64,000 nucleotides of DNA from Natrinema salaciae (GTDB lineage Archaea; Halobacteriota; Halobacteria; Halobacteriales; Natrialbaceae). This document shows, in pieces, positions 1-64,000 of this stretch. The notes beneath the pieces were generated by a model. That model searched no databases. It had not been told where the DNA came from and saw only the letters and a list, made by a program, of their open reading frames with translations. The stretch covers positions 1 to 64,000 of the forward strand of contig NZ_FOFD01000006.1 in assembly GCF_900110865.1 (NCBI RefSeq), read 5' to 3'. The first letter of the stretch is position 1. Each line of letters begins with the position of its first letter. The translations under genes and the position numbers were made by a program.

Positions 1-97
1 TGAGGCCACTCGTAGAAGACGAGTTCGATAGACTCGGGATGTACGCACCAAGGCAACGAGGTGTTGAGTCCGCGAGCACTAACTGGCCAAGCCACAC
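1..97 (+). rRNA. rrl: 23S rRNA, 3' end (partial)
   Basis: The first ~97 bases match the conserved 3' end of haloarchaeal 23S rRNA: a GACGAGTTCGATAGACTCGGG segment, then GTTGAGTCCGCGAGCACTAACTGGCC shortened to its recognisable core near 63-90. The rest of the gene is upstream of the window. The two 5S genes follow in the same direction, as expected for a 16S-23S-5S operon. The exact 3' end is an estimate. Confidence 0.85.
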
Positions 98-199
98 ATT
101 CATACTACAATCGCATTGGATCCGTGACGCGAGAACGGGTCCGGACGCAAACTGGACTACACGTACATTCGGTCTTGGACACACACCGATATTGGAATG

Positions 200-226
200 A
201 CGACGGTTCGATTCCGTTGATCGGCA
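200..226 (+). other. tRNA-like t-element before 5S copy 1
   Basis: Directly upstream of the first 5S gene is a T-arm-like minihelix: ACGG, the loop TTCGATT and CCGT, followed by GATCGGCA. In Haloferax volcanii a tRNA-like element at this place is reported to direct tRNase Z to cut the 5' end of 5S rRNA. The same layout precedes 5S copy 2. Assignment as a processing element is by position and shape. Confidence 0.55.
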
Positions 227-348
227 TTACGGCGGCCACAGCGGCGAGGTGCCTCCCGTACCCATCCCGAACACGGAAGATAAGCTCGCCTGCGTTACGG
301 TCAGTACTGGAGTGGGCGACCCTCTGGGAAATTCGTTTCGCCGCCTCC
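227..348 (+). rRNA. rrf: 5S rRNA, copy 1
   Basis: The sequence carries the haloarchaeal 5S signatures CCCGTACCCATCCCGAACAC, GGAAGATAAG and CAGTACTGGAGTG. The terminal helix pairs GGCGG (231-235) with CCGCC (341-345). Length is about 122 nt. It is preceded by a t-element and followed 70 nt later by a second, slightly different 5S gene. Ends are inferred from the terminal helix. Confidence 0.93.
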
Positions 349-390
349 ACTCATATCGGCCATGATGGCCGAAATACCGATAGCGGTCTG

Positions 391-417
391 ACGGCGGTTC
401 GACTCCGCCGATCGGCA
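391..417 (+). other. tRNA-like t-element before 5S copy 2
   Basis: A T-arm-like hairpin, GGCGG with loop TTCGACT and CCGCC, is followed by GATCGGCA and directly abuts 5S copy 2. It mirrors the element before copy 1, with a stronger stem. Upstream at 356-372 is an 8-bp hairpin, TCGGCCAT/ATGGCCGA. Inferred to be the tRNase Z processing signal for this 5S copy. Confidence 0.55.
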
Positions 418-539
418 TTACAGCGGCCACAGTGGCGAGGTGCCTCCCGTACCCATCCCGAACACGGAAGATAAGCTCGCCTACGTTTCGGTCAGTACTG
501 GAGTGGGCGACCCTCTGGGAAATCCGATTCGCCGCTCTC
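418..539 (+). rRNA. rrf: 5S rRNA, copy 2
   Basis: A second complete 5S gene of about 122 nt. Compared with copy 1 the terminal helix has a compensatory change: AGCGG (422-426) pairs with CCGCT (532-536), where copy 1 has GGCGG/CCGCC. Other differences include CTGCGTTAC versus CTACGTTTC. Retained pairing suggests a functional gene rather than a decaying duplicate. Confidence 0.92.
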
Positions 540-552
540 ACTCATACGTTCA

Positions 553-590
553 CCCACACAGCAACTGCTGTGTGGGTTTCGCATTTTCGA
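553..590 (+). terminator. rRNA operon terminator
   Basis: A perfect 11-bp inverted repeat, CCCACACAGCA (553-563) and TGCTGTGTGGG (566-576) with a 2-nt loop, is followed by T-rich sequence (TTTCGCATTTT). It lies just after 5S copy 2. No tRNA-Cys is visible between the last 5S and this hairpin, although many haloarchaeal rRNA operons have one. Confidence 0.75.
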
Positions 591-654
591 CTGGAAAGCA
601 GTGATCTCTCCAGTACCGTCCCTGTAGAGAACAAAAGAGCTGCAGCCGCTCAGC

Positions 655-2001
655 CTAGACTAGCTGGATGATGTTCCCGTTCGAGGTCACGTGGAGATCG
701 CGTCCAAGCTTGTAGCCGCGATTGGACGCGAGATCGACGTATCCCGAAAAGCCGCTCATGTCCTGGTGGGCCGGAATGATGTGCTGGGGCTGCAACGCGT
801 CGAGCATCTCGTAATGGCCTTCCTGACAGAGGTGGCCTGAAACGTGGATGTCGTCGTAGATGCGGGCACCTTGCATTCTGAGCAGCTTCTCGGCCTGATA
901 GCGCTGCCCTTCGTTTGTCGGCTCGGGGATCACGCGGGCGGAGAAGACGACCTTGTCGCCGTCGTCCAGCTCGTACGGCGTTTCGCCGCGACCCATTCGA
1001 GTGAGCGTCGCCCGGGGCTCGCCTTGGTGGCCGGTGACGACGGGGAGGAAGTTCTCTTTGCCTTCCTTCATGATGCGCTCGAACGTCTGTTCGATTGATT
1101 GGCGATAGCCGACCATCTCGACGTCGGAGGGGAAGTCGATCCCGATCTGTTTCGCGGTCCCGGAGTAGGTCTCCATCGAGCGGCCGAGGAGGATGGGTTG
1201 GCGATCGATGTCGCGAGCGAATTCGATCAGCGATTTCACGCGGGCGATGTGGCTCGAGAACGTGGTGGCGACGATGCCGCCGTCGTAGTCCTCCATGCTG
1301 TAGAGGACGTCGCGGAGGTGTTCCCGGGCGACGTTCTCGGAGGGAGTCCGGCCTTTCTTGTTGGCGTTGGTACAGTCCTCGATGTAACAGAGGACGCCCT
1401 CGCCTTCGCGACCGATCTCGCGGAACCGGTCCATGTCGATCGGGTCGCCGATGACGGGGGTGTGGTCCATCCGCTTGTCGAGCCCGTAGACGACCGCGCC
1501 CTCGGGCGTGTGGAGAACCGGATTGATCGCGTCGACGATCGAGTGGGTGACGTTGACGAACTCGAGGTCGACCGCGCCGGAGTCGCCGATCGACATCGTC
1601 TCGCCGGCGTCCATCTTGATCAGGTCGTTGTCGGCGTTGAACTTGCCTTCTTCGTCGAGTTCTCCCTTGACGAGCTCGAGGGTGAACGGCGTCGCGACGA
1701 TCGGTGCGTCGTATCGGTGTGCGAGTTTACTGATCGCACCGATGTGGTCGAGGTGGCCGTGGGTCGGGACGATGGCCTTGACGTCGCCCTCGAGGTCGCT
1801 CATGATCCGGTCGTCCGGAATGGCACCCATATCGATCAGATCGAGGCTGTGCATCCCTTCGGTTCGGATGTTGTCGTGGATCAGGACTTTCGACAGGTTC
1901 AGTCCCATGTCGAAGATCACGATATCGTCACCGGCGCGAACAGCCGTCATCTGTCGGCCGACTTCCTCATAACCGCCTATTGTTGCAATTTCGATTTCCA
2001 T
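655..2001 (-). CDS. rnj: Ribonuclease J (metallo-beta-lactamase exoribonuclease)
   Basis: 448 aa. This metallo-beta-lactamase/beta-CASP RNase trims RNA from the 5' end and acts in cytoplasmic mRNA turnover and RNA maturation. The N-terminus ([18 protein letters not shown]) is typical of archaeal RNase J. The zinc motif HGHLDHIG lies near residue 81, and the beta-CASP part holds [11 protein letters not shown]. The C-terminal motif ISGH-type segment is [15 protein letters not shown], with PAHQ following. Length is normal for the archaeal family. It stands alone, convergent with the rRNA operon. The start is the ATG at 2001. Confidence 0.92.
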
Positions 2002-2545
2002 TGGTGGGGCCGATCATAGCCGTCCGTCGGACAGTCTTGTAGCCGGAACGGCTACAGCGGGAGCAGAAGCGTCCTGCAACGTGAGCGAGTTCTCGGTCAC
2101 GTCCTTGGCGTCGAACGTCCGATCACGACTGCGCCGAGGACAGCGCCTATTTCGGTTAGTAGAACAACGGCTCTCCCGACGTAAGTACTCCTGGGTTTCG
2201 GGGATCGAACGTGACCTCGAGTGGGTGGCGAGAGCACGTCGATCGGTCCGGGTGCGGGGCTGCCGGCAGGATTCGATTGGTGACGGTCCACCCGCGAGGT
2301 GCTCGACGCGAAAGTGGGGTCTGGGGTTCGAAGTAATCATCGAGACGGACGAGAAGTGCCCGGCAGAGCCGGGAGTCGAGGGTATAGACGCCCCAGATGG
2401 CGGCCCGACCTCGTCAGCACGAGTTGCGGCCGACAACTGGCGGGTTGCGAACGGGCTGGCGCTCATCGGTGCGGGATGGCTGCTGTACCTGCAGGGTTCG
2501 ACGTCCTGTCAGGTGGGAGTGCGACTCGATCGCAGGACCGTTGGC
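2002..2545. other. Intergenic stretch, no convincing gene
   Basis: About 540 nt between the RNase J start and a mobile-element remnant. The reading frames are short and arginine/serine-rich. A plus-strand segment near 2440-2500 encodes a hydrophobic run (LALIGAGWLLYL), which could be a decayed membrane-protein fragment. I cannot name it. Confidence 0.4.
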
Positions 2546-2908
2546 TGTAATTGAGGGCGTTAAGCCCCCTTCCTCAGCGAGCGAAGCGAGCAGGGAGGAG
2601 ATACAGCGCCCGCACGTCTTGTTTCCGTGTGAATCAGCATCCTTACTACCCGGCAGTCGAAGAAGGTAGTAAGATGCTCACCACGCGTCCGGCGTTGTTC
2701 AAACGCGACAAAAAGCGTGCATCGTCGGTTGTGGCCGAGTGTCGATTCGGGAGGAGTGGGACACTCCGAACCGCCTATAAAGGGAAATCGCCTGCGGAGT
2801 CTGGAACCGATGTGGGACTTGTTCCTGCAAGTTCCGACACAGAAACAGGAAGCTCCGTCCTCGACAAGCGAGGGCCGGGTAGGCCCGAGCGCAGTAGGGC
2901 GGAGTAGT
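2546..2908 (+). mobile_element. Decayed IS200/IS605-type (TnpB) element ends
   Basis: The left part (2546-2700) has GGGCGTTAAGCCCCC and a GAGCGAAGCGAGC-containing hairpin region. The right part (about 2740-2908) still reads like a haloarchaeal TnpB C-terminus (PAESGTDVGLVPASS, TETGSSVL), followed by the GTAGTTCAC-type right end. No TnpA and no TnpB catalytic core remain. The reading is a non-autonomous or internally deleted derivative that may keep its guide-RNA scaffold. The family assignment rests on recalled haloarchaeal element ends. Confidence 0.4.
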
Positions 2909-3184
2909 TCACTCGCTGATATACTGCTGCTCCCATTCCCGACGCTCTTCGATCGTCCGGCGTCCGTGGTCACTGATCTCGTAATAGTTGGTTCGCCGAT
3001 CGAGCTGTCCTTTTTCGACGAGATTTTTGTTGACGAGTGTGTCGAGATTGGGATAGAGTCGCCCGTGATTGATCTCACTGTTGTAATACGTCTCGACTTC
3101 GTCTTTCACGTCTTGGCCGGACGGTTGGTCGGCTCCTGCGATCACGTACAGAAGGTCTCGTTGAAACCCTGTCAGATCGTCCAT
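2909..3184 (-). CDS. PadR-family transcriptional regulator
   Basis: 91 aa if started at the ATG at 3184, which gives the typical short haloarchaeal PadR form (MDDLTGFQRDLLYVIAG). The rest is a winged helix: the recognition region is HGRLYPNLDTLVNKNLV and the wing is DRRTNYYEISDHG. Such proteins bind operator DNA as dimers, often near their own gene. An upstream in-frame extension to 3277 exists but is poorly conserved in character. Its target cannot be read from the neighbours, which are an IS remnant and cspA. Confidence 0.85.
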   Translation of the reverse strand: MDDLTGFQRDLLYVIAGADQPSGQDVKDEVETYYNSEINHGRLYPNLDTLVNKNLVEKGQLDRRTNYYEISDHGRRTIEERREWEQQYISE

Positions 3185-3554
3185 TTTGTACTCGAGTGAA
3201 CGAACGGCAACCTGGCTATTTGTTATCGATTTCGTATCAACTGTTTCCAGTACGTTCAGCGAAGCTAACTGAGTCAATCGTGCTACTGGTTCCCGTTTCG
3301 TCTGGTAGTCGGGTCCTACAGCCGGCGGTTCGGCGGGCTTGATCCGGGATCAGCATCGGCCCCGCAAATACGACGGTTGCGAGGAACCCAACTGCGTTGA
3401 TTCTCGATATCACTCGGTCCGGGATGGGCGGTGTCACTCCGCGATCGAGAGTGTGGCTCCACGACGATGACGCGACCGAGCGGTCGCTCGTCGGGGAGTG
3501 TGCCGAAGAATGATAGTCGAATGTGAAACCCGTTACCGAACGCAAGAAGCCGTA
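3185..3554. other. Intergenic stretch
   Basis: About 370 nt between the PadR start and the cspA stop. The minus strand encodes one hydrophobic run (INAVGFLATVVFAG, near 3360-3410) without a credible full gene. Nothing else is recognised. Confidence 0.3.
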
Positions 3555-3749
3555 TTACAGGCGGGTGACGTTGGTGGCGCGGGGGCCCTTGGGGGCCTGT
3601 TCGATATCGAATTCGATCTCTGTGCCTTCTTCGAGGTCCGGACCGCCAACGTCTTCCATGTGGAAGAAAACGTCATCGTCCGCGTCGTCCGTCTCAATGA
3701 AACCGTAGCCGCCTGTGTCGTTGAAGAAATCAACGTTTCCTTTCGCCAT
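3555..3749 (-). CDS. cspA: Cold-shock domain protein (CspA-like)
   Basis: 64 aa, one complete cold-shock domain. RNP1-like GGYGFIET (13-20) and RNP2-like DVFFHMEDV (26-34) are both present, which predicts a five-stranded beta barrel binding single-stranded RNA or DNA as an RNA chaperone. The charge is very acidic (DDADDD), as in halophiles. It is a single-gene unit. An AT-rich palindrome lies 27-46 nt upstream of the start, over the expected TATA position. Confidence 0.95.
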   Translation of the reverse strand: MAKGNVDFFNDTGGYGFIETDDADDDVFFHMEDVGGPDLEEGTEIEFDIEQAPKGPRATNVTRL

Positions 3750-3775
3750 TGCAATTCAAGAGAAGGCCACGGCAC

Positions 3776-3795
3776 GTATAACAGTTGTGTTATAC
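3776..3795 (-). promoter_or_regulatory. cspA promoter with palindromic TATA region
   Basis: GTATAACA (3776-3783), four bases, then TGTTATAC (3788-3795) form a perfect 8-bp dyad. The minus-strand TATA-like GTTATAC falls about 27-33 nt before the cspA start codon. The dyad could be an operator overlapping the TATA box, or chance symmetry of AT-rich promoter DNA. Confidence 0.45.
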
Positions 3796-4195
3796 TATTC
3801 CCCTCGAAACAAAAATAAATCGCTCGAGAATCCGACGATTGGCGGCGAAACGCCGACGAACCGTCGGACACGACGTTTCTCGATCCGCGATGCGATCGGC
3901 TCACGCGAAACCGACACGATGGCCGCTCAGGACGGTATTGGCATCGTCCCAGTCTCCGTATCTGGTGCTTGTTCGAGGACCGCATCGGCGAGAGCGGGCC
4001 TACGCTAACCGAATTACGATGTCCCTAATCGACTGTTCGTCCAGAACGCGTTTCGCGTACGTCGTGGTCATCTCGCCCGATCGTCGCGTTCGGCACCGAT
4101 TCCCCTCGCACGAACACACCTGACGGTGACCGAACGACTCCTCGAGTAATACTCGAATAGCACCGTTTAGGTGCGACCGGTGGATACCCACCGAT
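3796..4195. other. Divergent intergenic region
   Basis: About 400 nt between the cspA promoter and the transporter gene, with short frames on both strands and no recognisable gene. It should hold the promoter of the transporter at its right end. Confidence 0.3.
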
Positions 4196-4918
4196 ATGAG
4201 TCAGCAGACTCGCGGTGTGCCGACGGTCGCACAGGTAGCGTTGATCGGACTCTTCGTGACGGCGCTTGCGACCGCCCAGTTGACCGCGTCGAAGGTATTG
4301 GCGTTCGAACTGCCCGTCGGGCTGCCGATCACCGGTGCACAACTCGCACTGCCCGGCGCAGCCCTCGCGTACGCGATAACGTTCCTCGCGAGCGACTGCT
4401 ATACCGAACTGTACGGCCGTCGCGCGGCGCAGATCGTCGTCAACGTCGGGTTCGTCCTGAATTTCGTCGTCCTCGCGCTCGTCTGGTCGACGATCGCCGC
4501 ACCGGCCGCCCCCTCGAGCGTCGACCCGGGGGCGTTCGAGACGGCTCTCGGGTCGTCGACGAACATCGTCCTCGGCAGTCTCCTCGCGTACGTCGTCAGC
4601 CAGAATTGGGACGTGATCGTCTTTCACCGGATTCGGGACTACACCGGGTCCGAAATGCTCTGGTTGCGCAACATCGCGTCGACGGCGAGTAGCCAGGCGA
4701 TCGATACCGTGATCTTCGTCTCGATCGCGTTCGCCGTCGCCCCCGCCGTGCTCGGCGTCGGTGCTGTGCTTCCGCTCGATCTCGTCCTCTCGTTGATGGT
4801 GGGTCAGTATCTGCTGAAACTCGCGATCGCCGTCCTCGACACGCCGATCGTCTACGCGATCGTCTCGTTCGTTCGCTCGCGCGAGGGGCACGTCACTGAA
4901 GAGGCTCACGCCGCCTGA
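4196..4918 (+). CDS. yhhQ: Queuosine/archaeosine precursor transporter (YhhQ/VUT family)
   Basis: 240 aa membrane protein with about six hydrophobic segments. Family signatures are visible: ATAQLTASKVLAFELP near the N-terminus, FLASDCYTELYGRRAA (about 62-78), SQNWDVIVFHRIRDYTG (about 141-157) and WLRNIASTASSQAIDTVIF (about 162-180). The family imports 7-deazaguanine precursors; in archaea these feed archaeosine in tRNA. It is monocistronic, with the ATG at 4196. Family membership is clear; the exact substrate is inferred. Confidence 0.9.
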   Translation: MSQQTRGVPTVAQVALIGLFVTALATAQLTASKVLAFELPVGLPITGAQLALPGAALAYAITFLASDCYTELYGRRAAQIVVNVGFVLNFVVLALVWSTIAAPAAPSSVDPGAFETALGSSTNIVLGSLLAYVVSQNWDVIVFHRIRDYTGSEMLWLRNIASTASSQAIDTVIFVSIAFAVAPAVLGVGAVLPLDLVLSLMVGQYLLKLAIAVLDTPIVYAIVSFVRSREGHVTEEAHAA

Positions 4919-5013
4919 CTGCCCGCGGTTCGACACGTACCGGTCGTCGTATCGGCGTTCACTGCTGCGTTCCGAACGGGGAGCGTTTAGTAGCCCGCTC
5001 GAGAGGGACGGAT

Positions 5014-6111
5014 ATGGACGAACGCGTACGCGAACACGCAGCGGTGCTGGTCGACTGGAGCGCTCGAGTCGAGGCGGGCGACGACGTGGTCGTCTCGGTC
5101 GGGCCGGACGCCCACGAACTGGCGGTCGCCGTCGCCGAGGAGCTCGGGGACCGTGGGGCGAACTTGCTCGCGACCTACAGCTCGGGGGAGGTCACGCGCG
5201 CCTACATCCGGGCTCACGACGGCGATTTCGACGAGAGTCCGGCACACGAACGCGCGCTGGTCGAGAACGCCGACGTGTACCTCTCGCTCGGGGGCGGTCG
5301 GAACACGAGTGCGACGGCCGACGTTCCCGGTGAGCAGCGCCGGGCCTACAACGACGCCAGAAGCGAGCTCCGCGAGACGCGACTCGGGACCCGCTGGGTG
5401 TCGACGGTCCACCCGACGCGGTCGCTGGCCCAGCAGGCCAACATGGCCTACGAGGCGTACCGGGAGTTCGCCTACGACGCGATCCTCCGGGACTGGGAGT
5501 CGCTGGCCGACGAGATGGCCCAGCTGAAGGACCTCCTCGACGTCGGCTCCGAGGTGCGGCTGGTCTCGAGCGACACCGACCTCACGATGGAGATCGAGGG
5601 GCGGACGGCAGTCAACAGCGCCGCGTCGGTCGCCTACGACTCCCACAACCTCCCCAGCGGTGAGGTCTTCACCGCGCCGTACGCGACCGAGGGCGAGGTG
5701 ACGTTCGACGTGCCGATGACGCTGCGGGGCGAGTCCGTTCGAAACGTCCGCCTCGAGTTCGAGAATGGCGAGGTCGTCGACTACGACGCCGAGCAGGGCG
5801 GGGCCGTGATCGGCGAGATCCTCGAGACCGACGACGGTGCGCGTCGCCTGGGCGAACTCGGGATCGGGATGAACCGCGGGATCGACCGCTACACGGACAA
5901 CATTCTCTTCGACGAGAAGATGGGTGACACCGTCCATCTGGCGGTCGGTCGGGCCTACGACGCCTGTCTCTCCGAGGGCGAGTCCGGCAACGAGTCGGCG
6001 ATCCACGTCGACCTGATCACCGACGTGAGCGAGAATTCCCGACTCGAGATCGACGGCGAAGTCGTACAGCGAGACGGCACTTTCCGGTTCGAGGACGGCT
6101 TCGACGGCTGA
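5014..6111 (+). CDS. M29-family aminopeptidase
   Basis: 365 aa, the usual length for the thermophilic aminopeptidase (M29) family of dinuclear-metal enzymes that clip N-terminal residues from peptides in the cytosol. Recognisable parts are NLPSGEVFTAPYATEGEVTF (about 210-229, with metal-ligand Glu residues), GEILETDDGARRLGELGIGMN (about 268-288) and the C-terminal FDEKMGDTVHLAVG block, whose His and later Asp are ligands. The last 51 bp of coding sequence recur 102 bp downstream. Confidence 0.88.
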   Translation: MDERVREHAAVLVDWSARVEAGDDVVVSVGPDAHELAVAVAEELGDRGANLLATYSSGEVTRAYIRAHDGDFDESPAHERALVENADVYLSLGGGRNTSATADVPGEQRRAYNDARSELRETRLGTRWVSTVHPTRSLAQQANMAYEAYREFAYDAILRDWESLADEMAQLKDLLDVGSEVRLVSSDTDLTMEIEGRTAVNSAASVAYDSHNLPSGEVFTAPYATEGEVTFDVPMTLRGESVRNVRLEFENGEVVDYDAEQGGAVIGEILETDDGARRLGELGIGMNRGIDRYTDNILFDEKMGDTVHLAVGRAYDACLSEGESGNESAIHVDLITDVSENSRLEIDGEVVQRDGTFRFEDGFDG

Positions 6112-6210
6112 GCGATCGCGTTTTGGTCCAGATTTTGCGAGCGAGACAATCGGTGGGTGGAAGTCGTACAGCGAGACGGCACTTTCCGGTTCGAGGACGG
6201 CTTCGACGGC
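6058..6210 (+). repeat. 51-bp direct repeat of the aminopeptidase 3' end
   Basis: Copy 1 (6058-6108) is the last part of the aminopeptidase gene, encoding EVVQRDGTFRFEDGFDG. Copy 2 (6160-6210) is identical over 51 nt and lies in non-coding DNA 102 bp further on. The other DNA up to 6527 holds no recognisable gene. It looks like a partial tandem duplication. Confidence 0.9.
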
Positions 6211-6527
6211 AGCGGTGTCGGTAGGTGCTGGTTACGCCTCACCAGAGTACGTCCGGAATTCGGAAGTCGAACCATACTAATCCGTATGCCGGCCTTCACG
6301 TCGAACACCGCCGGGTCGGTGGCGGATTGGAATCGGCCGGGACTCGTGTCCCGGAATCGACCGTCCACAGTCGTCTGCCCCGCCCTGCCGGAGGCGGAAG
6401 TGCGCTGTCGGCCGTTCGGCGAGACGACGTCACTCTACCGGGTGTGATATCAGCGCCGACGGCCGGCGGGATATCCGGCGGTCTCCGTTTTCGTCACGTT
6501 CTCGAGTCTCGAGCCCCAATCGCGGGT

Positions 6528-7142
6528 ATGCGCGATCGGCTTCGGGCGGGCGTCGCGATCTTCAACGACGGCTACTACCACGCCGCCCACGATGCCTGGG
6601 AGGACCGCTGGCTCGAGCTCGAATCGGGAAGCGACGACGAGCGGCTGCTCCACGGACTCATCCAGTACAGCGGCGCGGTCTACCACGCCCGCGACCGGAA
6701 CTGGGAGGGGGCGGTCGGCCTCGCCGAGAGCGCCGGCGAGTACCTCGCGTCGCTCCCCGCCGACTATCGCGACCTGCGACTCGAGCCGATCCGATCCGTC
6801 CTCGCCCGCCTCGCGGCCGACCCGGAACTCGTCGAGCGCCGGCCGCCGGTCCGGATCGAACACGAGGGTTCGGCGGCGTCGCTGTCGGCGCTGGAGTTCG
6901 AGCCGACGGCGATCGCGGCGGTCGTCCTTGCCGAGGAATTCGGCTACGACGAGGAGGCGATCGCACGGGCTCGGGCGTACGCACGGCGGGATCTCGAGGC
7001 CGGCGAGGACGACAGCGTCTTCATCACGCTGCTGTTCGACTTCGTCCGCGAGGACGACCACCGCGGGATCATCTACCAGCGACTCACCGACCACGTCGGG
7101 AGGCGTCGGGCTCGAGAAGCGGACGTCGAGGGACTGTTCTGA
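6528..7142 (+). CDS. DUF309 domain protein
   Basis: 204 aa. The N-terminal half carries the DUF309 core: FNDGYYHAAHDAWEDRWLE (about 12-30) and LLHGLIQYSGAVYHA (about 41-55). This is a small all-helical domain with conserved His/Glu whose role is not established. The second half is an acidic helical extension (AEEFGYDEEAIARARAYAR). I chose the ATG at 6528 because the conserved domain begins shortly after it; longer upstream frames run through the duplicated intergenic DNA. Confidence 0.8.
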   Translation: MRDRLRAGVAIFNDGYYHAAHDAWEDRWLELESGSDDERLLHGLIQYSGAVYHARDRNWEGAVGLAESAGEYLASLPADYRDLRLEPIRSVLARLAADPELVERRPPVRIEHEGSAASLSALEFEPTAIAAVVLAEEFGYDEEAIARARAYARRDLEAGEDDSVFITLLFDFVREDDHRGIIYQRLTDHVGRRRAREADVEGLF

Positions 7143-7214
7143 TCGGTCGTCGCCGGTGCCGTCGTCCCGTCAGGGTGACTAGAGCTTCAAGTTCGGCCCG
7201 ACCGAACGCGAGGT

Positions 7215-8087
7215 ATGGACATCGGTACCGTGCTCCCGCAACTCGAGATCGGACACGATCCGGAGACGATCGCGGACTACGCGCGGCGGGTCGAGTAATC
7301 CGGGTACGAACACGTTCTCGCGTACGATCACGTCCTCGGCGTGAACCCGGACCGACCGGACTGGGACGGACCCTACGACTACGAGAGCACGTTCCACGAG
7401 CCGTTGACGACCTACTCCTACCTCGCGGGCCAGACGGACGAGCTGGCCTTCGTGACCGGCATTCTCGTCTTGCCGCAGCGCCAGACCGCGCTCGTCGCGA
7501 AGCAGGCCGCGCAGTTGGACCGCTTTACCGACGGCCGGTTCCGCATGGGGGTCGGCGTCGGCTGGAACGAGCCGGAGTACGTCGCGCTCGGCGAGTCGTT
7601 CTCGCGGCGAGGCGACCGCATCGAGGAGCAAGTCGAGGTACTCCGGCGGCTCTGGACGGACGAGCTCGTCGATTTCGACGGCGAGTTCCACGAGATTCCG
7701 GATGCGGGCATTCGGCCGCTGCCGGTCCAGCAGCCGATTCCGCTCTGGATGGGCGGCATGGCCGATCCGGTCAAGCGTCGTGTGGCTCGCATCGCCGACG
7801 GCTGGTTGCCGCAGTTCCAGCCCGGTGACGAGGCCGAATCCCACCTCGCCGATCTCTACGAGTACGCCGACGAGGTCGGCCGCGACCCCGACGAGATCGG
7901 TCTCGGCGGTCGAATGTACGCCGTTCCCGGCGAGGAGGACGACTGGATCGACCGCGCGCAGGCCTGGCGGGACCTCGGCGCAGACTTCCTCTCGATCACG
8001 ACGATGTACCAGGGGCTCGAGGGCGAGGAACACACGGCTCACGTCGAGCGGGTCGCCGCGGTGCTGCGAGACGTCGACCTGCTGTAG
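7215..8087 (+). pseudogene. LLM-class F420-dependent oxidoreductase, interrupted by TAA
   Basis: The frame from the ATG at 7215 reads MDIGTVLPQL and ARRVE, then a TAA at 7296-7298, and continues in the same frame with SGYEHVLAYDHVLGVNP to 8087. With the stop read through it would be a full luciferase-like monooxygenase (about 290 aa), with GILVLPQRQ, GVGVGWNEPEY and PLPVQQPIPLWMGG. Family members use coenzyme F420 or flavin. A GTG at 7341 could give a 248-aa product lacking the first beta strand. Either a pseudogene or a base-call error; no frameshift is needed. Confidence 0.8.
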
Positions 8088-8119
8088 CGAGTCGCTGGCC
8101 GCGGCGTCTCGCGGCTCGC

Positions 8120-9091
8120 TTATTCGTGGCCCGCTACCGGGAGCGGCTCGTAGGGTTCCTCGAGGTACTCCTGGTCCGAACGCGAGAGATCGATCTCGAG
8201 CGCTTCGACGGCGTCTTCGAGGTGGTCGACGCTCGTCGTCCCGACGATGGGCGCGTCGACCCACTCCTTGTGGAGGAGCCAGGCGAGCGAGATCTGGGCC
8301 ATCGAGACTCCCTTCTCGTCGGCGAGTTCCTGGACGCGCTCGTTGATCGCCTCGCCCCCGCCCTGGAGGTACGACATCTGCGCGAGGTACTGGTCGGTCT
8401 GCCCGCGCGTCGTCGCGTCGATCTCCTCGTGCGGGCGGGTCGCGACGCCGCGGGCCAGCGGCGACCACGGGACGACGCCCACGTCTTCCTTCTCACAGAG
8501 TGGCAGCATCTCACGTTCCTCCTCGCGGTAGAGGACGTTGTAGTGGTTCTGCATCGTCGCGAACCGCTCGAGACCGAGTTCGTCGCTGGTGTGCAGCGCC
8601 TCGGCGAACTGGTGGGCCCACATCGACGACGTGCCGATGTATCGTACCTGTCCGCGTCGGACCGCGTCGTCGAGTGCACGGAGCGTCTCCTCGATCGGCG
8701 TGTCGTCGTCCCACCGGTGGGTCTGGTAGAGATCGATCGTGTCCACTCCCAGTCGGTCGAGGCTCGCCGCGAGTTCCTGCTCGATGGCCTTCCGCGAGAG
8801 GCCGCTCGCGTTCGGATTGTCGGAGTCCATCTCGGCGAAGACCTTCGTGGCGATCACCTGCGCGTCGCGGTCGTAGCCGTCGAGGGCGTCGCCCAGGATT
8901 TCCTCGGACTCGCCCGTAGAGTAGACGTTCGCGGTGTCGAAGAAGTTGATCCCGAGGTCGATCGCGCGGTCGATGAGGTCGGCGCTCTCGTCGGGGTCGA
9001 GCATCCACTCTCGGCCGGTGCCGAAGCTCATACAACCCAGACAGATGCGGCTGACCGTCATCCCAGTCGATCCGAGCGTCGTGTACTCCAT
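8120..9091 (-). CDS. Aldo/keto reductase
   Basis: 323 aa TIM-barrel oxidoreductase using NADPH to reduce carbonyls. Motifs: LGSTGMTVSRICLGCMSFG at the N-terminus, FFDTANVYS (catalytic Asp and Tyr), TKVFAEM (Lys), and YQTHRWDDDTP (His) following LYQ. The C-terminal cofactor region is PIVGTTSVDHLEDAVEAL. I used the ATG at 9091 because the aligned family start is MEYTTLGSTG; the frame upstream is arginine-rich and unlike coding sequence. Substrate is unknown. A second, unrelated-locus aldo/keto reductase lies at 24716. Confidence 0.92.
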   Translation of the reverse strand: MEYTTLGSTGMTVSRICLGCMSFGTGREWMLDPDESADLIDRAIDLGINFFDTANVYSTGESEEILGDALDGYDRDAQVIATKVFAEMDSDNPNASGLSRKAIEQELAASLDRLGVDTIDLYQTHRWDDDTPIEETLRALDDAVRRGQVRYIGTSSMWAHQFAEALHTSDELGLERFATMQNHYNVLYREEEREMLPLCEKEDVGVVPWSPLARGVATRPHEEIDATTRGQTDQYLAQMSYLQGGGEAINERVQELADEKGVSMAQISLAWLLHKEWVDAPIVGTTSVDHLEDAVEALEIDLSRSDQEYLEEPYEPLPVAGHE

Positions 9092-9195
9092 AGGACCAGT
9101 TGCGACGGCCGGCGACAAAACGTCGTGGTCCGCCGACTCGGTTGCCGGCTCTCGACAGTTCGTGTCCGCCGGTGGGGGCGCTTCCGTCCGCCCGG

Positions 9196-9969
9196 TCAGG
9201 CGTCGCGCTCGACGAGCCGTTCCTCGCCGTCGAAGTCCGCGGAGTTGTCCCGGGGCTCGTAGCCTAACGCGTCGCGAGCGCGCTCGAGAGAGTAGTACTT
9301 GCGGTCGTTGTCGGAGATGCCGTAGACGATTTCGTAGTCGTAGTCGGCGCGGATACAGCGGTCGAACAGGTGCGCGCAGTCTCGGTAGGAGAGCCACATC
9401 GCTTGGCCGCGCTCGTAGTCGATCGGGGGGTGTCCCTCGGTGAGGTTCCCGATGCGGACGCAGACCACCGAGAGGTCGTGTTCGTCGTGGTAGTAGCGGC
9501 CCAGCGTTTCGCCGGCGGCCTTCGAGACCCCGTAGAGATTGCTCGGTCGGGGGAGCTCGGTCCCGTCGAGAAGGTAGTCGTCGTGCGTGCGGTACAGATC
9601 CGGCGTGCGATCGTCGGTTTCGTAGTTCCCGACGGCGTGGTTCGACGAGGCGAAGGCGACCTTCTCGACGCCCGCGTCGGCGGCGGCCTCGAAGACCGTC
9701 TGCGCGCCGTCGATGTTGTTTGTCAGCACGCTATCCCACGGCGCTTCGGGACGCGGGTCGCCCGCGAGGTGGATCACGGCGTCGATCCCGTCCATCGCCT
9801 CGCGAACGGCGTCCGCGTCGGTGATGTCGGCGACGACGAACTCGCCCGGCTGGTCGCCCGTCGGCGGGTCGCGATCCAGCAACCGCCACTCGTGTTCCTC
9901 GGCGAGGCCGCCGAGGATGGCCTCTCCGACCCGCCCCGCAGCCCCCGTGAGCAGGACTGACTGTGCCAT
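9196..9969 (-). CDS. azf: NAD-dependent epimerase/dehydrogenase, Azf-type glucose-6-phosphate dehydrogenase
   Basis: 257 aa short-chain dehydrogenase. The Rossmann motif is TGAAGRVG (9-16). The catalytic YGVSK (about 151-155) gives the Tyr-x-x-x-Lys pair, with ASSNHAVG before it. The whole sequence resembles the haloarchaeal NAD-dependent glucose-6-phosphate dehydrogenase Azf, which starts the oxidative pentose phosphate pathway there; blocks such as HLAGDPRPEAPWDSVL and GHPPIDYERGQAMWLSYRDC are shared as I recall. Uronate dehydrogenase is the close alternative. Same strand as the preceding reductase, 104 bp apart. Confidence 0.75.
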   Translation of the reverse strand: MAQSVLLTGAAGRVGEAILGGLAEEHEWRLLDRDPPTGDQPGEFVVADITDADAVREAMDGIDAVIHLAGDPRPEAPWDSVLTNNIDGAQTVFEAAADAGVEKVAFASSNHAVGNYETDDRTPDLYRTHDDYLLDGTELPRPSNLYGVSKAAGETLGRYYHDEHDLSVVCVRIGNLTEGHPPIDYERGQAMWLSYRDCAHLFDRCIRADYDYEIVYGISDNDRKYYSLERARDALGYEPRDNSADFDGEERLVERDA

Positions 9970-10100
9970 TCGTTCGGTGTGAGGGGCAGCGCCGATAAGA
10001 ACCATGCGGTTCCATATCGGCACGGTCGGTGGTGGCACGCGTCTCTCGGATCGGCGACCGCATCGCAACCCCCTTCCCGACCGCACGCGAGCACCCGCAC

Positions 10101-10457
10101 ATGTCCACGGACTCACCGACGGACGCCGAAGCCGCCTGCTTCGAGGCCGGTATCAAGTTCGGCTCGCTCTACCACCAGTTCGCCGGCACGCCGGTCTCGC
10201 CCGACAGCGCACCGAGCCTCGAGACGGCGATGGAGGAATCGATCGAGAACCAGCCCCACTGTACGGACGTGACCGTCACCGTCCGAACGGACGAACTCGA
10301 GGCGGTGCTCGCCGAGTCGACCGCCGACTACACCGAACTGACCGGACGCTTCCTCGAGGTCGAGATCGTCGTCGACTACGAGGGTTGTGAGGTCGTCACC
10401 CGCATGGAGATGGAAGACGGCTATCCGCTGATGCGGCTCGAGTCCGTTCGAGACTAG
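10101..10457 (+). CDS. mptD: Archaeal dihydroneopterin aldolase MptD
   Basis: 118 aa, the full length of the archaeal MptD family (formerly DUF372). The diagnostic segments are CFEAGIKFGSLYHQFAGTPV (about 12-31), ENQPHCTDV and the C-terminal DGYPLMRLES. The enzyme cleaves 7,8-dihydroneopterin to 6-hydroxymethyl-dihydropterin for tetrahydrofolate or methanopterin-type cofactors. It is read divergently from azf, with 131 bp between. Start at the ATG at 10101, where the family homology begins. Confidence 0.85.
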   Translation: MSTDSPTDAEAACFEAGIKFGSLYHQFAGTPVSPDSAPSLETAMEESIENQPHCTDVTVTVRTDELEAVLAESTADYTELTGRFLEVEIVVDYEGCEVVTRMEMEDGYPLMRLESVRD

Positions 10458-10589
10458 CGAGCGGTCGGTCGATCGGGGCTCGTCCTCGTCCTCGTGTCCG
10501 GTCGTGCCCGAGAAGCGGATCGGAGCCGGGAACGCGGACTTGGGAGTGCCCGCCATCGACTTTTCAGTCGGACCCGCATAGACCGGTCG

Positions 10590-12080
10590 ATGGGACCGGA
10601 ACTCTCGATCGACGCCGATTGGAACAGCCTCTATATCGACGGCGAGTGGACGTCCGCGGACGGTGACGAGGAGATCGCTGTCGAGGATCCGTCGACACGT
10701 GAGGTGGTCGCACGCGTGCCCGCAGCCGTCGATGCGGACGTCGACGCCGCCTACGAAGCCGCGGCGGCCGCCCAGACGGAGTGGGAGAACGCCCCACCGG
10801 CCGAGCGCGAGCGGGTCGCGCAGGCGTTCGCGCGGACGATCCAGGCGCACAGCGACGAGATCGTCGAACTGTTGGCTCACGAGGCGGGTGGCTCGCGGAT
10901 TATGGGCGAGACCTCGGTCAGCATCACGACCGACCAGGCCAACGAGGCTGCGACGTTTCCCCGTCGAACGAAAGGGGAGCAGGTCGACTCCAACGTCGAG
11001 GGCAAGGAGAACTTCGTTCGTCGGGAACCCCAGGGGGTGGTCACCGTCATCTCGCCGTGGAACTTCCCGCTCAACCTCTCGGGACGGGCGATCGCGCCAG
11101 CCATCGCCACCGGGAACGCGGTCGTCCTCAAGCCGGCCTCGAACACGCCGATCACGGGCGGCCTCCTGATGGCGAAACTGTACGAGGAGGCGGGCCTTCC
11201 CGACGGGCTGCTCAACGTCGTCACCGGCCGCGGATCGGACATCGGCGACCCGGTCGTCGAACATCCCGAGAGCGACGTCGTCGCGTTCACCGGTTCGACG
11301 CCAGTGGGCCGCGGCGTCGCCGCGAAGGCCGGGGAGAACCTCTCCGTGGCGGCGATGGAACTCGGGGGCAACAACGCACACATCGTCACCGCCGACGCCG
11401 ACGTCGAGGCGGCGGTCGACGCCGCGGCGTTCGGCTCGTTCGTCCACCAGGGACAGGTCTGTATCTCCATCAACCGCCATCTCGTCCACGAAGACGTCTA
11501 CGACGACTACGTCGCCGCCCTCGCGGACCGCGCAGCGTCGCTCCCGGTCGGGAGCGCCCACGACCCGGACACGGTCGTCGGCCCCATCATCGACGAGAGC
11601 CAGCGCGACGAGATGCTCGGCTACGTCGAGGAGACCGTCGACGCCGGCGCGACGCTCGAGACGGGCGGCGAGACCGTCGAACTGGACGGCGTCGACGATT
11701 CGCTGGTCGTCGCACCGACGGTGCTTTCGGACGCGACCAACGACATGGCCGCCGCGTGTAACGAGCACTTCGGCCCGATCGCGCCGGTCGTTCCGTTCTC
11801 GGACGTCGACGAAGCCATCGAACTCCACGACGACACCGAGTACGGCCTCTCCGGATCGGTTCACGCGGGCGACGTCGGTACCGGGATGCGGATCGCCGAG
11901 CAACTCGACACCGGCATGGTCCACGTCAACGACCAACCCGTCAACGACGAGGCGCACGTTCCATTCAGCGGCACGAATGCCTCGGGCGTCGGTGGCTACA
12001 ACAGCACCGACATCGTGGAGCAGGTCACCGAGAAGAAGTGGATCTCCGTCCAGTACGACCGGCGGGAGTATCCCTTCTAG
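10590..12080 (+). CDS. Aldehyde dehydrogenase (NAD(P)+)
   Basis: 496 aa, standard length. Motifs in order: VISPWNFPLN (about 150-159), KPASNTP, FTGSTPVGRGVA cofactor loop (about 232-243), the general base Glu in AMELGGNN (about 255-262), the nucleophile Cys in HQGQVCIS (about 288-295) and the C-terminal EHFGPIAPVVPF. It oxidises an aldehyde to the acid; the resemblance is to benzaldehyde/vanillin- and succinate-semialdehyde-type enzymes, but the substrate is not determined. Start at the ATG at 10590. Confidence 0.92.
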   Translation: MGPELSIDADWNSLYIDGEWTSADGDEEIAVEDPSTREVVARVPAAVDADVDAAYEAAAAAQTEWENAPPAERERVAQAFARTIQAHSDEIVELLAHEAGGSRIMGETSVSITTDQANEAATFPRRTKGEQVDSNVEGKENFVRREPQGVVTVISPWNFPLNLSGRAIAPAIATGNAVVLKPASNTPITGGLLMAKLYEEAGLPDGLLNVVTGRGSDIGDPVVEHPESDVVAFTGSTPVGRGVAAKAGENLSVAAMELGGNNAHIVTADADVEAAVDAAAFGSFVHQGQVCISINRHLVHEDVYDDYVAALADRAASLPVGSAHDPDTVVGPIIDESQRDEMLGYVEETVDAGATLETGGETVELDGVDDSLVVAPTVLSDATNDMAAACNEHFGPIAPVVPFSDVDEAIELHDDTEYGLSGSVHAGDVGTGMRIAEQLDTGMVHVNDQPVNDEAHVPFSGTNASGVGGYNSTDIVEQVTEKKWISVQYDRREYPF

Positions 12081-12229
12081 CCGCATCGCGGTGGTGTGAC
12101 ACGGCGCTCCGATCGAAGACGTCCCTTTCGAAATCCGGCCGCCGTTCGACCGCTATCGATCCGCTTCCGACCGATTTCACTTTCACTTTCGGGCTATCTT
12201 TTAACCCCGGCGCCCGCAAAGACGGTGAC

Positions 12230-12706
12230 ATGAGCCAAGCCACGCTCGGCGACGACGAGGAACTGTTCGGGGAAGCGGCCAACGAGATGCGCGAGGACGT
12301 CGAATCCTCGCTCGCGGACGCCTGGGACGCGTTGCCCGACGCCGACGACGTCTGGGAGACCGACGCCGACAACGTGCTGGGCGTGCTCAACGGCCTCAAC
12401 TCGGCGCTCGAGGCCGGCGACGCCGAGGACCACCTCCGCGACGCGAAGAAGTGGTTCACCATGGGCCAGCGCGCCGACGCCTTCGCCGACGCCGACGACC
12501 TCGAGGAGGAGATCGGCGATCTCGAGGCCGCCATCACGGACATCTCCGAGGCGGGCGAGCAGGTCGGCGAACTCACGTCGACGATTCCGGCGCTTCGCGG
12601 GACGCTCGAGGATGCGGGGCCGGCAGCCGAGGACGACGCTGACGGTGCCGACGAAGCCGACGCCGCGGACGAAGCCGACGACGAGGATGCGGCCGACGAA
12701 GAGTAG
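12230..12706 (+). CDS. DUF5790 family protein
   Basis: 158 aa, very acidic. The N-terminal segment MSQATLGDDEELFGEAANEMREDVESSLADAW and the following helical repeats match the haloarchaeal DUF5790 family, here given only in part (TLGDDEELFGEA, MREDVESSL). Residues 100-130 are heptad-like and the last ~35 are an Asp/Glu/Ala-rich tail. The function is unknown. Only haloarchaea have this family, which supports the taxonomic call. Confidence 0.7.
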   Translation: MSQATLGDDEELFGEAANEMREDVESSLADAWDALPDADDVWETDADNVLGVLNGLNSALEAGDAEDHLRDAKKWFTMGQRADAFADADDLEEEIGDLEAAITDISEAGEQVGELTSTIPALRGTLEDAGPAAEDDADGADEADAADEADDEDAADEE

Positions 12707-12758
12707 TCGGTCGCCGCCAGTCGGTCAGCAGTCGGTCGCCAGTCGACCAGCCGACGAT

Positions 12759-13496
12759 CTACCGGCGCCCGGGCCGTGAGACGTCCCGCTCGGCAACCGC
12801 CTCGAGCAGCCGAGCCAGCGCGTCGGCAGCTAACTCGAGCAGTTCTTCGCCCCGTCGAGCGTCACCGTCGGCCGGATCGCCGACGACTCCGTTCTCCGTA
12901 AACTCCGCCGCGTCGTAGGCCAGATTGACGTTACTCGTCCAGTCGCCCCAGCCGTCGGCGGCCCCGGTCTGCGCGTCGTCGATCCGCTCCTCGCGGATCA
13001 GATCCGGCTCGAGATGGCGGAGCAGCGCCGTCTCGAGGGGGCCGCCGTGGCCCATGTCGGCGGTGTGCTCGCCGACGCCCTCGAACCAGGTGAACGGAAC
13101 GACGTAGGCGTCGCCGTCCCGGGTGCGTCGGCCGCCGACCTCTCGGAGGGCGTCGACGTTGCCGCCGTGGCCGTTGACGATGACGACGCGATCGAACCCG
13201 TGGTGGGCCAGACTCTCGACGGCCTCGCCGACGTAGTTCCGAAAGGTGTCTTCGGAGACCCACATCGTTCCGGGGAACTGGCGGTGTTCCTCCGCGATCC
13301 CGACCGGAATCGCCGGTGCGCGGACGACCTCGCGGTCGGTCCGCTCGAGTCCGGCGTCGGCGACCGCTTCGGCGGTCAGCACGTCGGTCCCCAGGGGGGC
13401 GTGTGGCCCGTGCTGTTCCGTGCTTCCGACGGGGACGACCGCGAGGTCCGTCTCGAGGCCCCGGACGTCCGTCCACGTCGCCGTTGTGAGGTCCAT
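12759..13496 (-). CDS. Creatininase-family amidohydrolase (ArfB-like)
   Basis: 245 aa. Metal-binding motifs of the creatininase fold are intact: GSTEQHGPHAPLGTD (about 25-39, Glu/His/Asp ligands), VNGHGGN (about 112-118) and GHGGPLETALL (about 149-159). In archaea one branch (ArfB) removes a formyl group in the F420/riboflavin pathway; other branches act on creatinine or mycofactocin precursors. I cannot tell the branch from motifs alone. The ATG at 13496 is chosen because MDLTTATWTDV is a family-like start. Confidence 0.8.
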   Translation of the reverse strand: MDLTTATWTDVRGLETDLAVVPVGSTEQHGPHAPLGTDVLTAEAVADAGLERTDREVVRAPAIPVGIAEEHRQFPGTMWVSEDTFRNYVGEAVESLAHHGFDRVVIVNGHGGNVDALREVGGRRTRDGDAYVVPFTWFEGVGEHTADMGHGGPLETALLRHLEPDLIREERIDDAQTGAADGWGDWTSNVNLAYDAAEFTENGVVGDPADGDARRGEELLELAADALARLLEAVAERDVSRPGRR

Positions 13497-13622
13497 GCGC
13501 GAGTATTCCGTCGATCGTAAGTCAGTGTGGCGGTTTGCCCACCGATCCCGGCGGATCGGCTCACGCCGACCCTGCATGTTCCCGCTCGGAGATTATCCGC
13601 AGCGCCGTAGAATCGGGCCCGT

Positions 13623-14567
13623 ATGTACCGTGGGGCCGACGTGCTCGAGGCGATCCGCGAACTCGTCCCGGGGTGGGGTGCGGTTCTCGCCGCAGCGGTG
13701 ACGCAACTCGGCGACGGTTGGTGGCTCCTCGTGCTCGGGATCGGCGCGTCGTGGGCCGTCGCGTGGCGATGGGCGGCCCGACGCGCCCGGGGGCACCAGC
13801 CGGACCGTCACGCTCGGCGGCCGGAAGGTCCCTGGTTCGTCGCGGTCATCGTCGGTGGGCTGGCGGTGATGACGGCGCTGAAACACGTCTTCGCGTTACC
13901 GCGCCCCGACCTCGCGACGATCGATCCGGCCGCGCTCCCCTCGTCGATGCGGTCGCTCCACGTCTCGGTCGCGACCGCGGGCGGCTACGGGTTTCCCAGC
14001 GGCCACGCCGTCGGCGCGACCGTCACCTACGGCCTGTTGGCGCTGACGCTCGAGGCCGGCACGCGTCGGGTCCGTCTCGCGGTCGCCGCGGTGATCGTCG
14101 CGGCCGTCTGTCTCACGCGGCTCGTCCTCGGCGTCCACTATCCGATCGACGTCGTCGCCGGCGTCGTCGTCGGGAGCTGCTATCTCGCCGCGACCTGGTG
14201 GCTCCTCGAGCGGTCGCCGTTCGATCGGACGGCCACCGCGTTCGCGGTCGCACTCGGATTGGCCGGCGTCGCGATGGTCGCCAGCGGACACGCGGACAGT
14301 GCCGTCGCGTACGTCGCGCTCACCGCCGGTGCGCTCGCGGGGTGGGCAGCCGGCGACGCGCCGCTCACACCCGGGACGACGCCCGCTGCGGGACCTCGTG
14401 CGTGGGTATCGGTGGCCGCGTTCGTCCCCCTGGCTGCCGTCGGCGGCTTCGGGGCGGTCAGCGGCCGGCCGAGGCTGGTCGTCTCGGCGGCCCTTCTGGG
14501 GGCCCTGTCGGTTCTCCCGGCGACCGTGTTTCCGTACGTGACGGCGCGGAACGAGCCGGCGAGCTAA
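13623..14567 (+). CDS. PAP2-family membrane phosphatase
   Basis: 314 aa, multi-spanning. The three phosphatase motifs are visible: KHVFALPRP (about 80-88), PSGH in YGFPSGHAVG (about 121-130) and the SR/TR-type block TRLVLGVHYPIDV (about 161-173), with the catalytic His pair in the second and third. Family members dephosphorylate lipid or isoprenoid phosphates facing the outside of the membrane. About six to eight hydrophobic segments continue to the C-terminus. Divergent from the creatininase gene by 126 bp. Confidence 0.88.
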   Translation: MYRGADVLEAIRELVPGWGAVLAAAVTQLGDGWWLLVLGIGASWAVAWRWAARRARGHQPDRHARRPEGPWFVAVIVGGLAVMTALKHVFALPRPDLATIDPAALPSSMRSLHVSVATAGGYGFPSGHAVGATVTYGLLALTLEAGTRRVRLAVAAVIVAAVCLTRLVLGVHYPIDVVAGVVVGSCYLAATWWLLERSPFDRTATAFAVALGLAGVAMVASGHADSAVAYVALTAGALAGWAAGDAPLTPGTTPAAGPRAWVSVAAFVPLAAVGGFGAVSGRPRLVVSAALLGALSVLPATVFPYVTARNEPAS

Positions 14568-14632
14568 CCGCGCGCAGTTCCACGGCGAGCGCAGGCCCAA
14601 CCCGTTTGCGGCCCAGTCCCCATCTCCCACGT

Positions 14633-14977
14633 ATGCCAGACGATAGCCGCGAACTCGGGGTCGAACTCGGCGACCTGCAGGCGGCGCTCGAGAACGAGGC
14701 GTACCCGATCGGTCACGACGAACTGCTCGAGAAACACGGGGACGAAACGGTCGAGATGAGCGGCAATACGACGACGCTCGAGGACCTCATCGGGCCGCTG
14801 AACGAGGACGAGTACCGGGATTACGGGGCGGTCGAGCAGGCAATCATGAACATGGTCGGCGACGAGGCCATCGGTCGGAAGAACTACAGCGATCGCACGC
14901 CACCCGCGTCGGGCGAAGACCGGCAGGACGAGGGTGCACCGGATCAGGGCGGACAGGAGGGGCAGGAGTCGTTCTGA
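14633..14977 (+). CDS. DUF5789 family protein
   Basis: 114 aa, small acidic haloarchaeal protein. The segments ELGDLQAALENEAYPIGHDELLEKHGD and EDLIGPLNEDEYRDYGAVEQAI match this family (shown here in part: ELGDLQAALE, YPIGHDELLE). The C-terminal 30 residues are a Gln/Gly/Glu-rich tail. The function is unknown. It follows the phosphatase gene by 65 bp and may be co-transcribed. Confidence 0.7.
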   Translation: MPDDSRELGVELGDLQAALENEAYPIGHDELLEKHGDETVEMSGNTTTLEDLIGPLNEDEYRDYGAVEQAIMNMVGDEAIGRKNYSDRTPPASGEDRQDEGAPDQGGQEGQESF

Positions 14978-15036
14978 CGCCGGAGAACCGATCGTCCGAC
15001 GTCAGTTATCGGGTATCCGTCAGCGGGCGTCGGCCA

Positions 15037-16995
15037 TTAGTCGTCGTCTCCCACGTCGACTTCCGTCCGGGCCTGCCGGCGCTGCGCGCGCTCGATGAAC
15101 TCCTGTGGAAGCTCGTCGATCTCGCCGGCCTGCACGCCCCAGAGGTGCGAGTAGAGCCCGCCGTTCTCGAGCAGGTCCTCGTGGGTTCCCCGCTCGACGA
15201 TCTCGCCGCCCTCGAGGACGAGGACCTGATCGGCGTCCTTGATCGTCGAGAGGCGGTGTGCAATGGCGAACGTGGTTCGATCCTCGGCGAGTTCGTCGAT
15301 CGAGCGCTGGATGAGCATTTCGGTTTCGGTGTCGACGTCGCTGGTCGCCTCGTCGAGGACGAGGATGTCGGGATCTTTGAGGATCGCACGGGCGATCGAG
15401 ATTCGCTGGCGCTGGCCGCCGGAGAGCTTGACGCCGCGTTCGCCGACCTCGGTATCGTACCCCTCCGGCAGGTTCTGGATGAACTCGTGGGCTTCGGCCA
15501 TCTTCGCGGCCTCGATCACGTCCTCGCGGTCGGCGTCGAACGTCCCGTACTTGATGTTCTCCCCGACGCTGCCGTAGAAGAGGAACGTGTCCTGACTGAC
15601 GTAGCCCAGCGACTCGCGGAGGCTCCGGAGCGTGACGTCACGGACGTTCTGCCCGTCGACGCGAATCTCGCCCTCGTCGACGTCGTACATCCGCAGGAGG
15701 AGCTTGAGAACCGTCGATTTGCCGGCACCGGTGGGACCGACCAGGGCGAGCGTCTCGCCGCCCTCGACCGTGAAGTCGATTCCTTCGAGGATCAGGTCGC
15801 CGTCTCCCGCATCGTCGTCGTAGCCGAACGAGACGTCGTCGTACTCGACGCGACCCGCGGTCACCTCGAGGGCCGGCGCGTCGGGCTCTTCGCCGACCCG
15901 GTTGGGTTCGTCCATGAGTCCGAAGATGCGGGCGCTCGACGCGCGAGCGCGCTGGTACATATTGATTATCTGTCCGAACTGGGCCATGGGCCAGATGAAG
16001 CGCTGCGTGTAGAGGATGAAGACGACGAACATCCCGGTACTGAGTTCGCCCGAGAACGGCCCCGGCGGGCCATCGATGACCCAGAGGCCGCCGACGAGGA
16101 ACGTGATGACGAAGCCGATCCCCGCGAGCACGCGAAGGCCGGGGAAGAACTTGATCCGCGTTCGAATTGCACCCCAGTTGGCGTCGAAGTACTCGCGGGA
16201 GACGTCCTCGACGCGGTCGGACTCGTACCCTTCCGTCGTACTGGACTTGATCACCTGAATGCCGCCGAGATTGTTCTCGAGCCGGGAGTTGACCTTGCCG
16301 ACGGTCGAGCGGACCTGCGCGTACTTCGGCTGGATGGTCTGGATGAAGAGGTAGGTAAAGACCGCGATCAGCGGGACCGGGAGGAGCGCGACCAGTGCCA
16401 ACTGCCAGTTGATCGCGAGCAGGAGTCCGCCGATGCCGAGCACCATCACGAGCAGCCGGAACAGGGAGTTCATCCCGTCGTTGAGGAACTTCTCGAGGCG
16501 GTTGACGTCGTTCGAGAGGATCGACATCATCTCGCCGGTCTGTTTGTCGGCGAAGAAGCCCATGTCCAGGCGCTGCATCTGGTCGTAGGTGTCGGTCCGG
16601 ATGTCGTGCTGGACGTTCTGGGCGAAGGTGTTGAACCCCCAGTTTCGGGTCCAGTGGAAGACCGCCGAGAGGAGAAAAGCGCCGGCGATGATCCCGATCG
16701 TCAGCCAGAACTGGGCTACTCGCCCGTCGGGGACGGACGGAGCGACGAACCCGCCACCGACCGGGAACGCCTCGGCGTAGGGGATCTCCTGCCGGATCAC
16801 GGCGTCGATCGCGACCCCCAACATGAGCGCCGGCAACAGATCCAGGATTCGGGCGAAGAAACTCGCGATGACGCCGATGATCGCGGCACCCGTGTAGTTC
16901 GACCCGTACTCGAGGAACAGCCGCTTCATCGGGTTCTCGATCTCCGCTCGCTGTTCCTCGAACGGATCGTCGTCGTCCCAGTCGGCGCCACTCAT
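15037..16995 (-). CDS. ABC exporter, fused permease and ATPase
   Basis: 652 aa type-IV ABC half-transporter. Six membrane helices occupy roughly residues 45-345. The ATPase follows: Walker A GPTGAGKSTVLK (about 421-432), Q-loop YVSQDTF, signature LSGGQRQR (about 529-536), Walker B ILVLDEATS (about 549-557) and switch His in IAHRLS. It works as a dimer to export a lipid, drug or peptide; the substrate is unknown. The start is the ATG at 16995, after which the acidic MSGADWDDDDPFEEQRAE segment begins. Confidence 0.93.
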   Translation of the reverse strand: MSGADWDDDDPFEEQRAEIENPMKRLFLEYGSNYTGAAIIGVIASFFARILDLLPALMLGVAIDAVIRQEIPYAEAFPVGGGFVAPSVPDGRVAQFWLTIGIIAGAFLLSAVFHWTRNWGFNTFAQNVQHDIRTDTYDQMQRLDMGFFADKQTGEMMSILSNDVNRLEKFLNDGMNSLFRLLVMVLGIGGLLLAINWQLALVALLPVPLIAVFTYLFIQTIQPKYAQVRSTVGKVNSRLENNLGGIQVIKSSTTEGYESDRVEDVSREYFDANWGAIRTRIKFFPGLRVLAGIGFVITFLVGGLWVIDGPPGPFSGELSTGMFVVFILYTQRFIWPMAQFGQIINMYQRARASSARIFGLMDEPNRVGEEPDAPALEVTAGRVEYDDVSFGYDDDAGDGDLILEGIDFTVEGGETLALVGPTGAGKSTVLKLLLRMYDVDEGEIRVDGQNVRDVTLRSLRESLGYVSQDTFLFYGSVGENIKYGTFDADREDVIEAAKMAEAHEFIQNLPEGYDTEVGERGVKLSGGQRQRISIARAILKDPDILVLDEATSDVDTETEMLIQRSIDELAEDRTTFAIAHRLSTIKDADQVLVLEGGEIVERGTHEDLLENGGLYSHLWGVQAGEIDELPQEFIERAQRRQARTEVDVGDDD

Positions 16996-17028
16996 TGAGC
17001 GGGATTCCGGGATCGCCGGCAATAAGGA

Positions 17029-17781
17029 TTACCTACGAACCGAAACACGTCGAGCGGCGACCGCCCCGGGGTCGGCTCCATCGCGGGCCACCGTCGCGGC
17101 GACCCGGTCGAGCGCGTCGGACTCGACGCTGGTAACAGTGGTCCGGTTCGACTCGAGATCGATCTCGACCTCGTCACCGACTTCGATCCCCGTCTCGTTC
17201 GCGTACCCCCGCGGGACCTCGAGCACCCACTTTCCGCGGCCAGCGTACTCGATATCGTTCCCGTTTTCGTTCGGTCCGGGTGCCCGGGCGTGGTGAATGG
17301 CCGTGATCTCGCGATCCGCGTCGATGAAGATGATGTCGATGTCGAAGTCCATCTTGCGCATCACGTATACCAACTCCTGCTCCTCGTCGTGGACGAACAA
17401 CATCCCGTTACCCGGCTCGAGCGAGTCGTGGTCGCTCAGCCCGGTATAGCGTTCCCCGCGGGTATCCGCGACCTCGACGTCGACGACGGCTTTGGGGTCG
17501 TCGCCGTCATCACCGCCCCCGTCGTCCGCGGAGTCGTCGGTACCGTCACTCCCAGTCGAGGCGTTACCGCCGTCGGAGTCGCCAGCATCGGCCGCGCCGG
17601 TACTCGTCTCGGTCTCGTTTTCGGCGGCCGATTCACCGTCGGGTTCGCCGTCGAAGACCCGGACTTCCCCCTCGTCCGCTCCCCACGGTGCCGAGACGAA
17701 TCCAGCCTGAACGAGGAGTAGCCCGACGATGGAGAGGGCCGCGATCGCGAGCAGCCCCTTCCATACGTACTCGAGTGCCAT
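17029..17781 (-). CDS. DUF192 protein with signal anchor
   Basis: 250 aa. Residues 8-26 are a hydrophobic signal or anchor (GLLAIAALSIVGLLLVQAG). A long Asp/Gly/Ser/Glu linker covers about 35-95. The DUF192 domain follows, with ERYTGLSDHDSLEPGNGMLF, MRKMDFDIDIIFID and GKWVLEVPRGYANETGIEVGDEV in part. The domain is probably extracellular, tethered by the linker; its function is unknown. The ATG at 17781 places the anchor at the N-terminus. Same strand as the ABC gene, 33 bp upstream of it. Confidence 0.8.
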   Translation of the reverse strand: MALEYVWKGLLAIAALSIVGLLLVQAGFVSAPWGADEGEVRVFDGEPDGESAAENETETSTGAADAGDSDGGNASTGSDGTDDSADDGGGDDGDDPKAVVDVEVADTRGERYTGLSDHDSLEPGNGMLFVHDEEQELVYVMRKMDFDIDIIFIDADREITAIHHARAPGPNENGNDIEYAGRGKWVLEVPRGYANETGIEVGDEVEIDLESNRTTVTSVESDALDRVAATVARDGADPGAVAARRVSVRR

Positions 17782-17843
17782 GCACGATACCTGCACCGCG
17801 AGAAAGTAAAGGTTATTCGGACGGACCCACTCTTCCCGCATAC

Positions 17844-17917
17844 GGGCTCGTGGTCTAGCTGGTCATGACGCGGCCTTTACAAGGCCGAGGTCGGTGGTTC
17901 GAACCCGCCCGAGCCCA
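17844..17917 (+). tRNA. tRNA-Val (anticodon UAC)
   Basis: The acceptor pairs GGGCTCG with CGAGCCC, with discriminator A. The anticodon arm is GGCCT-TTACA-AGGCC style, with TAC in the loop. The T-arm loop TTCGAAC is canonical. No CCA is encoded. Two decayed copies of its 3' end follow at 18011-18034 and 19073-19095. Confidence 0.95.
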
Positions 17918-17921
17918 TACG

Positions 17922-17949
17922 TCTGTCGCGACCAACTCCTGAGCGACGG
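17922..17949 (+). terminator. Hairpin after tRNA-Val, shared with tRNA-Phe
   Basis: GTCGC (17925-17929) pairs with GCGAC (17943-17947). The surrounding TCTGTCGCGAnCAACTCnTG and GAGCGAC sequence is almost the same as the DNA just after tRNA-Phe at 20161-20188. It is either a common tRNA terminator or the footprint of one repeated element. Confidence 0.45.
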
Positions 17950-18010
17950 ATAGCTGACGCGAGTGGCGGTTCGAACGACGGAACGAGCGAACGGAAACGA
18001 GCGACGTTCA

Positions 18011-18034
18011 GTGGTTCGAACCCGCTCGAGCCCA
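18011..18034 (+). repeat. tRNA-Val 3'-end copy (att-like scar 1)
   Basis: GTGGTTCGAACCCGCTCGAG and CCCA repeat the tRNA-Val T-arm and acceptor end (17894-17917) with one mismatch in 24. No D-arm or anticodon arm precedes it. Inferred to be an attachment-site duplicate from integration at tRNA-Val. Confidence 0.7.
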
Positions 18035-18210
18035 CTACGGTTGTTCTATCTCAGATTCACACGACAGTGCGGTCTCAAATCAAAATTCGTACCCTCCTCC
18101 TCCTCCTTCGCCTCGTACATTGATCCGCAATCTCATCACCCCAACGACAGTCCTCATCCCCGACTACGTCTACGAAAATCAGCCAAAATATTCAAGTAAA
18201 AATATATTTA

Positions 18211-18993
18211 ATGGCCCGTATGAACCGGCGCAACTACCTCACCCTCATCACCAGCGCGGGCGTCACCTCAATCGCCGGATGCACCGCCGAACAACCTCCC
18301 GAACCCTCATCCGACGATCCCGCCCCACCCGACATCAGTGACTCGGCCGACGGCAATCCCGAAGACTACGACGCCAACATCGACGACGAAACCGTCCTCG
18401 AACTCGGCCTCCAAACCCAGAAAGCCGTCGTCGATATCACATACGGCCGCGGCGGCGGCACCGGCTGGCTCATCGACGACACCACAATCGTCACCAACAG
18501 CCACGTCATCCAAGCCGCCGAAGATCACGACATCAACATCGAACTCTACAGCGGCGAAACCATCACCGGTACCATCCGTGGCTACGTCGACGACATGATA
18601 CCCGATATCGGTGCCCTTGCCGTCGATCTCCCAGACGCTGCCGACTACAACACACTCACCCCCGGAGACGCTACGACCCTCAAACCCGAAGACCCACTCA
18701 TTCAGGTCGGCCACCCATCCGGCATCGGCCGCTGGGCCATCAGCGTCGGCGTCCTCCACGCCAAACACGGACGCGACACCCTCCTCTCTACCGTTCCTAG
18801 CCTCTCCGGAAACAGCGGCTCCCCCATCGTCAACACCGATGGCAACGTCGTCGGCCTCACCAGCGGCGGCACGCGTGTCCGAGACCCCATCGACTATCGA
18901 GATACCGACGAAATATTCCGCGACTACCCCACCGTCCAATGGACCACCCACAACCCCATCGGAACCGTTACCGACCACCTCGATAACTGGTAA
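18211..18993 (+). CDS. Tat-exported lipoprotein, trypsin-like serine protease
   Basis: 260 aa. The N-terminus has a twin-arginine signal (NRRNYLTL) and a lipobox ending in IAGC, so Cys24 should be lipidated at the cell surface. The HtrA/trypsin triad is complete: His98 in TNSHVI, Asp132 in PDIGALAV and Ser202 in SGNSGSP. A Pro/Asp-rich linker joins anchor and enzyme; no PDZ domain follows. AT-rich TATA-like sequence lies within 10 nt of this ATG, so the ATG at 18220 (MNRRNYL) is a real alternative start. Flanked by tRNA-Val 3' copies, which suggests mobile origin. Confidence 0.85.
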   Translation: MARMNRRNYLTLITSAGVTSIAGCTAEQPPEPSSDDPAPPDISDSADGNPEDYDANIDDETVLELGLQTQKAVVDITYGRGGGTGWLIDDTTIVTNSHVIQAAEDHDINIELYSGETITGTIRGYVDDMIPDIGALAVDLPDAADYNTLTPGDATTLKPEDPLIQVGHPSGIGRWAISVGVLHAKHGRDTLLSTVPSLSGNSGSPIVNTDGNVVGLTSGGTRVRDPIDYRDTDEIFRDYPTVQWTTHNPIGTVTDHLDNW

Positions 18994-19416
18994 CTCGCTC
19001 CCTCCATGTGCGGTGTCGTTCCCTGGGTCCGAGGTCCTTGGAAGTCTATGGCGACGTGTGCGTTTCGACGTCGTCTTCGAACCCGTCCGAGCTCACTACT
19101 GCTGTGGCAGACGACAGCGAGCCATGGAATTCGATGCGAGCGCACAGGTCTCCCGTACCCGGACCGCGAACGATACAGGGTATTGCCCGAACGCAACGTC
19201 CGTTTTCACGCCGCTCGAATCCGCTCGAGCCCCACCCTCGGCCGCGACAAATGGATACTGCTGCAACCTGTCGTGACAGCACGCGGCACGTGGTGCAGTC
19301 GTGTCCACACGAAAACAGTGCATCGGCACCGCGACGCACGCACTCGAGTCCGTGACGCTGACCGGCGCTACTAGCCAGTTACTATCGACGGAGTAGCCAG
19401 TTGGGAACGAGAGTAG
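18994..19416. other. Intergenic stretch with tRNA-Val 3' scar
   Basis: About 420 nt with no recognisable gene; short Arg/Ser-rich frames only. The one feature I see is the decayed tRNA-Val 3' copy at 19073-19095. Confidence 0.4.
19073..19095 (+). repeat. tRNA-Val 3'-end copy (att-like scar 2, decayed)
   Basis: TTCGAACCCGTCCGAGCTCA resembles the end of tRNA-Val (TTCGAACCCGCCCGAGCCCA) with two mismatches in 20 and a further two just upstream. With scar 1 it brackets about 1.05 kb holding only the serine protease gene. Confidence 0.5.
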
Positions 19417-19863
19417 TCATTGTTTGAGGCGTGCGACGTTCTCTCGGATCTGACCGAGCAGGCCGTCGCCCGATTCAGTCTGCAAGGCGGCGTGCAGCGT
19501 CGAGTTCTCCGGTTCGTCCTTCACGACGATCTGGAGGTATGGCTCGAGCTGGTGGAAGTTGTCCGCGAGGATGACGGTGTGGTTGTCCTCGTCGTGGTCG
19601 ACGACGCCCGCGTCGTCGAGTTTCGGCACGTGGCACTGGACCGACGAGACGTAGACGCTCTTGTACTCGTTTTTCGCGACTTCGTCCGGCGGAACGTCGT
19701 GTTCCCATCCCGCGACGGTTTCGGCCAGCGTCGAGAGCTCGATGGGATCCTCCTGGCCGCGCAGCGCGTAGAGGAGGTATCGCCGCCGGCGATTCGCCAG
19801 TAGCTCGAGAATCGTGTCGGCGTCGAGCTCCGGTGCCTCCTGACTCGAGGTAAGGGCTTCCAT
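19417..19863 (-). CDS. DUF7344 winged-helix domain protein
   Basis: 148 aa. The N-terminal ADTILELLANRRRRYLLYALRG is the signature of a haloarchaeal winged-helix domain (here quoted as ELLANRRRRYLLYAL). Then come IELSTLAETVAGWE, a second helix pair with YVSSVQCHVPKLDDAGVV, and the wing DEDNHTVILAD. This fold suggests DNA binding and a regulatory role; its target is not evident. It lies between the protease element and tRNA-Phe and is transcribed alone. Confidence 0.8.
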   Translation of the reverse strand: MEALTSSQEAPELDADTILELLANRRRRYLLYALRGQEDPIELSTLAETVAGWEHDVPPDEVAKNEYKSVYVSSVQCHVPKLDDAGVVDHDEDNHTVILADNFHQLEPYLQIVVKDEPENSTLHAALQTESGDGLLGQIRENVARLKQ

Positions 19864-20051
19864 AACATGGTATTACCTCCCGGAGCGGAAAAGGGTGTCT
19901 TGAATATCTAAAATTCCAACAGACAGCCGGTAACCACGGCTAGATGTATCTGTATTGTGCCTGTTACTGGCTTTTCGGTCACTTACTCGTGAATTCAAAC
20001 CTGGCTGCGGTATCCTGTAAGCCGGGCGGAACGACGATCGCGATTCGAAAT

Positions 20052-20063
20052 CCTTTTTTATAC
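20052..20063 (+). promoter_or_regulatory. tRNA-Phe promoter (TATA region)
   Basis: CCTTTTTTATAC lies about 25 nt before the tRNA-Phe 5' end, the expected distance for an archaeal TATA box in a stable-RNA promoter. Confidence 0.6.
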
Positions 20064-20084
20064 CATGGACGGAGATTGAGGTGC

Positions 20085-20158
20085 GCCGCCTTAGCTCAGA
20101 CTGGGAGAGCACTCGACTGAAGATCGAGCTGTCCCCGGTTCAAATCCGGGAGGCGGCA
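20085..20158 (+). tRNA. tRNA-Phe (anticodon GAA)
   Basis: The acceptor pairs GCCGCCT with AGGCGGC, discriminator A. The anticodon arm is CTCGA-CTGAAGA-TCGAG with GAA. The T-arm CCCGG-TTCAAAT-CCGGG is perfect. No CCA is encoded. Decayed copies of its 3' end follow downstream in both orientations. Confidence 0.96.
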
Positions 20159-20161
20159 TTT

Positions 20162-20188
20162 CTGTCGCGAACAACTCGTGAGCGACAG
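20162..20188 (+). terminator. Hairpin after tRNA-Phe
   Basis: CTGTCGC (20162-20168) and GCGACAG (20182-20188) form a perfect 7-bp stem directly after the tRNA. Nearly the same sequence follows tRNA-Val at 17922-17949. Confidence 0.5.
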
Positions 20189-20196
20189 GAATCAGA

Positions 20197-20275
20197 TCCG
20201 ACCGGATTTGAACTAGACGGAGGTTCTGCGCGAAGCGCAGGTTCTCCGGCGTAGTTCACAATTCGGGAAGCGGCA
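20197..20275. repeat. Decayed tRNA-Phe 3'-end copies, inverted and direct
   Basis: At about 20199-20214 CCGGATTTGAACTA is the reverse complement of the tRNA-Phe T-arm. At 20254-20275 GTTCACAATTCGGGAAGCGG and CAT repeat the tRNA 3' end with one insertion and two changes. These look like scars from integration at tRNA-Phe. Confidence 0.55.
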
Positions 20276-20592
20276 TGACCTTCTCGGTTTACACGCCGGA
20301 ACGACAACCCCCTACTCAGTAGTCTCTGCGCCGGTGTTTGCACGGGGGGTGAGCGCGGGTGCAACTGATCGAGACCGCGCCCCACGAGTTCGCGGCGCAC
20401 TTCCTCTTTGCCGCGCACGGTCTCGATCCGTTCTTCGCGTGCGACAGTCGGATCAAGGACGGCGACGGACGTCAACACGCTGAGCTCTCTCTATCCACGG
20501 TCGAGGTTCTGAGTTAGCCGTTCGATACGTGTCCGAGTCTATCCAGAGACGTCACCCGTGGAGACGCTCTGTCGGGACTATTCATCTCCCAC
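20276..20592. other. Intergenic stretch after tRNA-Phe scar
   Basis: About 315 nt up to the end of the HEAT-repeat gene. The minus strand has a short open frame (VLTSVAVLDPTVAREERIE) that I cannot assign. Probably decayed accessory DNA. Confidence 0.3.
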
Positions 20593-23421
20593 TCAGGCGT
20601 CGAGTGTCGCTCTGAGGTCCGAGAGTCGACTCGACCAGCCCGGCACCGCTACTGATTCGATACCACCGTGTGGCTCGAACGCTGCCTGTACTGGCTCGGG
20701 ATCCGTCTCAGCGACCGTTTCAAGCACCACGAACGCGTCTTTGATGGATTCCTTGAGCTCGTGTGTGGTCGTCCAGTCGAGGTCGTCGTCCGGCAACCCG
20801 TCGAACGCGACGAGGAGTGACACGAGATCGGAAACCACGTCGCGAATCGCCCGGGGATCTTCCTTGGCGGCGGTCTCGAGGGCCGTTGCAATCTGGCGGC
20901 GCGCCCAGGGATAGACGTCCGGGAGCGCAGCGCCGAGCGGTCTGGCCACGGTGGCAGCACGTTCAGGCCGTTCGTCGAGCAGTTTACCGAGTGTGCCAGC
21001 TGCGATCGAACTGGAGGGGACGTCGCCTTCGGCGGCGAGATCCGACAGCCGATCGAGATGCTCCTCGATCGTATCGGGCGTCTCCTCACCTAACTCGCAG
21101 AGCATGTATCCCACGAGATCGGCCTGCCGACGATCGTCCGCAGCCTCGGCGGCATCGAGCAGCCGCTGAACGTGGCCTTCGAACACCACGGGTTGACCGA
21201 AGCCGATCTCTTTCGCGATATCGAGGTGGAGATCCGCCGTCGACGATCGCGGCGATAGCAACGGCTCGATGACCGTGTCGACGAACGTCGCGAGCGCCGG
21301 TTCGATCGTCTCTGGCGTCAACGTCGTTTCGGCGTCTATCAGGTCGATGATGTCCTCGGGATCGAAGCGACCAGGGATCTCGGCGTTCTCCGATACCTCG
21401 TCGGTAGTTTCGTCGACCGTCGATCCATGCTCGACGACAGGGACGAGCGCATCGAGAAACCGCTCGAAAAACGCCGGACCGTTCGGTGGCTCTCCCGAAA
21501 TGTAGAACTTGACGAGGTCGAAGAGTTGGTCGTCGGATAGGCTCTCGATCCGCTCGTCCGCCGGCTCTTCGGACAGCGCTACTGCAACTAAGTCGTCGAG
21601 AATGGGCCTGGCTGCAGCCAGTTCGGCGTCGGCGACGGCCGCGAGGGTTCTTGTGGGGCCTCGATCCTCGTCAGTTTCCGCCCAATGGCCGAAGATATCG
21701 TACAGCACTTCCGAGACGAATGCCGGATCTTCCGCCGCGACGGGTTGCAGGGCATACTTTCCGCCGTTCGGCGAACCACCGAAGGCACCCTCGCGGTACG
21801 GATCGACGAAGATCTCGTAGTCGTCGTTCACGGCGTCGTGGCCCGCCTCGTGGAGTGCGGCCAGTGCTCGAGCGGCGCCGAGGGTTCCCTTGCTCGATCG
21901 GAGCGTGCCCTCGAGTGCGGCGACGGTTTCGTCGGTGATGGGGGGTCCGACGTCGGCCACCGCTTCCACCAGACCGGAAACCTGATCGTCGAGAGGGGGC
22001 GACCGTCCGCGTGCTGCCACCAAGTCGGGCACGACATCCGCAACCGCCTCCGGTCGGCGCTTTGCCAGGCCGGTCAGCGTCTGCACCGACAGACTGACGT
22101 GGTGGCGGTCCAACCGCTCGTAATCGAACTCCGGGTCGGCCGTCTCGACTGCGTAGGGGAGGAACGTCTCGATCGCCGTCGGGTTCTGGTCGTAAATCTC
22201 GACCAGCAAGTCTTCGTCGATCGTTCTGTGGGCGGACTCATGGACGAGCGATTCGTGCCAGTCGATCAGACGTTCCGCTACGAACCCCGGGTAGTCCGCA
22301 GCCAGCGTGGCGAGCGGATCCTCATCGCGCTCGCTAAACGGTTGTGCTTCGGAGTACTCGGCTATCGCCTCGAAGTGTGGCTCGAAGGACCGATCGCGCT
22401 GGCGAACGTACCGAGCCAGCGTGTCGGCGCCCCTGCTTCGGTGATCGGGACTTCGGACCTGAAGCAATGCAGTGAGAGCCGCTTCTGTCTTCCCTGATCC
22501 GTCGTTGGCGACCAGTGCAGCCGACACGAGCAGGTCTGCGTCGTCGTGTAGGGCGCTGCGGCCCTGGGAAGCGAGACGATCGATCACGCGTTCGGCGACG
22601 TCCGTTCGATCGACGTAGTCCGAGTGAATCAACCATCCGAGCGTTCGCGCCACTCCGGTTCGAATCTCGTCCTCGTCGACGTCGAGGTACTCGTCGAGGC
22701 GGTCGACGTGACCGAGCAGCAGATCCGGGGAATTCTCGGCCACATCACAGAGGATGCGGACCGCCGCGTACCGAGGCGTCGTCGCGTCACGATTCGGCGC
22801 AAGTGCGTCGAGGTCGTCCTCGAGGGTGTCGATAACCGTGCCGATTGCAGCGCTGGCGTCCGGATGCCGCTCGAGCAGTTCGACGGCGTGTGGCTCGAGA
22901 TGGCAGGCGACTCGTTTGCGGACGATCGGTGCCGGATCGTGTAGGTGTTCGAAGAGGGCCATCGCCAACCACGAGATGGATTTTGGGGGGACACATTCGT
23001 CGTCGGTTGCGGATGGCGGAAACGAGTCGTCATCGAGTCTCTTACCGACAATGCCACCGAGGGTTCCGGTCGAGACGATTACCTGGCGCACCCGACGACT
23101 GTCGTCGTCGATTAGTTCCAGCAACTGGGCACCCACAGCCGATTCGTCCACGACATCTTCTGGATCCGGTTGGATCGCCCCCGCAAGAATCGTACTGAGC
23201 ACGAAGGCGGCCCCGCTTCGGAGTTCGGAGTCGTCGTGGTCGAGATACGACTGGAGGATTTCGACGCTCCGAGTGGTCGGGTCCAGCATGGGCCACTCGG
23301 ACGAATTGTCGAGAAACAACCGCGATACTTGGCCCATCACGGCAGGCTCGGCTGCTGGCTCGGCCTCCGCGAGGCGGCTACACAGCTCGTTGATCGTTGG
23401 GTCCGAGTCAGATTGCGCCAT
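20593..23421 (-). CDS. Large HEAT-repeat protein
   Basis: 942 aa of helical repeats with no catalytic motif that I recognise. Typical units are VRKRVACHLEPHAVELLE, RYAAVRILCDVAENSPDLL and IRTGVARTLGWLIHS in the N-terminal third, with similar helix pairs to the end. HEAT arrays usually act as protein-binding scaffolds. It has no signal peptide or membrane helix, so it should be cytoplasmic. The ATG at 23421 is chosen because it overlaps the stop of the upstream small gene by 14 nt, as in a coupled operon. The placement beside tRNA-Phe scars suggests accessory origin. Confidence 0.75.
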   Translation of the reverse strand: MAQSDSDPTINELCSRLAEAEPAAEPAVMGQVSRLFLDNSSEWPMLDPTTRSVEILQSYLDHDDSELRSGAAFVLSTILAGAIQPDPEDVVDESAVGAQLLELIDDDSRRVRQVIVSTGTLGGIVGKRLDDDSFPPSATDDECVPPKSISWLAMALFEHLHDPAPIVRKRVACHLEPHAVELLERHPDASAAIGTVIDTLEDDLDALAPNRDATTPRYAAVRILCDVAENSPDLLLGHVDRLDEYLDVDEDEIRTGVARTLGWLIHSDYVDRTDVAERVIDRLASQGRSALHDDADLLVSAALVANDGSGKTEAALTALLQVRSPDHRSRGADTLARYVRQRDRSFEPHFEAIAEYSEAQPFSERDEDPLATLAADYPGFVAERLIDWHESLVHESAHRTIDEDLLVEIYDQNPTAIETFLPYAVETADPEFDYERLDRHHVSLSVQTLTGLAKRRPEAVADVVPDLVAARGRSPPLDDQVSGLVEAVADVGPPITDETVAALEGTLRSSKGTLGAARALAALHEAGHDAVNDDYEIFVDPYREGAFGGSPNGGKYALQPVAAEDPAFVSEVLYDIFGHWAETDEDRGPTRTLAAVADAELAAARPILDDLVAVALSEEPADERIESLSDDQLFDLVKFYISGEPPNGPAFFERFLDALVPVVEHGSTVDETTDEVSENAEIPGRFDPEDIIDLIDAETTLTPETIEPALATFVDTVIEPLLSPRSSTADLHLDIAKEIGFGQPVVFEGHVQRLLDAAEAADDRRQADLVGYMLCELGEETPDTIEEHLDRLSDLAAEGDVPSSSIAAGTLGKLLDERPERAATVARPLGAALPDVYPWARRQIATALETAAKEDPRAIRDVVSDLVSLLVAFDGLPDDDLDWTTTHELKESIKDAFVVLETVAETDPEPVQAAFEPHGGIESVAVPGWSSRLSDLRATLDA

Positions 23422-23788
23422 CGATACCGTAGCGAGTTGCGTAGTAGTCGAAGTGCGATTCGACGAACCATCGGCTGATGGTTGACAGTTCGTCGACTGG
23501 GTCCCCGAGTTGGTTGTCATCAACTTCGAAGTAACGACTTCTCGTCAGCCCCTCCCCGCCTTCGATTGATTCGACGATAACCACTCGGTCAAGCTGACCG
23601 CAGACCGATTCCACCATCGGATCAACGGATCTCGTCGTTACCTTGTTGTCATAGATCACGAGCGACGACCCCTGTTGGTGGCTGGTGAACCGATCCGGAT
23701 CGCGTTCGTCGACCATCTTCTCACTCACAACATCCGGGTCGCCGTCGTCGGCGATCTCAGCGACGATCCATCCCTGATGCTCGGTCAT
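23408..23788 (-). CDS. Small unknown protein, partner of the HEAT protein
   Basis: 126 aa, not recognised. It is mixed alpha/beta in character: MTEHQGWIVAEIADDGDPD, SSLVIYDNKVTTRSV, LDRVVIVESIEGG and YFEVDDNQLGD, ending in the aromatic YYATRYGIDGAI. Its 3' end overlaps the start of the HEAT-repeat gene, so the two are likely translated together. No transmembrane segment or zinc motif is seen. A role as binding partner or regulator of the HEAT protein is only inferred from the overlap. Confidence 0.65.
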   Translation of the reverse strand: MTEHQGWIVAEIADDGDPDVVSEKMVDERDPDRFTSHQQGSSLVIYDNKVTTRSVDPMVESVCGQLDRVVIVESIEGGEGLTRSRYFEVDDNQLGDPVDELSTISRWFVESHFDYYATRYGIDGAI

Positions 23789-24354
23789 ACACGATGATTA
23801 TTTTACCAGTCACAAAGATGTACGCTTAGCGGTACTTGGTGGCCATCTTGGATAGGCTTTCGACGGTGACCCGCCAACCTCGTCTCCCTATCAAGCTACC
23901 CGATCGCACACGGGATACATGCCGGACGAAACAGCTACCTCGCCAAAGATTGGGATGCCCGGCAGCAACTCGGCGTCGGATACGGCTTCGGCGATTCATA
24001 GTGTCCGGCTTGTCTGTATCCCGAACAGGTACGCACAGAGATCTAGTTCTTTCGGTGGTGTTGGCGGGGACGATCGGACCAAATCCGTCCGACTTTGGGA
24101 GCGTTCTCGGACACTGCTCGTCTGCCCATCCTCGACTCCTCGGAGACTATTTCCAAGGGTGGAGTGAGGAAACACAGTCGTATAACAGAAGCAGTCACCG
24201 CGGAGACTGCCACTATCCGTGATGAGTCTCTCACTCGAGAGATGCGGTGCATGAACGAAAGGCCGAGTCGCTCCTCGCCGACGAGTACGCTGCGATGGGC
24301 GACAGTTGTCACCGGGACGGCCGCCGCGGATCAAAAATCGGCGAGGATGGGCTT
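23789..24354. other. Intergenic stretch, no gene seen
   Basis: About 565 nt of short, Arg/Ser-rich frames on both strands, without ribosome-binding context or recognisable motifs. The first 30 nt should contain the promoter of the minus-strand two-gene unit. Confidence 0.35.
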
Positions 24355-24540
24355 TCAGAATCGTTCGCGATTACCGAGGGCGTCGCCCAAGAGTACAATC
24401 AGGAGCGGCCCGACGATCGGTTCGAACGTCGCCACCGCTCGCGTCGCCGTGGCCACCCAGCTGTTCTCACGGGCCAACGGGATCTCCGGAGGTGCCGTCA
24501 CGAACGTGCGCACGCTGAAGTTCTCCTGTGGCGATCGCGG
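24355..24540 (-). pseudogene. Remnant resembling a membrane (ion-channel-like) C-terminus
   Basis: The minus strand ends in ENFSVRTFVTAPPEIPLARE, then TATRAVATFEPIVGPLLIVLLGDALGNR. An amphipathic helix followed by a terminal hydrophobic helix resembles the C-terminus of haloarchaeal ion-channel-type proteins. No upstream part of such a gene is present. This is a weak call. Confidence 0.3.
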
Positions 24541-24715
24541 CCACCAACACGGGCTCACGGTTTCCGAAGACGGCGGACACGGCGGTTCGACGCACTGTGA
24601 TGGTGGGGTCGGTTGGCTGTTCAGGCGATCGCCTCGCCGTGACGGTGCCCGAGCGTAACCGGCACTCCGTTCGGGAAAGCCTACTCTCAAGGGGGGCGAA
24701 GCTGTCAGTACGTCC

Positions 24716-25576
24716 GTGAGCAGTACCTCGATCACTAACGAGAGCGACACGTTCGAGATCGGCGACAGGACCGTCCACCGGCTGGGGTTCGGTGCGATGC
24801 GGATCACCGGACCGGACATCATCGGTTCGCCCGAAGACGAGGCGGCCGCACGCGAGGTCGTCGAGCACGCCGTCGACTGCGGCGTCGACCTCATCGACAC
24901 GGCCGATTCCTACGGGCCGGCCGTGAGCGAGCGGCTCATCGGCGAGGCGATCGGCGACCCCGACGACGTGCTGGTCGCGACCAAGGCCGGCCTGCTGCGG
25001 AACAGCGAGGGCGACTGGATCGCCCACGGCGACCCGGACTACATCCGAAATCAGGTGCTCACCTCGCTCGATCGACTCCGGACCGATACCATCGACCTCT
25101 ACCAATTCCATCGCCCCGACGACGACACGCCGTTCGAGGATTCCGTCGCGACCTTCGCCGAACTCAAAGACGAGGGGTTCGTCGATCAGGTCGGCGTCAG
25201 TAACGTCTCCGCGGAGCTCCTCGATCGGGCCCGCGAACAGGTCGAGATCGCGACCGTCCAGAACCGATACAACCTGAACGACCGCGGGAGCCGGGAGGTC
25301 CTCGAGATCTGTGCGGACGAGGGGATCGGCTTCATTCCGTGGGCACCGATCAACGGCGACGATCTGGACGAACACGGCGACCTCCTCGACGAGATCGCCG
25401 CGGCACACGACGCGACGAGACGACAGGTCGGGCTGGCGTGGCTGCTCGAGCGCGCGGACGTGATGCTTCCCATTCCGGGGACGTCTGACCCCGACCACCT
25501 CGAGTCGAACGTCGCCGCCGCCCAGCTCTCGCTCGGCGACGACGAGGTGCGGCGACTGACCGAGGCCGCCGACTGA
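24716..25576 (+). CDS. Aldo/keto reductase
   Basis: 286 aa with a GTG start at 24716. TIM-barrel NADPH-dependent reductase motifs: LGFGAMRITGPDI, LIDTADSYGPAVSE (catalytic Asp/Tyr), VATKAGLL (Lys) and LYQFHRPDDDTP (His). The C-terminal cofactor segment is IPGTSDPDHLESNV. The compact sequence with LGFGAMR belongs to the bacterial/archaeal general aldo/keto reductase branch; substrate unknown. It differs clearly from the reductase at 8120, so it is not a recent duplicate. Confidence 0.92.
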   Translation: MSSTSITNESDTFEIGDRTVHRLGFGAMRITGPDIIGSPEDEAAAREVVEHAVDCGVDLIDTADSYGPAVSERLIGEAIGDPDDVLVATKAGLLRNSEGDWIAHGDPDYIRNQVLTSLDRLRTDTIDLYQFHRPDDDTPFEDSVATFAELKDEGFVDQVGVSNVSAELLDRAREQVEIATVQNRYNLNDRGSREVLEICADEGIGFIPWAPINGDDLDEHGDLLDEIAAAHDATRRQVGLAWLLERADVMLPIPGTSDPDHLESNVAAAQLSLGDDEVRRLTEAAD

Positions 25577-25633
25577 GCGCGCACCGTTTTTTCGATCGAG
25601 ATCGACTCGAGCGAGGGCGGCCGTCGGTAGCCG

Positions 25634-26917
25634 TCACGCCTCGAGTCGACCGGCGATGCGGTGGGAGAGGTCGGTGAGGTAGAACGACCCCCAGATCGCG
25701 GCGACGACGGCGCCGACGACGTCGTACACGAGGTCGACGACCGTGTCGTTGAGTCCGTGTTGGGCGAGGATCGCGTCGAGACCGAGTCGCTGTGCGCTCC
25801 AGTCGATCGCGAACTCCATGAGCTCCCAGACGACGCCGAAGGCCAGGACGAACACGAGGATGAACGCGAACAGCATCGCGGGCGGGACGTAAATCTCGTC
25901 GGTGTGGAGGTCGATCGCCCGGACGACCGCGTATCCCGCCGCGGCGACGATCGACGCCGAGACGGTGTGTGTCAGACTGTCCCACGGCCCGATTAGCGCG
26001 TAGAGGCCGGCCGAACCGAGTACGTGGAGAAACACGGCTGCCGTGAGCCAGAACACGAGTCCCGGCTCGAGCGGCAGTCGGGCGTCTCGCTCGAGGACGG
26101 CGGGGAGAACGGTGATCGAAAGCGCGATGACGGCGTTCGAGACCGTCGTCAGGTCCCGGGTGGCGAGCCCGTAGAGCAGGAGGACGGCGAGGGCCGCCTG
26201 CATGGCTCGAGAGAGCCGCTCGACGGTTCGGTCGGAGACGTCCAGCCGACCGCGGATCAGGGACGAGACGGGATCCGGTTCGGAGTCGGGCGACGGTTCC
26301 CGTAGCGTCGGCGTGCGCTGGGTGGCCGCCCCCTCTTCGCTGTACGACTGGAAGTAGCGACCGAAGACGACGCCGGCGAGTAGCCCTGCGATCGCCGCGT
26401 ACCCGAAGGAGATCATCAACGCCCGATTGGCCGCGTCTTGTGATCGGCCGTCCAGAATATAGTCGGTCCCGAACGTCACGTCGGCGACCCACTGGGCGAC
26501 GTTCCACGCGCCGGCGACGGCGAGGGTCGTGAGCACGACCAGCACGACGGCGAACGCGTGATTCATTCGGATTGCGGTGAACCGATCGATCTCGACGGTG
26601 GCGACGAGCGCGACGGCGGCGACGGCGACGTAGACGGCAATCGACGTGAGAAACGACTCGCCGAGGACCGTCGCGTCGACGACGGGAATCAGGACGAGGA
26701 CCAGCAGCTCCCAGGGCGGCATCACGAGCGGATTCCGAAACGCGGCGACCGGGAGCAGGACGATCGCGACCGCGAATCCGGTGAACGCAAACCAGCGATA
26801 CGAATCCATCAGTCCGTGATTGATCGCGAGCGCGACGAGCGCGATCGTGATCGTCCAGGCGAGCGCTGCGTTTTGGTGCGTTCTGTCGAACGTCCCACCG
26901 AGCCGGGCATCCGCCAT
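25634..26917 (-). CDS. Multi-spanning membrane protein, DUF2238/YjdF-like
   Basis: 427 aa with about ten hydrophobic segments. The C-terminal half has the DUF2238/YjdF pattern: WDSLTHTVSASIVAAAGYAV, FVLAFGVVWELMEFAIDW and LNDTVVDLVYDVVGAVVAAIWG. The conserved His/Glu/Asp within membranes suggest ligand or metal handling, but no function is established. The N-terminal half appears as a second, diverged helical bundle separated by a polar loop (about 200-230). The ATG at 26917 is used. Confidence 0.75.
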   Translation of the reverse strand: MADARLGGTFDRTHQNAALAWTITIALVALAINHGLMDSYRWFAFTGFAVAIVLLPVAAFRNPLVMPPWELLVLVLIPVVDATVLGESFLTSIAVYVAVAAVALVATVEIDRFTAIRMNHAFAVVLVVLTTLAVAGAWNVAQWVADVTFGTDYILDGRSQDAANRALMISFGYAAIAGLLAGVVFGRYFQSYSEEGAATQRTPTLREPSPDSEPDPVSSLIRGRLDVSDRTVERLSRAMQAALAVLLLYGLATRDLTTVSNAVIALSITVLPAVLERDARLPLEPGLVFWLTAAVFLHVLGSAGLYALIGPWDSLTHTVSASIVAAAGYAVVRAIDLHTDEIYVPPAMLFAFILVFVLAFGVVWELMEFAIDWSAQRLGLDAILAQHGLNDTVVDLVYDVVGAVVAAIWGSFYLTDLSHRIAGRLEA

Positions 26918-27016
26918 ACGAGTGCTTACGCAGTGGCTCCCCTAAACGCGGGAGCATGAGAACGCCGCCGACGATCCCGTCCGAAGATTGATGCCGTCGT
27001 CTCCTAACAGAAAAAC

Positions 27017-27865
27017 ATGGTCGAACGTGATAGTCTCGAACACGGACGCGCCCGCGTCAACGGTATCAAGCTGCACTACGTGACCGCCGGTGAGGGACCG
27101 CCGCTGGTGTTGCTCCACGGCTGGCCACAGACGTGGTACGAGTGGCGAGACGTGATTCCCCAACTCGCCGCCGACTACACCGTCATCGCCCCGGACCTTC
27201 GCGGGCTGGGTGACTCCGAGACGCCCGTCTCCGGCTACGACAAAGACACCGTCGCGACGGACGTGCGGGAACTGGTTCACCACCTCGGGTTCGGCGACGA
27301 ACCGATCGCGCTCGTCGGGCACGACTGGGGGATGCCGACCGCGTACGCCTACGCCGCCCAGTACCGCGACGAGGTGCGCGCGCTCTGCGTTCTCGAGGCT
27401 GGCCTCCCGGGGATCAACGAGGACGGAAAACGCAAGCTCTGGCACACGCGCTTCCACGGCGTTCGCGACCTGCCCGAGCGACTCGTGGCCGGTCGAGAGC
27501 GGCTCTACCTCGACTGGTTCTACGGCGAGGGCGCGTACGATCCCTCGGCGATCGACGACGACGCGCGCGACGAGTACGTCCGCTGTTACTCACAGGCCGG
27601 CGGACTGCGGGGCGGCTTCGAGTACTATCGCGCCTACGAGACGGACGCCGAGCACAACCAGGCCCACGCCGAGGACCCTCTCGAGCTGCCCGTCCTCGCG
27701 CTCGGCGGCGCGGCGTCCTTTCGCGACCTCCCGATCAGGGACATGGAACGGGTCGCGACCGACGTCGACAGCGAGGTCGTCGAGCGCGCCGGCCACTGGA
27801 TCCCGGAGGAACGGCCCGACTACTTCGTCGAGCGGCTGACCGCCTTCCTCGCGGACGCGGCGTGA
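27017..27865 (+). CDS. Alpha/beta hydrolase, epoxide hydrolase/dehalogenase-like
   Basis: 282 aa. The fold motifs are the oxyanion segment LHGWPQTWYEW (about 32-42), the nucleophile elbow GHDWGMPTA (about 99-107, Asp nucleophile) and a late His in RAGHWIPEE (about 255-263). An Asp rather than Ser nucleophile and the HGWPxxWYEW block point to epoxide hydrolases or haloalkane dehalogenases rather than esterases. It is cytoplasmic, with no signal. The start is the ATG at 27017, after an A-rich leader. The native substrate is unknown. Confidence 0.88.
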   Translation: MVERDSLEHGRARVNGIKLHYVTAGEGPPLVLLHGWPQTWYEWRDVIPQLAADYTVIAPDLRGLGDSETPVSGYDKDTVATDVRELVHHLGFGDEPIALVGHDWGMPTAYAYAAQYRDEVRALCVLEAGLPGINEDGKRKLWHTRFHGVRDLPERLVAGRERLYLDWFYGEGAYDPSAIDDDARDEYVRCYSQAGGLRGGFEYYRAYETDAEHNQAHAEDPLELPVLALGGAASFRDLPIRDMERVATDVDSEVVERAGHWIPEERPDYFVERLTAFLADAA

Positions 27866-27883
27866 GCGGGAGGGGAAGCGCCG

Positions 27884-28237
27884 TCAGTACTGCTCCTGTA
27901 CCCTGTCGATCTGACACTGCACGCAGAGATCGTCGGCGAAACAGCCGACGCTGTCGTACGGGCAGTCGTACTCGTCGACGTCGACGGACAGGCGGCGTTT
28001 CGCGTGCTCCCACTCGGTCTCCCAGTCGTCGATGTCCATCTCGGACGAGGTGAACACGACGTCGCCGTCTCGGTCGACGATCTTCGCGACCGTAACCGAG
28101 CGGTGGTTCTCTTTCACGACGGCTATCGCGTCCTCGTACGACGCGCATCTGATCGCCTCCCGTCCCCGCTGGTCGTCCAAGAGGCGAACCGTGACGGAAC
28201 CGTCGTACTCCTCCGTCGGCTCCAGGCCGTTGGTCAT
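27884..28237 (-). CDS. Small Cys-containing haloarchaeal protein
   Basis: 117 aa. The N-terminal part is mixed beta/alpha (YDGSVTVRLLDD, EDAIAVVKENHRSVTVAKIVD). The C-terminus holds four Cys in DCPYDSVGCFADDLCVQCQ, spaced for zinc or a cluster. The family and function are not recognised. The ATG at 28237 gives a compact protein; an upstream start at 28264 adds nine residues. It converges on the hydrolase gene, with 18 bp between stops. Confidence 0.65.
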   Translation of the reverse strand: MTNGLEPTEEYDGSVTVRLLDDQRGREAIRCASYEDAIAVVKENHRSVTVAKIVDRDGDVVFTSSEMDIDDWETEWEHAKRRLSVDVDEYDCPYDSVGCFADDLCVQCQIDRVQEQY

Positions 28238-28293
28238 GCCGTCTACTGGCGGAACGACGTACAAAAAACTGCGCCTCAGCGAGACGAACGATC

Positions 28294-28316
28294 CGGCTGC
28301 GAGAATCGAATCCGAC
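28294..28316 (-). repeat. Degenerate tRNA-His 3'-end copy
   Basis: TCCGGCTGCGAGAATCGAAT and CCG match the 3' end of the tRNA-His-like sequence at 28401-28422 with two mismatches. It lies about 107 bp away in the same orientation. Read as a second attachment-site scar. Confidence 0.5.
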
Positions 28317-28399
28317 TGCGGGACTCGTTACACCCATCTCGCGTGGTCCGATCTCGCCTGCCGGCTTTTCCACTCCTCCCTGTGGTCGTCGCGGAAGAA

Positions 28400-28499
28400 G
28401 TCCGGGTGCGAGAATCGAACCCGCGTCTCAGCCTCCACAAGTCGCTGCTGGGGAGCTGACTACCCAACTCTCGTGTCGGATTCCTTCTCGCACCCGGAT
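28400..28499 (-). pseudogene. Decayed tRNA-His (3' half intact)
   Basis: On the minus strand the 3' half is a normal tRNA-His: anticodon GTG in CTTGTGGAGGCTG, variable loop, T-arm GCGGG-TTCGATT-CTCGC, then ACCCGGA plus discriminator C. The 5' half is disrupted: after TCCGGGT there are about 25 extra bases before a D-arm-like TGGGTAGTC, and an AGCGA insertion breaks the anticodon stem. The outermost 14 bp form a perfect inverted repeat (28401-28414 and 28485-28498). It lies at the core/accessory boundary. Confidence 0.6.
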
Positions 28500-28898
28500 C
28501 TTCTCTGCGGAATCGGGGATACTGGCCGCGTCGAATCTCCTGAACCCTGTTTCCATGCCGAGCGGTTGGAAGTCCCCACGCCGTCACAAGACAAAACATC
28601 TCGACGCTTCACCATAAATTCCGGCGTCGATTGCCTTTTAGGGCATACGAGAATTCTTGGCTGTCTAGTAGGCTGAGTCGATTCGACTAGGCCTTACAAG
28701 TGAGATGGTACTCTGGCCGTAGTGGAACTGTAGGGTGCGGCATCTATCAAAAATACGATAGAGGAGATGAAGGGCGAACTCAACGAGGCCATCGGAGGCG
28801 AGTAACGACGCGTCGGGGAGTTCTGATGGCCCAGTGGCTGCGCCGTCGGCAGGTTTGGAACGCGGACATTTAACTGAGGCTAGCGTCCAGAATCTGGT
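28500..28898. other. Boundary intergenic region
   Basis: About 400 nt right of the tRNA-His remnant, with lower GC than the core. Antisense frames only; no gene recognised. The region before 28899 should hold the promoter of the next gene. Confidence 0.35.
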
Positions 28899-29318
28899 AT
28901 GATCGAGAAACCCGGCGACGTGACGTGGTACGAGTACCTCTACGGTGACGACGCGATGGATGGTGGGCGAGAGGAGTTCGGCGAGGAGATGGCCAGCGAA
29001 GTCAGGGAGGCTCTCCAGCAGAGCGAGTTGGACGAGTCGCGGTACGAGGTTGAGGCGGGTCAGAGGCCGCGAATCACCGCCAGCAGTTGGGAGATGAACG
29101 AGAAGGAGGATGTCGTGGAGTTGCGAGACGTGCTTCGGGAAGCCGGGATCGGCGATGAGTCGGTGGGGGTGTACGTGACTCCGCGCGACTCGCAGGGCGA
29201 GATGGTGGAGTTGCCGCTGGATCACGCCCCGGTGGACGTCGAGTACACGGTGTTCGTGAACCTCAAGCGGAATCAGGAGGCGATCGACGGTGGTGCGGCG
29301 AGCGCGCTGAAGGGATAG
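28899..29318 (+). CDS. Unknown acidic protein
   Basis: 139 aa, family not recognised. It contains a helical N-terminus (YEYLYGDDAMDGGREEF) with heptad-like EEMASEVREALQQSEL, then beta-rich segments (VGVYVTPRDSQGEMVELPL, VDVEYTVFVNL). No catalytic or membrane motif is seen. It is the first gene of the accessory region, and the style resembles small proteins of haloarchaeal plasmids and proviruses. Confidence 0.6.
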   Translation: MIEKPGDVTWYEYLYGDDAMDGGREEFGEEMASEVREALQQSELDESRYEVEAGQRPRITASSWEMNEKEDVVELRDVLREAGIGDESVGVYVTPRDSQGEMVELPLDHAPVDVEYTVFVNLKRNQEAIDGGAASALKG

Positions 29319-29321
29319 TGG

Positions 29322-29644
29322 TCAGTCGTCTTGTGTGGCCAGCTCTCGCGCTTTGTTGACAGAGACAGGGATGTCTTCGACGCGACCGATCACACGCCAT
29401 ACCTCGTCAGCGTCGGCTTCGGTGAGAATGCGGGCTAGTTCGTCCTTGTCGTCGGCGTCGTAGGCACGTACGGCGATGTCCTCGTACTGGTTCATCACGT
29501 CTCGTGCGGCTTCGAGTTCCTCGCGTTGGAACTCCCAGTCGGCGCCGGTGGGCGTGGTGACGGACAGTTTCGTTTCGAGTGGGTTTCATAGACCTTCATC
29601 TCTCCGCCGTCGTCGAGGATGTCGAGGGCCTCGTCGAGGTTCAT
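29322..29644 (-). pseudogene. Frameshifted small gene
   Basis: The frame opens with MNLDEALDILDDGGEMKVYE at 29644 and is lost near 29570. The last two thirds continue in another frame (KLSVTTPTGADWEFQ, AARDVMNQYEDIAVRAYDAD) to the stop at 29322. The total of 323 nt leaves two bases over, consistent with one indel in the GTTTCGTTTCGAGTGGGTTT region. Function unknown. It sits just after and opposite to the previous gene. Confidence 0.65.
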
Positions 29645-29689
29645 ACGCGAAGGGTGCGTAATCCACCCAGTTGAGGTTTTAGAATCAGG

Positions 29690-30000
29690 TTTAGTCGTCA
29701 CGGTGCGAGAGCCAGAGATAACGCGGCTCGCAGTCGAGGTTGTTGGCGCGGCTCGTCCAGTTGTAGCCGTCCTCGTTAGGGCGGTACGTCTCTCACTCGT
29801 TCACTTCTTCGGCCACGTCGTCGAACGCACGGACAGAGATGTAGCCGATGAGGCGCGCCACGGTGGCGTCGATGCGCTCGACGAGGGAAGGGGTGGTGCG
29901 CGTCTCTCGCGGCCTGTACGACGGGCCCAGTTGACGTACGAGTCCTTCCCGGACGAGGCGTCTTTGCCGGCATCTAATGCCGTCGTGAATGACGAATGTT
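29690..30000 (-). pseudogene. Decayed gene with two frameshifts
   Basis: Three minus-strand pieces in different frames look like one protein: DAGKDASSGKDSYVNWARR, then PSLVERIDATVARLIGYISV and RAFDDVAEEV, then YRPNEDGYNWTSRANNLDCE and PRYLWLSHRDD. The last piece is rich in Trp/Asn/Asp, unlike random frames here. The family is unknown. It may alternatively be chance open sequence. Confidence 0.4.
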
Positions 30001-30031
30001 GATATGCAAAGCAATCTCAGAATCCAAACAG

Positions 30032-31303
30032 ATGGATTCCGCGACTGTCGATGCTGCCGTCTCCGATTTGCGGGCTGTGGTTGAGAACTTTCTTAATGAA
30101 CTGAACGACCGCAATCTCTCGGCAGACCGACTCGGCGAAATCATCGAGGACAATGCTGAGTTCAAAGGCGCCGACCTACGCCAGTTCCCCGAGAGATTCG
30201 TGGAGGATCACCTGATCTGGCCGGTGCTCGACGTCCTCGGGTACGCGGTCACGCCGCGACCGGACTCTCCGGGTCAGAGCCGAGAGGAGTATCCGGATTT
30301 CCGCGTGGATAATCTCCCAGCCCGCGTCATCGGCGAGAACAAGTCGGTCAACGACATCGAAACCGCCAAAACCGAACTGCTCGACTACCTTGACAACACC
30401 CGCTACGAGTACGGCATCGCGACCGACGGCTTTCGATGGGGCGTCTACGAGGTTACCGAGACGGACGGACGCAGCCTCACGCTCGAACCGGTTGTTGAAC
30501 CCCAGAGCCTGAAGCAGGTCGTCCAGTACGTGGCCCGCGAGGAGCGGATGGTGCCTTACGCCGACCTGAACGGGCTTCCCGAACCAGACGGCCTGCTCGC
30601 CGCTTTCTTCCAGAACCTCGGCCATCACCATGTCCGTCGAGCCACCGGCGGTCTGTCGGACTTCCACGACCTGTACGCCGAAACGTTGGTCGGCGAGGGT
30701 GATTACGACCACGACGGTATCGACACGCCGCTCGTCGAAGCCGTCGACGCGCCGGCCGACGCGGACGATGCCGAGAAGACGGCGTTTGTAGCCCTGCTGC
30801 TTGATCGGCTGGCCTTCGTCCGACTGATGCGCGACCGCGGCGTGTTGGAGATCGAACTGCACGAGGAATGGAGTCACCACAACAAGGGTCTGAATCGGTT
30901 CCAAGGTTCGTTCTACGACACACACCTCAAACCACTGTTCTACGACGTGCTGTCGGAGCCAAAGGGCGAGCGCGAGGAGGACGAATTCAGTAGTCCTCCG
31001 CATTTTGCTGGAGGGTTATTCGAACCGGTGCTTGATGACGAGGACGCGTACGATGTCGGGGATGACGTGATGCAAGACGTTCTGACAGTCTTCATCGAAG
31101 GCGAGTCGCGGACGGTGATCAACGAGGGGGCTCGCGGATCGCTTCTGGAGTCATATCGGGCGACCGAGGAGAAGGATCTAGCCGGACGGATGGCCGAATG
31201 GTATGCCGACCTGACGCGGGCGTACGAGTCGGAGTTGGCGTACGTGGAGGAAAACATCAGCCCGACGCTTCGACGGCATTCAATCGGGGGCAAGCAAGAC
31301 TGA
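30032..31303 (+). CDS. PD-(D/E)XK protein resembling the N-terminus of type IIG restriction enzymes
   Basis: 423 aa. A nuclease-like core has Asp89 in YPDFRV and Glu102/Lys104 in VIGENKSVN, after a helical N-terminus. The later segment FYDTHLKPLFYDVLSEP plus FAGGLFEPVL resembles the part that precedes the methylase domain in large Eco57I-like restriction-modification proteins. No SAM-binding or NPPY motif follows, so the protein is short for that family (over 1,000 aa). It may be a truncated relic or a free-standing nuclease. The ATG at 30032 is used; 29996 would add 12 residues. Confidence 0.6.
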   Translation: MDSATVDAAVSDLRAVVENFLNELNDRNLSADRLGEIIEDNAEFKGADLRQFPERFVEDHLIWPVLDVLGYAVTPRPDSPGQSREEYPDFRVDNLPARVIGENKSVNDIETAKTELLDYLDNTRYEYGIATDGFRWGVYEVTETDGRSLTLEPVVEPQSLKQVVQYVAREERMVPYADLNGLPEPDGLLAAFFQNLGHHHVRRATGGLSDFHDLYAETLVGEGDYDHDGIDTPLVEAVDAPADADDAEKTAFVALLLDRLAFVRLMRDRGVLEIELHEEWSHHNKGLNRFQGSFYDTHLKPLFYDVLSEPKGEREEDEFSSPPHFAGGLFEPVLDDEDAYDVGDDVMQDVLTVFIEGESRTVINEGARGSLLESYRATEEKDLAGRMAEWYADLTRAYESELAYVEENISPTLRRHSIGGKQD

Positions 31304-31478
31304 CAGGAGTGGCTTTCTTGAAACTCTCAATAGGTGATGTGTTTCAGAGGCTGTGCTGAATACACAGCGCGTATCGGTCATGTCATTACCGCTGAAAATC
31401 GTTGGCGCGGAATCGCTAAGTGCAGGATTGCTACTTAGAACCGATATACCGCCGAATAATCAAAGAAAAAGAATCCAT

Positions 31479-32288
31479 TTAATCCATATTACGGAGAGCC
31501 CGGAACATTACCTTGGCCGCGTGTTCGGCGTCTTCACCGAGGTCTTTGATTTCTTCCTGCTCTGGGTTCCGAACTATCGAATGAGCATCTGAATTAGCAG
31601 ATTCGCGGAATCGATTGATGTCGGAAATGAGTTCTCGATTCATCCCATTCGAGTATGACTGGTAGTCTTTGAGACGATACTCGAAAACCTCCAGAAGCTC
31701 GCTGAAGTTTCTGAAACGACCGTATTCGGGGATATAGTACATCCGCAAATACGATTTCGGGTACTCCTTTCGGAGTAAGTCGATAACGAGATTTTCTAAC
31801 AGTTTTCGGGTTAGGACGAATGTCCCATCGTACACACCAATCCGATAGCACTTGTTGATATTCTCGATGAGGTCGTCGTAGAAGTCATCCGTTGTGTTCT
31901 CAATATCGATGAAAGATTTAGCAGTGTGCGTGAACAACGGAACGGTATCTGCGTGTGTTATTTGTTCATCTTCGAGGGCCTGTAGTGCCGGGTAGCCCTC
32001 AAGCTCTTCCGCATCAGCGCCGCCAACTAAATCATAAGCCTGACCCATAATGGCAAGAGCGGTATCCTCGTCGCCACGGTCGCAAAGCACCTTTAAAAAC
32101 CGAAGTGTGTTATGGGCGCGGTCTTCATCACCCCATTTCCAGCTTCGAAAGAAACGGTCTATCTTCCTCGCAGTATCAACCGCTCCTTGCTCAGTTGTAA
32201 TTCGCTCCCAGTCTTGATGGTCGAAATTCTGCTCTGCGATAAAATACGAAAATTGAGACAGGAGGGTTTGGAGGGCATCGTCACTCAT
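31479..32288 (-). CDS. HEPN/DUF4145-like protein
   Basis: 269 aa, AT-richer than the core. The C-terminal third has a helical domain with GTFVLTRKLLENLVIDLLR and then FRESANSDAHSIV, matching the Arg-Asn-Ala-His region of DUF4145/HEPN-type domains. HEPN domains often act as RNases in abortive-infection or toxin systems. The N-terminal part (about 30-110) is helical and may be TPR-like. The partner gene starts 17 nt upstream on the same strand. A toxin-like function is inferred, not shown. Confidence 0.5.
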   Translation of the reverse strand: MSDDALQTLLSQFSYFIAEQNFDHQDWERITTEQGAVDTARKIDRFFRSWKWGDEDRAHNTLRFLKVLCDRGDEDTALAIMGQAYDLVGGADAEELEGYPALQALEDEQITHADTVPLFTHTAKSFIDIENTTDDFYDDLIENINKCYRIGVYDGTFVLTRKLLENLVIDLLRKEYPKSYLRMYYIPEYGRFRNFSELLEVFEYRLKDYQSYSNGMNRELISDINRFRESANSDAHSIVRNPEQEEIKDLGEDAEHAAKVMFRALRNMD

Positions 32289-32304
32289 ATCGTTCCCTCC
32301 AGAA

Positions 32305-32577
32305 TCACGCCTTCTGATTCATTTCTTCGACTGCAATCTCATACTGACCATCTACTTCTTTGACTAATATTTCTGTGTTCGATGGTCGGTCGTTAAGAAG
32401 TTCGGTCAGGTCTGAATACGCGTTGTACTGTAGGATTGCTTGCATCGATTCTTCTTCCTCCTCCAAGTGGAAGACTGGCTTATCCGTTTGACCTCGACGG
32501 GGAACTGTGACAGTGTAGTAGTGCTCGCCGTTCGAAAAGTTGTGACCAGTTAGTAGCCCTTCGTGTGTTTCTGCCAT
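32305..32577 (-). CDS. Small partner of the HEPN-like protein
   Basis: 90 aa, unrecognised. Beta-rich N-terminus (GLLTGHNFSNGEHYYTVTVP) followed by an acidic central part (LEEEEESMQAILQYN) and EILVKEVDGQYEIAVEEMN. It is the first gene of a two-gene unit, 17 nt before the HEPN-like gene. The size ratio and order resemble an antitoxin-toxin pair, though no antitoxin fold is recognised. Confidence 0.5.
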   Translation of the reverse strand: MAETHEGLLTGHNFSNGEHYYTVTVPRRGQTDKPVFHLEEEEESMQAILQYNAYSDLTELLNDRPSNTEILVKEVDGQYEIAVEEMNQKA

Positions 32578-32911
32578 ATGCTATACCCGACAGGCCACCA
32601 TCAAAAGGGTACTCCATCCACCCAGAGATTAATAGGATTATGAATCATAATATAAATGCTATGTTAGGAAATGGTTCCGATGAGATAGGGACGCTACGGC
32701 AAGCCCTCTTATCATATGACACAGTTCGAAAAGTGAAGTTCGCACACCCACTTACCGGCTGTTCCACCGCTCAGGATGTGGAACGAACAATAGCCACTTG
32801 CTGACTACATCCTCTGTATTCAGCACGTTATTCCGTCAGATTCTGATTGTTTAAACAGAGTCACAGGAGTCACATCCAAGCAATCTGACGAGATTGGTTG
32901 GGGACTCGCGG
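32578..32911. other. AT-rich intergenic region
   Basis: About 330 nt. The left side includes AATAGGATTATGAATCATAA and TATAAA-type sequence, probably the promoter of the minus-strand two-gene unit. A plus-strand frame of 79 codons (32565-32804) overlaps that promoter and has no recognisable features, so I do not call it. Confidence 0.35.
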
Positions 32912-33970
32912 CTAGTAGTCGTCGAAGAGCGTTCGCTGTTTCTTGTAGTCATACGGCTCCGTGAGCGCAGCCCGGATCGCCGAGTAGTCGTGTTGGGCGT
33001 GCCTGTTCTCTTCGATGGCCCGGTCGACGACCCACGCCCGGAACTCCTCGTACCGTTCCCGGTCGTCGATCACCTCCTCCATGTCGACTGTCTGGAGTTC
33101 CCCATATCGGGCGTAGTAGATCCCCACCCGATTGATCTCAGGGTACTTCCCCTCAAAGGACTCCTTGCCATACGTCCGACCATCTACTTCGTGCAGGACG
33201 CGTTGCACGTCGCTCAGCACGTAGTACATCAACAGTTGCCGCCAGAAGGAGTTCGTGAACGACCTGTTTTCGGTAGTCTTGATGTCGACGAGCAGGTCGT
33301 CTACGATGAAGTCCCCCTCCCCGGGAAGGATGTGGCGGTGGCCCCCGAAGGCGGGGCGCACGAATACGCTCTCGCCGTCAGTCCACTCGCTCTCGCGCAA
33401 TAGTCTGAACAACGCCTCCATCTCCTTGAGGATGTCCTCCTCGAAGGCCTCGCGATTGATCCACGAGTGGACGGTGTCGCTGGGCTTCCAGCCGGCGTTG
33501 ACGAGCGCGGCCTTCACCACTCCCTCGGTGTTCATGCCAGTCTCGACGTACTGCTCGGCGAGCTTCGTCAATTCCTCGTCCTCCGTCCACTTGACCGGAC
33601 TTCTCTGATCCCATTCTGGCCGGTCATCCATCATCTCCTCCCACTCCTCGCGGCTGGAAACGCCTACATATTCATCTTCCCACTTCCACCCGTCGAATTT
33701 CTGAACGCCAATAGGCGGTGTTTCGTCGGGTGGAAAGCGGCGCTGGGAGTCACCGAAGGTGCGTCGCCAAGGGATGATGACTTCGCTGCATCGCCGATAC
33801 AGCAATACCTTACAGAGAAACTCGAACGCGTCCCCGATGAGCCGGTGGCCGTAGCCGTTATTTTCGACCTCTAATTCGCTCTCGGCATCGTTTCCGGGGT
33901 TGGGATACGTAGAGTCGATCTCCTGCCTGACCTCGTCGATCTTGATGAAGTTTGTTACGCCTGTCGTCAT
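32912..33970 (-). CDS. PD-(D/E)XK nuclease-like protein
   Basis: 352 aa. The core GEGDFIVDDLLVDIKTTENR (about 217-236) fits a PD-(D/E)XK nuclease with Asp220 and an Asp229-x-Lys231 in place of Glu-x-Lys. The following WRQLLMYYVLSD helix resembles Cas4/RecB-type domains. There are too few cysteines for a Cas4 iron-sulphur cluster. No CRISPR array or cas genes are in the window. The ATG at 33970 is used. Convergent or isolated; likely DNA processing in a mobile or defence context. Confidence 0.6.
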   Translation of the reverse strand: MTTGVTNFIKIDEVRQEIDSTYPNPGNDAESELEVENNGYGHRLIGDAFEFLCKVLLYRRCSEVIIPWRRTFGDSQRRFPPDETPPIGVQKFDGWKWEDEYVGVSSREEWEEMMDDRPEWDQRSPVKWTEDEELTKLAEQYVETGMNTEGVVKAALVNAGWKPSDTVHSWINREAFEEDILKEMEALFRLLRESEWTDGESVFVRPAFGGHRHILPGEGDFIVDDLLVDIKTTENRSFTNSFWRQLLMYYVLSDVQRVLHEVDGRTYGKESFEGKYPEINRVGIYYARYGELQTVDMEEVIDDRERYEEFRAWVVDRAIEENRHAQHDYSAIRAALTEPYDYKKQRTLFDDY

Positions 33971-34136
33971 CCTCGATAGTTGTGGGTCAGGTTCGTATTG
34001 GTAAAAGGATAGATGGATCTTGGCTTCGGTTTGTAACTCAGCGTCTGCTCGTAGCAACCCAGACGGCGAAGGTCTAGAAAAGGACATCCTTGTCCCCTAC
34101 GTCCAGCGACCGGCGCGCGTATCCTTGACTCCATCA

Positions 34137-34523
34137 CTACTCGAACGCATCCACTGCCGACGGGCGCGCCCTCCGGATGACATCCATCGCAGCCCATCCT
34201 TCCGGTGTCACTGGTTCATCAGCCGCTTCGTACATGTCGTACAGGATGCCGATCTGATCGTACATCCCTATCTCCTTCAGCACGTCCACTCCTCGAGACG
34301 TAACCGCGTAGTACTGTTTGGGCACATCTTGCGAAACGGGTTTGTCGGCCTCGATCGTCGTTATCAGTGGCTCATCGCCTGCGGCCAATCGGTCGAGCCG
34401 GTCGCGTACTGTCTTGACAGCCTCGCTGCGGAGTGCGGCCAGTTCTACTGCACTCCGGGTTGCGGTTTCGGTAGAGAGAATCTGCTGCATCAACAGCACA
34501 TCGTCCCGGTCAATATCGGCCAT
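34137..34523 (-). CDS. Winged-helix transcriptional regulator
   Basis: 128 aa. The N-terminal part is a winged helix-turn-helix: DVLLMQQILSTETATRS, a recognition-type helix ALRSEAVKTVRDRLDRLA, and the wing with QYYAVTSRGVDVLKEIGMYD. The remainder (YEAADEPVTPEGWAAMDVI) is helical. Probably a regulator of the neighbouring minus-strand genes. The ATG at 34523 is preferred; a start at 34532 adds three residues. Confidence 0.65.
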   Translation of the reverse strand: MADIDRDDVLLMQQILSTETATRSAVELAALRSEAVKTVRDRLDRLAAGDEPLITTIEADKPVSQDVPKQYYAVTSRGVDVLKEIGMYDQIGILYDMYEAADEPVTPEGWAAMDVIRRARPSAVDAFE

Positions 34524-34583
34524 ATTGTACACATACAGGAGCCAACGCTGTCAATTTAATCCCGAGGGCATTAACGCCGAGAA

Positions 34584-35135
34584 TTAGTCGTCGGGATTAC
34601 TGTCGAGCCACTCTCGAGCCTCTTGGCTCACGCGACGCGGCCGGTCGCACATCTCGGACAGCACAGGCATACTGGGGCCACGGGCCATAATCCACCACTG
34701 GCCGTCGTCCGTGGAGACGATCTTGATCCGTGTCTCGTCACGCTCAGCGAATATAGCGGACGTATCGTGGTTCGTCTTGCCGCGTGTCACGCCGAAGCCT
34801 CGGTCGTGCAGCATCTCGATGCAGTCCTCGATACTGGAGGGGAGATCGTCTTCCCTGCAAGCGTATTCGAGATACTTACTCGCAATCCGTGTAGCGGCGC
34901 GGGGATTTTCGAAGCACGACGAACTTCCGCGTCCGTTATCGGCGACGTAGCCTCCCGCAGTCTCATAGACGGACACACCGGTATGGATGTCGTACAAGTA
35001 GTCTCCTGTTTCCTGCCGCCCTGCTTCGATTTCGCGCCCTGATTTCTTCCATTCTTCTGCGAACTCACGGATAGCCTCGGATTCGATTGCGTCGATGTCG
35101 CACGTCTCGACGCGGCGGGGATGGTTGGCGGACAT
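34584..35135 (-). CDS. Unknown protein of the small-gene cluster
   Basis: 183 aa from the ATG at 35135 (a GTG at 35168 would add 11). It has a helical N-terminus (SEAIREFAEEWKKSGREIE), a central DIHTGVSVYETAGGYVADNG and a C-terminal RIKIVSTDDGQWWIMARGP, ending in helix QEAREWLDS. The alternating helix/beta pattern repeats, but no family is recognised. No membrane segment. It lies 60 nt upstream of the regulator on the same strand. Confidence 0.55.
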   Translation of the reverse strand: MSANHPRRVETCDIDAIESEAIREFAEEWKKSGREIEAGRQETGDYLYDIHTGVSVYETAGGYVADNGRGSSSCFENPRAATRIASKYLEYACREDDLPSSIEDCIEMLHDRGFGVTRGKTNHDTSAIFAERDETRIKIVSTDDGQWWIMARGPSMPVLSEMCDRPRRVSQEAREWLDSNPDD

Positions 35136-35237
35136 GTCGTTGCTATCGCGCAGGTTCTCGTTGGTCACTGCATTCTAACTGGAATGGAGACCACCGCGGA
35201 TAAATGTAGCAGCGGAACGCGTCTTAGCAGAGAAGAA

Positions 35238-35681
35238 TTAGCTAAGATGTCGCTCGAGTATATCGCCGCTCGCCTCGGTAGTTTCCTCCCAGCTCACGAT
35301 TTCGTGGATGGCGTCTAGGACATCTGACCTCCTACCAACGTACACGCAGCTCCCGCGGTATCCCACCGGATAGCCGACATCCACTGCCGCGCTGTCCTCG
35401 CGTAGATGTACGCGCAGCAGGACATCGCCATCATCCTGCTCAGGATCGACTGTGATCTTACCGCTGGGCGGGAACTCTGTCTCCCAGACGAAGTTAGCCA
35501 CGGCCAGATCTCCGGACTCGTAGCCGTGCTTCGACACTTCTTCAAAGGCGTTTTCAATGCGTTCCTCGATGTCGCTGATCGTCGTGTGGTGCGTTCGGTC
35601 GTCAACAAAGCCGTTCAGCAGCTCTTCCTTGTCCTGTGACACTGCAATAGCGATTCGAGGGACGAGATTGGATAAGCTCAC
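35238..35681 (-). CDS. Unknown protein of the small-gene cluster
   Basis: 147 aa with a GTG start at 35681. Helical N-terminus (IEERIENAFEEVSKHGYE), then beta-rich LAVANFVWETEFPPSGKITV, DVLLRVHLREDSAAVDVGYP and CVYVGRRSDVLDAIHEIVSW. The family is not recognised. Same strand as its neighbours; spacing of 39 nt to the next upstream gene suggests one transcript. Confidence 0.55.
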   Translation of the reverse strand: MSLSNLVPRIAIAVSQDKEELLNGFVDDRTHHTTISDIEERIENAFEEVSKHGYESGDLAVANFVWETEFPPSGKITVDPEQDDGDVLLRVHLREDSAAVDVGYPVGYRGSCVYVGRRSDVLDAIHEIVSWEETTEASGDILERHLS

Positions 35682-35720
35682 TGTCCGAGGGGGGTGTGAG
35701 AAATAGCGAACGTAGTGGGG

Positions 35721-36023
35721 TTAGTCTGCTGTCGTTGTAGGAGATGCCGCCCCGACCCCCTCGTCAGGACGCGCAGATTCTACGTACTCGCTGAGCGTCG
35801 TCTGTGCGACGGGTACGCAGACCTCCACGATGCGCTCGTCCAGCTCCTTACGAGCGTAATCGATGACGTGATCGGTGTACTGGTATCGTGGCTGTTCCAG
35901 CACCCACGCTTCGCCCGCACGTCTCAACGCGTATTCGAACGGAACGTCGTCGAACTGTCGCGGGTACGTTTCCACGATAGCCACCTCGCCATTGACTCGG
36001 AGACACGTTCGCTCGTACGTCAT
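35721..36023 (-). CDS. Unknown small protein
   Basis: 100 aa, unrecognised: TYERTCLRVNGEVAIVETYP, YALRRAGEAWVLEQPRYQYT and HVIDYARKELDERIVEVCVP, then a Pro/Thr/Ala tail. Its start codon overlaps the stop of the upstream gene (ATGA at 36020-36023), so the two are translationally coupled. Confidence 0.55.
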   Translation of the reverse strand: MTYERTCLRVNGEVAIVETYPRQFDDVPFEYALRRAGEAWVLEQPRYQYTDHVIDYARKELDERIVEVCVPVAQTTLSEYVESARPDEGVGAASPTTTAD

Positions 36024-36409
36024 CCTCCTTCACCCGCCTCTTGGACGGCCAGCGCGTGGCTGTACCAGTCGTTCGCTGCTCCAATATAGATCTCGTGAAA
36101 GGCCTGCGTCGCATCACGGACGTTGCTCGGCGAGGTGCTCATCCAGTCGACCTCTATTTCATCGACGAGGTCTCCAGCCGGATCGCGGATCGCCACCCAG
36201 TGGTCTTCGTCTTCGCCGTCAACGAACGTAGTCCCGGCACGGAGCGTAAACCGGCTGCGCGGCCCACCGATCCGCATCAGTAGCGAAAACTCAAGTTGCT
36301 CATCTTCGACTTCCCGCGGACGTATGCGATAGTCCTCGACGTAGGCGTCGTCGTCGAAGTCGTCGAACGTCCGGAGCCTGTTCGTGTTTGTCGGATGTTT
36401 CTCGGTCAT
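36020..36409 (-). CDS. Unknown protein, coupled to the next gene
   Basis: 129 aa, unrecognised. Acidic N-terminus (FDDFDDDAYVEDYRIRPRE), a beta-rich centre (LEFSLLMRIGGPRSRFTLRA, DHWVAIRDPAGDLVDEIEVD) and a C-terminal helix with AFHEIYIGAANDWYSHALA. The stop overlaps the following start by four bases. Start at the ATG at 36409. Confidence 0.55.
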   Translation of the reverse strand: MTEKHPTNTNRLRTFDDFDDDAYVEDYRIRPREVEDEQLEFSLLMRIGGPRSRFTLRAGTTFVDGEDEDHWVAIRDPAGDLVDEIEVDWMSTSPSNVRDATQAFHEIYIGAANDWYSHALAVQEAGEGG

Positions 36410-36483
36410 AGTCTGGAGTCGGATCGTAGCTGTCTGGCGTACGTGTCGCGCCTGAATCACCTCTGTAGCGTCGTTCTCGTCTG

Positions 36484-36531
36484 AAGCTCGTCGGGGGAGT
36501 CGAACCCCCGAGATGGCCGCCGGGTCGGCCG
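36484..36531 (-). repeat. tRNA-like 3' fragment
   Basis: On the minus strand a perfect T-arm (GGGGG-TTCGACT-CCCCC) is followed by GACGAGC, and preceded by an anticodon-stem-like hairpin GGCCG/CGGCC with a 6-nt loop. No D-arm or matching 5' acceptor is present. It is probably a fragment of a tRNA gene carried or left by an integration event; the amino acid cannot be assigned. Confidence 0.45.
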
Positions 36532-36540
36532 CGAGTGAGA

Positions 36541-36813
36541 TCAGATGGTGTAGACGGAGTACTTCTGTATCTCCTCGTTACTCATCGTCCAACCCGAATC
36601 GCCGTCGCCCATTCGCCAGCCGATGTGCGGCTTCAGTTGGATGATGATCTCGCCATCACACGCGTGATGGTGGACTTCGACGCAGTTGTTCGTCATACCG
36701 ATCACCTCGTCAGCATCCGAGACGATGTTCCGTCGGCCTTCGTCGCCGCGCCGGAGCTGCTTTGCAATCTCTTCTATCGGTGGGGCATCCGGGTTCGTGT
36801 CGTAGTCAGTCAT
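36541..36813 (-). CDS. Unknown small protein
   Basis: 90 aa from the ATG at 36813, which overlaps the stop of the upstream gene by 8 nt. Features: APPIEEIAKQLRRGDEGRRN helix, VIGMTNNCVEVHHHACDGEI with a Cys/His-rich stretch (C-x-E-V-H-H-H-x-C) and a C-terminal IQLKPHIGWRMGDGDSGW. The Cys/His run could bind a metal. No family recognised. Confidence 0.5.
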   Translation of the reverse strand: MTDYDTNPDAPPIEEIAKQLRRGDEGRRNIVSDADEVIGMTNNCVEVHHHACDGEIIIQLKPHIGWRMGDGDSGWTMSNEEIQKYSVYTI

Positions 36814-37258
36814 CGCTACCACCGCTCTCGCGAGCGAGTTCTTCCCGCATCAGCTCGGTGGCTTCACCATCCAGCTGCACTTCGATGTATGACTTCTCGA
36901 GCACCGGTGCGAAGCTCGTGAGGACGGCGCGCACGTCGCCGACATATGTCACATATTCGTCCGTTGGGCCGACCGTCCGCTGCTGGATTACTGCACTCTC
37001 TCGCAGCAGATGGATCCCGATGGTGAGGTAGGGCTCGTTGCTCCCCGTCGCCGGGATAGAAGCCGACAGACGTGACCCTCGAGCCCTATCAAGGAGTTCG
37101 GCGAATGCTTCGTACTCCGGGTCGCCCCACTCGTACTCGTTCGCAGGCTCGAGGCGGAATCGGATTTCGTCGTGGATTTGCTGGGCGGCCTCTACAGCGT
37201 CGAGACCAGCTAGTTCGTTCTCGTGCTGTGCTTCCGGATTCTCGGTGTTGTCGCTCAT
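36806..37258 (-). CDS. Unknown protein, first gene of the small-gene cluster
   Basis: 150 aa, unrecognised. Helical N-terminus (LAGLDAVEAAQQIHDEIRFR), then SRLSASIPATGSNEPYLTIG and VRAVLTSFAPVLEKSYIEVQ, and an acidic end. It heads a series of short minus-strand genes that are close together or overlap down to 34137, with AT-rich DNA upstream (37310-37350) as a likely promoter. Confidence 0.55.
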   Translation of the reverse strand: MSDNTENPEAQHENELAGLDAVEAAQQIHDEIRFRLEPANEYEWGDPEYEAFAELLDRARGSRLSASIPATGSNEPYLTIGIHLLRESAVIQQRTVGPTDEYVTYVGDVRAVLTSFAPVLEKSYIEVQLDGEATELMREELARESGGSDD

Positions 37259-37490
37259 AGTTTGTCACTTGTTTTGGCATCTTCACCTCCATCGGGACGG
37301 CATCTCCTTCTCACCAGTCTGTAGGGCAGAATGGCAATATAAATAGACGGTTTCAGGGGCTGTTTTCTCGGAGTACAGAGCCTATCGAAGTGGGTTAAGG
37401 GTTTTGTCCTGTCCGGCTGGTCGTGCAGAACATTCCTTGAGTGTCTCGTTATCCCTGATCTATAACAGATTCTGCTTATTCAATTCTCAT

Positions 37491-38297
37491 ATGGACATCT
37501 CCGAACTCGGTCAGGAATTCGATTTCGTAGATACAGTCACAGTAGAACGGAATGAGGAAGGACAAATCGCCCTCAAGATGCCCCAGAATCGTTACGACAA
37601 ATCCGACGAAATACCAGTTCATCAATACGGCTGGGGCCCATTCTGTAAGTTCTACGCTGATACCTTCCCCTACAAAGAAACGGCGGGCGTCTACATTTTC
37701 ACTGCAAATCACCAGATAGTGTACATCGGCGAAACCGTGAACATCCACAGTCGAATTCAAGCAGGATACTCGAATATCTCTCCCAAGAACTGTTTCGAGG
37801 GAGGACAGCAGACCAACTGCCGGATCAACAATGCAATCCTCGAAATCGTGCGTAACCGTGGGCAGGTCGCACTATGGGTAATGGAGGCCGAGGATAGAAA
37901 ACAGCGAGAAGCAGAGTTAATCGAGGAGTGTAATCCATCATGGAATTTCGAAGCGCTCTCAATCACAACTGCTAGGCGGAAGCAATCCACGCGTGTCGAT
38001 GATATAGCAGACCAACAGATAGCTACTCATAGAGAATCCTCAACAAGCCAGTCACAATCTACCAGTGGCAAGTATGCGCCGCTCTACGATCATCTCAAGA
38101 ATGCTGATTCGAATACGATTCACGTCTCTTTCGAGAAGATAGAAGACATTCTCGACGCTCCATTACCAACATCTGCTCGGGAGTACGAGGTTTGGTGGAA
38201 TCCTACTGGCCACTCCCATGCCGAAGGATGGGCAGAACTCGGATGGACGGCAGACCCAGATCTCGACCGTGAAATGGCTACTTTTGAGAAAATATGA
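37491..38297 (+). CDS. GIY-YIG nuclease domain protein
   Basis: 268 aa. A GIY-YIG core is at about 60-150: GVYIF (GIY, 66-70), VYIGET (YIG, 77-82), Arg88 in HSRIQ and the metal-binding Glu in ELIEECNPSWN (about 143). The C-terminal third (about 190-268) is a separate domain with HVSFEKIEDILDAPLPTSAR and WWNPTGHSHAEGW, which resembles DNA-recognition modules attached to nucleases. The ATG at 37491 is used. Lower GC than the core. Probably part of a mobile or restriction function. Confidence 0.75.
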   Translation: MDISELGQEFDFVDTVTVERNEEGQIALKMPQNRYDKSDEIPVHQYGWGPFCKFYADTFPYKETAGVYIFTANHQIVYIGETVNIHSRIQAGYSNISPKNCFEGGQQTNCRINNAILEIVRNRGQVALWVMEAEDRKQREAELIEECNPSWNFEALSITTARRKQSTRVDDIADQQIATHRESSTSQSQSTSGKYAPLYDHLKNADSNTIHVSFEKIEDILDAPLPTSAREYEVWWNPTGHSHAEGWAELGWTADPDLDREMATFEKI

Positions 38298-38444
38298 TAA
38301 CTATACACGAATATCAAGCAGGCTGGGCCAGAACCGGATGGTTTTCGCCCGAGAGGCTTTCACGTGGGCGAAAAATCCCAGTCTTTATATCAGTTCCCTC
38401 GGTGGGCAGCCGGCAGCCACAACACCACTCAGAACCAGCCAAAC

Positions 38445-39173
38445 ATGCGATACCCGACCACAATCTACGCACGCGTCTCTACCCCCGAACAGGACATCGC
38501 CCAGCAGAAGGAGAAATTGTGGAACCACGCCATCGACGAACTCGAGATCGAGCCCTCGAACATCGACGTGCTCGAAGACGAGGCCACCGGCAGCAACACA
38601 GACCGCGACGGCTACCAAGAGATGATGCGTCGCGTGTGTGAAGGAGAGACCGAACGCGTCATCGTCCGATCGATTACTCGCCTCGGGCGCAATATGCGTG
38701 ATCTCAACGACGCCGTCCACGTGATCGTCGAGGACAACGGGTGCGGACTCGTCGTCGTCAACGACGGCCTCCACATCGAACCAGAGACAGAGGAACTCAA
38801 CCTCGAGCAGAAGGCTATCCTCTATGGCCTCTCCTTCGCAGCCGACATCGAACACGAGATGATCAAGCAGCGAACCATCGACGGTCTCCGCGCTGCCGAA
38901 GAAGCCGGGAAGCGCATCGGTCGACCGATCTACGGTTTCACCTCTGAAGATGGGAACCTCCGGCCAGACGACGAGGAGTACGAGCAGGCTGTACAGGCAA
39001 TCGTGGCCAAGGAGGAGCTCGGCTGGTCAGACCGCCGTATCCAACGGCAGATCGGCGTGCCGCGACGAACAGTCCCTCGAGTTGTCGAACGACGCGGCAT
39101 CTACCTTGGAGACCGAGGCGATGACGACCTTGCCGAGCAGGCACGTGATGATCTGGAGGCGATTGGCCAGTAA
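38445..39173 (+). CDS. Serine recombinase (resolvase/invertase family)
   Basis: 242 aa. The catalytic domain starts at once: YARVSTPEQD with the nucleophile Ser12, then RVIVRSITRLGRNMRDL with conserved Arg residues and the long helix AADIEHEMIKQRTIDGLRAA. The C-terminus has a helix-turn-helix, KEELGWSDRRIQRQIGVPRR, for site recognition. Such enzymes cut and rejoin DNA through a phosphoserine link. Located between the GIY-YIG gene and the histone-fold cluster, it may have mobilised part of the island. No inverted target pair was identified. Confidence 0.9.
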   Translation: MRYPTTIYARVSTPEQDIAQQKEKLWNHAIDELEIEPSNIDVLEDEATGSNTDRDGYQEMMRRVCEGETERVIVRSITRLGRNMRDLNDAVHVIVEDNGCGLVVVNDGLHIEPETEELNLEQKAILYGLSFAADIEHEMIKQRTIDGLRAAEEAGKRIGRPIYGFTSEDGNLRPDDEEYEQAVQAIVAKEELGWSDRRIQRQIGVPRRTVPRVVERRGIYLGDRGDDDLAEQARDDLEAIGQ

Positions 39174-39331
39174 TCTCGGTATCTGGCCACCCTCCGAGAG
39201 GTTGCTCATTCAACGCGTGTCCGCGAACTCCGTTTTGAACCCCGGTTGCCGATCCCGAACGAGACCGATCAGGAAGACGAACCTTCCCAACTGTAGAAAG
39301 GCCTATTTGACACCAATGACAGGTAGGAGTC

Positions 39332-39715
39332 ATGGCAGTTGAGGGAGAGGACTCCGAACAAGCAGAAACAGAAGAAAACGATACCGAAGACATTGCACCC
39401 CCGGTCAAACCAACCTCGCTGAAGCGATTCGTCAAACAGCACTCCGATATGAACGCCGGCGGTGATGCAATCGACGAACTGCAACACCATCTCGAATTCG
39501 TCGCTGAGAGAATCTGGCTCGAAGCCAGCAAGCACGCCGAAGACGACGGTCGCAAGACAGTGAAAGAGCGTGACGTGCAACACGCCATAGACCAGTTCAC
39601 GGAGCCTCACGATCTGATCAAGAAGACCACGGAGCAACTGGACTGGATGAAACGCAATCTCGACAGGCAGGTTGAACAGTCCATCGTGTACGCCGAAGAC
39701 AGATATGACGACTGA
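39332..39715 (+). CDS. Histone-fold protein with C-terminal helical extension
   Basis: 127 aa. Residues 28-89 fit a single histone fold: helix 1 SLKRFVKQHS, loop, long helix 2 DELQHHLEFVAERIWLEASK, the loop-2 motif GRKTV and helix 3 KERDVQHAIDQF. The match to archaeal histones is strongest at GRKTVKERDVQHAI. Unlike the usual haloarchaeal histone, which is a tandem doublet, this has one fold, an acidic tail in front and a coiled-coil-like extension (LIKKTTEQLDWMKRNLDRQV). The stop overlaps the next gene by 11 nt, so it is probably a subunit or regulator of that system. Confidence 0.75.
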   Translation: MAVEGEDSEQAETEENDTEDIAPPVKPTSLKRFVKQHSDMNAGGDAIDELQHHLEFVAERIWLEASKHAEDDGRKTVKERDVQHAIDQFTEPHDLIKKTTEQLDWMKRNLDRQVEQSIVYAEDRYDD

Positions 39716-41195
39716 CCAATTCCTCTTCAGGGACGGATACTCCATTCCAGAGAAAATCCGCCGAATCCCAACCGGGAGAATCACAGCGGAAACACCAGAG
39801 ATTGACTCTCGACTGCAAGACCTCTCACTGTCAGAGAGCGAGGTCAGTCGGATGGGGAAGAACGACTTCTTCGACGAGACCGAGGATCAACTCACCACTC
39901 CGGCCTACAGGAACTTCGTCTCCAAACTCTTCGACAAGTACGGCGAGGAGGGCGACAAGTTCAATATGCAGCTCTTCGTCGCCGAGGAATCCCTTTCCCA
40001 CGAACATCTCGAACGCCGCGTCAATCAATACAACGAGGAACGGATTGACCGCGACTTCGACTCACTCGTAGAACCCATCGTCCTCACCAATCACGAGGAG
40101 AACTCCGACTCCATAGACCTACAGTTCCGAACAACGGCCCACCTCGAGGACATCAACCCTGACGACAAGATACCGATCCAGATCATCGAGACCGAGTCCG
40201 GCGACACCGTGAAACGGTACGGCTCCGACTATCACATCAAGGCCCCCGCCCGCTACCGAGTTGAGACCCGGGTCTATACAGAAACCGGACTCACCGCGGT
40301 GTCGAACTACTCCAAGATCAAGGACGGGTTGAAGACCGACATAGCAAAGACCGTCACCGAGATGGCGCGGAGTAGGGTGCAGACCGGAATCGGAAACACC
40401 AGCCGTCTGGAAATGAACGAGACGGAGCTCCTACTCCTCCTGCAGGAGATGGAGGGCGACATCTCAGGGCTCGGTTACACTCTCGAGATCGCCGGAGTGG
40501 ACACGGCGGACTTCACCGGACAACGGGACGAGGACATGGTTGATACCGATGTCATCCGCGCCGCCGACGAGGCTGGCCAGATCAGGAAGATCAAATACTA
40601 CGTCGATCACCCCGGCGCAGACCCGGATGACGAGCGCGACGTGATGCTCCGAATCTTCGACGACGGCCACCTCACCACGTCCAAACCGGTACCCTCCGAT
40701 CTCCTCGACGTCATCGTCCTCCAGATAAACACCATTCGAGGGTACGACGGGTTCCTAACCCCACTGATCGAACTTATCTACTCCTACGTCGGCGCGAAGT
40801 TCCGCGGCAAGTCCTCGATGATGCGAAACTCCCACATCTCAAAGACCAACCTTGCATTCAACAATCTCATCGAGGAGTACTTCGAGAAGAATCAGACTCC
40901 GACAGAAGAGCTTCGCCTGTACAAGTCGATGATCGCCAACATCGGGATAAAGCTCTGCGACGAAGGCATTCCAAGAACCGCCGACATAGACGAGGTTTCC
41001 GAGGTGGACGACTTCTACGATCTTCAAGGCAAAATCGAGGAGTTCTTCCAAGACTACTCGCAACGGTCACTTGGAAAGACGAGCATCGATTACGATGAGC
41101 TGTCCAACCACCTAAACCACCTACTCCAACAAGACTGGGAGAGTCCAGTCGAGATCATCGAGTATGCGATAAACCTGTATGATCTTAACCGATGA
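39705..41195 (+). CDS. Unknown 496-aa protein of the histone-fold cluster
   Basis: No recognised family. Visible parts: HLERRVNQYNEERIDRDFDS, a long beta-rich centre (SDSIDLQFRTTAHLEDI, KAPARYRVETRVYTETGLT, IRKIKYYVDHP), RDVMLRIFDDGHLTTSKPVP, and a helical C-terminus with HLNHLLQQDWESPVEIIEY. No membrane segment and no Walker or nuclease motif that I trust. It overlaps the histone-fold gene by 11 nt and the following gene by 17 nt, so the three form one coupled unit. The start is the ATG at 39705. Confidence 0.65.
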   Translation: MTTDQFLFRDGYSIPEKIRRIPTGRITAETPEIDSRLQDLSLSESEVSRMGKNDFFDETEDQLTTPAYRNFVSKLFDKYGEEGDKFNMQLFVAEESLSHEHLERRVNQYNEERIDRDFDSLVEPIVLTNHEENSDSIDLQFRTTAHLEDINPDDKIPIQIIETESGDTVKRYGSDYHIKAPARYRVETRVYTETGLTAVSNYSKIKDGLKTDIAKTVTEMARSRVQTGIGNTSRLEMNETELLLLLQEMEGDISGLGYTLEIAGVDTADFTGQRDEDMVDTDVIRAADEAGQIRKIKYYVDHPGADPDDERDVMLRIFDDGHLTTSKPVPSDLLDVIVLQINTIRGYDGFLTPLIELIYSYVGAKFRGKSSMMRNSHISKTNLAFNNLIEEYFEKNQTPTEELRLYKSMIANIGIKLCDEGIPRTADIDEVSEVDDFYDLQGKIEEFFQDYSQRSLGKTSIDYDELSNHLNHLLQQDWESPVEIIEYAINLYDLNR

Positions 41196-42378
41196 AGCCG
41201 ATGTGCTAGAGGAAGCCTTCTTTCGGGCCGACGTTAGCGACGTCACTGCTCTTGAATTTCGGGAGCAAGACCTGATGGACTACGCCGACTTCCTCCACAT
41301 AGAGCGGGACATCATCCCCGACATCCGCCCGTACTTCTCCATCTCTGAAGATCAGCGGTGCGAGAAGCACGGTATCGCGACTTCCTCGTGCGGCTGCGGC
41401 GAGTCAAGGCAGGTTCTGGCTTCGGTCTACCGACTTGACCCCGATTCCCTCGTTGAGGACTGGGTTGACGCGGTGCGCGACAGGGGCATCTTCGACTCCG
41501 TCGAACTGGAGCAGATCGACTCCACGAGATACGTCCTGAATGCGTGGCTGGATCGAATCCAGATCTCCTTTCATTGCTTCTTCGACAAAGACGAGATGGA
41601 GAGACACGATTTCGAACCGCAGGCGATGGAGTTCGGCGTCTCGTTCTTCGGCGATCAACAGGTAGTTGAACGGGAACACCGCTACTCGTGGCGTGAGTTC
41701 CTCAATGACGATTTCGAGGACAACATCACGACGGACGTCAAACACCTGAAAGAGGCCATCGGATCCGATTTTTACGAATACACACCGCTCGAGGACTTCC
41801 GTGACCGAGTGCGGCAGAGTCTACGCGACTACTTCGAGGACTCGGGGTACGAGGTGCGGCGCGAGGTGAGCGAGATCTGTCCGGTGGAAACTACGCAGTA
41901 CGGCATCGACACGGGGAAGACCGACTTCGTGGCTCACAGCGACGGATCGAAGTTCATCGTCTGTCACTGCGAGAAAACGCCGAGCTGGCATGTCCACCAC
42001 TTCTCGAACGGCCGCATCAAGTCCGCTGAGCAGACTCCGATCATCGAGGATATGACGGAGAAAATCGAGTCCAAGATCAACACGTATCAGGACATCAGGC
42101 TGAACAAGCAGACCGCCTCGAGGTTCGTAACCGTTCTCGCTACGTTCTTCTCCATCGGTTTTGTTGTCCTCCTGTTCGAGCGTCTCGGTCTGATCGCGTC
42201 TGTTCTGCAGGAACAGTTCCAACTCAGCGGCAACCTGCAGTTGATTGCGTTCGCCCTGCTCATCTTCAACGCCATCGCGGCTATCGCACTCGCCGCTGTT
42301 GTCACTCGCCCGTACATCCGCGACTTCCGTTTCAGTTGGAAGATCGAATCTTTCGAGGGCGCACCGGAACAGCGGTGA
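41179..42378 (+). CDS. Membrane-anchored protein with Cys/His cluster
   Basis: 399 aa, no recognised family. Near residue 56-75 is a metal-type cluster, RCEKHGIATSSCGCGES. The middle is acidic and mixed alpha/beta; KTDFVAHSDGSKFIVCHCEK (about 254-273) is a possible degenerate nuclease-like Asp...Glu-Lys strand pair, unproven. Two transmembrane helices follow at about 313-338 and 350-376 (FVTVLATFFSIGFVVLLFER; LIAFALLIFNAIAAIALAAV). The bulk is thus predicted to be cytoplasmic and tethered by its C-terminus. It overlaps the preceding gene by 17 nt. Confidence 0.65.
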   Translation: MILTDEADVLEEAFFRADVSDVTALEFREQDLMDYADFLHIERDIIPDIRPYFSISEDQRCEKHGIATSSCGCGESRQVLASVYRLDPDSLVEDWVDAVRDRGIFDSVELEQIDSTRYVLNAWLDRIQISFHCFFDKDEMERHDFEPQAMEFGVSFFGDQQVVEREHRYSWREFLNDDFEDNITTDVKHLKEAIGSDFYEYTPLEDFRDRVRQSLRDYFEDSGYEVRREVSEICPVETTQYGIDTGKTDFVAHSDGSKFIVCHCEKTPSWHVHHFSNGRIKSAEQTPIIEDMTEKIESKINTYQDIRLNKQTASRFVTVLATFFSIGFVVLLFERLGLIASVLQEQFQLSGNLQLIAFALLIFNAIAAIALAAVVTRPYIRDFRFSWKIESFEGAPEQR

Positions 42379-42575
42379 AGGACGGGAACTGAACGTGGTC
42401 ATCCGGCTACAACCTACAAGTTGAGCAGCCCCCTACCTCTACACGTGACCGACGAAGAGAACCTCGAACCCATCGACGGTCTTCTCGACGATCTCTGACC
42501 TCAGACGACGCATTCGGTGTCCCTGATCGCAGACACCCCGGAAACTCATTAGCTTTCGAGAAAGGACACACGTTA

Positions 42576-42923
42576 ATGGACAGGTACGAACTCGCCGCAC
42601 GAATACAGATGTGGATTGAGTATCGGAAGAGCAGACTGGCTTGGTGGTACGAGAACCAACTCATCCGATACCGCCCCGATCCCCTGTACTGGGTCTACAC
42701 GTCCATCGACAGAGAAGTGATCGTACTCACTTACGCCACGTTCGTGGTACTCATCCCAACGCTCCTCTCCTCCAACGGCCATATCCTACCTGCCGTCTTG
42801 ACGGCCCTCTTCGGCACGGGCGTAACAAGACTTCTCCGAATCGGACGGCGTAAACGACGCAAAGAGGATTTGATAGACAAAGTGAAAGAGGAACTCAAGA
42901 ACGAAGACTGGCGTCGATGCTGA
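42576..42923 (+). CDS. Small two-helix membrane protein
   Basis: 115 aa. A basic, aromatic N-terminus (WIEYRKSRLAWWYENQLIRY) is followed by two hydrophobic helices (VIVLTYATFVVLIPTLLSS; ILPAVLTALFGTGVTRLL) and a Lys/Arg-rich tail (RIGRRKRRKED). No family recognised. It is 197 nt downstream of the histone-fold operon on the same strand and may belong to it. Confidence 0.6.
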   Translation: MDRYELAARIQMWIEYRKSRLAWWYENQLIRYRPDPLYWVYTSIDREVIVLTYATFVVLIPTLLSSNGHILPAVLTALFGTGVTRLLRIGRRKRRKEDLIDKVKEELKNEDWRRC

Positions 42924-43076
42924 CGCCAAACACCCAGTTTGGTGCCGTCGAGGTGTTCCGCTCGCTGCTATACATTCTTGACGTGGGGTGCGGCGCGAAC
43001 GCCGGCAGAGTCAATCCGATTCCTACCATCTCGCCGAACAGAAGAACGAAGAGCCAGCCGCGAACATCGCCAACAT

Positions 43077-43322
43077 ATGATACGAGGCGGCTCCGATCTC
43101 CCCGACGCTCTACTTGCCCTCGTCATCGTCGGCGTCATCGCCTACAGGGGTCTCGTAGCGTTGAACGGCGCCGCCGAGGCCAGTTCGTTCTCGAGGACGT
43201 TCCGCTCCACCGCGTTTGCCTTCCTCGACTCAACGGCCACCGCCATCGTCATCGGTGTCGGAGCGGTCGGCACGACCGTCGCTTTCCTCGTCTGGTTCGC
43301 GGGTTCAGGACGTGGCCGGTGA
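43077..43322 (+). CDS. Small membrane protein
   Basis: 81 aa with two predicted membrane helices: LLALVIVGVIAYRGLVALNG and ATAIVIGVGAVGTTVAFLVW. The loop between holds EASSFSRTFRSTAFAFLDS. No family is recognised. The ATG at 43077 is chosen because the upstream frame is Arg-rich and unlike coding sequence. Confidence 0.5.
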   Translation: MIRGGSDLPDALLALVIVGVIAYRGLVALNGAAEASSFSRTFRSTAFAFLDSTATAIVIGVGAVGTTVAFLVWFAGSGRGR

Positions 43323-43458
43323 CCTTGGCGTTCTCGACACGATGCGTTGACAGCAATTCGTAGAACGCCGTGGCGATCGATACTCCCTCGCCGAATATTG
43401 ACTCTAGAAACCTCTTAGAACCAAAGTGCAACGACATCTCAGATTCCAACGTACCAGC

Positions 43459-43599
43459 CTACACGTCGTGAGCAAACGCGCCCTGCTCTGTCACGCACAA
43501 CCGAAGCCGTCCAATCGGTGAACCCTCGTAGGCGTCGCCGATCTCGACGTACTCGTAGAACTTCTCACCACACCTCGGACACACGTCCGTGTCGGTCAT
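43459..43599 (-). CDS. CPxCG-type zinc-finger microprotein
   Basis: 46 aa: MTDTDVCPRCGEKFYEYVEI at the start, then GSPIGRLRLCVTEQGAFAHD. One complete CPRCG knuckle is present, and a later single Cys may complete a partial site. Haloarchaeal zinc-finger microproteins usually have two CPxCG pairs, so this one looks half complete. Codon use is normal for the region, and the ATG and TAG are clear. Confidence 0.6.
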   Translation of the reverse strand: MTDTDVCPRCGEKFYEYVEIGDAYEGSPIGRLRLCVTEQGAFAHDV

Positions 43600-43776
43600 A
43601 CACACACAGTCACGCCACCGCGCCAAAAACGCCGGCCCTCGCCACGTCCGCGTAAACCACTACGCGTTAACGAGACCGTGCCTTCCCGCTCGAAACGTGA
43701 ACCACAACACTCCGAGAACAAACCCGGTCGCGTACGACGACACCGAGAACGGGCCTGACTACCAGATATTTCGAGT

Positions 43777-45186
43777 CTATTCTTGCTTCTTGTAGACTAA
43801 GAAGTACGAGTGGTTCTTTCGGGCCCGGCGCTGTTCATACATCCGACCCACAGTTGGAGTATCTGGTCGGACAACGACGAACAAATCCCGAGCGTGGAAG
43901 CCCATCTCCTCGTAGATATTCGTCACCTCAACGTGGGTAAGACGCTGCTCGTTCCGACTGACCTCATCCTGCATTTTCGCTATGAGGAGACCATCATCAC
44001 GTAGCACACGACGGGCTTCCTCTCCAGCCGCCGCGTACATCTCGAGAACAGCATCGTGGTAGGTCGCTGACTGTTCGCCGGTCGTCCCGACATAGCGATC
44101 CTTGATCCAGTAATCGTTGTCCGACGGCTTGTCCGGCGTTTCGTAGAACCCTTCCGCGTACGGTGGATCGAGGACGACGCAGTCGAACGATGCGTCGTCA
44201 TAGGGAAGGTCTCGACAATCGACCCCGTCTGTAGAGTCTGGTGATCGCGAGGGGTCGATGTCCGTCGCAGTCAGCTCGTACTTCCCTGACGGGACTTGAC
44301 GCCAGAAAACCCCCTCTCCATAGGTAACGTCGGCTATCGCTGAGCCGGGCTCGACGTGCAGGTCAAGTACCTCGGGGAAGACCTCATCGTTCGTTCCCTT
44401 ATGCGCTGAGAGAATGGCGTCTTCTGCCGCGACGCGTTCCGGTTCTTCATCATCCGAGGACGAATCCTGCTCCTCTTCGTCTGAACTCGAAGTCCCGTCC
44501 TCGTCGTCAGACTCTGTCTCTGTTTGAATTCGGTCGCGAACCTTCTGGTACGCACCGTAGACGGACTGCTCCTCGCGGTCGAGTTTGTCGACCTCATGTT
44601 GGGCGACGGTATCTCCATCTTGAGCGGCATCCCAGACTGTCTTCGCCATATCGTACGTGCGCCCGGAGCCGAAACCAACCGTATCGGCGACCTTGTCTCG
44701 CGTCTTACCGAAGTCGTCGTCGGGCGAGGATGTCTCTTCGTCACCTTGTGAAGAATTTTCCACGATGTCCGTACGCGTCCCCTGTCGTTGGCGCGCTCGC
44801 TCGCGCTCAATTCGTTCTAGCTCCTCTGCCTCTCTGAGCTTCTGGCTAAACGACTTGTCTCGGCTCTGGTTGTGAACGAGGAGTCGCTCCTGTCGCTCAA
44901 GGTCTGTCTCTAAGCGGACGAATCGAACGGGAACTTGCTCCAACCCGACTTTCTTTGCAGCCTCCGTGCGTCGATGTCCAGAGATGATGGTCGGTTGATC
45001 GGCGACCTCCCCCGCCTCTGGTTGGGGATCGACGACGATTGGCTCTACAACACCGATGTCTTCGATGCTTGATAGTAGTGCCTCGTCAGGGTCTGTACGG
45101 TCGCCATATACGTCATCGTTCAACGGATGTGGTTCGAGAGAGTCCGGATCGAGATATTCAATCTCCGATGGCACCGCCTCAGCCAT
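43777..45186 (-). CDS. ParB-like domain fused to DNA methyltransferase
   Basis: 469 aa. Residues 10-110 are a ParB/sulfiredoxin-like domain with the box TIISGHRRTEAAKKVG. A charged Ser/Asp/Glu linker covers about 130-265. The C-terminal methyltransferase has a motif-I-like ADVTYGEGVFW (285-295) and the catalytic LDPPYAEGFYE (339-349), typical of N6-adenine or N4-cytosine DNA methylases. Such fusions occur in phages and mobile elements. It is divergent from brxA with 151 bp between, so it may share control with the BREX locus, which already encodes its own methylase. Confidence 0.8.
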   Translation of the reverse strand: MAEAVPSEIEYLDPDSLEPHPLNDDVYGDRTDPDEALLSSIEDIGVVEPIVVDPQPEAGEVADQPTIISGHRRTEAAKKVGLEQVPVRFVRLETDLERQERLLVHNQSRDKSFSQKLREAEELERIERERARQRQGTRTDIVENSSQGDEETSSPDDDFGKTRDKVADTVGFGSGRTYDMAKTVWDAAQDGDTVAQHEVDKLDREEQSVYGAYQKVRDRIQTETESDDEDGTSSSDEEEQDSSSDDEEPERVAAEDAILSAHKGTNDEVFPEVLDLHVEPGSAIADVTYGEGVFWRQVPSGKYELTATDIDPSRSPDSTDGVDCRDLPYDDASFDCVVLDPPYAEGFYETPDKPSDNDYWIKDRYVGTTGEQSATYHDAVLEMYAAAGEEARRVLRDDGLLIAKMQDEVSRNEQRLTHVEVTNIYEEMGFHARDLFVVVRPDTPTVGRMYEQRRARKNHSYFLVYKKQE

Positions 45187-45337
45187 TTTTCAAATAGGTG
45201 GTGATGGGCTCCCAATAACTGCTTCGTCACAAACTTAGCACTCTTCGAAATCCGGGGATGGCACGCACCTACATCTAAAGTCTCCTCGATTCGTTTTTCC
45301 CTATCAACTAAGTGGTGTGGATGGTTCGAGACAAAGT

Positions 45338-46180
45338 ATGACTCTCCGCACCGACGGAAGGGGAACTTCCCTACCGTCGCTCGACTCGACATTCTCTCAC
45401 GAAGAGGTGTCGATGGCGCTCACTAGATGCGGGCTTCTCGTAGAACGGGCAGAGACGCTCGCTCGGCTGTACGCCCAACATCGGGACTGGACAGTCGTCG
45501 AAGAGCAATGGCTCGAAGAACGGTTCGACGAGCGTAGTACGCGCGGCAGTTCGAAGGGCATCTATCGCGCTCTCAGCTCGCGATTCAAGACAGCGGGAAG
45601 CGAACTCCCCTCGATCGTCCAACTTCCGACGGTCTTCGATCAATGCGAGGCGAAACGCGATAAGGCGCAGGTACTGTACTTCTACTTAGTGGAGGACGAC
45701 CCTCTCGTGAAGTACATCGTCCACCGATACGCCAATCGGCTTCAGGAGTCCGGCGTCGACGGGCTGGACTTCGAGCAGGACACAGTTGAACGCCTTCTGA
45801 ACGAATTCCATTACGACGATGGGAGCGAGTTTGATTACGCAGAATCGACGACGCGTCGGTGGGGCGAAGGACTCCGCTCTGTGATGCGAGAGATCGACGT
45901 TCTCGAGACACAGCAGGCATTACAGGGCCAGATTCCCAATATCGGGACGACACCGTTGCTCGTCGCGTCAGGTTACTCGTGGGAGACCCACGGCGATGAC
46001 TGGCTTTCCCAGCCGACTGGCTGGCTCTACCTCTTCCAATCGGAACAGTACTGGGACTCCTTGGCCGAACGAGTGAGCGACGATCCGAACTGGGAAGCGA
46101 GCGGGATTCACGGTGAACTGAGACTCCAGCCGGTCGTTGATACATACGACTGGGCCGAACCATGGGAGGGCGAAGTATGA
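45338..46180 (+). CDS. brxA: BREX protein BrxA (DUF1819)
   Basis: 280 aa from the ATG at 45338 (a GTG at 45317 would add seven). The all-helical DUF1819 pattern is visible: EEVSMALTRCGLLVERAETL, VLYFYLVEDDPLVKYIVHRY and RRWGEGLRSVMREIDVLETQ. The C-terminal part with PLLVASGYSWETHGDDWLS matches the BrxA end. BrxA binds DNA and is an accessory component of BREX phage exclusion. It is first in the operon, and its stop overlaps the brxC1 start as ATGA (46177-46180). Confidence 0.8.
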   Translation: MTLRTDGRGTSLPSLDSTFSHEEVSMALTRCGLLVERAETLARLYAQHRDWTVVEEQWLEERFDERSTRGSSKGIYRALSSRFKTAGSELPSIVQLPTVFDQCEAKRDKAQVLYFYLVEDDPLVKYIVHRYANRLQESGVDGLDFEQDTVERLLNEFHYDDGSEFDYAESTTRRWGEGLRSVMREIDVLETQQALQGQIPNIGTTPLLVASGYSWETHGDDWLSQPTGWLYLFQSEQYWDSLAERVSDDPNWEASGIHGELRLQPVVDTYDWAEPWEGEV

Positions 46181-49100
46181 CTGACGAGAGCTGGTTCGCT
46201 GCCGATGTTGGGAGCGATTTCGAGGAGTCCGTCCGCATCGACCGCGAGGATGACGGTCGCGATCATCGACTGGAATCGATCGACACCTACCACGTGACAG
46301 AGGAGTCGAAGGACTTCATGTCCGACTTCTTCTCGCGTCTGCTCGGCCGTTCCGAGGATATGCGGTCGGGCGCGAACTACTGGCTCTACGGATACTACGG
46401 GAGCGGAAAGAGTCACCTTCTTAGCGTACTTCGCGGGCTTCTGGATAGCGAATGGCTTCGACAGCGCGACGATGTCTGGGAGCAGCTAACCGACGGTCGT
46501 GAGCTGGAGACGCTCGAGTCCACGTGGTCGTCGATCCACGATGATTACGAGGTCATTCCAATCTCGGTGAACCTCCTGAAGCATCAGGGTCAGAAGAAAT
46601 TGAGCTTCAGCGAGATCGTTCTCCGCAGTGCCCACACGTCGGAACGGCTCACCGGTGCCGATGGAGGGCTCTCGTCGCAACTCGACGTCGCCTTCTTCGA
46701 GGACTGGTATCGGACGACCGACGCGTGGGATGATCGGACTGCCAACACCCAAACGGCACTACGGAGTACGGTTGACAGCCCCGAGAAGTACGACTGGGAG
46801 GATGTTCAGCAGTACAACGCTCTCGCGGATGCCGTTCTTCCCACACTCTTCGAGCAGGAGACCGGCACGGCGGATGGTCTAGACGACCTGATGCCGTCCG
46901 ATCTCGACCCCCAAGCGATGGTCGAGCGCCTCGAACAGTTGCGGAGCAACCGCGAAGAGGAACTCGGACGCCCGGTCAAACTCGTACTACTACTCGACGA
47001 GGTCAGTCTCTTCATCGGGACGGACTTCGACCGCCTCACCGAGTTACAGACCCTTGCAGAGAGCGTCGACGAGACCGGTGACGGCGACATCCAACTGGTG
47101 GCGACGGCACAGGCCAAAATCGAGGACGTCCAGCCGCAGTTCGCGGCTCGCGGGGCCGACTTCAGCATCGTCAAGGATCGGTTCCCCCATCGGTTTGGCC
47201 TTCCGAGTCGGCACGTCGGCGAAATATCGACCCAGCGGTTGCTCAAAAAGACGGTAGATGGGAAAGAGGACGCAGAACACGTCCTCGACCGAACCAGCAA
47301 CGAGCCCGAGACGTTACTCGTGTACTCGGGCATCGAACAGAACACCGAACCACCGCTCGACGACATCGATCGCGAGCGCCTCGTCGAGTTCTATCCGTTC
47401 CTCCCGTATCAGCCACCGCTGTTCCTCGAGATCCTCTCGAACCTCCGGCAGGAAGCACACGACCCGGCGAAGTCGATCTTCTCGGGAACCGCACGGGCGA
47501 TTTTGGCCCTCGTTCACGGACTCCTCCAAGAGTGGATAGAGGCGGGCAACGAGACCGACGTCATTTCGCTGGTCGACTTCTACGACCTCATCGAACCAGA
47601 ACTCGATGACATCACGCCACAGGACGTGGGGGTCATCGAGGAGATCGAGGAACAGTACAAGGCAGGCGAACTGGAGGAGATCGACGTGGATGTCGCGAAG
47701 GCCGTGTTGCTCCTCCAGCACATCCCAGATACGATTCCGATGTCCGAGCGAAATCTCGCAGTCGCCGTGTTGAGTGACCTCGACGGCCCGACTCAGTTCC
47801 AGATGGAGAACCGCGTCGAGGATTCCCTCCAACGGCTTCGGAAATTCATCCGTCCCACGCATGACGAAACGGGGCCGAAGTATGCGTTCACTCATCCGGA
47901 AGAGCGGGAGATCATCGAAGCCTCCGAGCAGAACCTCGACAACCCGGACTGGCAGTCCATCATCGAAGCCGTGGACGGGTATCTCTGGGAGGACATCGTG
48001 CGCGACCTCTCCCTCCCGACATCGGCTGAGTACCCGGATACCGGTGAGCAATATCCTGTTCGCTACGAATTCAGTATCGACGGGATCGAACTCGATACGA
48101 CAGTCGATGCAGAGGACGCACTCAATGTCGAGGTCGCCGTCGAAGGGATTTCTCCCGCCGCAGCAGACATCAGCTACGACGGCGATCCGCTCGAATGGAC
48201 GATCGGACAGGATGGACTCGACGATCTCCGTGATAGTCTCATCGAGTGGTGGTCGCTCAGAGATGCCGTCGGAGACCACACGCTCCCACAGTCCGTCGAA
48301 CGTGACCTCTCCGACCGCGCAGCTCGCGTCCAGAGCAAACTCGTTGAGGCGCTCAAGAGCGGGACGTTCGACGTCAAGGATCGCGGCGATCAGATCGGGG
48401 GCATGGCTTCGGGAGTCGAGGAGTATCTCGACGTCAACTACCCCGACGACTTCCACCCCGTTATGCTGCAGGTCGGCGACGAGCACTTACAGGAGCTCCG
48501 TGGACTCTCCGCACAAGACCCGCTCCCTACGTGGGCCCAGCAGATCGATGTCGCGACAGAAGACCCCGAAACGCACGAGGGGTCGATCCAGAACAATGTG
48601 CGCGCCTTCACTGGCCGACAGTTGAAGCAACGCGGCGGGAACCTCGCGATGGCGACGATCCTCGACGGTATCGTGAAGAAGAAGCCGATCTACGAGGACG
48701 CTCGCCCCGCGCTGTGTGCGATTATTTGGGGCCTCTGCCGGAAGGGAGACTTCCTGCCCATCGACGAGACAGGTGACTCCCTCGAACTCGACGACGTCAT
48801 CGACCTGAACAAACTGACGACGACGCGTCTGAAGATTGCGAAAGGTGACAGTGTAGGAAAGATCCTCCGCGAGGGAGGATTTATGGACTCGACGGAGACC
48901 ATCCCGGACGGAATCGTCAGGCTCCAGTCCGCGAACGACACGCTCGCGGGTCGACTCGGTAGTCTCGTGGAAGACGTCAGGCTGGTCGCCGAGAGTGACA
49001 TCCAAACGCGCGCCGTTCGCAACCTCCTCGAGTCGTTTGTGGAGGCGCTCGAAGACGAGCAGCAGAACGCAATCGACCGAAGGGAGGCCGTCAAATCACG

Positions 49101-49860
49101 TGACACCGACTGGAAGGACGTCGTCGAAGCAACCAACGACGCTCGGGAGTGGTACGACGACGCCGAGGAAGTGTGGAGTTTGCGCCTTCCCGCACTCACG
49201 CGAATCGATTCGCAGTTGACTCTCGCCCAGCAGTCGTACGACTGGCTGACCGAAGAGTGCGAAACGGCCAGCCAGACGCTTCGCGACAGCATCAACGACT
49301 ACGAGGGCGAGTGGTGGACACACGATGGCTGGGATCGGTTCAACGACGCCCAAACCACCTCGCCGGCGCTCGACGACGCGATCGAGACCGCGTGGGACTC
49401 GTTCCGAGCGGAAACTGAGATCGATGTGTTCGTCGACGAGTTGCAGGAGCATCCGTGGATTCGGCCCGCGAGCGAGTTCGGTTCGAACGTTCGGCCGGCC
49501 TTCGAGAGCGAGTACATCACACCGCTCCGCCGGGCCGCATCGTGGCACGAGGACATCTCGGACGCGGTGTCGACGGTGATCGGCGGAACGACCAACACCG
49601 AGGCTGACGACTTCATTCGAGCGACGAACACACTCCTCGACAGCGAACCCCTCACTGTGGTTGCCGGTAGCGGCATAGAGGAGTTGCGAGGTACGTTCGA
49701 GGAGCTACAGACACTCGTTGGGGATCAGTCCCCCACGGACATCACGGCGATCGGGGTTCTCCCGTCGGATCGCGAATCGCTGGACTCGGAACTGGAACGG
49801 CTCGTCGAACGCCATGACCTCAGTATCGAGCGGACTGAAATGGGGGTGATCATCCGATGA
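46177..49860 (+). CDS. brxC: BREX ATPase BrxC/PglY-like, copy 1
   Basis: 1,227 aa. Walker A is GYYGSGKSHLL (72-82) and Walker B is KLVLLLDEVSLF (about 267-278). The segment QLVATAQAKIEDVQPQFA is a likely sensor, followed by KDRFPHRFGLPS. This P-loop family forms the large ATPase of BREX and is needed for methylation and exclusion. The C-terminal half is helical and Asp/Glu-rich. It differs from copy 2 throughout, so it is not a recent duplicate. The next gene starts within its stop (ATGA). Confidence 0.87.
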   Translation: MTDESWFAADVGSDFEESVRIDREDDGRDHRLESIDTYHVTEESKDFMSDFFSRLLGRSEDMRSGANYWLYGYYGSGKSHLLSVLRGLLDSEWLRQRDDVWEQLTDGRELETLESTWSSIHDDYEVIPISVNLLKHQGQKKLSFSEIVLRSAHTSERLTGADGGLSSQLDVAFFEDWYRTTDAWDDRTANTQTALRSTVDSPEKYDWEDVQQYNALADAVLPTLFEQETGTADGLDDLMPSDLDPQAMVERLEQLRSNREEELGRPVKLVLLLDEVSLFIGTDFDRLTELQTLAESVDETGDGDIQLVATAQAKIEDVQPQFAARGADFSIVKDRFPHRFGLPSRHVGEISTQRLLKKTVDGKEDAEHVLDRTSNEPETLLVYSGIEQNTEPPLDDIDRERLVEFYPFLPYQPPLFLEILSNLRQEAHDPAKSIFSGTARAILALVHGLLQEWIEAGNETDVISLVDFYDLIEPELDDITPQDVGVIEEIEEQYKAGELEEIDVDVAKAVLLLQHIPDTIPMSERNLAVAVLSDLDGPTQFQMENRVEDSLQRLRKFIRPTHDETGPKYAFTHPEEREIIEASEQNLDNPDWQSIIEAVDGYLWEDIVRDLSLPTSAEYPDTGEQYPVRYEFSIDGIELDTTVDAEDALNVEVAVEGISPAAADISYDGDPLEWTIGQDGLDDLRDSLIEWWSLRDAVGDHTLPQSVERDLSDRAARVQSKLVEALKSGTFDVKDRGDQIGGMASGVEEYLDVNYPDDFHPVMLQVGDEHLQELRGLSAQDPLPTWAQQIDVATEDPETHEGSIQNNVRAFTGRQLKQRGGNLAMATILDGIVKKKPIYEDARPALCAIIWGLCRKGDFLPIDETGDSLELDDVIDLNKLTTTRLKIAKGDSVGKILREGGFMDSTETIPDGIVRLQSANDTLAGRLGSLVEDVRLVAESDIQTRAVRNLLESFVEALEDEQQNAIDRREAVKSRDTDWKDVVEATNDAREWYDDAEEVWSLRLPALTRIDSQLTLAQQSYDWLTEECETASQTLRDSINDYEGEWWTHDGWDRFNDAQTTSPALDDAIETAWDSFRAETEIDVFVDELQEHPWIRPASEFGSNVRPAFESEYITPLRRAASWHEDISDAVSTVIGGTTNTEADDFIRATNTLLDSEPLTVVAGSGIEELRGTFEELQTLVGDQSPTDITAIGVLPSDRESLDSELERLVERHDLSIERTEMGVIIR

Positions 49861-50438
49861 CGACCAAACGTCCCTTCCACGACTTCACGGAGCGGCTCGC
49901 ACAGTTCGCCGACGGACGACGCGGCATCCGAAACCCATTCGTGATCGTCCCCGTCCAACCGAAGTACGAGCGACGGGTCGCCGAACGGCTCACCGAGTGG
50001 GCGACGAACCCGCATCGTACCGAGGAGTTCCCGGATGACGGAACCGTCCAAGTCCTCCGGCTGGACGAACTGTTCGTCGAAACCGACGTCTTCGAACTCG
50101 CGGTCGACCTCGGCGAGAACAGCCAACCGGCGACGATCACCGAAACGATGCAAGACCGATTAGCCGAGGAACTCGTCGCGGTTATGGTCGAGAAAATCGA
50201 CGCCCCAGCCCAGCAGCGACACGTCGTTCTCCTCACGCACCTCGGGAGCCTCTACCCGTTTACGCGTGCGTCGGAACTGCTCGACGAACTCGACCGCCGC
50301 AACGTCCAGTCTACAATCGGCATTCCGTTCCCCGGAGACATCGTCGGTGGGAAACTGAGCTTCTTCGGCGAGGAATCGCGCAACTACTACCCGGCCCACC
50401 AGATCGAAGGTCGGGTTGAGGGGGTGCATCTCCAATGA
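49857..50438 (+). CDS. brxB: BREX protein BrxB (DUF1788)
   Basis: 193 aa, normal length. The family signatures are LTHLGSLYPFTRASELLDEL (about 121-140), the following VQSTIGIPFPGDIVGGKLSF, and FFGEESRNYYPAHQIE at the C-terminus. BrxB is a small conserved BREX component of unknown biochemical role, found with BrxA and BrxC. It is locked between the two brxC genes with four-base ATGA overlaps at both ends, which argues for stoichiometric translation. Confidence 0.88.
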   Translation: MTTKRPFHDFTERLAQFADGRRGIRNPFVIVPVQPKYERRVAERLTEWATNPHRTEEFPDDGTVQVLRLDELFVETDVFELAVDLGENSQPATITETMQDRLAEELVAVMVEKIDAPAQQRHVVLLTHLGSLYPFTRASELLDELDRRNVQSTIGIPFPGDIVGGKLSFFGEESRNYYPAHQIEGRVEGVHLQ

Positions 50439-53400
50439 GCGACACACACATTCACGACATCTTCCAGCAGTCACCGACCCGCGAACTCGAGGAAGTCCAG
50501 AAGGTCAACGCCCGAGCGCGGGCCGAAAACGACGTCCGCGAGTTCTATGAGACCGACAGCGCCCGCGATGTGCTCACCACGCTCGGGAACCTCGTCGACA
50601 AGTATCCCCACGAGGAACCGCGCTTCCTCTACATCTCTGCGACGTTCGGGTCGGGGAAGACGCACCTCCTGAAGCTCATCGGGTTCGCTGCCGACACCGA
50701 ATCGGAGTTCGCCGACCTCGGCGAAGAGTTGGCGAACAGATGGCCGGGCTTCCAATCGTTCCGACAGAGCGTCGCTAACTCTCACGTCGACCGGCTGAAA
50801 CCCGTCTTCCTGAACCTCCTCAACCGGGACGCGTCACAGGAACCGCCGCTCCCCTACCTCATTTACGAGGCGATCGGCCGCGAACTCGGGTATCCCACCG
50901 ACCCGAATTGGCTGCTTGAGTGGGCGTGGCAGCTCGACATGAACCACGGTGACTGCTGGGAGCGACTACAGGAAGTCGAGCACGACGGACAGACGTTCGA
51001 GGATGTGTACGACGAGCGGGCGTCGCTACGGAGCTGGCTCTACGACGCCGTTCCGACACTCGATGACTCACCGTACGCGTCACGGGAGGAAGTCAAGCAG
51101 TCGATCGACGACGCCATCGAGGAAGTCGATCCCGATGAGTTCGACCCCGACGAACTCGTCGACCGCATCGAAGCGGCTCAAGAGTCGCTGAGCACGCCGG
51201 AGACCGAGACGGAGTTGCTGATCGGGCTTGACGAGGTGGCGCTGTTCATTGGTGATGGCCGCCACCGCTACAGAGAGTTCCAAGAAACGATGGAAGCCCT
51301 GACGGAGCTGGGCGTCGGGCCCAACCCGCCAGTCATCGGGACTGGACAGTATCCGATCGAGCGTATCCACGGCGAGTTCGACGATACCGAAGTCACGGAG
51401 CAGCCGTGGTACGGCGCTCAAGAACCGCTCGAGGGTGCCGACACCGAGATCATCGTCCGAAAGCGGTGGCTGCAGAAGGACGCCGAGGGTGGACAGGCCG
51501 TCGAGTCCGCGCTTCGGGAGATGACCGACCTGACACTCGACGCGTACTCCGATATTGCCGGCGCCGACCCGGACGCAGTCGAGTCGTACCCGTTCCGCGA
51601 GTACGATCTCGGATTGCTCCGGACGGTGATTCAGCAACTGATGCCACGGGGACGCGTGACCGAAGAGGAGTATGTGCAGGGGCGGGCGTTGCTAATCCTC
51701 GTCCGCTCACTGTTCACGCGGTTCGAGTGGGGAGACAAGCAGGTCGGAGCACTCGTCACGTGGGACGAGTTGTACGACCTGCTGGTGGAAGAGACGACGT
51801 ACATCCCGCTATGGGTGCAGGAGATGGTCGAGAACAAACTCGTCCCCTCAGCTGGCGGCGACGAAAGTGCGTTCTCCGTCCGCGTTGCGAAGGCGCTGTA
51901 TCTACTGAATCAGGTGCGTTCCGAGGTGCCGTCGACGCCGGCGAACCTCGCCCGGCTGATGGTCAAGTCAACTCACGAGTCGTTCGAATCCGTCCGAGGA
52001 GATGTCGAATCGGCACTCTCCGACCTCCTCGAGGATCGGAAGGTACTGACGGAGACGAACGACCGCGGCGACGAGGAGTACCTGCTGGTCTCCGAAGAGC
52101 AGGAGGACATCCTGACGCGAGCGAAGACTCGCGCACAGCAGATTCCGTCGCATCGACTTTCGGCCAAGTTGGAGAACTCCATTCGGGAGGGAAGCAACCT
52201 CCTGCTCTCGGAGGGCAGTCGACACGAGGTCGATCTCGAGGGGGAGCGCAAAGTCCCGCTCCGTTTCGGCTACTCTGTTCTCGACCCTATCGAGCAAGCA
52301 CCGACGCCAGAGTTTGACGCCGTTCGTGTGCGGCTGGTCGCGGGCCGCGACGAGGAGGTTAGCGATCAGGTTGATGCATGGCAGTCGACAAACGAGGGGC
52401 GGGATGGAGGCGAGCACGTCCTCGTCGCCGTCGAGCTACAGGGATCGACGATCGACCGCCTCCGGGACGTGATGGGCATGCAGGAGGTGCTGTCAGAGGA
52501 AACGGAAACGTATCCGGACTTGGAGTCCGACCACCGCGACGAACAGCGGGCGCTCGAGTCGGCGATTCGCGAGCAACTCGAGGAAGCGGACGTCTACGTC
52601 CGAACAGGCGGGACGAGAGGGCGATACGGAGACGTGATCGAGCAAGTCGTGGAAACGCAAGTACGGTCTGTGTTCAGCGGGACGCGCTTCGTCCTAACCA
52701 ACGGGATCACGGAAGTCGAGGACGCCAAGCAGATGGCGCGGTTCTTCCGCGGCGTCGACGACTGGCCGCTTTCGAGCGAGGACGCCGTCACGCTCGGTGT
52801 GGATACTGACCGCGCCGAACTCGCCGACGGCTGGTGTCAGGAATTTCTCGACGAGTACGAGGACACCCAGTCGCTTCGTGCCGAGGATTTGCTTACCCAG
52901 ACTGTCCAGCGCGGAGGCACATATCGCGGGACACCGCAGGAATCGATCTCAGCACTGTTGATCACGCTCGCAACGGCCAACAAAATCGCGTTGCGCCGTG
53001 ACGACGAGTACATTACCGAACCGGACGAGATCGGGCGAGCGGTCAGAAACAAGACAAACCTGACCGACGTACAGATTCGGTTCGAGTCACTGGACGGAAT
53101 CGATCCAGACCAGATTCAGGAGGCCGTTGAGACGCTAATCGGTGAGGAGCCGGACGGAACCGATCCAGATGCGTGGCTCTCGGAGTTGGCTACATGGGTT
53201 GACGAGAACAGCGTGCTGGTGAAACGCGTCTTGCGAGGCGTCAGCAGAGAGTTCGGCGAAGGCGCTTCGCTGGACGAACTTGAGAGGGCTCTCCAGCCCG
53301 CACTCGGGGGCGAATCTCTCGAAACAGACGACTTTGCATCTGACGAAATCGCACGGCAGTCCGAGCGTTTCGCTCGGGCAAGAGGACTCTTCCGGTCGGT

Positions 53401-54277
53401 CGAGGATGACGACACCCTCTGGGAGCAGTTCAGCCAGCGAACGATGGAGATGCAGCAGCTCTACCCCGGTGCGGACATCACCGGGGAGATGCAAGCGATC
53501 GTCGGCGGGGACGAAGTGCCTGATGCCGACCGGCTCCGAGCAACGATCGACGAATCCGACGCTCACAGACGAACTGTCGTCCGCGAACAGTACGAACGCA
53601 TCACGGGAGAGTCGCCGCCGGATGAGGAACCCGAGAGCGTGGTCTCCAGTCTTGCAACGTGGCTCTATGCTCACGATGGGAGTAGCAAGGAAACTGCCGA
53701 CCGCGTCGCCATCGAATTCGACGGTGTAACCATCGACGATCTCTACGAGCTCTTCGAGACGGCATGGAACGGTGATTCGTTCTCGGAAGAAGACCTCGTC
53801 GACCCGACGGTCGTTCAGCAAGCCAAGCGGTACGAACGGGCACGGCGGCTCCTCGAAGATTCGGGTAGTGAGGCCTCGCTCTGGTCGCAACTTCGCGACG
53901 CGTCGAGACGACTCGAGGACGAGCGTCCGAATCACCCAGTCACGACCGACGTGAACGAGATGCTCAGTCGATCGCAGCCGCCGAGCGTTGACGACGTAGA
54001 GCAACTTCTCGATAAAGCAGAGAACCCCTTCGAGGTCAACGAGCGGCTCGAGGAACTTGCCAGCGAACTGCAGTCCGAGTATCCCGACCACGATCTCACC
54101 CAAGAGGTCGTCGATGCAGTAGAGGGATCCAGCCCTCCGAGTAAAGAACGGATGGGTGAATTGATCGAAGATGCCGAGCAGTTGCTCGACGGTGTTGACG
54201 AGCAGCTGCGGCGGATTCGAGAGACCATGGATGAATTGCCTGATGACTCTGTGGTGATGATCGAGCTGCTCGACTGA
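50435..54277 (+). CDS. brxC: BREX ATPase BrxC/PglY-like, copy 2
   Basis: 1,280 aa. Walker A is ATFGSGKTHLLKLI (about 68-81) and Walker B is LLIGLDEVALFIGDGRHRY (about 261-279). RVTEEEYVQGRALLILVRSL lies in a helical lid region. The last 400 residues are strongly acidic, with repeated helices (RFARARGLFRS, RYERARRLLED). Two large P-loop genes flanking brxB are the hallmark that I recall for haloarchaeal BREX type 5. It is the last gene of the first operon, convergent with the inverted gene that follows. Confidence 0.87.
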   Translation: MSDTHIHDIFQQSPTRELEEVQKVNARARAENDVREFYETDSARDVLTTLGNLVDKYPHEEPRFLYISATFGSGKTHLLKLIGFAADTESEFADLGEELANRWPGFQSFRQSVANSHVDRLKPVFLNLLNRDASQEPPLPYLIYEAIGRELGYPTDPNWLLEWAWQLDMNHGDCWERLQEVEHDGQTFEDVYDERASLRSWLYDAVPTLDDSPYASREEVKQSIDDAIEEVDPDEFDPDELVDRIEAAQESLSTPETETELLIGLDEVALFIGDGRHRYREFQETMEALTELGVGPNPPVIGTGQYPIERIHGEFDDTEVTEQPWYGAQEPLEGADTEIIVRKRWLQKDAEGGQAVESALREMTDLTLDAYSDIAGADPDAVESYPFREYDLGLLRTVIQQLMPRGRVTEEEYVQGRALLILVRSLFTRFEWGDKQVGALVTWDELYDLLVEETTYIPLWVQEMVENKLVPSAGGDESAFSVRVAKALYLLNQVRSEVPSTPANLARLMVKSTHESFESVRGDVESALSDLLEDRKVLTETNDRGDEEYLLVSEEQEDILTRAKTRAQQIPSHRLSAKLENSIREGSNLLLSEGSRHEVDLEGERKVPLRFGYSVLDPIEQAPTPEFDAVRVRLVAGRDEEVSDQVDAWQSTNEGRDGGEHVLVAVELQGSTIDRLRDVMGMQEVLSEETETYPDLESDHRDEQRALESAIREQLEEADVYVRTGGTRGRYGDVIEQVVETQVRSVFSGTRFVLTNGITEVEDAKQMARFFRGVDDWPLSSEDAVTLGVDTDRAELADGWCQEFLDEYEDTQSLRAEDLLTQTVQRGGTYRGTPQESISALLITLATANKIALRRDDEYITEPDEIGRAVRNKTNLTDVQIRFESLDGIDPDQIQEAVETLIGEEPDGTDPDAWLSELATWVDENSVLVKRVLRGVSREFGEGASLDELERALQPALGGESLETDDFASDEIARQSERFARARGLFRSVEDDDTLWEQFSQRTMEMQQLYPGADITGEMQAIVGGDEVPDADRLRATIDESDAHRRTVVREQYERITGESPPDEEPESVVSSLATWLYAHDGSSKETADRVAIEFDGVTIDDLYELFETAWNGDSFSEEDLVDPTVVQQAKRYERARRLLEDSGSEASLWSQLRDASRRLEDERPNHPVTTDVNEMLSRSQPPSVDDVEQLLDKAENPFEVNERLEELASELQSEYPDHDLTQEVVDAVEGSSPPSKERMGELIEDAEQLLDGVDEQLRRIRETMDELPDDSVVMIELLD

Positions 54278-54399
54278 CGGCCTGCTGTTGCAAAATATCG
54301 AACTCATTTATATTCATTTCGTAATTACGCAACACAGAGAGGCCATCACGGTCGAAAACGACGTACTTGTCCGAAATCATCTATGAGAATCAGGTTGGC

Positions 54400-55260
54400 C
54401 TATCGTGTATCGAGATAATCCGGCGGATCATCGCGGAACTCCCTTAGCCACCGAAGTGCAGCCTCTGTCTCGGTGAATTCCTCTTCGTGAGTTCCTGCAC
54501 CATCGCGCCATTCGTCGTCAATACGATACCGGTGGCTCACGGTCAGAATCGTCGTGTCGGGGTGATCTGTTCCCCCTACGCGTTCGAGGTACCAGTCAGG
54601 CTCGTAACGCCGAAATACGGCCACATCATCCGTTTCCTCCTCAACTCGCGTTAGAAGCCGGTCGAGGGCTGTACTCCGGGACGCTCTCTCGAGGTGCGCC
54701 GTGATGCTCGTAGCGATCCGCTCGCCATGATCGTACCTTTCGAGATTGAACTCCTCGTCAACGGCGTTCTCCACGTCGCGAAGGTGCTCTAACAGCTCCG
54801 AATCGAGGTCTCTGATCCACCTCTCGATGTCGCCCACATCAGCACTCAGCTCGATCAAGACCTCGAACGAGGAGTCATCACGAGCAGCAAACAGAGGTCT
54901 CTCGTTCAGTCTGAGAGCACCTCGAGAGATCAACGTATCTCCAAATACCTGTACGACCGGAATATCCGACGCTCGAAGCTGGCGTTGCAGGCTAACGATG
55001 TCGTATGGGGGTGCTTCATCGACTAGTTCTACGCTGATCGAGGCTAAGGTTCGTCTCGAATAGAACTCGCTCAGCCGTGGATACGATGCTCTTGTTCGGA
55101 CGTGGATGTCGATTTCGCTGATGGTTCGCAGATTCACAGGGTCGGGGAGACGGGAGGCCGCCTCGTCATTTAATTTAGCTTCACTTCGATAGAGGGCTGC
55201 TCTCGCTGAGGCCCCTATCCGAACCGGAAACCCGACGACCGAGCGAAGAATCCCCTTCAT
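54400..55260 (-). CDS. Unknown protein inverted within the BREX locus
   Basis: 286 aa, not recognised. It begins MKGILRSVVGFPVRIGASAR, then LRTISEIDIHVRTRASYPRL, VFGDTLISRGALRLNERPLF, FEVLIELSADVGDIERWIRD and ends with aromatic/acidic helices (ALRWLREFRDDPPDYLD). No membrane segment, Walker or nuclease motif is visible. It is read against the BREX genes and shares a 123-bp divergent promoter region with the NucS-like gene, so the two may be co-regulated. Confidence 0.6.
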   Translation of the reverse strand: MKGILRSVVGFPVRIGASARAALYRSEAKLNDEAASRLPDPVNLRTISEIDIHVRTRASYPRLSEFYSRRTLASISVELVDEAPPYDIVSLQRQLRASDIPVVQVFGDTLISRGALRLNERPLFAARDDSSFEVLIELSADVGDIERWIRDLDSELLEHLRDVENAVDEEFNLERYDHGERIATSITAHLERASRSTALDRLLTRVEEETDDVAVFRRYEPDWYLERVGGTDHPDTTILTVSHRYRIDDEWRDGAGTHEEEFTETEAALRWLREFRDDPPDYLDTR

Positions 55261-55383
55261 CTTTAGCTACTCCCGGTCGAGAGTTGTTAAATCACGGTGA
55301 ACGTCTGTCGACCGGTTCCACGCATTGAATAGTACTGGTGGCTCCAAAGGATTATCATGCGTCTGTGAGACTATTTCGACATC

Positions 55384-56427
55384 ATGCTTAGAGTCGGAGA
55401 CGAAGAAGACGTTTCCACATTAGAGACGGTCTCCCTGAAGGACGAGGGGTTTCGTGAGGACGACCTCCGGGAGTGGATCATCAATAGTCCCGAGAGCATC
55501 CTCGGTGAGGACTTTCGGCTTATCGGTCGGGAGATTTCCGTGAAGCAGATCGGCGATGGCATTGATCTCCTCGCCATCGACCGAGACGCCAACGTCGTCG
55601 CCATCGAACTCAAACGAGGCGCGCTGAAGCCGAAGGTCGATTTTCAGGGGCTCAAGTACGCCGCCTACACCTCGCACTGGGATTACTCCAAGCTCCGCGA
55701 CCAGTTCGAGAAGTTCAAGTCCACGACGTGGGGGCGGACGCTCTACGAGGAGGAGACCACGTTTACCGAGGTACTCGACGAGTTCTGCAACGAGGACTAC
55801 ACGCTCAATCAGGATCAGCGAATCGTCTTCGTCGGTGAATCTGTCCGCGAGCGGCTGGACATCGTACTCCGGTGGCTTAGCGACAGATCGATCGACATCT
55901 CCGTCATCGAGTTCCAGCTCCTCAAGGACGGCGACCGGCTGTATCTTGACGCAGAGCAGACGATCCCGACACCAGAACACACCGTGACGGACGTAAGTCC
56001 CGACACCTCTGACGAGCCGTGGAAGGAGGACGGACAGAGTTGGCACCTCAACGAGCGTTCAAACGAGGAAACAGCCGGTTTGCTGGAAGACGTCACAGCC
56101 GCGCTGCAGGAACTGGAGTTCCTCAACGGGCCGGAGTGGGGGCAGAAGCACTACGTCGCGTTCAACAAGGGCCGAAAACGTCGCATCGCGATCCGGACGA
56201 AGCGGACGCTGTTCCACATCGACCTGTACGACGTCGATACGGCGTCGCTTGATGCTGCAGAGATTGCGGATGCACTCGGGATCGATGCCGAGTCGGTCGC
56301 AGTCAAAGAGGATATGCGGGGCAGTGGTCGAAGCGGAGTGAGAATCACCTGTAACCCGAATCAGGAGATCGATTTCGACGCGCTTGAATCTCAGGCTCGG
56401 GAGATACTCGGCGAGACTACCGAGTGA
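55384..56427 (+). CDS. PD-(D/E)XK nuclease, NucS/DUF91-like
   Basis: 347 aa. The N-terminal domain has the nuclease core: Asp61 in IGDGIDLLAIDRD and Glu75/Lys77 in VVAIELKRGALKPKV, followed by the Gln-containing helix FQGLKYAAYTSHW. REDDLREWIINSPESILGED precedes it, a NucS-like lead-in. The C-terminal third (about 245-340) is a separate domain with HYVAFNKGRKRRIAIRTKRT and a DNA-recognition flavour. NucS-type enzymes cut single-stranded or mismatched DNA. Sited between brxC2 and pglX, it is a candidate effector of this BREX. Confidence 0.75.
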   Translation: MLRVGDEEDVSTLETVSLKDEGFREDDLREWIINSPESILGEDFRLIGREISVKQIGDGIDLLAIDRDANVVAIELKRGALKPKVDFQGLKYAAYTSHWDYSKLRDQFEKFKSTTWGRTLYEEETTFTEVLDEFCNEDYTLNQDQRIVFVGESVRERLDIVLRWLSDRSIDISVIEFQLLKDGDRLYLDAEQTIPTPEHTVTDVSPDTSDEPWKEDGQSWHLNERSNEETAGLLEDVTAALQELEFLNGPEWGQKHYVAFNKGRKRRIAIRTKRTLFHIDLYDVDTASLDAAEIADALGIDAESVAVKEDMRGSGRSGVRITCNPNQEIDFDALESQAREILGETTE

Positions 56428-56546
56428 GAGAGGGCAGCAGAGACCGCAGCTCCACTCTTTTCGAACCTTGACCCAGCACCGGGTCGGCTTTTTGCTGTGT
56501 CTGGCTTCTGTTCACGGAAGGCGCTTAGATTGCTGCGCTGTGGCAG

Positions 56547-56798
56547 TTAGAACCCGCTATCGTCGGCGAGTTCCAGAACTTTCGCCCCCACGATAACGAT
56601 CAGCGCGATGATTGAGAAGAACCCTGCAAGCTCGAAGAGCGCCATCGGGTTCTCTACGAACCACCAGAAGATTGGTTCGAGAAACTCGATCCCGTAGAAG
56701 TCCGCGAGTATCTTCGAAATCACCGCTCCGAAGACCACAAACAACAGTAGATACAGAAAGTACCGGAGCTTCCGAGGGCCGGCGAAGTCATCAACCAT
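56547..56798 (-). CDS. Small two-helix membrane protein inside the BREX locus
   Basis: 83 aa from the ATG at 56798. Two hydrophobic helices: YFLYLLLFVVFGAVISKILA and FELAGFFSIIALIVIVGAKV, with an aromatic loop (FLEPIFWWFVENPMALF). Inverted relative to pglX. No family is recognised. Small membrane proteins in defence loci can act in membrane disruption or signalling, but nothing here proves that. Confidence 0.6.
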   Translation of the reverse strand: MVDDFAGPRKLRYFLYLLLFVVFGAVISKILADFYGIEFLEPIFWWFVENPMALFELAGFFSIIALIVIVGAKVLELADDSGF

Positions 56799-56946
56799 AC
56801 CTAAGCATTCAAGATCAGTCGTAAATATTTCGTGGAGAACCACCCAGCCGATCTTTTCCAAGTCCTGATCCGGACGCCGTCTGAGAGTATATGGACAATC
56901 TTCAAGACATCTTGATGACTCTGCTTGTAACATCACTGAGTTTCGT

Positions 56947-59900
56947 ATGGACGGACAATCTACCCAACCCCGCAAGGCCCAGCTCGACAAAGAAGAACGT
57001 GAGCACCTCGAAGACGTCGTCACCGAGATGCGCGACCGCGTCGAGGCGAACGTTCGCTACCAGCTCGAGGACGAGTACGACCTCGACGAGAAACCGGACG
57101 ACGACGCGTCCCTGAGCGAGGAGCAGGAAGACCTCGTCGAAGCCATCGAACTCGAAGCCGCCGACGGTCACAACTGGCACGAAGCCCACAAGCAGTACAT
57201 CACGGGCGTCGGATACACGATCGTCAATCGGCTGGCCGCGCTCCGCTGTATGGAGGTTCGGGACTTCATCGATGACGAGGTCACGGCCTTCCGCGACGAC
57301 GGCCTCACGCCGGCCGCCGACCGACTGGTCACCGAGGAGTTCATGCTCGAGGAGGAGGCTGTCCTCGAAGCCTACCGGAACGCGTGCGACGACCTCGCCG
57401 AGGAGATCGAGATTCTCTTCGACCGCTCGACGGCCTACAGCCTGATCGACCCCGACGACGACACGTTCGAGGACATCTGCGGGATGCTCGACGAGGTCGC
57501 CGACGAGGTTTGGCGGGCCGACGACGTGCTGGGGTGGGTGTACGAGTACTACAACCGTCCCGTCGTCGAGGCGCTCGACGCGAAGAACACGCTCGAACCG
57601 GAGGACGTGGGGCCGGCGAATCAGTTCTACACGCCCCACTGGGTCGTCCGGATGCTCACCGACAATTCCCTCGGCAAGCTCTATCTCGAGGCCACCGAGC
57701 AGGAGTCGGCAGTACCGGAGCCGGAGGCGCTCAGTCCCGAGAAGCGCAAGGAACGCTTGGTCACGCCGGAAGACAGCCCGTCCGTTCCCGAACTCTGTAC
57801 ATACCTCATCCCGGACGAGGAGCCCGGCGCCGCTCCCGAGTTCGATCATCCGTCTGAACTGCGAGTCATCGACCCCGCCTGTGGGAGCGGTCACTTCCTC
57901 CTGTACGCATTCGACGTGCTGGAGCGAATCTGGTGGGAAGAAGAAGACGACCTCGACCGCGCCGAGATTCCGGCGAAGGTGCTGGAGCACAACCTCTACG
58001 GCGTCGACATCGACCTGCGCTCGTGCCAGCTCTCGGCGTTCAATCTGTATCTGAAGGCCCGGACGCGCGCCGAGGAGGAAGACGGCCAGTTTGAGATGCC
58101 CAACGTCGACATCGTCTGTGCGGACGCCCGCGTGGCGGAGGTCGAAGAGGGCGCCGAGGTGTTGGACGAAATCACTGGCGAGGGGACTGACCTGCGCGAG
58201 GCGCTTGGTGAGATCATTGAGACGTTCCAGCACACGGAGGCGCTCGGGAGCCTCCTCGACGTGAGTGGGACGCTTGAGGATGTATTCGAAAGTGGACAGA
58301 CAGGATTGTCAGACTGGGGCGACGGGACGCACCAATCGCTAAACTCGTTCTTGAAGGCACTTCGGGAGGCCGTCGATGAGCGGTCGTCAGACTCTTTCGG
58401 CGAACAGAACCTCAAGAGTTTCCTGAATCTGCTGGTAGTGCTAACGCAAGAGTACGACGTTGCACTAATGAATCCGCCGTACGGAATGCGGGGTCGGATG
58501 CCTAATGGCGTCAAGTCCTATGTGAGTGACAACTACGAATATTACCAAGAGTATTATGTAAACTTCTTCGAGGTCTGTGAGCGGCTATCCAAGGGTAACG
58601 GCCGGGTCGGGATGCTCGTTCCTTGGTCGTTCATGTTCCGGAAGGTCTTCGAGAGCTTCCGAGTAGATTTCGTCGGCGACGACCGTTCGTTCGATTTTCT
58701 CGCCGAGTTTGGCTACGATGTTCTTGATAACGCAACCGTAGGGACTGTCGGGACGGTCGTTCGGACAGGGACTTCCGACGACAATACCGATGGGAAGTTC
58801 ATTAGACTTCACGATGTTTCCAAATCTGAGAAAGAAAGAACGTATATTGACTCGGTATTCGAAGACGAGTACGACGGAACAATCAGACGAGTGTACACGC
58901 GTGATACTTCGGAATTCTCGCTTGTACCGGGCGCGTCAATTTCGTATTGGGTTCCGATGGAACTTCGTCGGCTATACAACTCTGAGGCGGTGTTAGACGC
59001 TGAAAACGGCGACCTCCCTGAAAAAACTAGTCTTAGCGATGTAAAGCAAGGTATCATCTCTGGAGACAATACGAGGTTTCTGAATAAGTTCTGGGAAGCA
59101 CCGGAGGAGGGTATTTTGTTCCCACCCCTTTCCGACGGTGGAACAGACACATGGCTGCTTCCGCGAATCAAGGATAGGATTCTCTGGGAGAACGACGGAG
59201 CAGAGATCAAACGGTACTCAGGATCAAGGCCTCAGAACACGGACTTCTACTTTACCGAAGGAATCTCGTTTAACCGGAGGAAAAGGAGCGGTCGCCACTT
59301 CGGTTACATGCACCCCGACTCAATCTTCTCGGAGTCAGGAACCGCGCTGTTCCCGGAGAACTGCGACTCGTGGGCGCTCACCTCATACCTAAATAGTCGG
59401 CTGCTCACGTACCTCAAGTTAGCACAAACGTTCGAACGGAAGTGGGAGATCAGCACCGTTGCTCGACTCCCCGTCCCCGAGGTCGTCTTCGAGAATGAGG
59501 ATGAACTCGCCGCGAACGCACGCGATCAAGTTGCCAATGTTCTCGCACGTCGGAGTACCGAGTTTACCTCACCACACTTCTCGGGTACACTTGCAGCACA
59601 GATGCTCGGGTACGGGAACCCCAACCCGCCGGATCACCCTCATCGGAGTCTCCTAGATGAGATCGATTGGGAGATACCATCCGAGGTAGAGCCTGAAACA
59701 AGCATCGAGGAGTTAGCGAAGCGCGGGGAAGAGTACTTGAAACGCCTCAACCGCAATCTGGAGCAGAGCGCAAGAGAAACAGACAAGCTACTGTTTGACC
59801 AACTTGATCTTGACGAGGATCTCCGGCGTGAAGTGCTTCAGGAGGTAGAACTACGAACGATCGACGACCCGCTGACCGAGTGGACTCGGGACGATTCTGG

Positions 59901-61167
59901 AGCGGAACGCGGGGATACCCCATCTGTCTCCCCAAGCGAACTTGCGCGCGATCTCATCCTTCAGTTTAGCATAGATATTGTCAGGAACAACGACGATGGC
60001 ATCGTTCCCTTATCTAGCGTCGACGGCGAGGATGAACTCCTCACACACATTGAGTCGAAGTTCGAACACGTATGGGGCGAACACGCAACCGACCGCCTCG
60101 CGGAAGTTGACGAGGTACTTGGAAACCGTAGTGCCGGCGATGAGGCATATCCAAACCTCCGGGCGTGGCTCGAAGACGACCTGTTCGAGTACCACATCTC
60201 GAAGTTCGACCGGACGCCGATCCTCTGGCGCTTCTCGACTGAACGGCTCGTTTCCGACCCAGATGGCGAGGGATTCGGCTGTCTCGTTGACTACCACCAG
60301 TTAGACGCGAGTATCTTCGACCGCCTACAGAACCAGTATCTCGAACCCCGGCGAGCGTATCTCCGCGAACGACGGGCGGCGGCAAACAGTCGCCGTAACG
60401 ATGAATCGCTCTCGGCCTCCGAGCGCGCCGACGCCGCCGAGGAGTACGAACGCTGCGAGAGCGGTCTCGAACAGCTCAGCGTGTTTGAAGAACAGCTTGG
60501 CGAACTTGCCGAGTCCAACCCCCGCGAGTGGCCCGACGGGAATCAGGAACTCGCCGCTGAGGCAGCCGAACGCGTCGCGGAGTTCCGGGAGCGGACAGCG
60601 TCACGGTTGAGCACTCTCGAAACACTCGCCGATCTGGAGGACGTGGATATGGAAGACCTGTTCAGCCCCTCGTTCTACGAGACTGTACAAGGGAACAAAG
60701 ACGAGTGGATCAACGCGCTCGACGACCTGCAGGCTGCCTTCGAGGCCTACGCCGGGGATGGTTCCGAACCCGTTGAAGCTCATCTCTACGACCTCTTCGA
60801 GTACTACGACGATCTCGTCGGCTCCTCCCACTACGCAAGCAACGGGATTCTGTTCATGACGTACTACTTCGACCAGTTCGAGGACGCCGGACAGGCCCAA
60901 ATCGGTGATGCTGGTGTCTCTGAACGTCAGCGGCTTCTCTCGGAACTCGCCGCCGACGTTGACGAGTACACGCAACTGGCCGAGGAGATCTCTGACGACT
61001 GCGACGAGGTCGCTGCAGACATCCCCGACGATTGGGAAGAGCGCGCGCTCTCAGAGGTGACGACTACCGGCTACCAGCCTGTCCACAAGCACGGCGTCGC
61101 GATCAACATCACGCCGCTCGCGGAGAAGGACATCGTCCCCGAAATCGTTGAGGACAAGGTGATCTGA
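56947..61167 (+). CDS. pglX: BREX adenine-specific DNA methyltransferase PglX
   Basis: 1,406 aa. NQFYTPHWVVRMLTDNSLGK precedes SAM motif I DPACGSGHFLLYAF (about 308-321), and the catalytic motif NPPYGMRG lies at about 507-514. A long central region up to about residue 1,000 should hold the target-recognition domain, and the C-terminus is helical. PglX marks host DNA with N6-methyladenine and is also needed for exclusion. GC content is mosaic: sampled 60-base blocks give about 65% at 57001, 35% at 58801, 42% at 59041 and 63% at 60481. It starts its own operon, with AT-rich DNA upstream. Confidence 0.92.
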   Translation: MDGQSTQPRKAQLDKEEREHLEDVVTEMRDRVEANVRYQLEDEYDLDEKPDDDASLSEEQEDLVEAIELEAADGHNWHEAHKQYITGVGYTIVNRLAALRCMEVRDFIDDEVTAFRDDGLTPAADRLVTEEFMLEEEAVLEAYRNACDDLAEEIEILFDRSTAYSLIDPDDDTFEDICGMLDEVADEVWRADDVLGWVYEYYNRPVVEALDAKNTLEPEDVGPANQFYTPHWVVRMLTDNSLGKLYLEATEQESAVPEPEALSPEKRKERLVTPEDSPSVPELCTYLIPDEEPGAAPEFDHPSELRVIDPACGSGHFLLYAFDVLERIWWEEEDDLDRAEIPAKVLEHNLYGVDIDLRSCQLSAFNLYLKARTRAEEEDGQFEMPNVDIVCADARVAEVEEGAEVLDEITGEGTDLREALGEIIETFQHTEALGSLLDVSGTLEDVFESGQTGLSDWGDGTHQSLNSFLKALREAVDERSSDSFGEQNLKSFLNLLVVLTQEYDVALMNPPYGMRGRMPNGVKSYVSDNYEYYQEYYVNFFEVCERLSKGNGRVGMLVPWSFMFRKVFESFRVDFVGDDRSFDFLAEFGYDVLDNATVGTVGTVVRTGTSDDNTDGKFIRLHDVSKSEKERTYIDSVFEDEYDGTIRRVYTRDTSEFSLVPGASISYWVPMELRRLYNSEAVLDAENGDLPEKTSLSDVKQGIISGDNTRFLNKFWEAPEEGILFPPLSDGGTDTWLLPRIKDRILWENDGAEIKRYSGSRPQNTDFYFTEGISFNRRKRSGRHFGYMHPDSIFSESGTALFPENCDSWALTSYLNSRLLTYLKLAQTFERKWEISTVARLPVPEVVFENEDELAANARDQVANVLARRSTEFTSPHFSGTLAAQMLGYGNPNPPDHPHRSLLDEIDWEIPSEVEPETSIEELAKRGEEYLKRLNRNLEQSARETDKLLFDQLDLDEDLRREVLQEVELRTIDDPLTEWTRDDSGAERGDTPSVSPSELARDLILQFSIDIVRNNDDGIVPLSSVDGEDELLTHIESKFEHVWGEHATDRLAEVDEVLGNRSAGDEAYPNLRAWLEDDLFEYHISKFDRTPILWRFSTERLVSDPDGEGFGCLVDYHQLDASIFDRLQNQYLEPRRAYLRERRAAANSRRNDESLSASERADAAEEYERCESGLEQLSVFEEQLGELAESNPREWPDGNQELAAEAAERVAEFRERTASRLSTLETLADLEDVDMEDLFSPSFYETVQGNKDEWINALDDLQAAFEAYAGDGSEPVEAHLYDLFEYYDDLVGSSHYASNGILFMTYYFDQFEDAGQAQIGDAGVSERQRLLSELAADVDEYTQLAEEISDDCDEVAADIPDDWEERALSEVTTTGYQPVHKHGVAINITPLAEKDIVPEIVEDKVI

Positions 61168-61170
61168 AAG

Positions 61171-61215
61171 ATGAATCCGCAATTTATCGCTCCCTCGGAG
61201 GCGGATGCTCAATGA
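61171..61215 (+). CDS. Fourteen-codon mini-ORF bridging pglX and the OLD gene
   Basis: It encodes MNPQFIAPSEADAQ. It starts three bases after the pglX stop, and its TGA overlaps the ATG of the next gene as ATGA (61212-61215). A GGAGG sequence (61197-61201) lies before the OLD start. It may serve as a translational coupling bridge, or be the scarred end of an older gene at this insertion point. Confidence 0.4.
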   Translation: MNPQFIAPSEADAQ

Positions 61216-63353
61216 AACTCGTCGACATTGAAATTCAGAGGTACCGCTCTGTTCGGGAACAGTCTAGGGAGACTTCAATCGAATTTGAAGGACTGGATTG
61301 CATCGTCGGCAAAAACAATGCCGGGAAGACAAATATACTGTCCGCTATCAAATATTTACTTGATAACCCCGATAAATCGATTGATGATGAACTCTACTGG
61401 CAGAAGAACCGAGATCAGACTGTTGATGTCAGAGGCTTCTTCGATGTTGACGAGGATGATTTAGATCGAATCGATGACCCCGAAAAGCGAGAATCCGTTC
61501 GGGATTCACTCATCACTGTAAACGGGACTGAGGGCGTCCTAGGAATCTGCAAACGGATTGAGGCAGAGGACGATTTCAGTACGAAGACCAAACTACTACA
61601 GTTTCTTCCCGAATCTGACCGACTCTCGGAATCACATCTCAAAGAGTATCGAGAGGAGTATTGGGAGAAGCAAAAAGAGCAAACTGGCTTTTCGAAAGCA
61701 GATTATAAGAGTAAAATGCGGGAGGAATTTGGGGAGATTGCAGACCTGATCCCCAACAAAAAGCAGAGAAACAAGGGGGTTTGGCTGGACAAGTACTGGG
61801 ACTATATCGACACCCGACCAGAGAAGCTCTCATTCAGAATCCAGCCAACAGAATTTAAAGATAGTACAAAATCTGTAATCCTAAATAAACTCCTCCCCCG
61901 GCTAATCTCCATCCCGGCAATCAAAGAAGTCGAATCAGCAACCAAACGAGGAGGTGAATTCGGCGATCTTGTAGACCAAATCTCGTCGGAGGTACAGGAT
62001 GAACTCGACAAGCAACTCCAAGAGAAGCTCGATGGTTTTCAGCCTCGAACCCACCCCAGTATTCAACAAGTCGAGAGCCACATCAGCGACCACCTCAGTA
62101 GCACCTTCGAAGAGCAGTCCGTCAAGTTCGATTTCCCCAATCTCTCCACTGAATACCTATTCCGAAACGCCGATATTCAGATACAGGAGGAGCATATTGA
62201 CTCGCTCTCGAAAGAGAATGTCGGAGAGGGAGTGAAGAGGACGCTGATATTCAGTCTACTACGAACCCTCGCAGATCTTCGAGAAGAAAAGTTCACGATC
62301 GGGGAGTCAGATGAGGTGGTGAAAAATGCCCGTCCTCTATTGATCCTGTATGAGGAAGCAGAACTGTTTCTCCACCCCTCTTTACAGAAGACGTTGTTGA
62401 GGACGTTCGATCAATTAGTTGGTGCTAACGCACAGATCCTATTTTCTACCCACTCTCCAGTACTGATTCAACACGAGACACTGGACACGATCAATATCGC
62501 CCGTAAGAATCCGCACGATGGAACCGAGATAACACAGTTTCATACTGTCCTCCGTCAGCAGGATGAGGCAGACAAATCACGCCTTACCGATTTACAGAGT
62601 GTTTCGTCCTATGTGTTTGCCGACAAGGTGCTGCTCGTTGAGGGAGTTTCAGATCGGTTGGTACTGAAAAAGCTCTCCAAGGCTCTCGATCCGAGATGGG
62701 ACTTTGACCAACGAAGTATCCCGGTATTGAACGCAGGTGGGAAAGGCGACGTTTGCCGATTTAAGCGATTCTTGGAAGAGTTAGGAATCGAGACTTTCGT
62801 CGTGTTCGACGTGGATGCCGCAAAACAAGAGTGTGAGTCAGTCGTTACCGATGAGTCTATAATAGAACAGATTGGGCAATTCCAAGATGAAGTGGATGCA
62901 GAGTTCACTGGCCCAACCTATTCTGTTGGTGATCTGGACATTGAGACTCGAACCAAGCCTTGGGATGAGGCATTTGACGATTTAGAGTCTCTGATGACTC
63001 GGATTGAGGAAGACGAAGAAACAACTGACGACGATGCAAGACTAATCGAGAAAATACTCTCGAAGTGTGAAAAATCAGAACCGCCGAATCACTTGTGGGC
63101 TTCAGATAGTGTCGAAGAGCAGCGTATCAGAGTGGTTGAAGAATTGTTAGATAAAAATATACTTCTACTTAGTGGAGATATAGAAGACTACTATCCATAC
63201 GATGGAGGGGGGAAACGCGAATCTGCAATTCGATTTGACCCCAGTTGCCACTCCAAGGAGGAATTAAACCAGAGGTTCCAATATCTGAATACCCACGACC
63301 AATCAGATTTGGAGGTTTTCTTTAGTAGCGTATTCCAGACCCAAACGACCTGA
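61212..63353 (+). CDS. OLD-family ATPase/TOPRIM nuclease embedded in BREX
   Basis: 713 aa. The N-terminal ABC-type ATPase has the P-loop VGKNNAGKTNIL (30-41) and a Walker B region LLILYEEAELFLHPSLQ (about 374-390), then STHSPVLIQ. The C-terminal TOPRIM domain has VLLVEGVSDRLVLKKL (about 471-486) with catalytic Glu and the DxD motif in FVVFDVDA (about 527-534). OLD nucleases cut or nick DNA and serve in anti-phage systems such as Gabija (GajA). It is AT-rich (about 32% GC in the 60 bases from 63121), unlike its neighbours, and is four bases from pglZ, so it is a recent but integrated insertion. Confidence 0.88.
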   Translation: MKLVDIEIQRYRSVREQSRETSIEFEGLDCIVGKNNAGKTNILSAIKYLLDNPDKSIDDELYWQKNRDQTVDVRGFFDVDEDDLDRIDDPEKRESVRDSLITVNGTEGVLGICKRIEAEDDFSTKTKLLQFLPESDRLSESHLKEYREEYWEKQKEQTGFSKADYKSKMREEFGEIADLIPNKKQRNKGVWLDKYWDYIDTRPEKLSFRIQPTEFKDSTKSVILNKLLPRLISIPAIKEVESATKRGGEFGDLVDQISSEVQDELDKQLQEKLDGFQPRTHPSIQQVESHISDHLSSTFEEQSVKFDFPNLSTEYLFRNADIQIQEEHIDSLSKENVGEGVKRTLIFSLLRTLADLREEKFTIGESDEVVKNARPLLILYEEAELFLHPSLQKTLLRTFDQLVGANAQILFSTHSPVLIQHETLDTINIARKNPHDGTEITQFHTVLRQQDEADKSRLTDLQSVSSYVFADKVLLVEGVSDRLVLKKLSKALDPRWDFDQRSIPVLNAGGKGDVCRFKRFLEELGIETFVVFDVDAAKQECESVVTDESIIEQIGQFQDEVDAEFTGPTYSVGDLDIETRTKPWDEAFDDLESLMTRIEEDEETTDDDARLIEKILSKCEKSEPPNHLWASDSVEEQRIRVVEELLDKNILLLSGDIEDYYPYDGGGKRESAIRFDPSCHSKEELNQRFQYLNTHDQSDLEVFFSSVFQTQTT

Positions 63354-63357
63354 CAAC

Positions 63358-64000
63358 ATGCAAGCAACCAAAACCCTCCCCGACGCCGCGAAAGACACCA
63401 TCCGAAGCAAGTTCGACCGCGCCGAGTCGTCAGACCCGATCGTCCTCTGGTGGGACGACGGGAACTACCTCGAGGACATCATCAAGCAGGCCTGTAACGA
63501 ACTCGGCGTTCAGCTGAAGGTCGCCGAGAAGACGCCGCTGGAACTCCGTGCCGATCCAGTTGACGGCGAGCAGGTCTGGTACGTCCCACACGTCAAGGAG
63601 CCCGAAGACGCCGATGGCGACTTCGACTGGTTCCGCGACGTCGAGCACACGGGCGGCGAGGTGCAGATGAGCATCGAAGACCTCACCGTCCACGCGTTCG
63701 AGCGCGGGCAACTCGATGCGTGGGAGCTGAAAACCGCGACGCAGGCGGACGACCCCGCGAAGCGCCGCGAGATCGCGCGGATTCTCCACGACCAGCTCAC
63801 CGGTGGACAGCTCCCGACGCTCGAACAGCTCCGCACGCAGATTGTCACCGGCGGCTACACCGACCCGGTCGCGTTCGTGCTGGAGAACGGCTGGGGCGAC
63901 ATCGACGACAGCCCCGACACTATCGAGCAGATGCAGGACTTGCTGACCAGCGAGGGTGTCGACGCGGTCGCTAGCGAGGACGAACCGGTGGGGATCGTCG
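63358..64000 (+). CDS. pglZ: BREX alkaline-phosphatase-like protein PglZ (5' part)
   Basis: 214 residues visible; the frame runs off the window. It starts with MQATKTLPDAAKDTIRSKFD and PIVLWWDDGNYLEDIIKQAC, the N-terminal fold of PglZ. The alkaline-phosphatase domain should lie beyond the end. PglZ is a core BREX protein of phosphatase fold; its substrate in defence is not settled. The gene starts four bases after the OLD gene stop. Helicase or BrxL-type genes, if present, must lie downstream of the window. Confidence 0.8.
   Translation, partial: MQATKTLPDAAKDTIRSKFDRAESSDPIVLWWDDGNYLEDIIKQACNELGVQLKVAEKTPLELRADPVDGEQVWYVPHVKEPEDADGDFDWFRDVEHTGGEVQMSIEDLTVHAFERGQLDAWELKTATQADDPAKRREIARILHDQLTGGQLPTLEQLRTQIVTGGYTDPVAFVLENGWGDIDDSPDTIEQMQDLLTSEGVDAVASEDEPVGIV

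What the first reader, a model, noticed from the sequence alone, without database searches (positions are those of the whole stretch)
39332..42923. Histone-fold protein at the head of an unrecognised membrane-linked operon
A single histone fold with a GRKTV loop and coiled-coil extension overlaps by 11 nt a 496-aa protein of no known family, which overlaps by 17 nt a 399-aa protein with a CxxH...CxC cluster and two C-terminal membrane helices. Two more small membrane proteins follow. The cluster sits between a serine recombinase and a BREX locus, a defence-island setting. A histone fold as part of such a module is unusual and could be the DNA-sensing part of a membrane-effector defence system.
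Basis: partly seen in the sequence, partly recalled or inferred. Interest (0 to 1): 0.75.

Follow-up and report, generated by a model that had tools for sequence, protein, structure and literature searches.

The report
Histone, RdgC-fold and membrane protein operon
A three-gene cassette that salt-loving archaea pass around, pairing a histone with a DNA-clamp-like protein and a membrane protein, is a further copy of an operon described in 2024 without a function; its make-up and its neighbours suggest an antiviral alarm, which has not been tested.

Summary
The sequence observation is correct. A single histone fold (H, 39332-39715), a 496-aa protein (A, 39705-41195) and a 399-aa protein with two C-terminal membrane helices (B, 41179-42378) overlap by 11 and 17 nt.

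This is not an unrecognised operon. It matches the "RdgC histone" operon of Schwab et al. 2024 (PMC11390915): histone first, then an RdgC-like protein, then a winged-helix membrane protein. My AlphaFold model of A has the RdgC / CENP-L/N / RexA fold with the extra N- and C-terminal domains described there.

New here:
- All 16 operons found, including this one, carry H-A-B in that order. H, A and B trees agree. DNA similarity to close relatives stops at the cassette edges, so it moves as one unit.
- The two small genes downstream do not belong.
- 12 of 391 sampled haloarchaeal genomes have it. Strong restriction or defence genes lie within 5 kb in at least 6 of 15 loci, against 0 of 18 control regions.
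- B carries a nearly invariant CxC...HxH motif.

No function is published. My preferred reading is a DNA-sensing, membrane-coupled antiviral system that works like RexAB, with a histone added. This is inference, about 40%. Plasmid maintenance and recombination control remain open.

The parts
39212..42458 (+). extent of the cassette as defined by DNA conservation
   Evidence: 93.6% identical to Natronorubrum thiooxidans over exactly this stretch, with mostly unrelated flanks; 84% over 39284-42361 in the Halobaculum roseum plasmid; 70-71% over about 39399-42356 in three more
39296..39311 (+). BRE/TATA-like promoter element (GAAAGGCCTATTTGAC), 21-36 nt before the start codon of H
   Evidence: the same pattern is seen by eye in the upstream sequences of L018, L019 and L016; not tested statistically
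39332..39715 (+). H: histone-fold protein, 127 aa, with C-terminal helical extension (RdgC histone)
   Evidence: Pfam histone match in 10 of 15 members singly, all 15 by the family profile
39705..41195 (+). A: RdgC-fold protein, 496 aa; RdgC-like core about residues 82-346, extra helical N-domain 1-80 and C-domain 350-496; conserved D320-G-H322...P328 motif
   Evidence: AlphaFold pLDDT 82; Foldseek RdgC E 1.3e-6; VIA Z 10.4 over 210 residues; conservation
41179..42378 (+). B: 399-aa membrane protein; winged helix 1-87, PD-(D/E)XK-like domain without active-site motif 88-190, TBP-like domain 193-300 with C262-x-C264...H271-x-H273, two TM helices 316-334 and 356-374
   Evidence: AlphaFold pLDDT 78; VIA matches (weak); motifs and hydropathy

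Best explanation
Identity (shown by anatomy, about 95%): this is an RdgC histone operon, a mobile three-gene cassette of haloarchaea. Mechanism (inferred, about 40%): the three proteins form a DNA-gripping complex tied to the cell membrane that guards against viruses or other foreign DNA in the way of RexAB. H tetramers bridge DNA. A, with the RdgC/RexA/CENP-L/N fold, forms a dimeric clamp or horseshoe on DNA and recognises an abnormal DNA state such as replicating or recombining invader DNA. B, with its winged helix, CxC...HxH domain and C-terminal two-helix membrane hairpin, receives the signal from A and acts at the membrane by permeabilisation, growth arrest, or by holding the DNA there. 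Shown: gene order, co-inheritance, the predicted folds of A and B, the membrane helices, mobility, and the defence-rich setting. Inferred: complex formation, DNA binding, the trigger, and the membrane output.
For: H, A and B occur together in the same order in 16 of 16 loci. Distances correlate: H-A r 0.96, H-B 0.94, A-B 0.98, and trees agree. Overlapping genes and a conserved cassette boundary. A matches RdgC (E 1.3e-6; Z 10.4), Iml3/CENP-L/CENP-N (Z 9.3-9.8) and lambda RexA (Z 6.2). RexA is a DNA-binding sensor whose membrane partner RexB arrests the cell, and its kinship to RdgC and Iml3/Chl4 is published (PMC11077077; PMC12894663). B has a two-helix C-terminal hairpin in nearly all members. 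Patchy presence: 12 of 391 genomes, 10 of 86 genera. A plasmid of another family carries A at 92% identity, while a congener has 70%. Neighbours: BREX; DruE-like, HmaB-like and type I R-M; type IIG, SNF2 helicase and DrmMI-like; Pycsar by annotation. At PADLOC E below 1e-40 within 5 kb: at least 6 of 15 loci against 0 of 18 control regions from the same contigs, Fisher p 0.0045.
Against: No functional data exist. RexA scores lower than RdgC and CENP-L/N, so the fold alone does not choose defence over recombination or DNA anchoring. B has 2 TM helices, RexB 4. Defence islands also hold non-defence cargo, and the control regions include core chromosome, so the enrichment partly reflects islands in general. 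The RKT loop is lost in several H members and helix 1 is not strongly basic there, so DNA binding by H is unsure. H. volcanii expresses its copy only modestly (PMC11390915), which is neutral.
Confidence: 0.4

Rival explanations
1. A maintenance or segregation module: A and H grip the DNA of the element as CENP-L/N with histone folds do at centromeres, and B anchors it to the membrane so that it is inherited.
For: A matches Iml3, CENP-L and CENP-N almost as well as RdgC. Five of 16 loci are on annotated plasmids. ParA, ParB or Orc1/Cdc6 genes are nearby in three loci.
Against: At least four copies lie on contigs of 2.5-4.4 Mb that are chromosomal. Only about 3% of genomes have it. Plasmids with it already carry their own ParA or Orc genes. 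The cassette is inserted among unrelated flanks.
Confidence: 0.2
2. A recombination or replication-fork regulator: A restrains RadA as RdgC restrains RecA, H bridges the DNA ends, and B confines the process to the membrane, for example during DNA uptake or mating.
For: RdgC is the best structural match. RdgC modulates RecA (PMC11077077). Phage RdgC proteins also match.
Against: Patchy distribution, mobility and defence-gene neighbours are not typical of a core repair factor. RdgC has no known membrane partner (own knowledge).
Confidence: 0.22
3. A local chromatin or transcription regulator (histone, RdgC-like and winged-helix proteins) that silences foreign genes, with the membrane part only for localisation.
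For: Histone plus winged-helix-like domain; [quoted passage not shown]
Against: Does not explain the constant membrane hairpin or the RdgC fold.
Confidence: 0.13

Closest known systems
RdgC histone operon (Schwab et al. 2024, Nat Commun 15:7950; Haloferax volcanii D4GVY1 and some Bacillus)
   Same: Histone gene first, then an RdgC-like protein with extra N- and C-terminal domains, then a winged-helix protein with TM domain; same class Halobacteria
   Different: Nothing that I could find. The D4GVY1 sequence itself was not at hand for direct alignment. A is split into two genes in five of the loci studied here.
RexA-RexB exclusion system (lambda; P. putida PP_5643-5644)
   Same: RdgC-related DNA-binding fold encoded beside a membrane protein
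   Different: Extra histone gene; B has 2 TM helices and large soluble domains; not beside a CI repressor; no sequence similarity detected
RdgC (E. coli 2owl/2owy)
   Same: Core fold of A over about 210 residues, Z 10.4
   Different: About 10% identity, two extra domains, membrane and histone partners
CENP-L/CENP-N (Iml3/Chl4) of the inner kinetochore
   Same: Same fold class, Z 9.3-9.8; in eukaryotes also works with histone-fold proteins
   Different: Eukaryotic; about 8-10% identity; no membrane partner
M. jannaschii HmvA histone (8bdk)
   Same: Closest solved histone to the H family
   Different: H has a longer C-terminal helical extension and lies in an operon

Membership tests
RdgC histone operon | histone fold with long C-terminal helix, first gene of the operon | tested here: met
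   Histone fold and first position in 16/16 loci. The C-terminal extension is present by sequence; the tetramer was not modelled.
RdgC histone operon | second gene encodes an RdgC-like fold with extra small N- and C-terminal domains | tested here: met
   RdgC core 82-346, extra helices 1-80 and 350-496
RdgC histone operon | third gene: winged helix, two further domains, TM domain; found only with the histone | tested here: met
   the winged-helix match is weak (Z about 5-6). B lay beside H and A in every intact locus, but B was not searched alone in whole genomes.
RdgC histone operon | sequence relation to the type member D4GVY1 of Haloferax volcanii | not tested
RdgC family | RdgC fold | tested here: met
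RdgC family | RdgC sequence family match | tested here: not met
   No Pfam, NCBIfam or PHROG match for A
RexAB | RexA-type fold in the first component | tested here: inconclusive
   8twq Z 6.2, 161 residues at 4.7 A, below RdgC
RexAB | four-helix membrane partner RexB | tested here: not met
   B has two predicted TM helices
RexAB | phage exclusion through membrane damage | not testable with these tools
   Needs infection assays
BREX | H, A or B is a BREX component | tested here: not met
   No PADLOC match for H, A or B; the cassette occurs away from BREX elsewhere

The most novel reading that the evidence does not exclude
The RdgC histone operon is the first antiviral system that uses a histone: a DNA-bridging histone and a RexA/RdgC/CENP-N-fold clamp jointly sense invading DNA and switch on a membrane effector. 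It would also show a prokaryotic pairing of a histone fold with the fold used by CENP-L/N at eukaryotic centromeres.
Probability: 0.3. Interest if true: 0.85.

Novelty: new member of a known kind. Interest (0 to 1): 0.52.

Why it matters
The operon type is on record but has no proposed function. The evidence here (fixed three-gene unit, horizontal movement as a cassette, defence-gene neighbours, RexA-related fold beside a membrane protein) gives a concrete, testable function. Published work places a member in Haloferax volcanii, a laboratory archaeon with genetics. If true, it would put histones into prokaryotic immunity and broaden the small RexAB group. If A instead anchors DNA, it bears on how the CENP-L/N fold came to work with histones.

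Tried and rejected
Chance adjacency of three genes: rejected.
The two small downstream membrane ORFs as members: rejected, not conserved and outside the DNA-similarity block.
A as a member of a sequence family: no match in four libraries, nor in PDB sequences.
An active nuclease in B: residues 88-190 resemble PD-(D/E)XK folds (TIP26 Z 8.4, Bax1 Z 7.1), but no D...(D/E)xK motif is seen by eye in the alignment, and Foldseek gave no match below 0.001.
Homology between A and the TBP-like domain of B: not detected by profile comparison.
Viral carriage: no relative in phage records or viral contigs, at the sensitivity of those searches.
Wider distribution: of 393 genomes drawn across the phylum only two had A, both in the same order as the window.
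Bacillus members mentioned in the literature were not found in plasmids by single-sequence tblastn and were not pursued.

Full report
OBSERVATION. The three genes are as described: H 39332-39715, A 39705-41195, B 41179-42378, all on the + strand, overlapping by 11 and 17 nt. H matches the archaeal histone models, and a profile of its family finds solved archaeal and eukaryotic histones, best HmvA of M. jannaschii (8bdk, E 5.8e-10). A and B match no family in Pfam, NCBIfam, PADLOC or PHROGs. The window lies on a 306-kb contig of a 4.86-Mb genome.

A FIXED UNIT. Relatives of A were found in 11 and then 12 of 391 sampled genomes of the class, in 7 of 125 of the family, and in 5 plasmids, all haloarchaeal where a name is given. 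Two of the 393 genomes drawn across the phylum, both from the window's own order, had it. In every case but one H lies upstream and B downstream, with identities down to about 20%. The exception, G247, is a decayed copy with intact H, a broken A fragment and no B. Distance matrices of H, A and B correlate at 0.94-0.98 over 16 loci, and at 0.83-0.96 with one representative of the close group; trees agree in their supported forks. In five loci A is two genes that meet at about residue 225; on the tree these five do not form one clade, so fission or fusion happened more than once.

A MOBILE CASSETTE. The window is 93.6% identical to Natronorubrum thiooxidans over 39212-42458 and 84% to a Halobaculum roseum plasmid over 39284-42361, with essentially unrelated flanks. 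A congener has a version of only 70% identity. So the unit moves horizontally, and it excludes the two small ORFs downstream. A BRE/TATA-like element sits 21-36 nt before the H start in the close relatives (sequence read by eye).

FOLDS. The AlphaFold model of A (pLDDT 82, pTM 0.80) matches E. coli RdgC (Foldseek E 1.3e-6; VIA Z 10.4, 210 residues, 5.4 A), Iml3/CENP-L/CENP-N (Z 9.3-9.8) and lambda RexA (Z 6.2, 161 residues, 4.7 A), and RdgC proteins of phages. Residues 1-80 and 350-496 are extra. The model of B (pLDDT 78, pTM 0.57) has a winged-helix-like N-terminus, a domain that resembles PD-(D/E)XK folds (TIP26 Z 8.4, Bax1 Z 7.1) but shows no catalytic motif, a TBP/phosphoglucomutase-C-domain-like part, and two membrane helices. 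These B assignments are weak. Conserved candidates for function are D320-G-H322...P328 in A (14 to 16 of 16), and C262-x-C264...H271-x-H273 in B (15 to 16 of 16).

KNOWN KIND. Schwab et al. [quoted passage not shown] Every feature that I could test here is met. They propose no function. No other paper in the library uses the term 'RdgC histone', and none was found linking it to defence.

FUNCTION. The published fold kinship RdgC-RexA-Iml3/Chl4 (PMC11077077) and the RexAB mechanism, in which a DNA-binding RexA activates a membrane-damaging RexB (PMC12894663), suggest the parallel: A as DNA sensor and B as membrane partner, with H as an added DNA-bridging subunit. The setting fits. Within about 8 kb lie BREX (window), a DruE-like helicase (L017), an HmaB-like methylase (L018), a type IIG-like enzyme (L019), an SNF2/DrmD-like helicase and PglX-like protein (L020), type I R-M (L028), a DrmMI-like protein (L029) and, by annotation, Pycsar (L021). 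With a PADLOC threshold of 1e-40 and 5 kb, at least 6 of 15 loci against 0 of 18 control regions from the same contigs (best control hit 1.3e-27) gives Fisher p 0.0045. Limits: a home-made gene caller was used, the controls include core regions, and some loci are related. L025 has B in two frames, and L017 and L028 are cut by contig ends.

VERDICT. The defence reading is the best supported of several and is testable in Haloferax volcanii. Calling it RexAB would be wrong (two rather than four TM helices, no sequence match); saying that it may work like RexAB is fair.

Noticed in passing
window 45317-61167: BREX locus with brxA, two different brxC/pglY genes, brxB and pglX, all full-length PADLOC matches; two brxC copies resemble haloarchaeal type 5 BREX (own knowledge).
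   Followed up: partly
window 43777-45186 (-): ParB-like N-domain fused to a DNA methyltransferase, between the cassette and BREX.
   Followed up: no
window 37491-38297 (+): GIY-YIG nuclease-like protein with DUF7662 at the C-terminus, directly before the serine recombinase.
   Followed up: no
window 38364-39173; L016:6706-7431; L018:6583-7356: A DNA-invertase-type serine recombinase lies beside the cassette in three loci (55% protein identity in L016, 30% and opposite strand in L018); it may help move the cassette.
   Followed up: partly
L080 (G247:C1:897000-913000), about 7750-8400: Decayed cassette: intact histone gene, A broken after about 80 residues, B gone.
   Followed up: yes
L020, L026, L027, L028, L029: A is encoded as two overlapping genes that meet near residue 225, within the RdgC-like core; this arose or was lost more than once.
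   Followed up: partly
L025:10124-11546: B split over two frames, either a frameshift error or a pseudogene.
   Followed up: no
L024:11949-16868: Four-gene cluster beside the cassette with an AAA ATPase and three other proteins; the two largest have no PADLOC match. A possible undescribed system.
   Followed up: no

What the first reader, a model, noticed from the sequence alone, without database searches (positions are those of the whole stretch)
45338..64000. BREX locus with two BrxC ATPases and several embedded nuclease genes
brxA, brxC1, brxB and brxC2 are joined by ATGA overlaps, then pglX and pglZ follow. Between them lie a NucS-like PD-(D/E)XK gene, an OLD ATPase/TOPRIM nuclease, an inverted unknown gene and an inverted membrane protein. 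BREX as described blocks phage DNA replication without an obvious nuclease, so two nuclease genes inside the core suggest a BREX that also cuts, or a composite of BREX with a Gabija-like module. The duplicated brxC fits the haloarchaeal type 5 layout; the inserts do not belong to that layout as I know it.
Basis: partly seen in the sequence, partly recalled or inferred. Interest (0 to 1): 0.8.

Follow-up and report, generated by a model that had tools for sequence, protein, structure and literature searches.

The report
BREX-5 locus with swappable cargo slots
A salt-loving archaeon carries a known type of virus-defence system (BREX type 5) whose gene order has a few fixed gaps that different species fill with different extra defence genes, here two nuclease-like genes, so the locus looks like a chassis for add-on defences rather than a new cutting kind of BREX.

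Summary
In detail: brxA-brxC1-brxB-brxC2 (ATGA overlaps), inverted unknown gene, PD-(D/E)XK gene, inverted membrane gene, pglX, OLD-TOPRIM, pglZ; brxHII lies beyond the window. PglX and PglZ pass NCBI's BREX-5 cut-offs. In 64 haloarchaeal loci (this one included) the junctions within brxA-C1-B-C2 are never opened (0 of 183), but brxC2-pglX, pglX-pglZ and pglZ-brxHII are in 43 of 48, 21 of 42 and 26 of 42. These slots hold changing cargo: the NucS-like nuclease (9 loci), KwaA-KwaB (7), OLD nucleases, GmrSD, an oligonucleotide cyclase, a second pglX. The NucS-like gene is maintained (dN/dS 0.05; 9 of 11 close copies lie in slot 1). The OLD gene is A+T-rich, its close family is in no other BREX locus examined, and no Gabija helicase adjoins it. 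An element about 50 bp before pglX recurs in 41 of 49 loci. BrxU and other nucleases inside BREX are published, so the principle is known; fixed slots, Kiwa cargo and the pglX element are the additions.

The parts
45338..46180 (+). brxA
   Evidence: PADLOC BrxA 1.6e-171, model aligned 1-280
46177..49860 (+). brxC1 (first BrxC ATPase, Walker A GYYGSGKS)
   Evidence: PADLOC BrxC 2494 bits; NCBIfam BrxC 4e-75, below its cut-off; motif
49857..50438 (+). brxB
   Evidence: PADLOC BrxB 1.4e-121, Pfam BrxB 7.9e-14 over cut-off
50435..54277 (+). brxC2 (second BrxC ATPase, Walker A ATFGSGKT)
   Evidence: PADLOC BrxC 2608 bits; motif
54278..54341 (+). conserved start of slot 1: promoter-like stretch TGTTGC...TTTATATT...GCAACA, perhaps left from a wHTH gene that follows it in other loci
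   Evidence: 86-92% identical over 42-57 bp in 6 other loci; sequence listing
54400..55260 (-). slot 1 cargo: 286-aa protein of unknown function
   Evidence: no Pfam or PADLOC family at E 0.001; in 4 loci, always slot 1, inverted; median dN/dS 0.21
55384..56427 (+). slot 1 cargo: PD-(D/E)XK nuclease, PADLOC candidate PDC-S11 ('NucS-like')
   Evidence: PDC-S11 2.1e-32; D61/E75/K77 invariant in 9 of 9; 9 BREX loci
56547..56798 (-). slot 1 cargo: 83-aa membrane protein
   Evidence: translation; slot 1, inverted, in 6 loci; no family
56896..56906 (+). conserved element CAATCTTCAAG before pglX (candidate promoter or operator)
   Evidence: pattern found before pglX in 41 of 49 loci, 0.08 expected
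56947..61167 (+). pglX, BREX-5 adenine methyltransferase
   Evidence: NCBIfam BREX_5_MTaseX 2361 bits, cut-off 900; NPPY motif
61212..63353 (+). slot 2 cargo: OLD ATPase-TOPRIM nuclease
   Evidence: PADLOC Old 5.7e-70; Pfam OLD-like_TOPRIM 4.4e-17; G+C 46%
63358..64000 (+). pglZ, first part; the gene ends at contig position 65550 beyond the window
   Evidence: NCBIfam BREX_PglZ_5 1184.6 bits, cut-off 250; L004:3359-5551

Best explanation
This is a haloarchaeal BREX type 5 system in which a tightly joined block brxA-brxC1-brxB-brxC2 is followed by pglX, pglZ and brxHII, separated by three junctions (slots) that accept other defence genes. BREX marks and checks DNA through PglX and blocks invaders through its own machinery (PglZ being a likely nuclease). 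The cargo here (PD-(D/E)XK nuclease plus two inverted genes in slot 1, an OLD-TOPRIM nuclease in slot 2, an unknown protein with a hydrophobic N-terminus in slot 3) most likely works as separate, additional defence layers that ride with the BREX operon. Shown: gene content, slot positions, their variability, purifying selection on several cargo genes, an element before pglX that persists with different cargo. Inferred: that pglX is driven by that element, that slots are refilled by recombination through the conserved flanks, and that the cargo acts independently of BREX.
For: Junction control: 0 of 59, 0 of 62 and 0 of 62 loci interrupted within brxA-C1-B-C2, against 43 of 48, 21 of 42 and 26 of 42 in the last three junctions. 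The 164 ORFs called in closed slots fall into 72 clusters, among them KwaB (Pfam 8.5e-16; PADLOC 1.3e-20) with KwaA (4.6e-26), an oligonucleotide cyclase (2.5e-112; all), GmrSD (2.6e-27) and PDDEXK_4 (2.4e-14) and OLD-TOPRIM. Empty slot 2 leaves 3-4 bp between pglX and pglZ. Median dN/dS: NucS-like 0.052, KwaB 0.046, KwaA 0.068, against 0.088-0.117 for BrxB, BrxC2 and PglZ of the NucS-like loci. Element before pglX in 41 of 49 loci, 0 before brxA, C1, B, C2 or pglZ. PglX is mosaic: in 12 relatives residues 1-200 are 81-96% identical to this one, residues 500-1000 only 19-69%. Named records repeat the layout (Halorubrum ezzemoulense, Halobacterium sp. BOL4-2, Natrinema thermotolerans with an incomplete gene table; Natrinema sp. 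J7-2 with slots 2 and 3 empty). Precedent: BrxU/GmrSD between brxC and pglX protects independently of PglX (PMC8565348 passages; PMC12373910 passages).
Against: No experiment. NucS-like copies are nearly confined to this slot (9 of 11) and all 7 KwaB copies of at least 54% identity are in slot 1, which could mean functional coupling to BREX. The 75% NucS-like relative in Haloferax massiliensis lies near type I restriction genes, which also hints at a link with DNA methylation. The first block is not immune to damage: brxC2 is split over 6 kb, with other genes annotated under the match, in two Halobacterium salinarum records (not examined further), and broken in G317 (left out of the count). 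Selection is weaker or unclear for other cargo: dN/dS 0.20-0.25 for the 286-aa, 83-aa (one pair 0.68), wHTH and nucleotidyltransferase-like genes. Of 20 cargo representatives scanned singly, 9 match no Pfam family (one of these is KwaA by PADLOC). The OLD gene's close family occurs once in BREX.
Confidence: 0.7

Rival explanations
1. The NucS-like nuclease (and perhaps Kiwa) is a dedicated effector wired to BREX-5: BrxC/PglX recognise unmethylated sites and the PD-(D/E)XK protein cuts, giving a BREX that cleaves.
For: 9 of 11 close copies in the same junction; genome co-occurrence with brxC2 9 of 61 against 2 of 330, Fisher p 1.4e-6, relatedness not corrected; dN/dS 0.052; relative near type I restriction genes.
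Against: tblastn finds it in 9 of 64 loci, all in group I (9 of 23), although a few of the others are cut by contig ends, so it is not needed for BREX-5. Two close copies occur in genomes without this brxC2. The precedent BrxU acts alone.
Confidence: 0.2
2. The extra genes are passive insertions with no role.
For: OLD and the 464-aa gene have 46% G+C against 58-66% for the core; the 464-aa gene has no match in the other 63 loci and OLD's close family no other BREX copy.
Against: Intact catalytic motifs; purifying selection on the NucS-like gene; same cargo in several species; cargo only in three junctions. For the OLD and 464-aa genes selection was not tested.
Confidence: 0.05
3. A composite of BREX with a Gabija-like module.
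For: OLD-TOPRIM architecture shared with GajA; PDB sequence matches are 5 GajA chains and one OLD-family endonuclease.
Against: No GajB beside it; Old model beats GajA; no helicase family among the 3 neighbours of OLD relatives that were scanned, only short flanks being read.
Confidence: 0.03

Closest known systems
BREX type 5 (haloarchaeal; regarded as a subtype of type 1 in PMC12839542)
   Same: PglX and PglZ exceed NCBIfam BREX-5 cut-offs; two BrxC, BrxA, BrxB, BrxHII present.
   Different: Cargo genes in three junctions, not part of the type definition as I recall it. The C-terminal nuclease that PMC12839542 reports for BrxHII of some type 5 systems gave no Pfam match in this BrxHII.
pEFER BREX with BrxU (GmrSD) between brxC and pglX
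   Same: A nuclease in the same brxC-pglX junction; shown to be an independent layer (PMC8565348 passages).
   Different: Bacterial type 1 BREX with BrxL; nuclease of another family.
Auxiliary and backup nucleases in BREX loci (PMC12839542)
   Same: PD-(D/E)XK and TOPRIM/OLD nucleases within BREX loci, described in general.
   Different: Main text holds no 'Kiwa', 'CBASS' or 'SMODS', and the parts I read state no fixed junctions or pglX element; its supplements could not be read.
OLD nuclease, single-gene kind (PADLOC Old)
   Same: ATPase plus TOPRIM in one 713-aa protein.
   Different: Lies between pglX and pglZ; no GajB.
Kiwa (KwaA-KwaB)
   Same: One KwaA and one KwaB of sister loci match PADLOC and Pfam models; the other 6 pairs by cluster membership.
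   Different: Absent from this genome at E 1e-20; found in slot 1 of related loci.
HEC, Hma-embedded candidates of PADLOC
   Same: Defence genes embedded in multi-gene methylase systems; HEC-05 matches the GmrSD cargo of G045, HEC-01 and HEC-06 match cargo of two bacterial BREX loci.
   Different: Named for embedding in Hma; only the acronym's expansion was seen (PMC10855318, one table passage).

Membership tests
BREX type 5 | BREX-5 type PglX | tested here: met
   NF033454 2361 bits, cut-off 900
BREX type 5 | BREX-5 type PglZ | tested here: met
   NF033444 1184.6 bits, cut-off 250
BREX type 5 | two brxC genes (recalled; the original description is not held) | tested here: met
   NCBIfam's general BrxC model is matched below its cut-off
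BREX type 5 | brxA, brxB and the helicase brxHII | tested here: met
   PADLOC BrxA, BrxB, BrxHII 2087 bits
BREX type 5 | site-specific adenine methylation and phage exclusion | not testable with these tools
   no methylome or phage data
Gabija | GajA OLD-TOPRIM protein | tested here: inconclusive
   GajA 1.4e-29 but Old 5.7e-70
Gabija | adjacent GajB UvrD-type helicase | tested here: not met
   neighbours are pglX and pglZ; no GajB among the families shown for the 17 proteins scanned (four of the lists cut at 25)
OLD nuclease (single gene) | ABC ATPase and TOPRIM motifs in one gene without a partner helicase | tested here: met
   relatives seen only with short flanks
NucS endonuclease | NucS C-terminal nuclease domain over curated cut-off | tested here: not met
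   23.7 against 24 bits; 33 against 216
PD-(D/E)XK nuclease, PADLOC PDC-S11 | profile match and D...ExK residues | tested here: met
   2.1e-32 over residues 24-223; D61, E75, K77 invariant; fold not confirmed, model pLDDT 42

The most novel reading that the evidence does not exclude
BREX-5 of haloarchaea is a modular defence chassis: a fixed recognition block plus three exchange slots, with conserved leaders before pglX and often brxHII, so that defence cargo and PglX specificity are swapped by recombination between the conserved brxC2 end, the pglX leader and the pglX 5' part. The NucS-like nuclease and a BREX-resident Kiwa lineage would be adapted to this address and may read the PglX mark.
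Probability: 0.25. Interest if true: 0.7.

Novelty: new variant of a known kind. Interest (0 to 1): 0.5.

Why it matters
It turns a puzzling single locus into a testable rule: where a BREX operon tolerates foreign defence genes and where it does not. If the slots hold, unknown slot genes (such as the 286-aa, 83-aa, 391-aa, 425-aa and 820-aa families) become good candidates for new antiviral genes, and the pglX leader offers a handle on how BREX keeps its methyltransferase expressed when its neighbourhood changes.

Tried and rejected
Gabija composite: rejected for lack of GajB and a better match to Old. Passive insertions: disfavoured by selection and position. Viral origin of the two nucleases: no relatives found in viral contigs by pattern scan, which is weak evidence. 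Terminal repeats around slot cargo: only short, imperfect repeats in slots 1 and 2 of this locus. Structure of the NucS-like protein: AlphaFold2 with 5 sequences gave mean pLDDT 42, so no fold search was made. PDB by sequence: no match for the NucS-like protein at E 0.1. The 83-aa membrane protein is not a visible fragment of KwaA (10-residue match, E 0.68). Inactive second BrxC: not supported, Walker A present in both.

Limits and dropped rows. Five partial brxC2 matches (G115:C11, two of G317, G337:C17, a second of G050) were not used as loci; G317 has a broken brxC2. Second stretches: 4 loci near contig starts had none to ask for, 5 did not exist, and those of G214 and G130 were not requested, so slots 2 and 3 were counted on fewer loci than slot 1. 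Gene calls are my own codon-usage calls; they missed the 464-aa gene of this locus, so ORF counts are lower bounds. In the PglX profile 12 sequences from 11 of 13 chosen loci passed a length filter. dN/dS used only pairs with dS between 0.01 and 3 and sequences of at least 80% of the longest; KwaB kept 10 of 21 pairs. Not pursued: tree of brxC2 against cargo; enrichment of defence genes against random flanks; the split brxC2 of Halobacterium salinarum. Literature: seven searches listed no paper that I recognised as reporting fixed slots in BREX-5 or Kiwa inside BREX; I opened 7 papers and read passages or sections, not whole texts. The original BREX paper is not held, and supplements could not be read.
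Full report
What is there. The window is the start (1-64000) of contig C6 (305,857 bp) of a 4.86-Mb genome. It is haloarchaeal, probably Natrinema: the held genome G091, listed as same genus, has a contig of the same length (275,821 bp) and nearly the same brxC2 place as Natrinema pellirubrum NC_019963.1; this naming is my inference. The locus reads brxA, brxC1, brxB, brxC2 (ATGA overlaps), inverted 286-aa gene, PD-(D/E)XK gene, inverted 83-aa membrane gene, pglX, OLD-TOPRIM, pglZ, then beyond the window a 464-aa gene and brxHII. Upstream, divergently oriented, is a ParB-like methylase gene (43777-45186).

Type. PglX and PglZ exceed the curated NCBIfam BREX-5 cut-offs (2361 against 900 bits; 1184.6 against 250). 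BrxA, both BrxC, BrxB and BrxHII match PADLOC models end to end. NCBIfam's BrxC model is matched below its cut-off by both BrxC, and it lists nothing for BrxA and BrxB. Both BrxC carry a Walker A motif, found in 60 of 62 called BrxC1 and 63 of 64 called BrxC2. The core is therefore an ordinary BREX type 5.

Comparison set. A search with brxC2 matched 61 of 391 genomes of the class, this one included. I took 63 further brxC2 places from 59 other genomes and added this locus: 64 loci. By tblastn identity to this brxC2 they fall into group I (23 loci, at least 68%), II (31, 46-68%) and III (10, 33-39%). In group III brxC2 is followed directly by pglZ (gap -3 to 42 bp in 10 of 10), with a PglX match on the other strand at the upstream edge of 8 of the 10.

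Slots. Junctions inside the first block are never opened: brxA-C1 0 of 59, C1-brxB 0 of 62, brxB-C2 0 of 62 (gap over 100 bp). The later ones are: brxC2-pglX 43 of 48 (a called ORF inside in 36), pglX-pglZ 21 of 42 (17), pglZ-brxHII 26 of 42 (22). Group I is richer than II: slot 1 open in 21 of 21 against 22 of 27, slot 2 in 14 of 18 against 7 of 24, slot 3 in 17 of 18 against 9 of 24. When empty, slot 2 shrinks to a few bases. The 164 ORFs called in closed slots form 72 similarity clusters. Against the picture of an untouchable block: two Halobacterium salinarum plasmid records have brxC2 in two pieces about 6 kb apart end to end, with other genes annotated under the match, and G317 has a broken brxC2; these were not in the count.

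Cargo. I scanned representatives only: 64 of the 68 cluster representatives of at least 75 aa together, 20 of them singly in Pfam, one further OLD-type protein in Pfam and 5 slot proteins of sister loci in PADLOC. Recognised cargo: the NucS-like/PDC-S11 nuclease (9 loci, all slot 1, same orientation); KwaA-KwaB in 7 loci, all slot 1, inverted in 6; OLD-type genes in 6 closed slots (this locus, 713 aa, and five of 531-559 aa on the other strand, grouped by blastp, one of them scanned) and by tblastn near a contig end in G225; an oligonucleotide cyclase (L058); PDDEXK_4 in slot 3 of G045 and, by cluster, G291; GmrSD in slot 3 of G045; a type I-like methylase (L051); a wHTH gene in 8 loci followed in 7 by a nucleotidyltransferase-like gene (one a fragment; DUF6036 2.3e-6, no PADLOC match); and a second pglX in slot 3 of 6 loci. 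Counting by hand from these calls, 16 of 23 group I loci hold at least one of the NucS-like, Kiwa, OLD, PDDEXK or GmrSD genes. Of the 20 representatives scanned singly, 9 match no Pfam family, one of which is KwaA by PADLOC.

The NucS-like gene. In 391 genomes, 52 have some match at E<=1e-10; 11, this one included, have a copy of at least 89% identity, 9 of them in slot 1 and 2 in genomes without this brxC2 (G026, G099). Median dN/dS is 0.052 over 36 pairs. D61, E75 and K77 are invariant in 9 of 9. A 75% relative in Haloferax massiliensis lies about 2.5 kb from type I hsdS-hsdR genes, with a resolvase gene between and a PDDEXK_4 gene after it. So it is a maintained accessory nuclease with a preference for BREX-5. 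Its NucS name is below curated cut-offs.

The OLD gene. Its close family is matched in 9 of 391 genomes, three of them only in part, and only the copy in this window is in a BREX-5 locus. G065 and G114 have both, but far apart. Co-occurrence is not significant (3 of 61 against 6 of 330, p 0.15). G+C is 46%, like the 464-aa gene beyond pglZ (46%), against 58-66% for the core: both look recently acquired (inference). It starts 44 bp after pglX and ends 4 bp before pglZ.

Element before pglX. The pattern CAA[TC]NTT[CAG]AA[GT] lies within 90 bp before pglX in 41 of 49 loci (0.08 expected from its density), before second pglX copies in 3 of 6, before brxHII in 8 of 22 loci with occupied and 1 of 19 with empty slot 3 (this locus has none before brxHII), and never before brxA, brxC1, brxB, brxC2 or pglZ. 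I wrote the pattern after seeing the sequences, so those counts are partly circular. In four named records not used for it, it stands at the same place in the three group I loci (in one of them pglX is not annotated but its start follows) and is absent in the group II one. In 45 kb around this locus it is unique (56896, 51 bp before the pglX start). It may be a promoter or operator; that is inference. After brxC2, a promoter-like stretch (TTTATATT between TGTTGC and GCAACA) is shared with 6 other loci by blastn; in G169 and G016 a stretch of this kind sits just before the wHTH gene, so here it may be a scar of replaced cargo (inference).

PglX mosaic. In 12 PglX from 11 loci whose brxC2 is 81-96% identical to this one, residues 1-200 stay at 81-96% but residues 500-1000 drop to 19-69%, with two alternative backbones on either side. 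That is what exchange of recognition domains through conserved ends would give.

Bacterial check, small. I read eight bacterial type 1 loci on plasmids: pEFER and 7 of 24 rows listed from 275 matching records. brxC-pglX holds a DUF262 (GmrSD-type) gene in pEFER and a Xre/RES pair in Polaromonas. pglX-pglZ holds HEC-01A/B in E. coli p4M8F, an AriA/OLD-like ATPase in Acinetobacter 10FS3-1 and, if the unannotated stretch after brxC is pglX, a HEC-06-type DUF262 protein in Acinetobacter VB16141. Polaromonas has further genes after pglX, and its pglZ was not in the stretch. A. indicus, A. haemolyticus and L. salivarius show neither. No gene is annotated between brxA, brxB and brxC in the 7 where all three are annotated. 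The same two junctions seem to be used, but the sample is small and the gene tables are incomplete.

How it works. Most likely BREX-5 supplies methylation-based discrimination and its own restriction, and cargo adds separate layers, as shown for BrxU (PMC8565348, passages; PMC12373910, passages). Coupling of the NucS-like nuclease to BREX remains possible (0.2).

What was known. PMC12839542 (abstract, section 35 part 1 and passages) describes PD-(D/E)XK and TOPRIM/OLD nucleases within BREX loci and regards type 5 as a subtype of type 1. It also reports an active C-terminal nuclease in BrxHII of some type 5 systems; no such domain matched here. PMC12205998 (passages) shows PglZ is a nuclease. 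My additions are the junction rule with its control, Kiwa and cyclase cargo in BREX-5, the pglX element, and the sorting of this locus into maintained (NucS-like) and apparently recent (OLD) cargo. The seven searches named under Tried and rejected listed no paper that I recognised as reporting these.

Noticed in passing
window 43777-45186 (-): ParB-N domain fused to an N6/N4 DNA methylase, divergent from brxA; a close copy (98% over the half inside the stretch) lies at the same place in sister locus G242.
   Followed up: partly
L004:5558-6952 (contig C6 65557-66951): 464-aa protein with an N-terminal hydrophobic stretch, 46% G+C, no Pfam, PADLOC or NCBIfam family, between pglZ and brxHII; no tblastn match in the other 63 loci.
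   Followed up: partly
L004:11342-12511: N6/N4 DNA methylase gene downstream of brxHII.
   Followed up: no
L051:10567-12143, L036:15868-17444 and five more loci: A KwaA-KwaB lineage whose 7 copies of at least 54% KwaB identity all lie in slot 1 of BREX-5; 19 other genomes have more distant KwaB matches elsewhere.
   Followed up: partly
L073 (G240) and L088 (G108): Loci with pglZ flanked by only 53-120-aa PglX pieces and 95-120-aa BrxHII pieces: shrunken BREX-5 loci.
   Followed up: no
L174:3193-12305 (Haloferax massiliensis): The 75% NucS-like relative sits in a type I restriction neighbourhood with a resolvase and a PDDEXK_4 gene.
   Followed up: partly
NC_010368.1 227696-234307 and NZ_CP146626.1 315687-321767: brxC2 of Halobacterium salinarum is matched in two pieces with other genes annotated under the match, suggesting an insertion in or beside it.
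   Followed up: no
alignment A1: One slot protein matches TATA-binding protein (PF00352, 1.3e-35) and one a DDE transposase; which ones was not traced.
   Followed up: no
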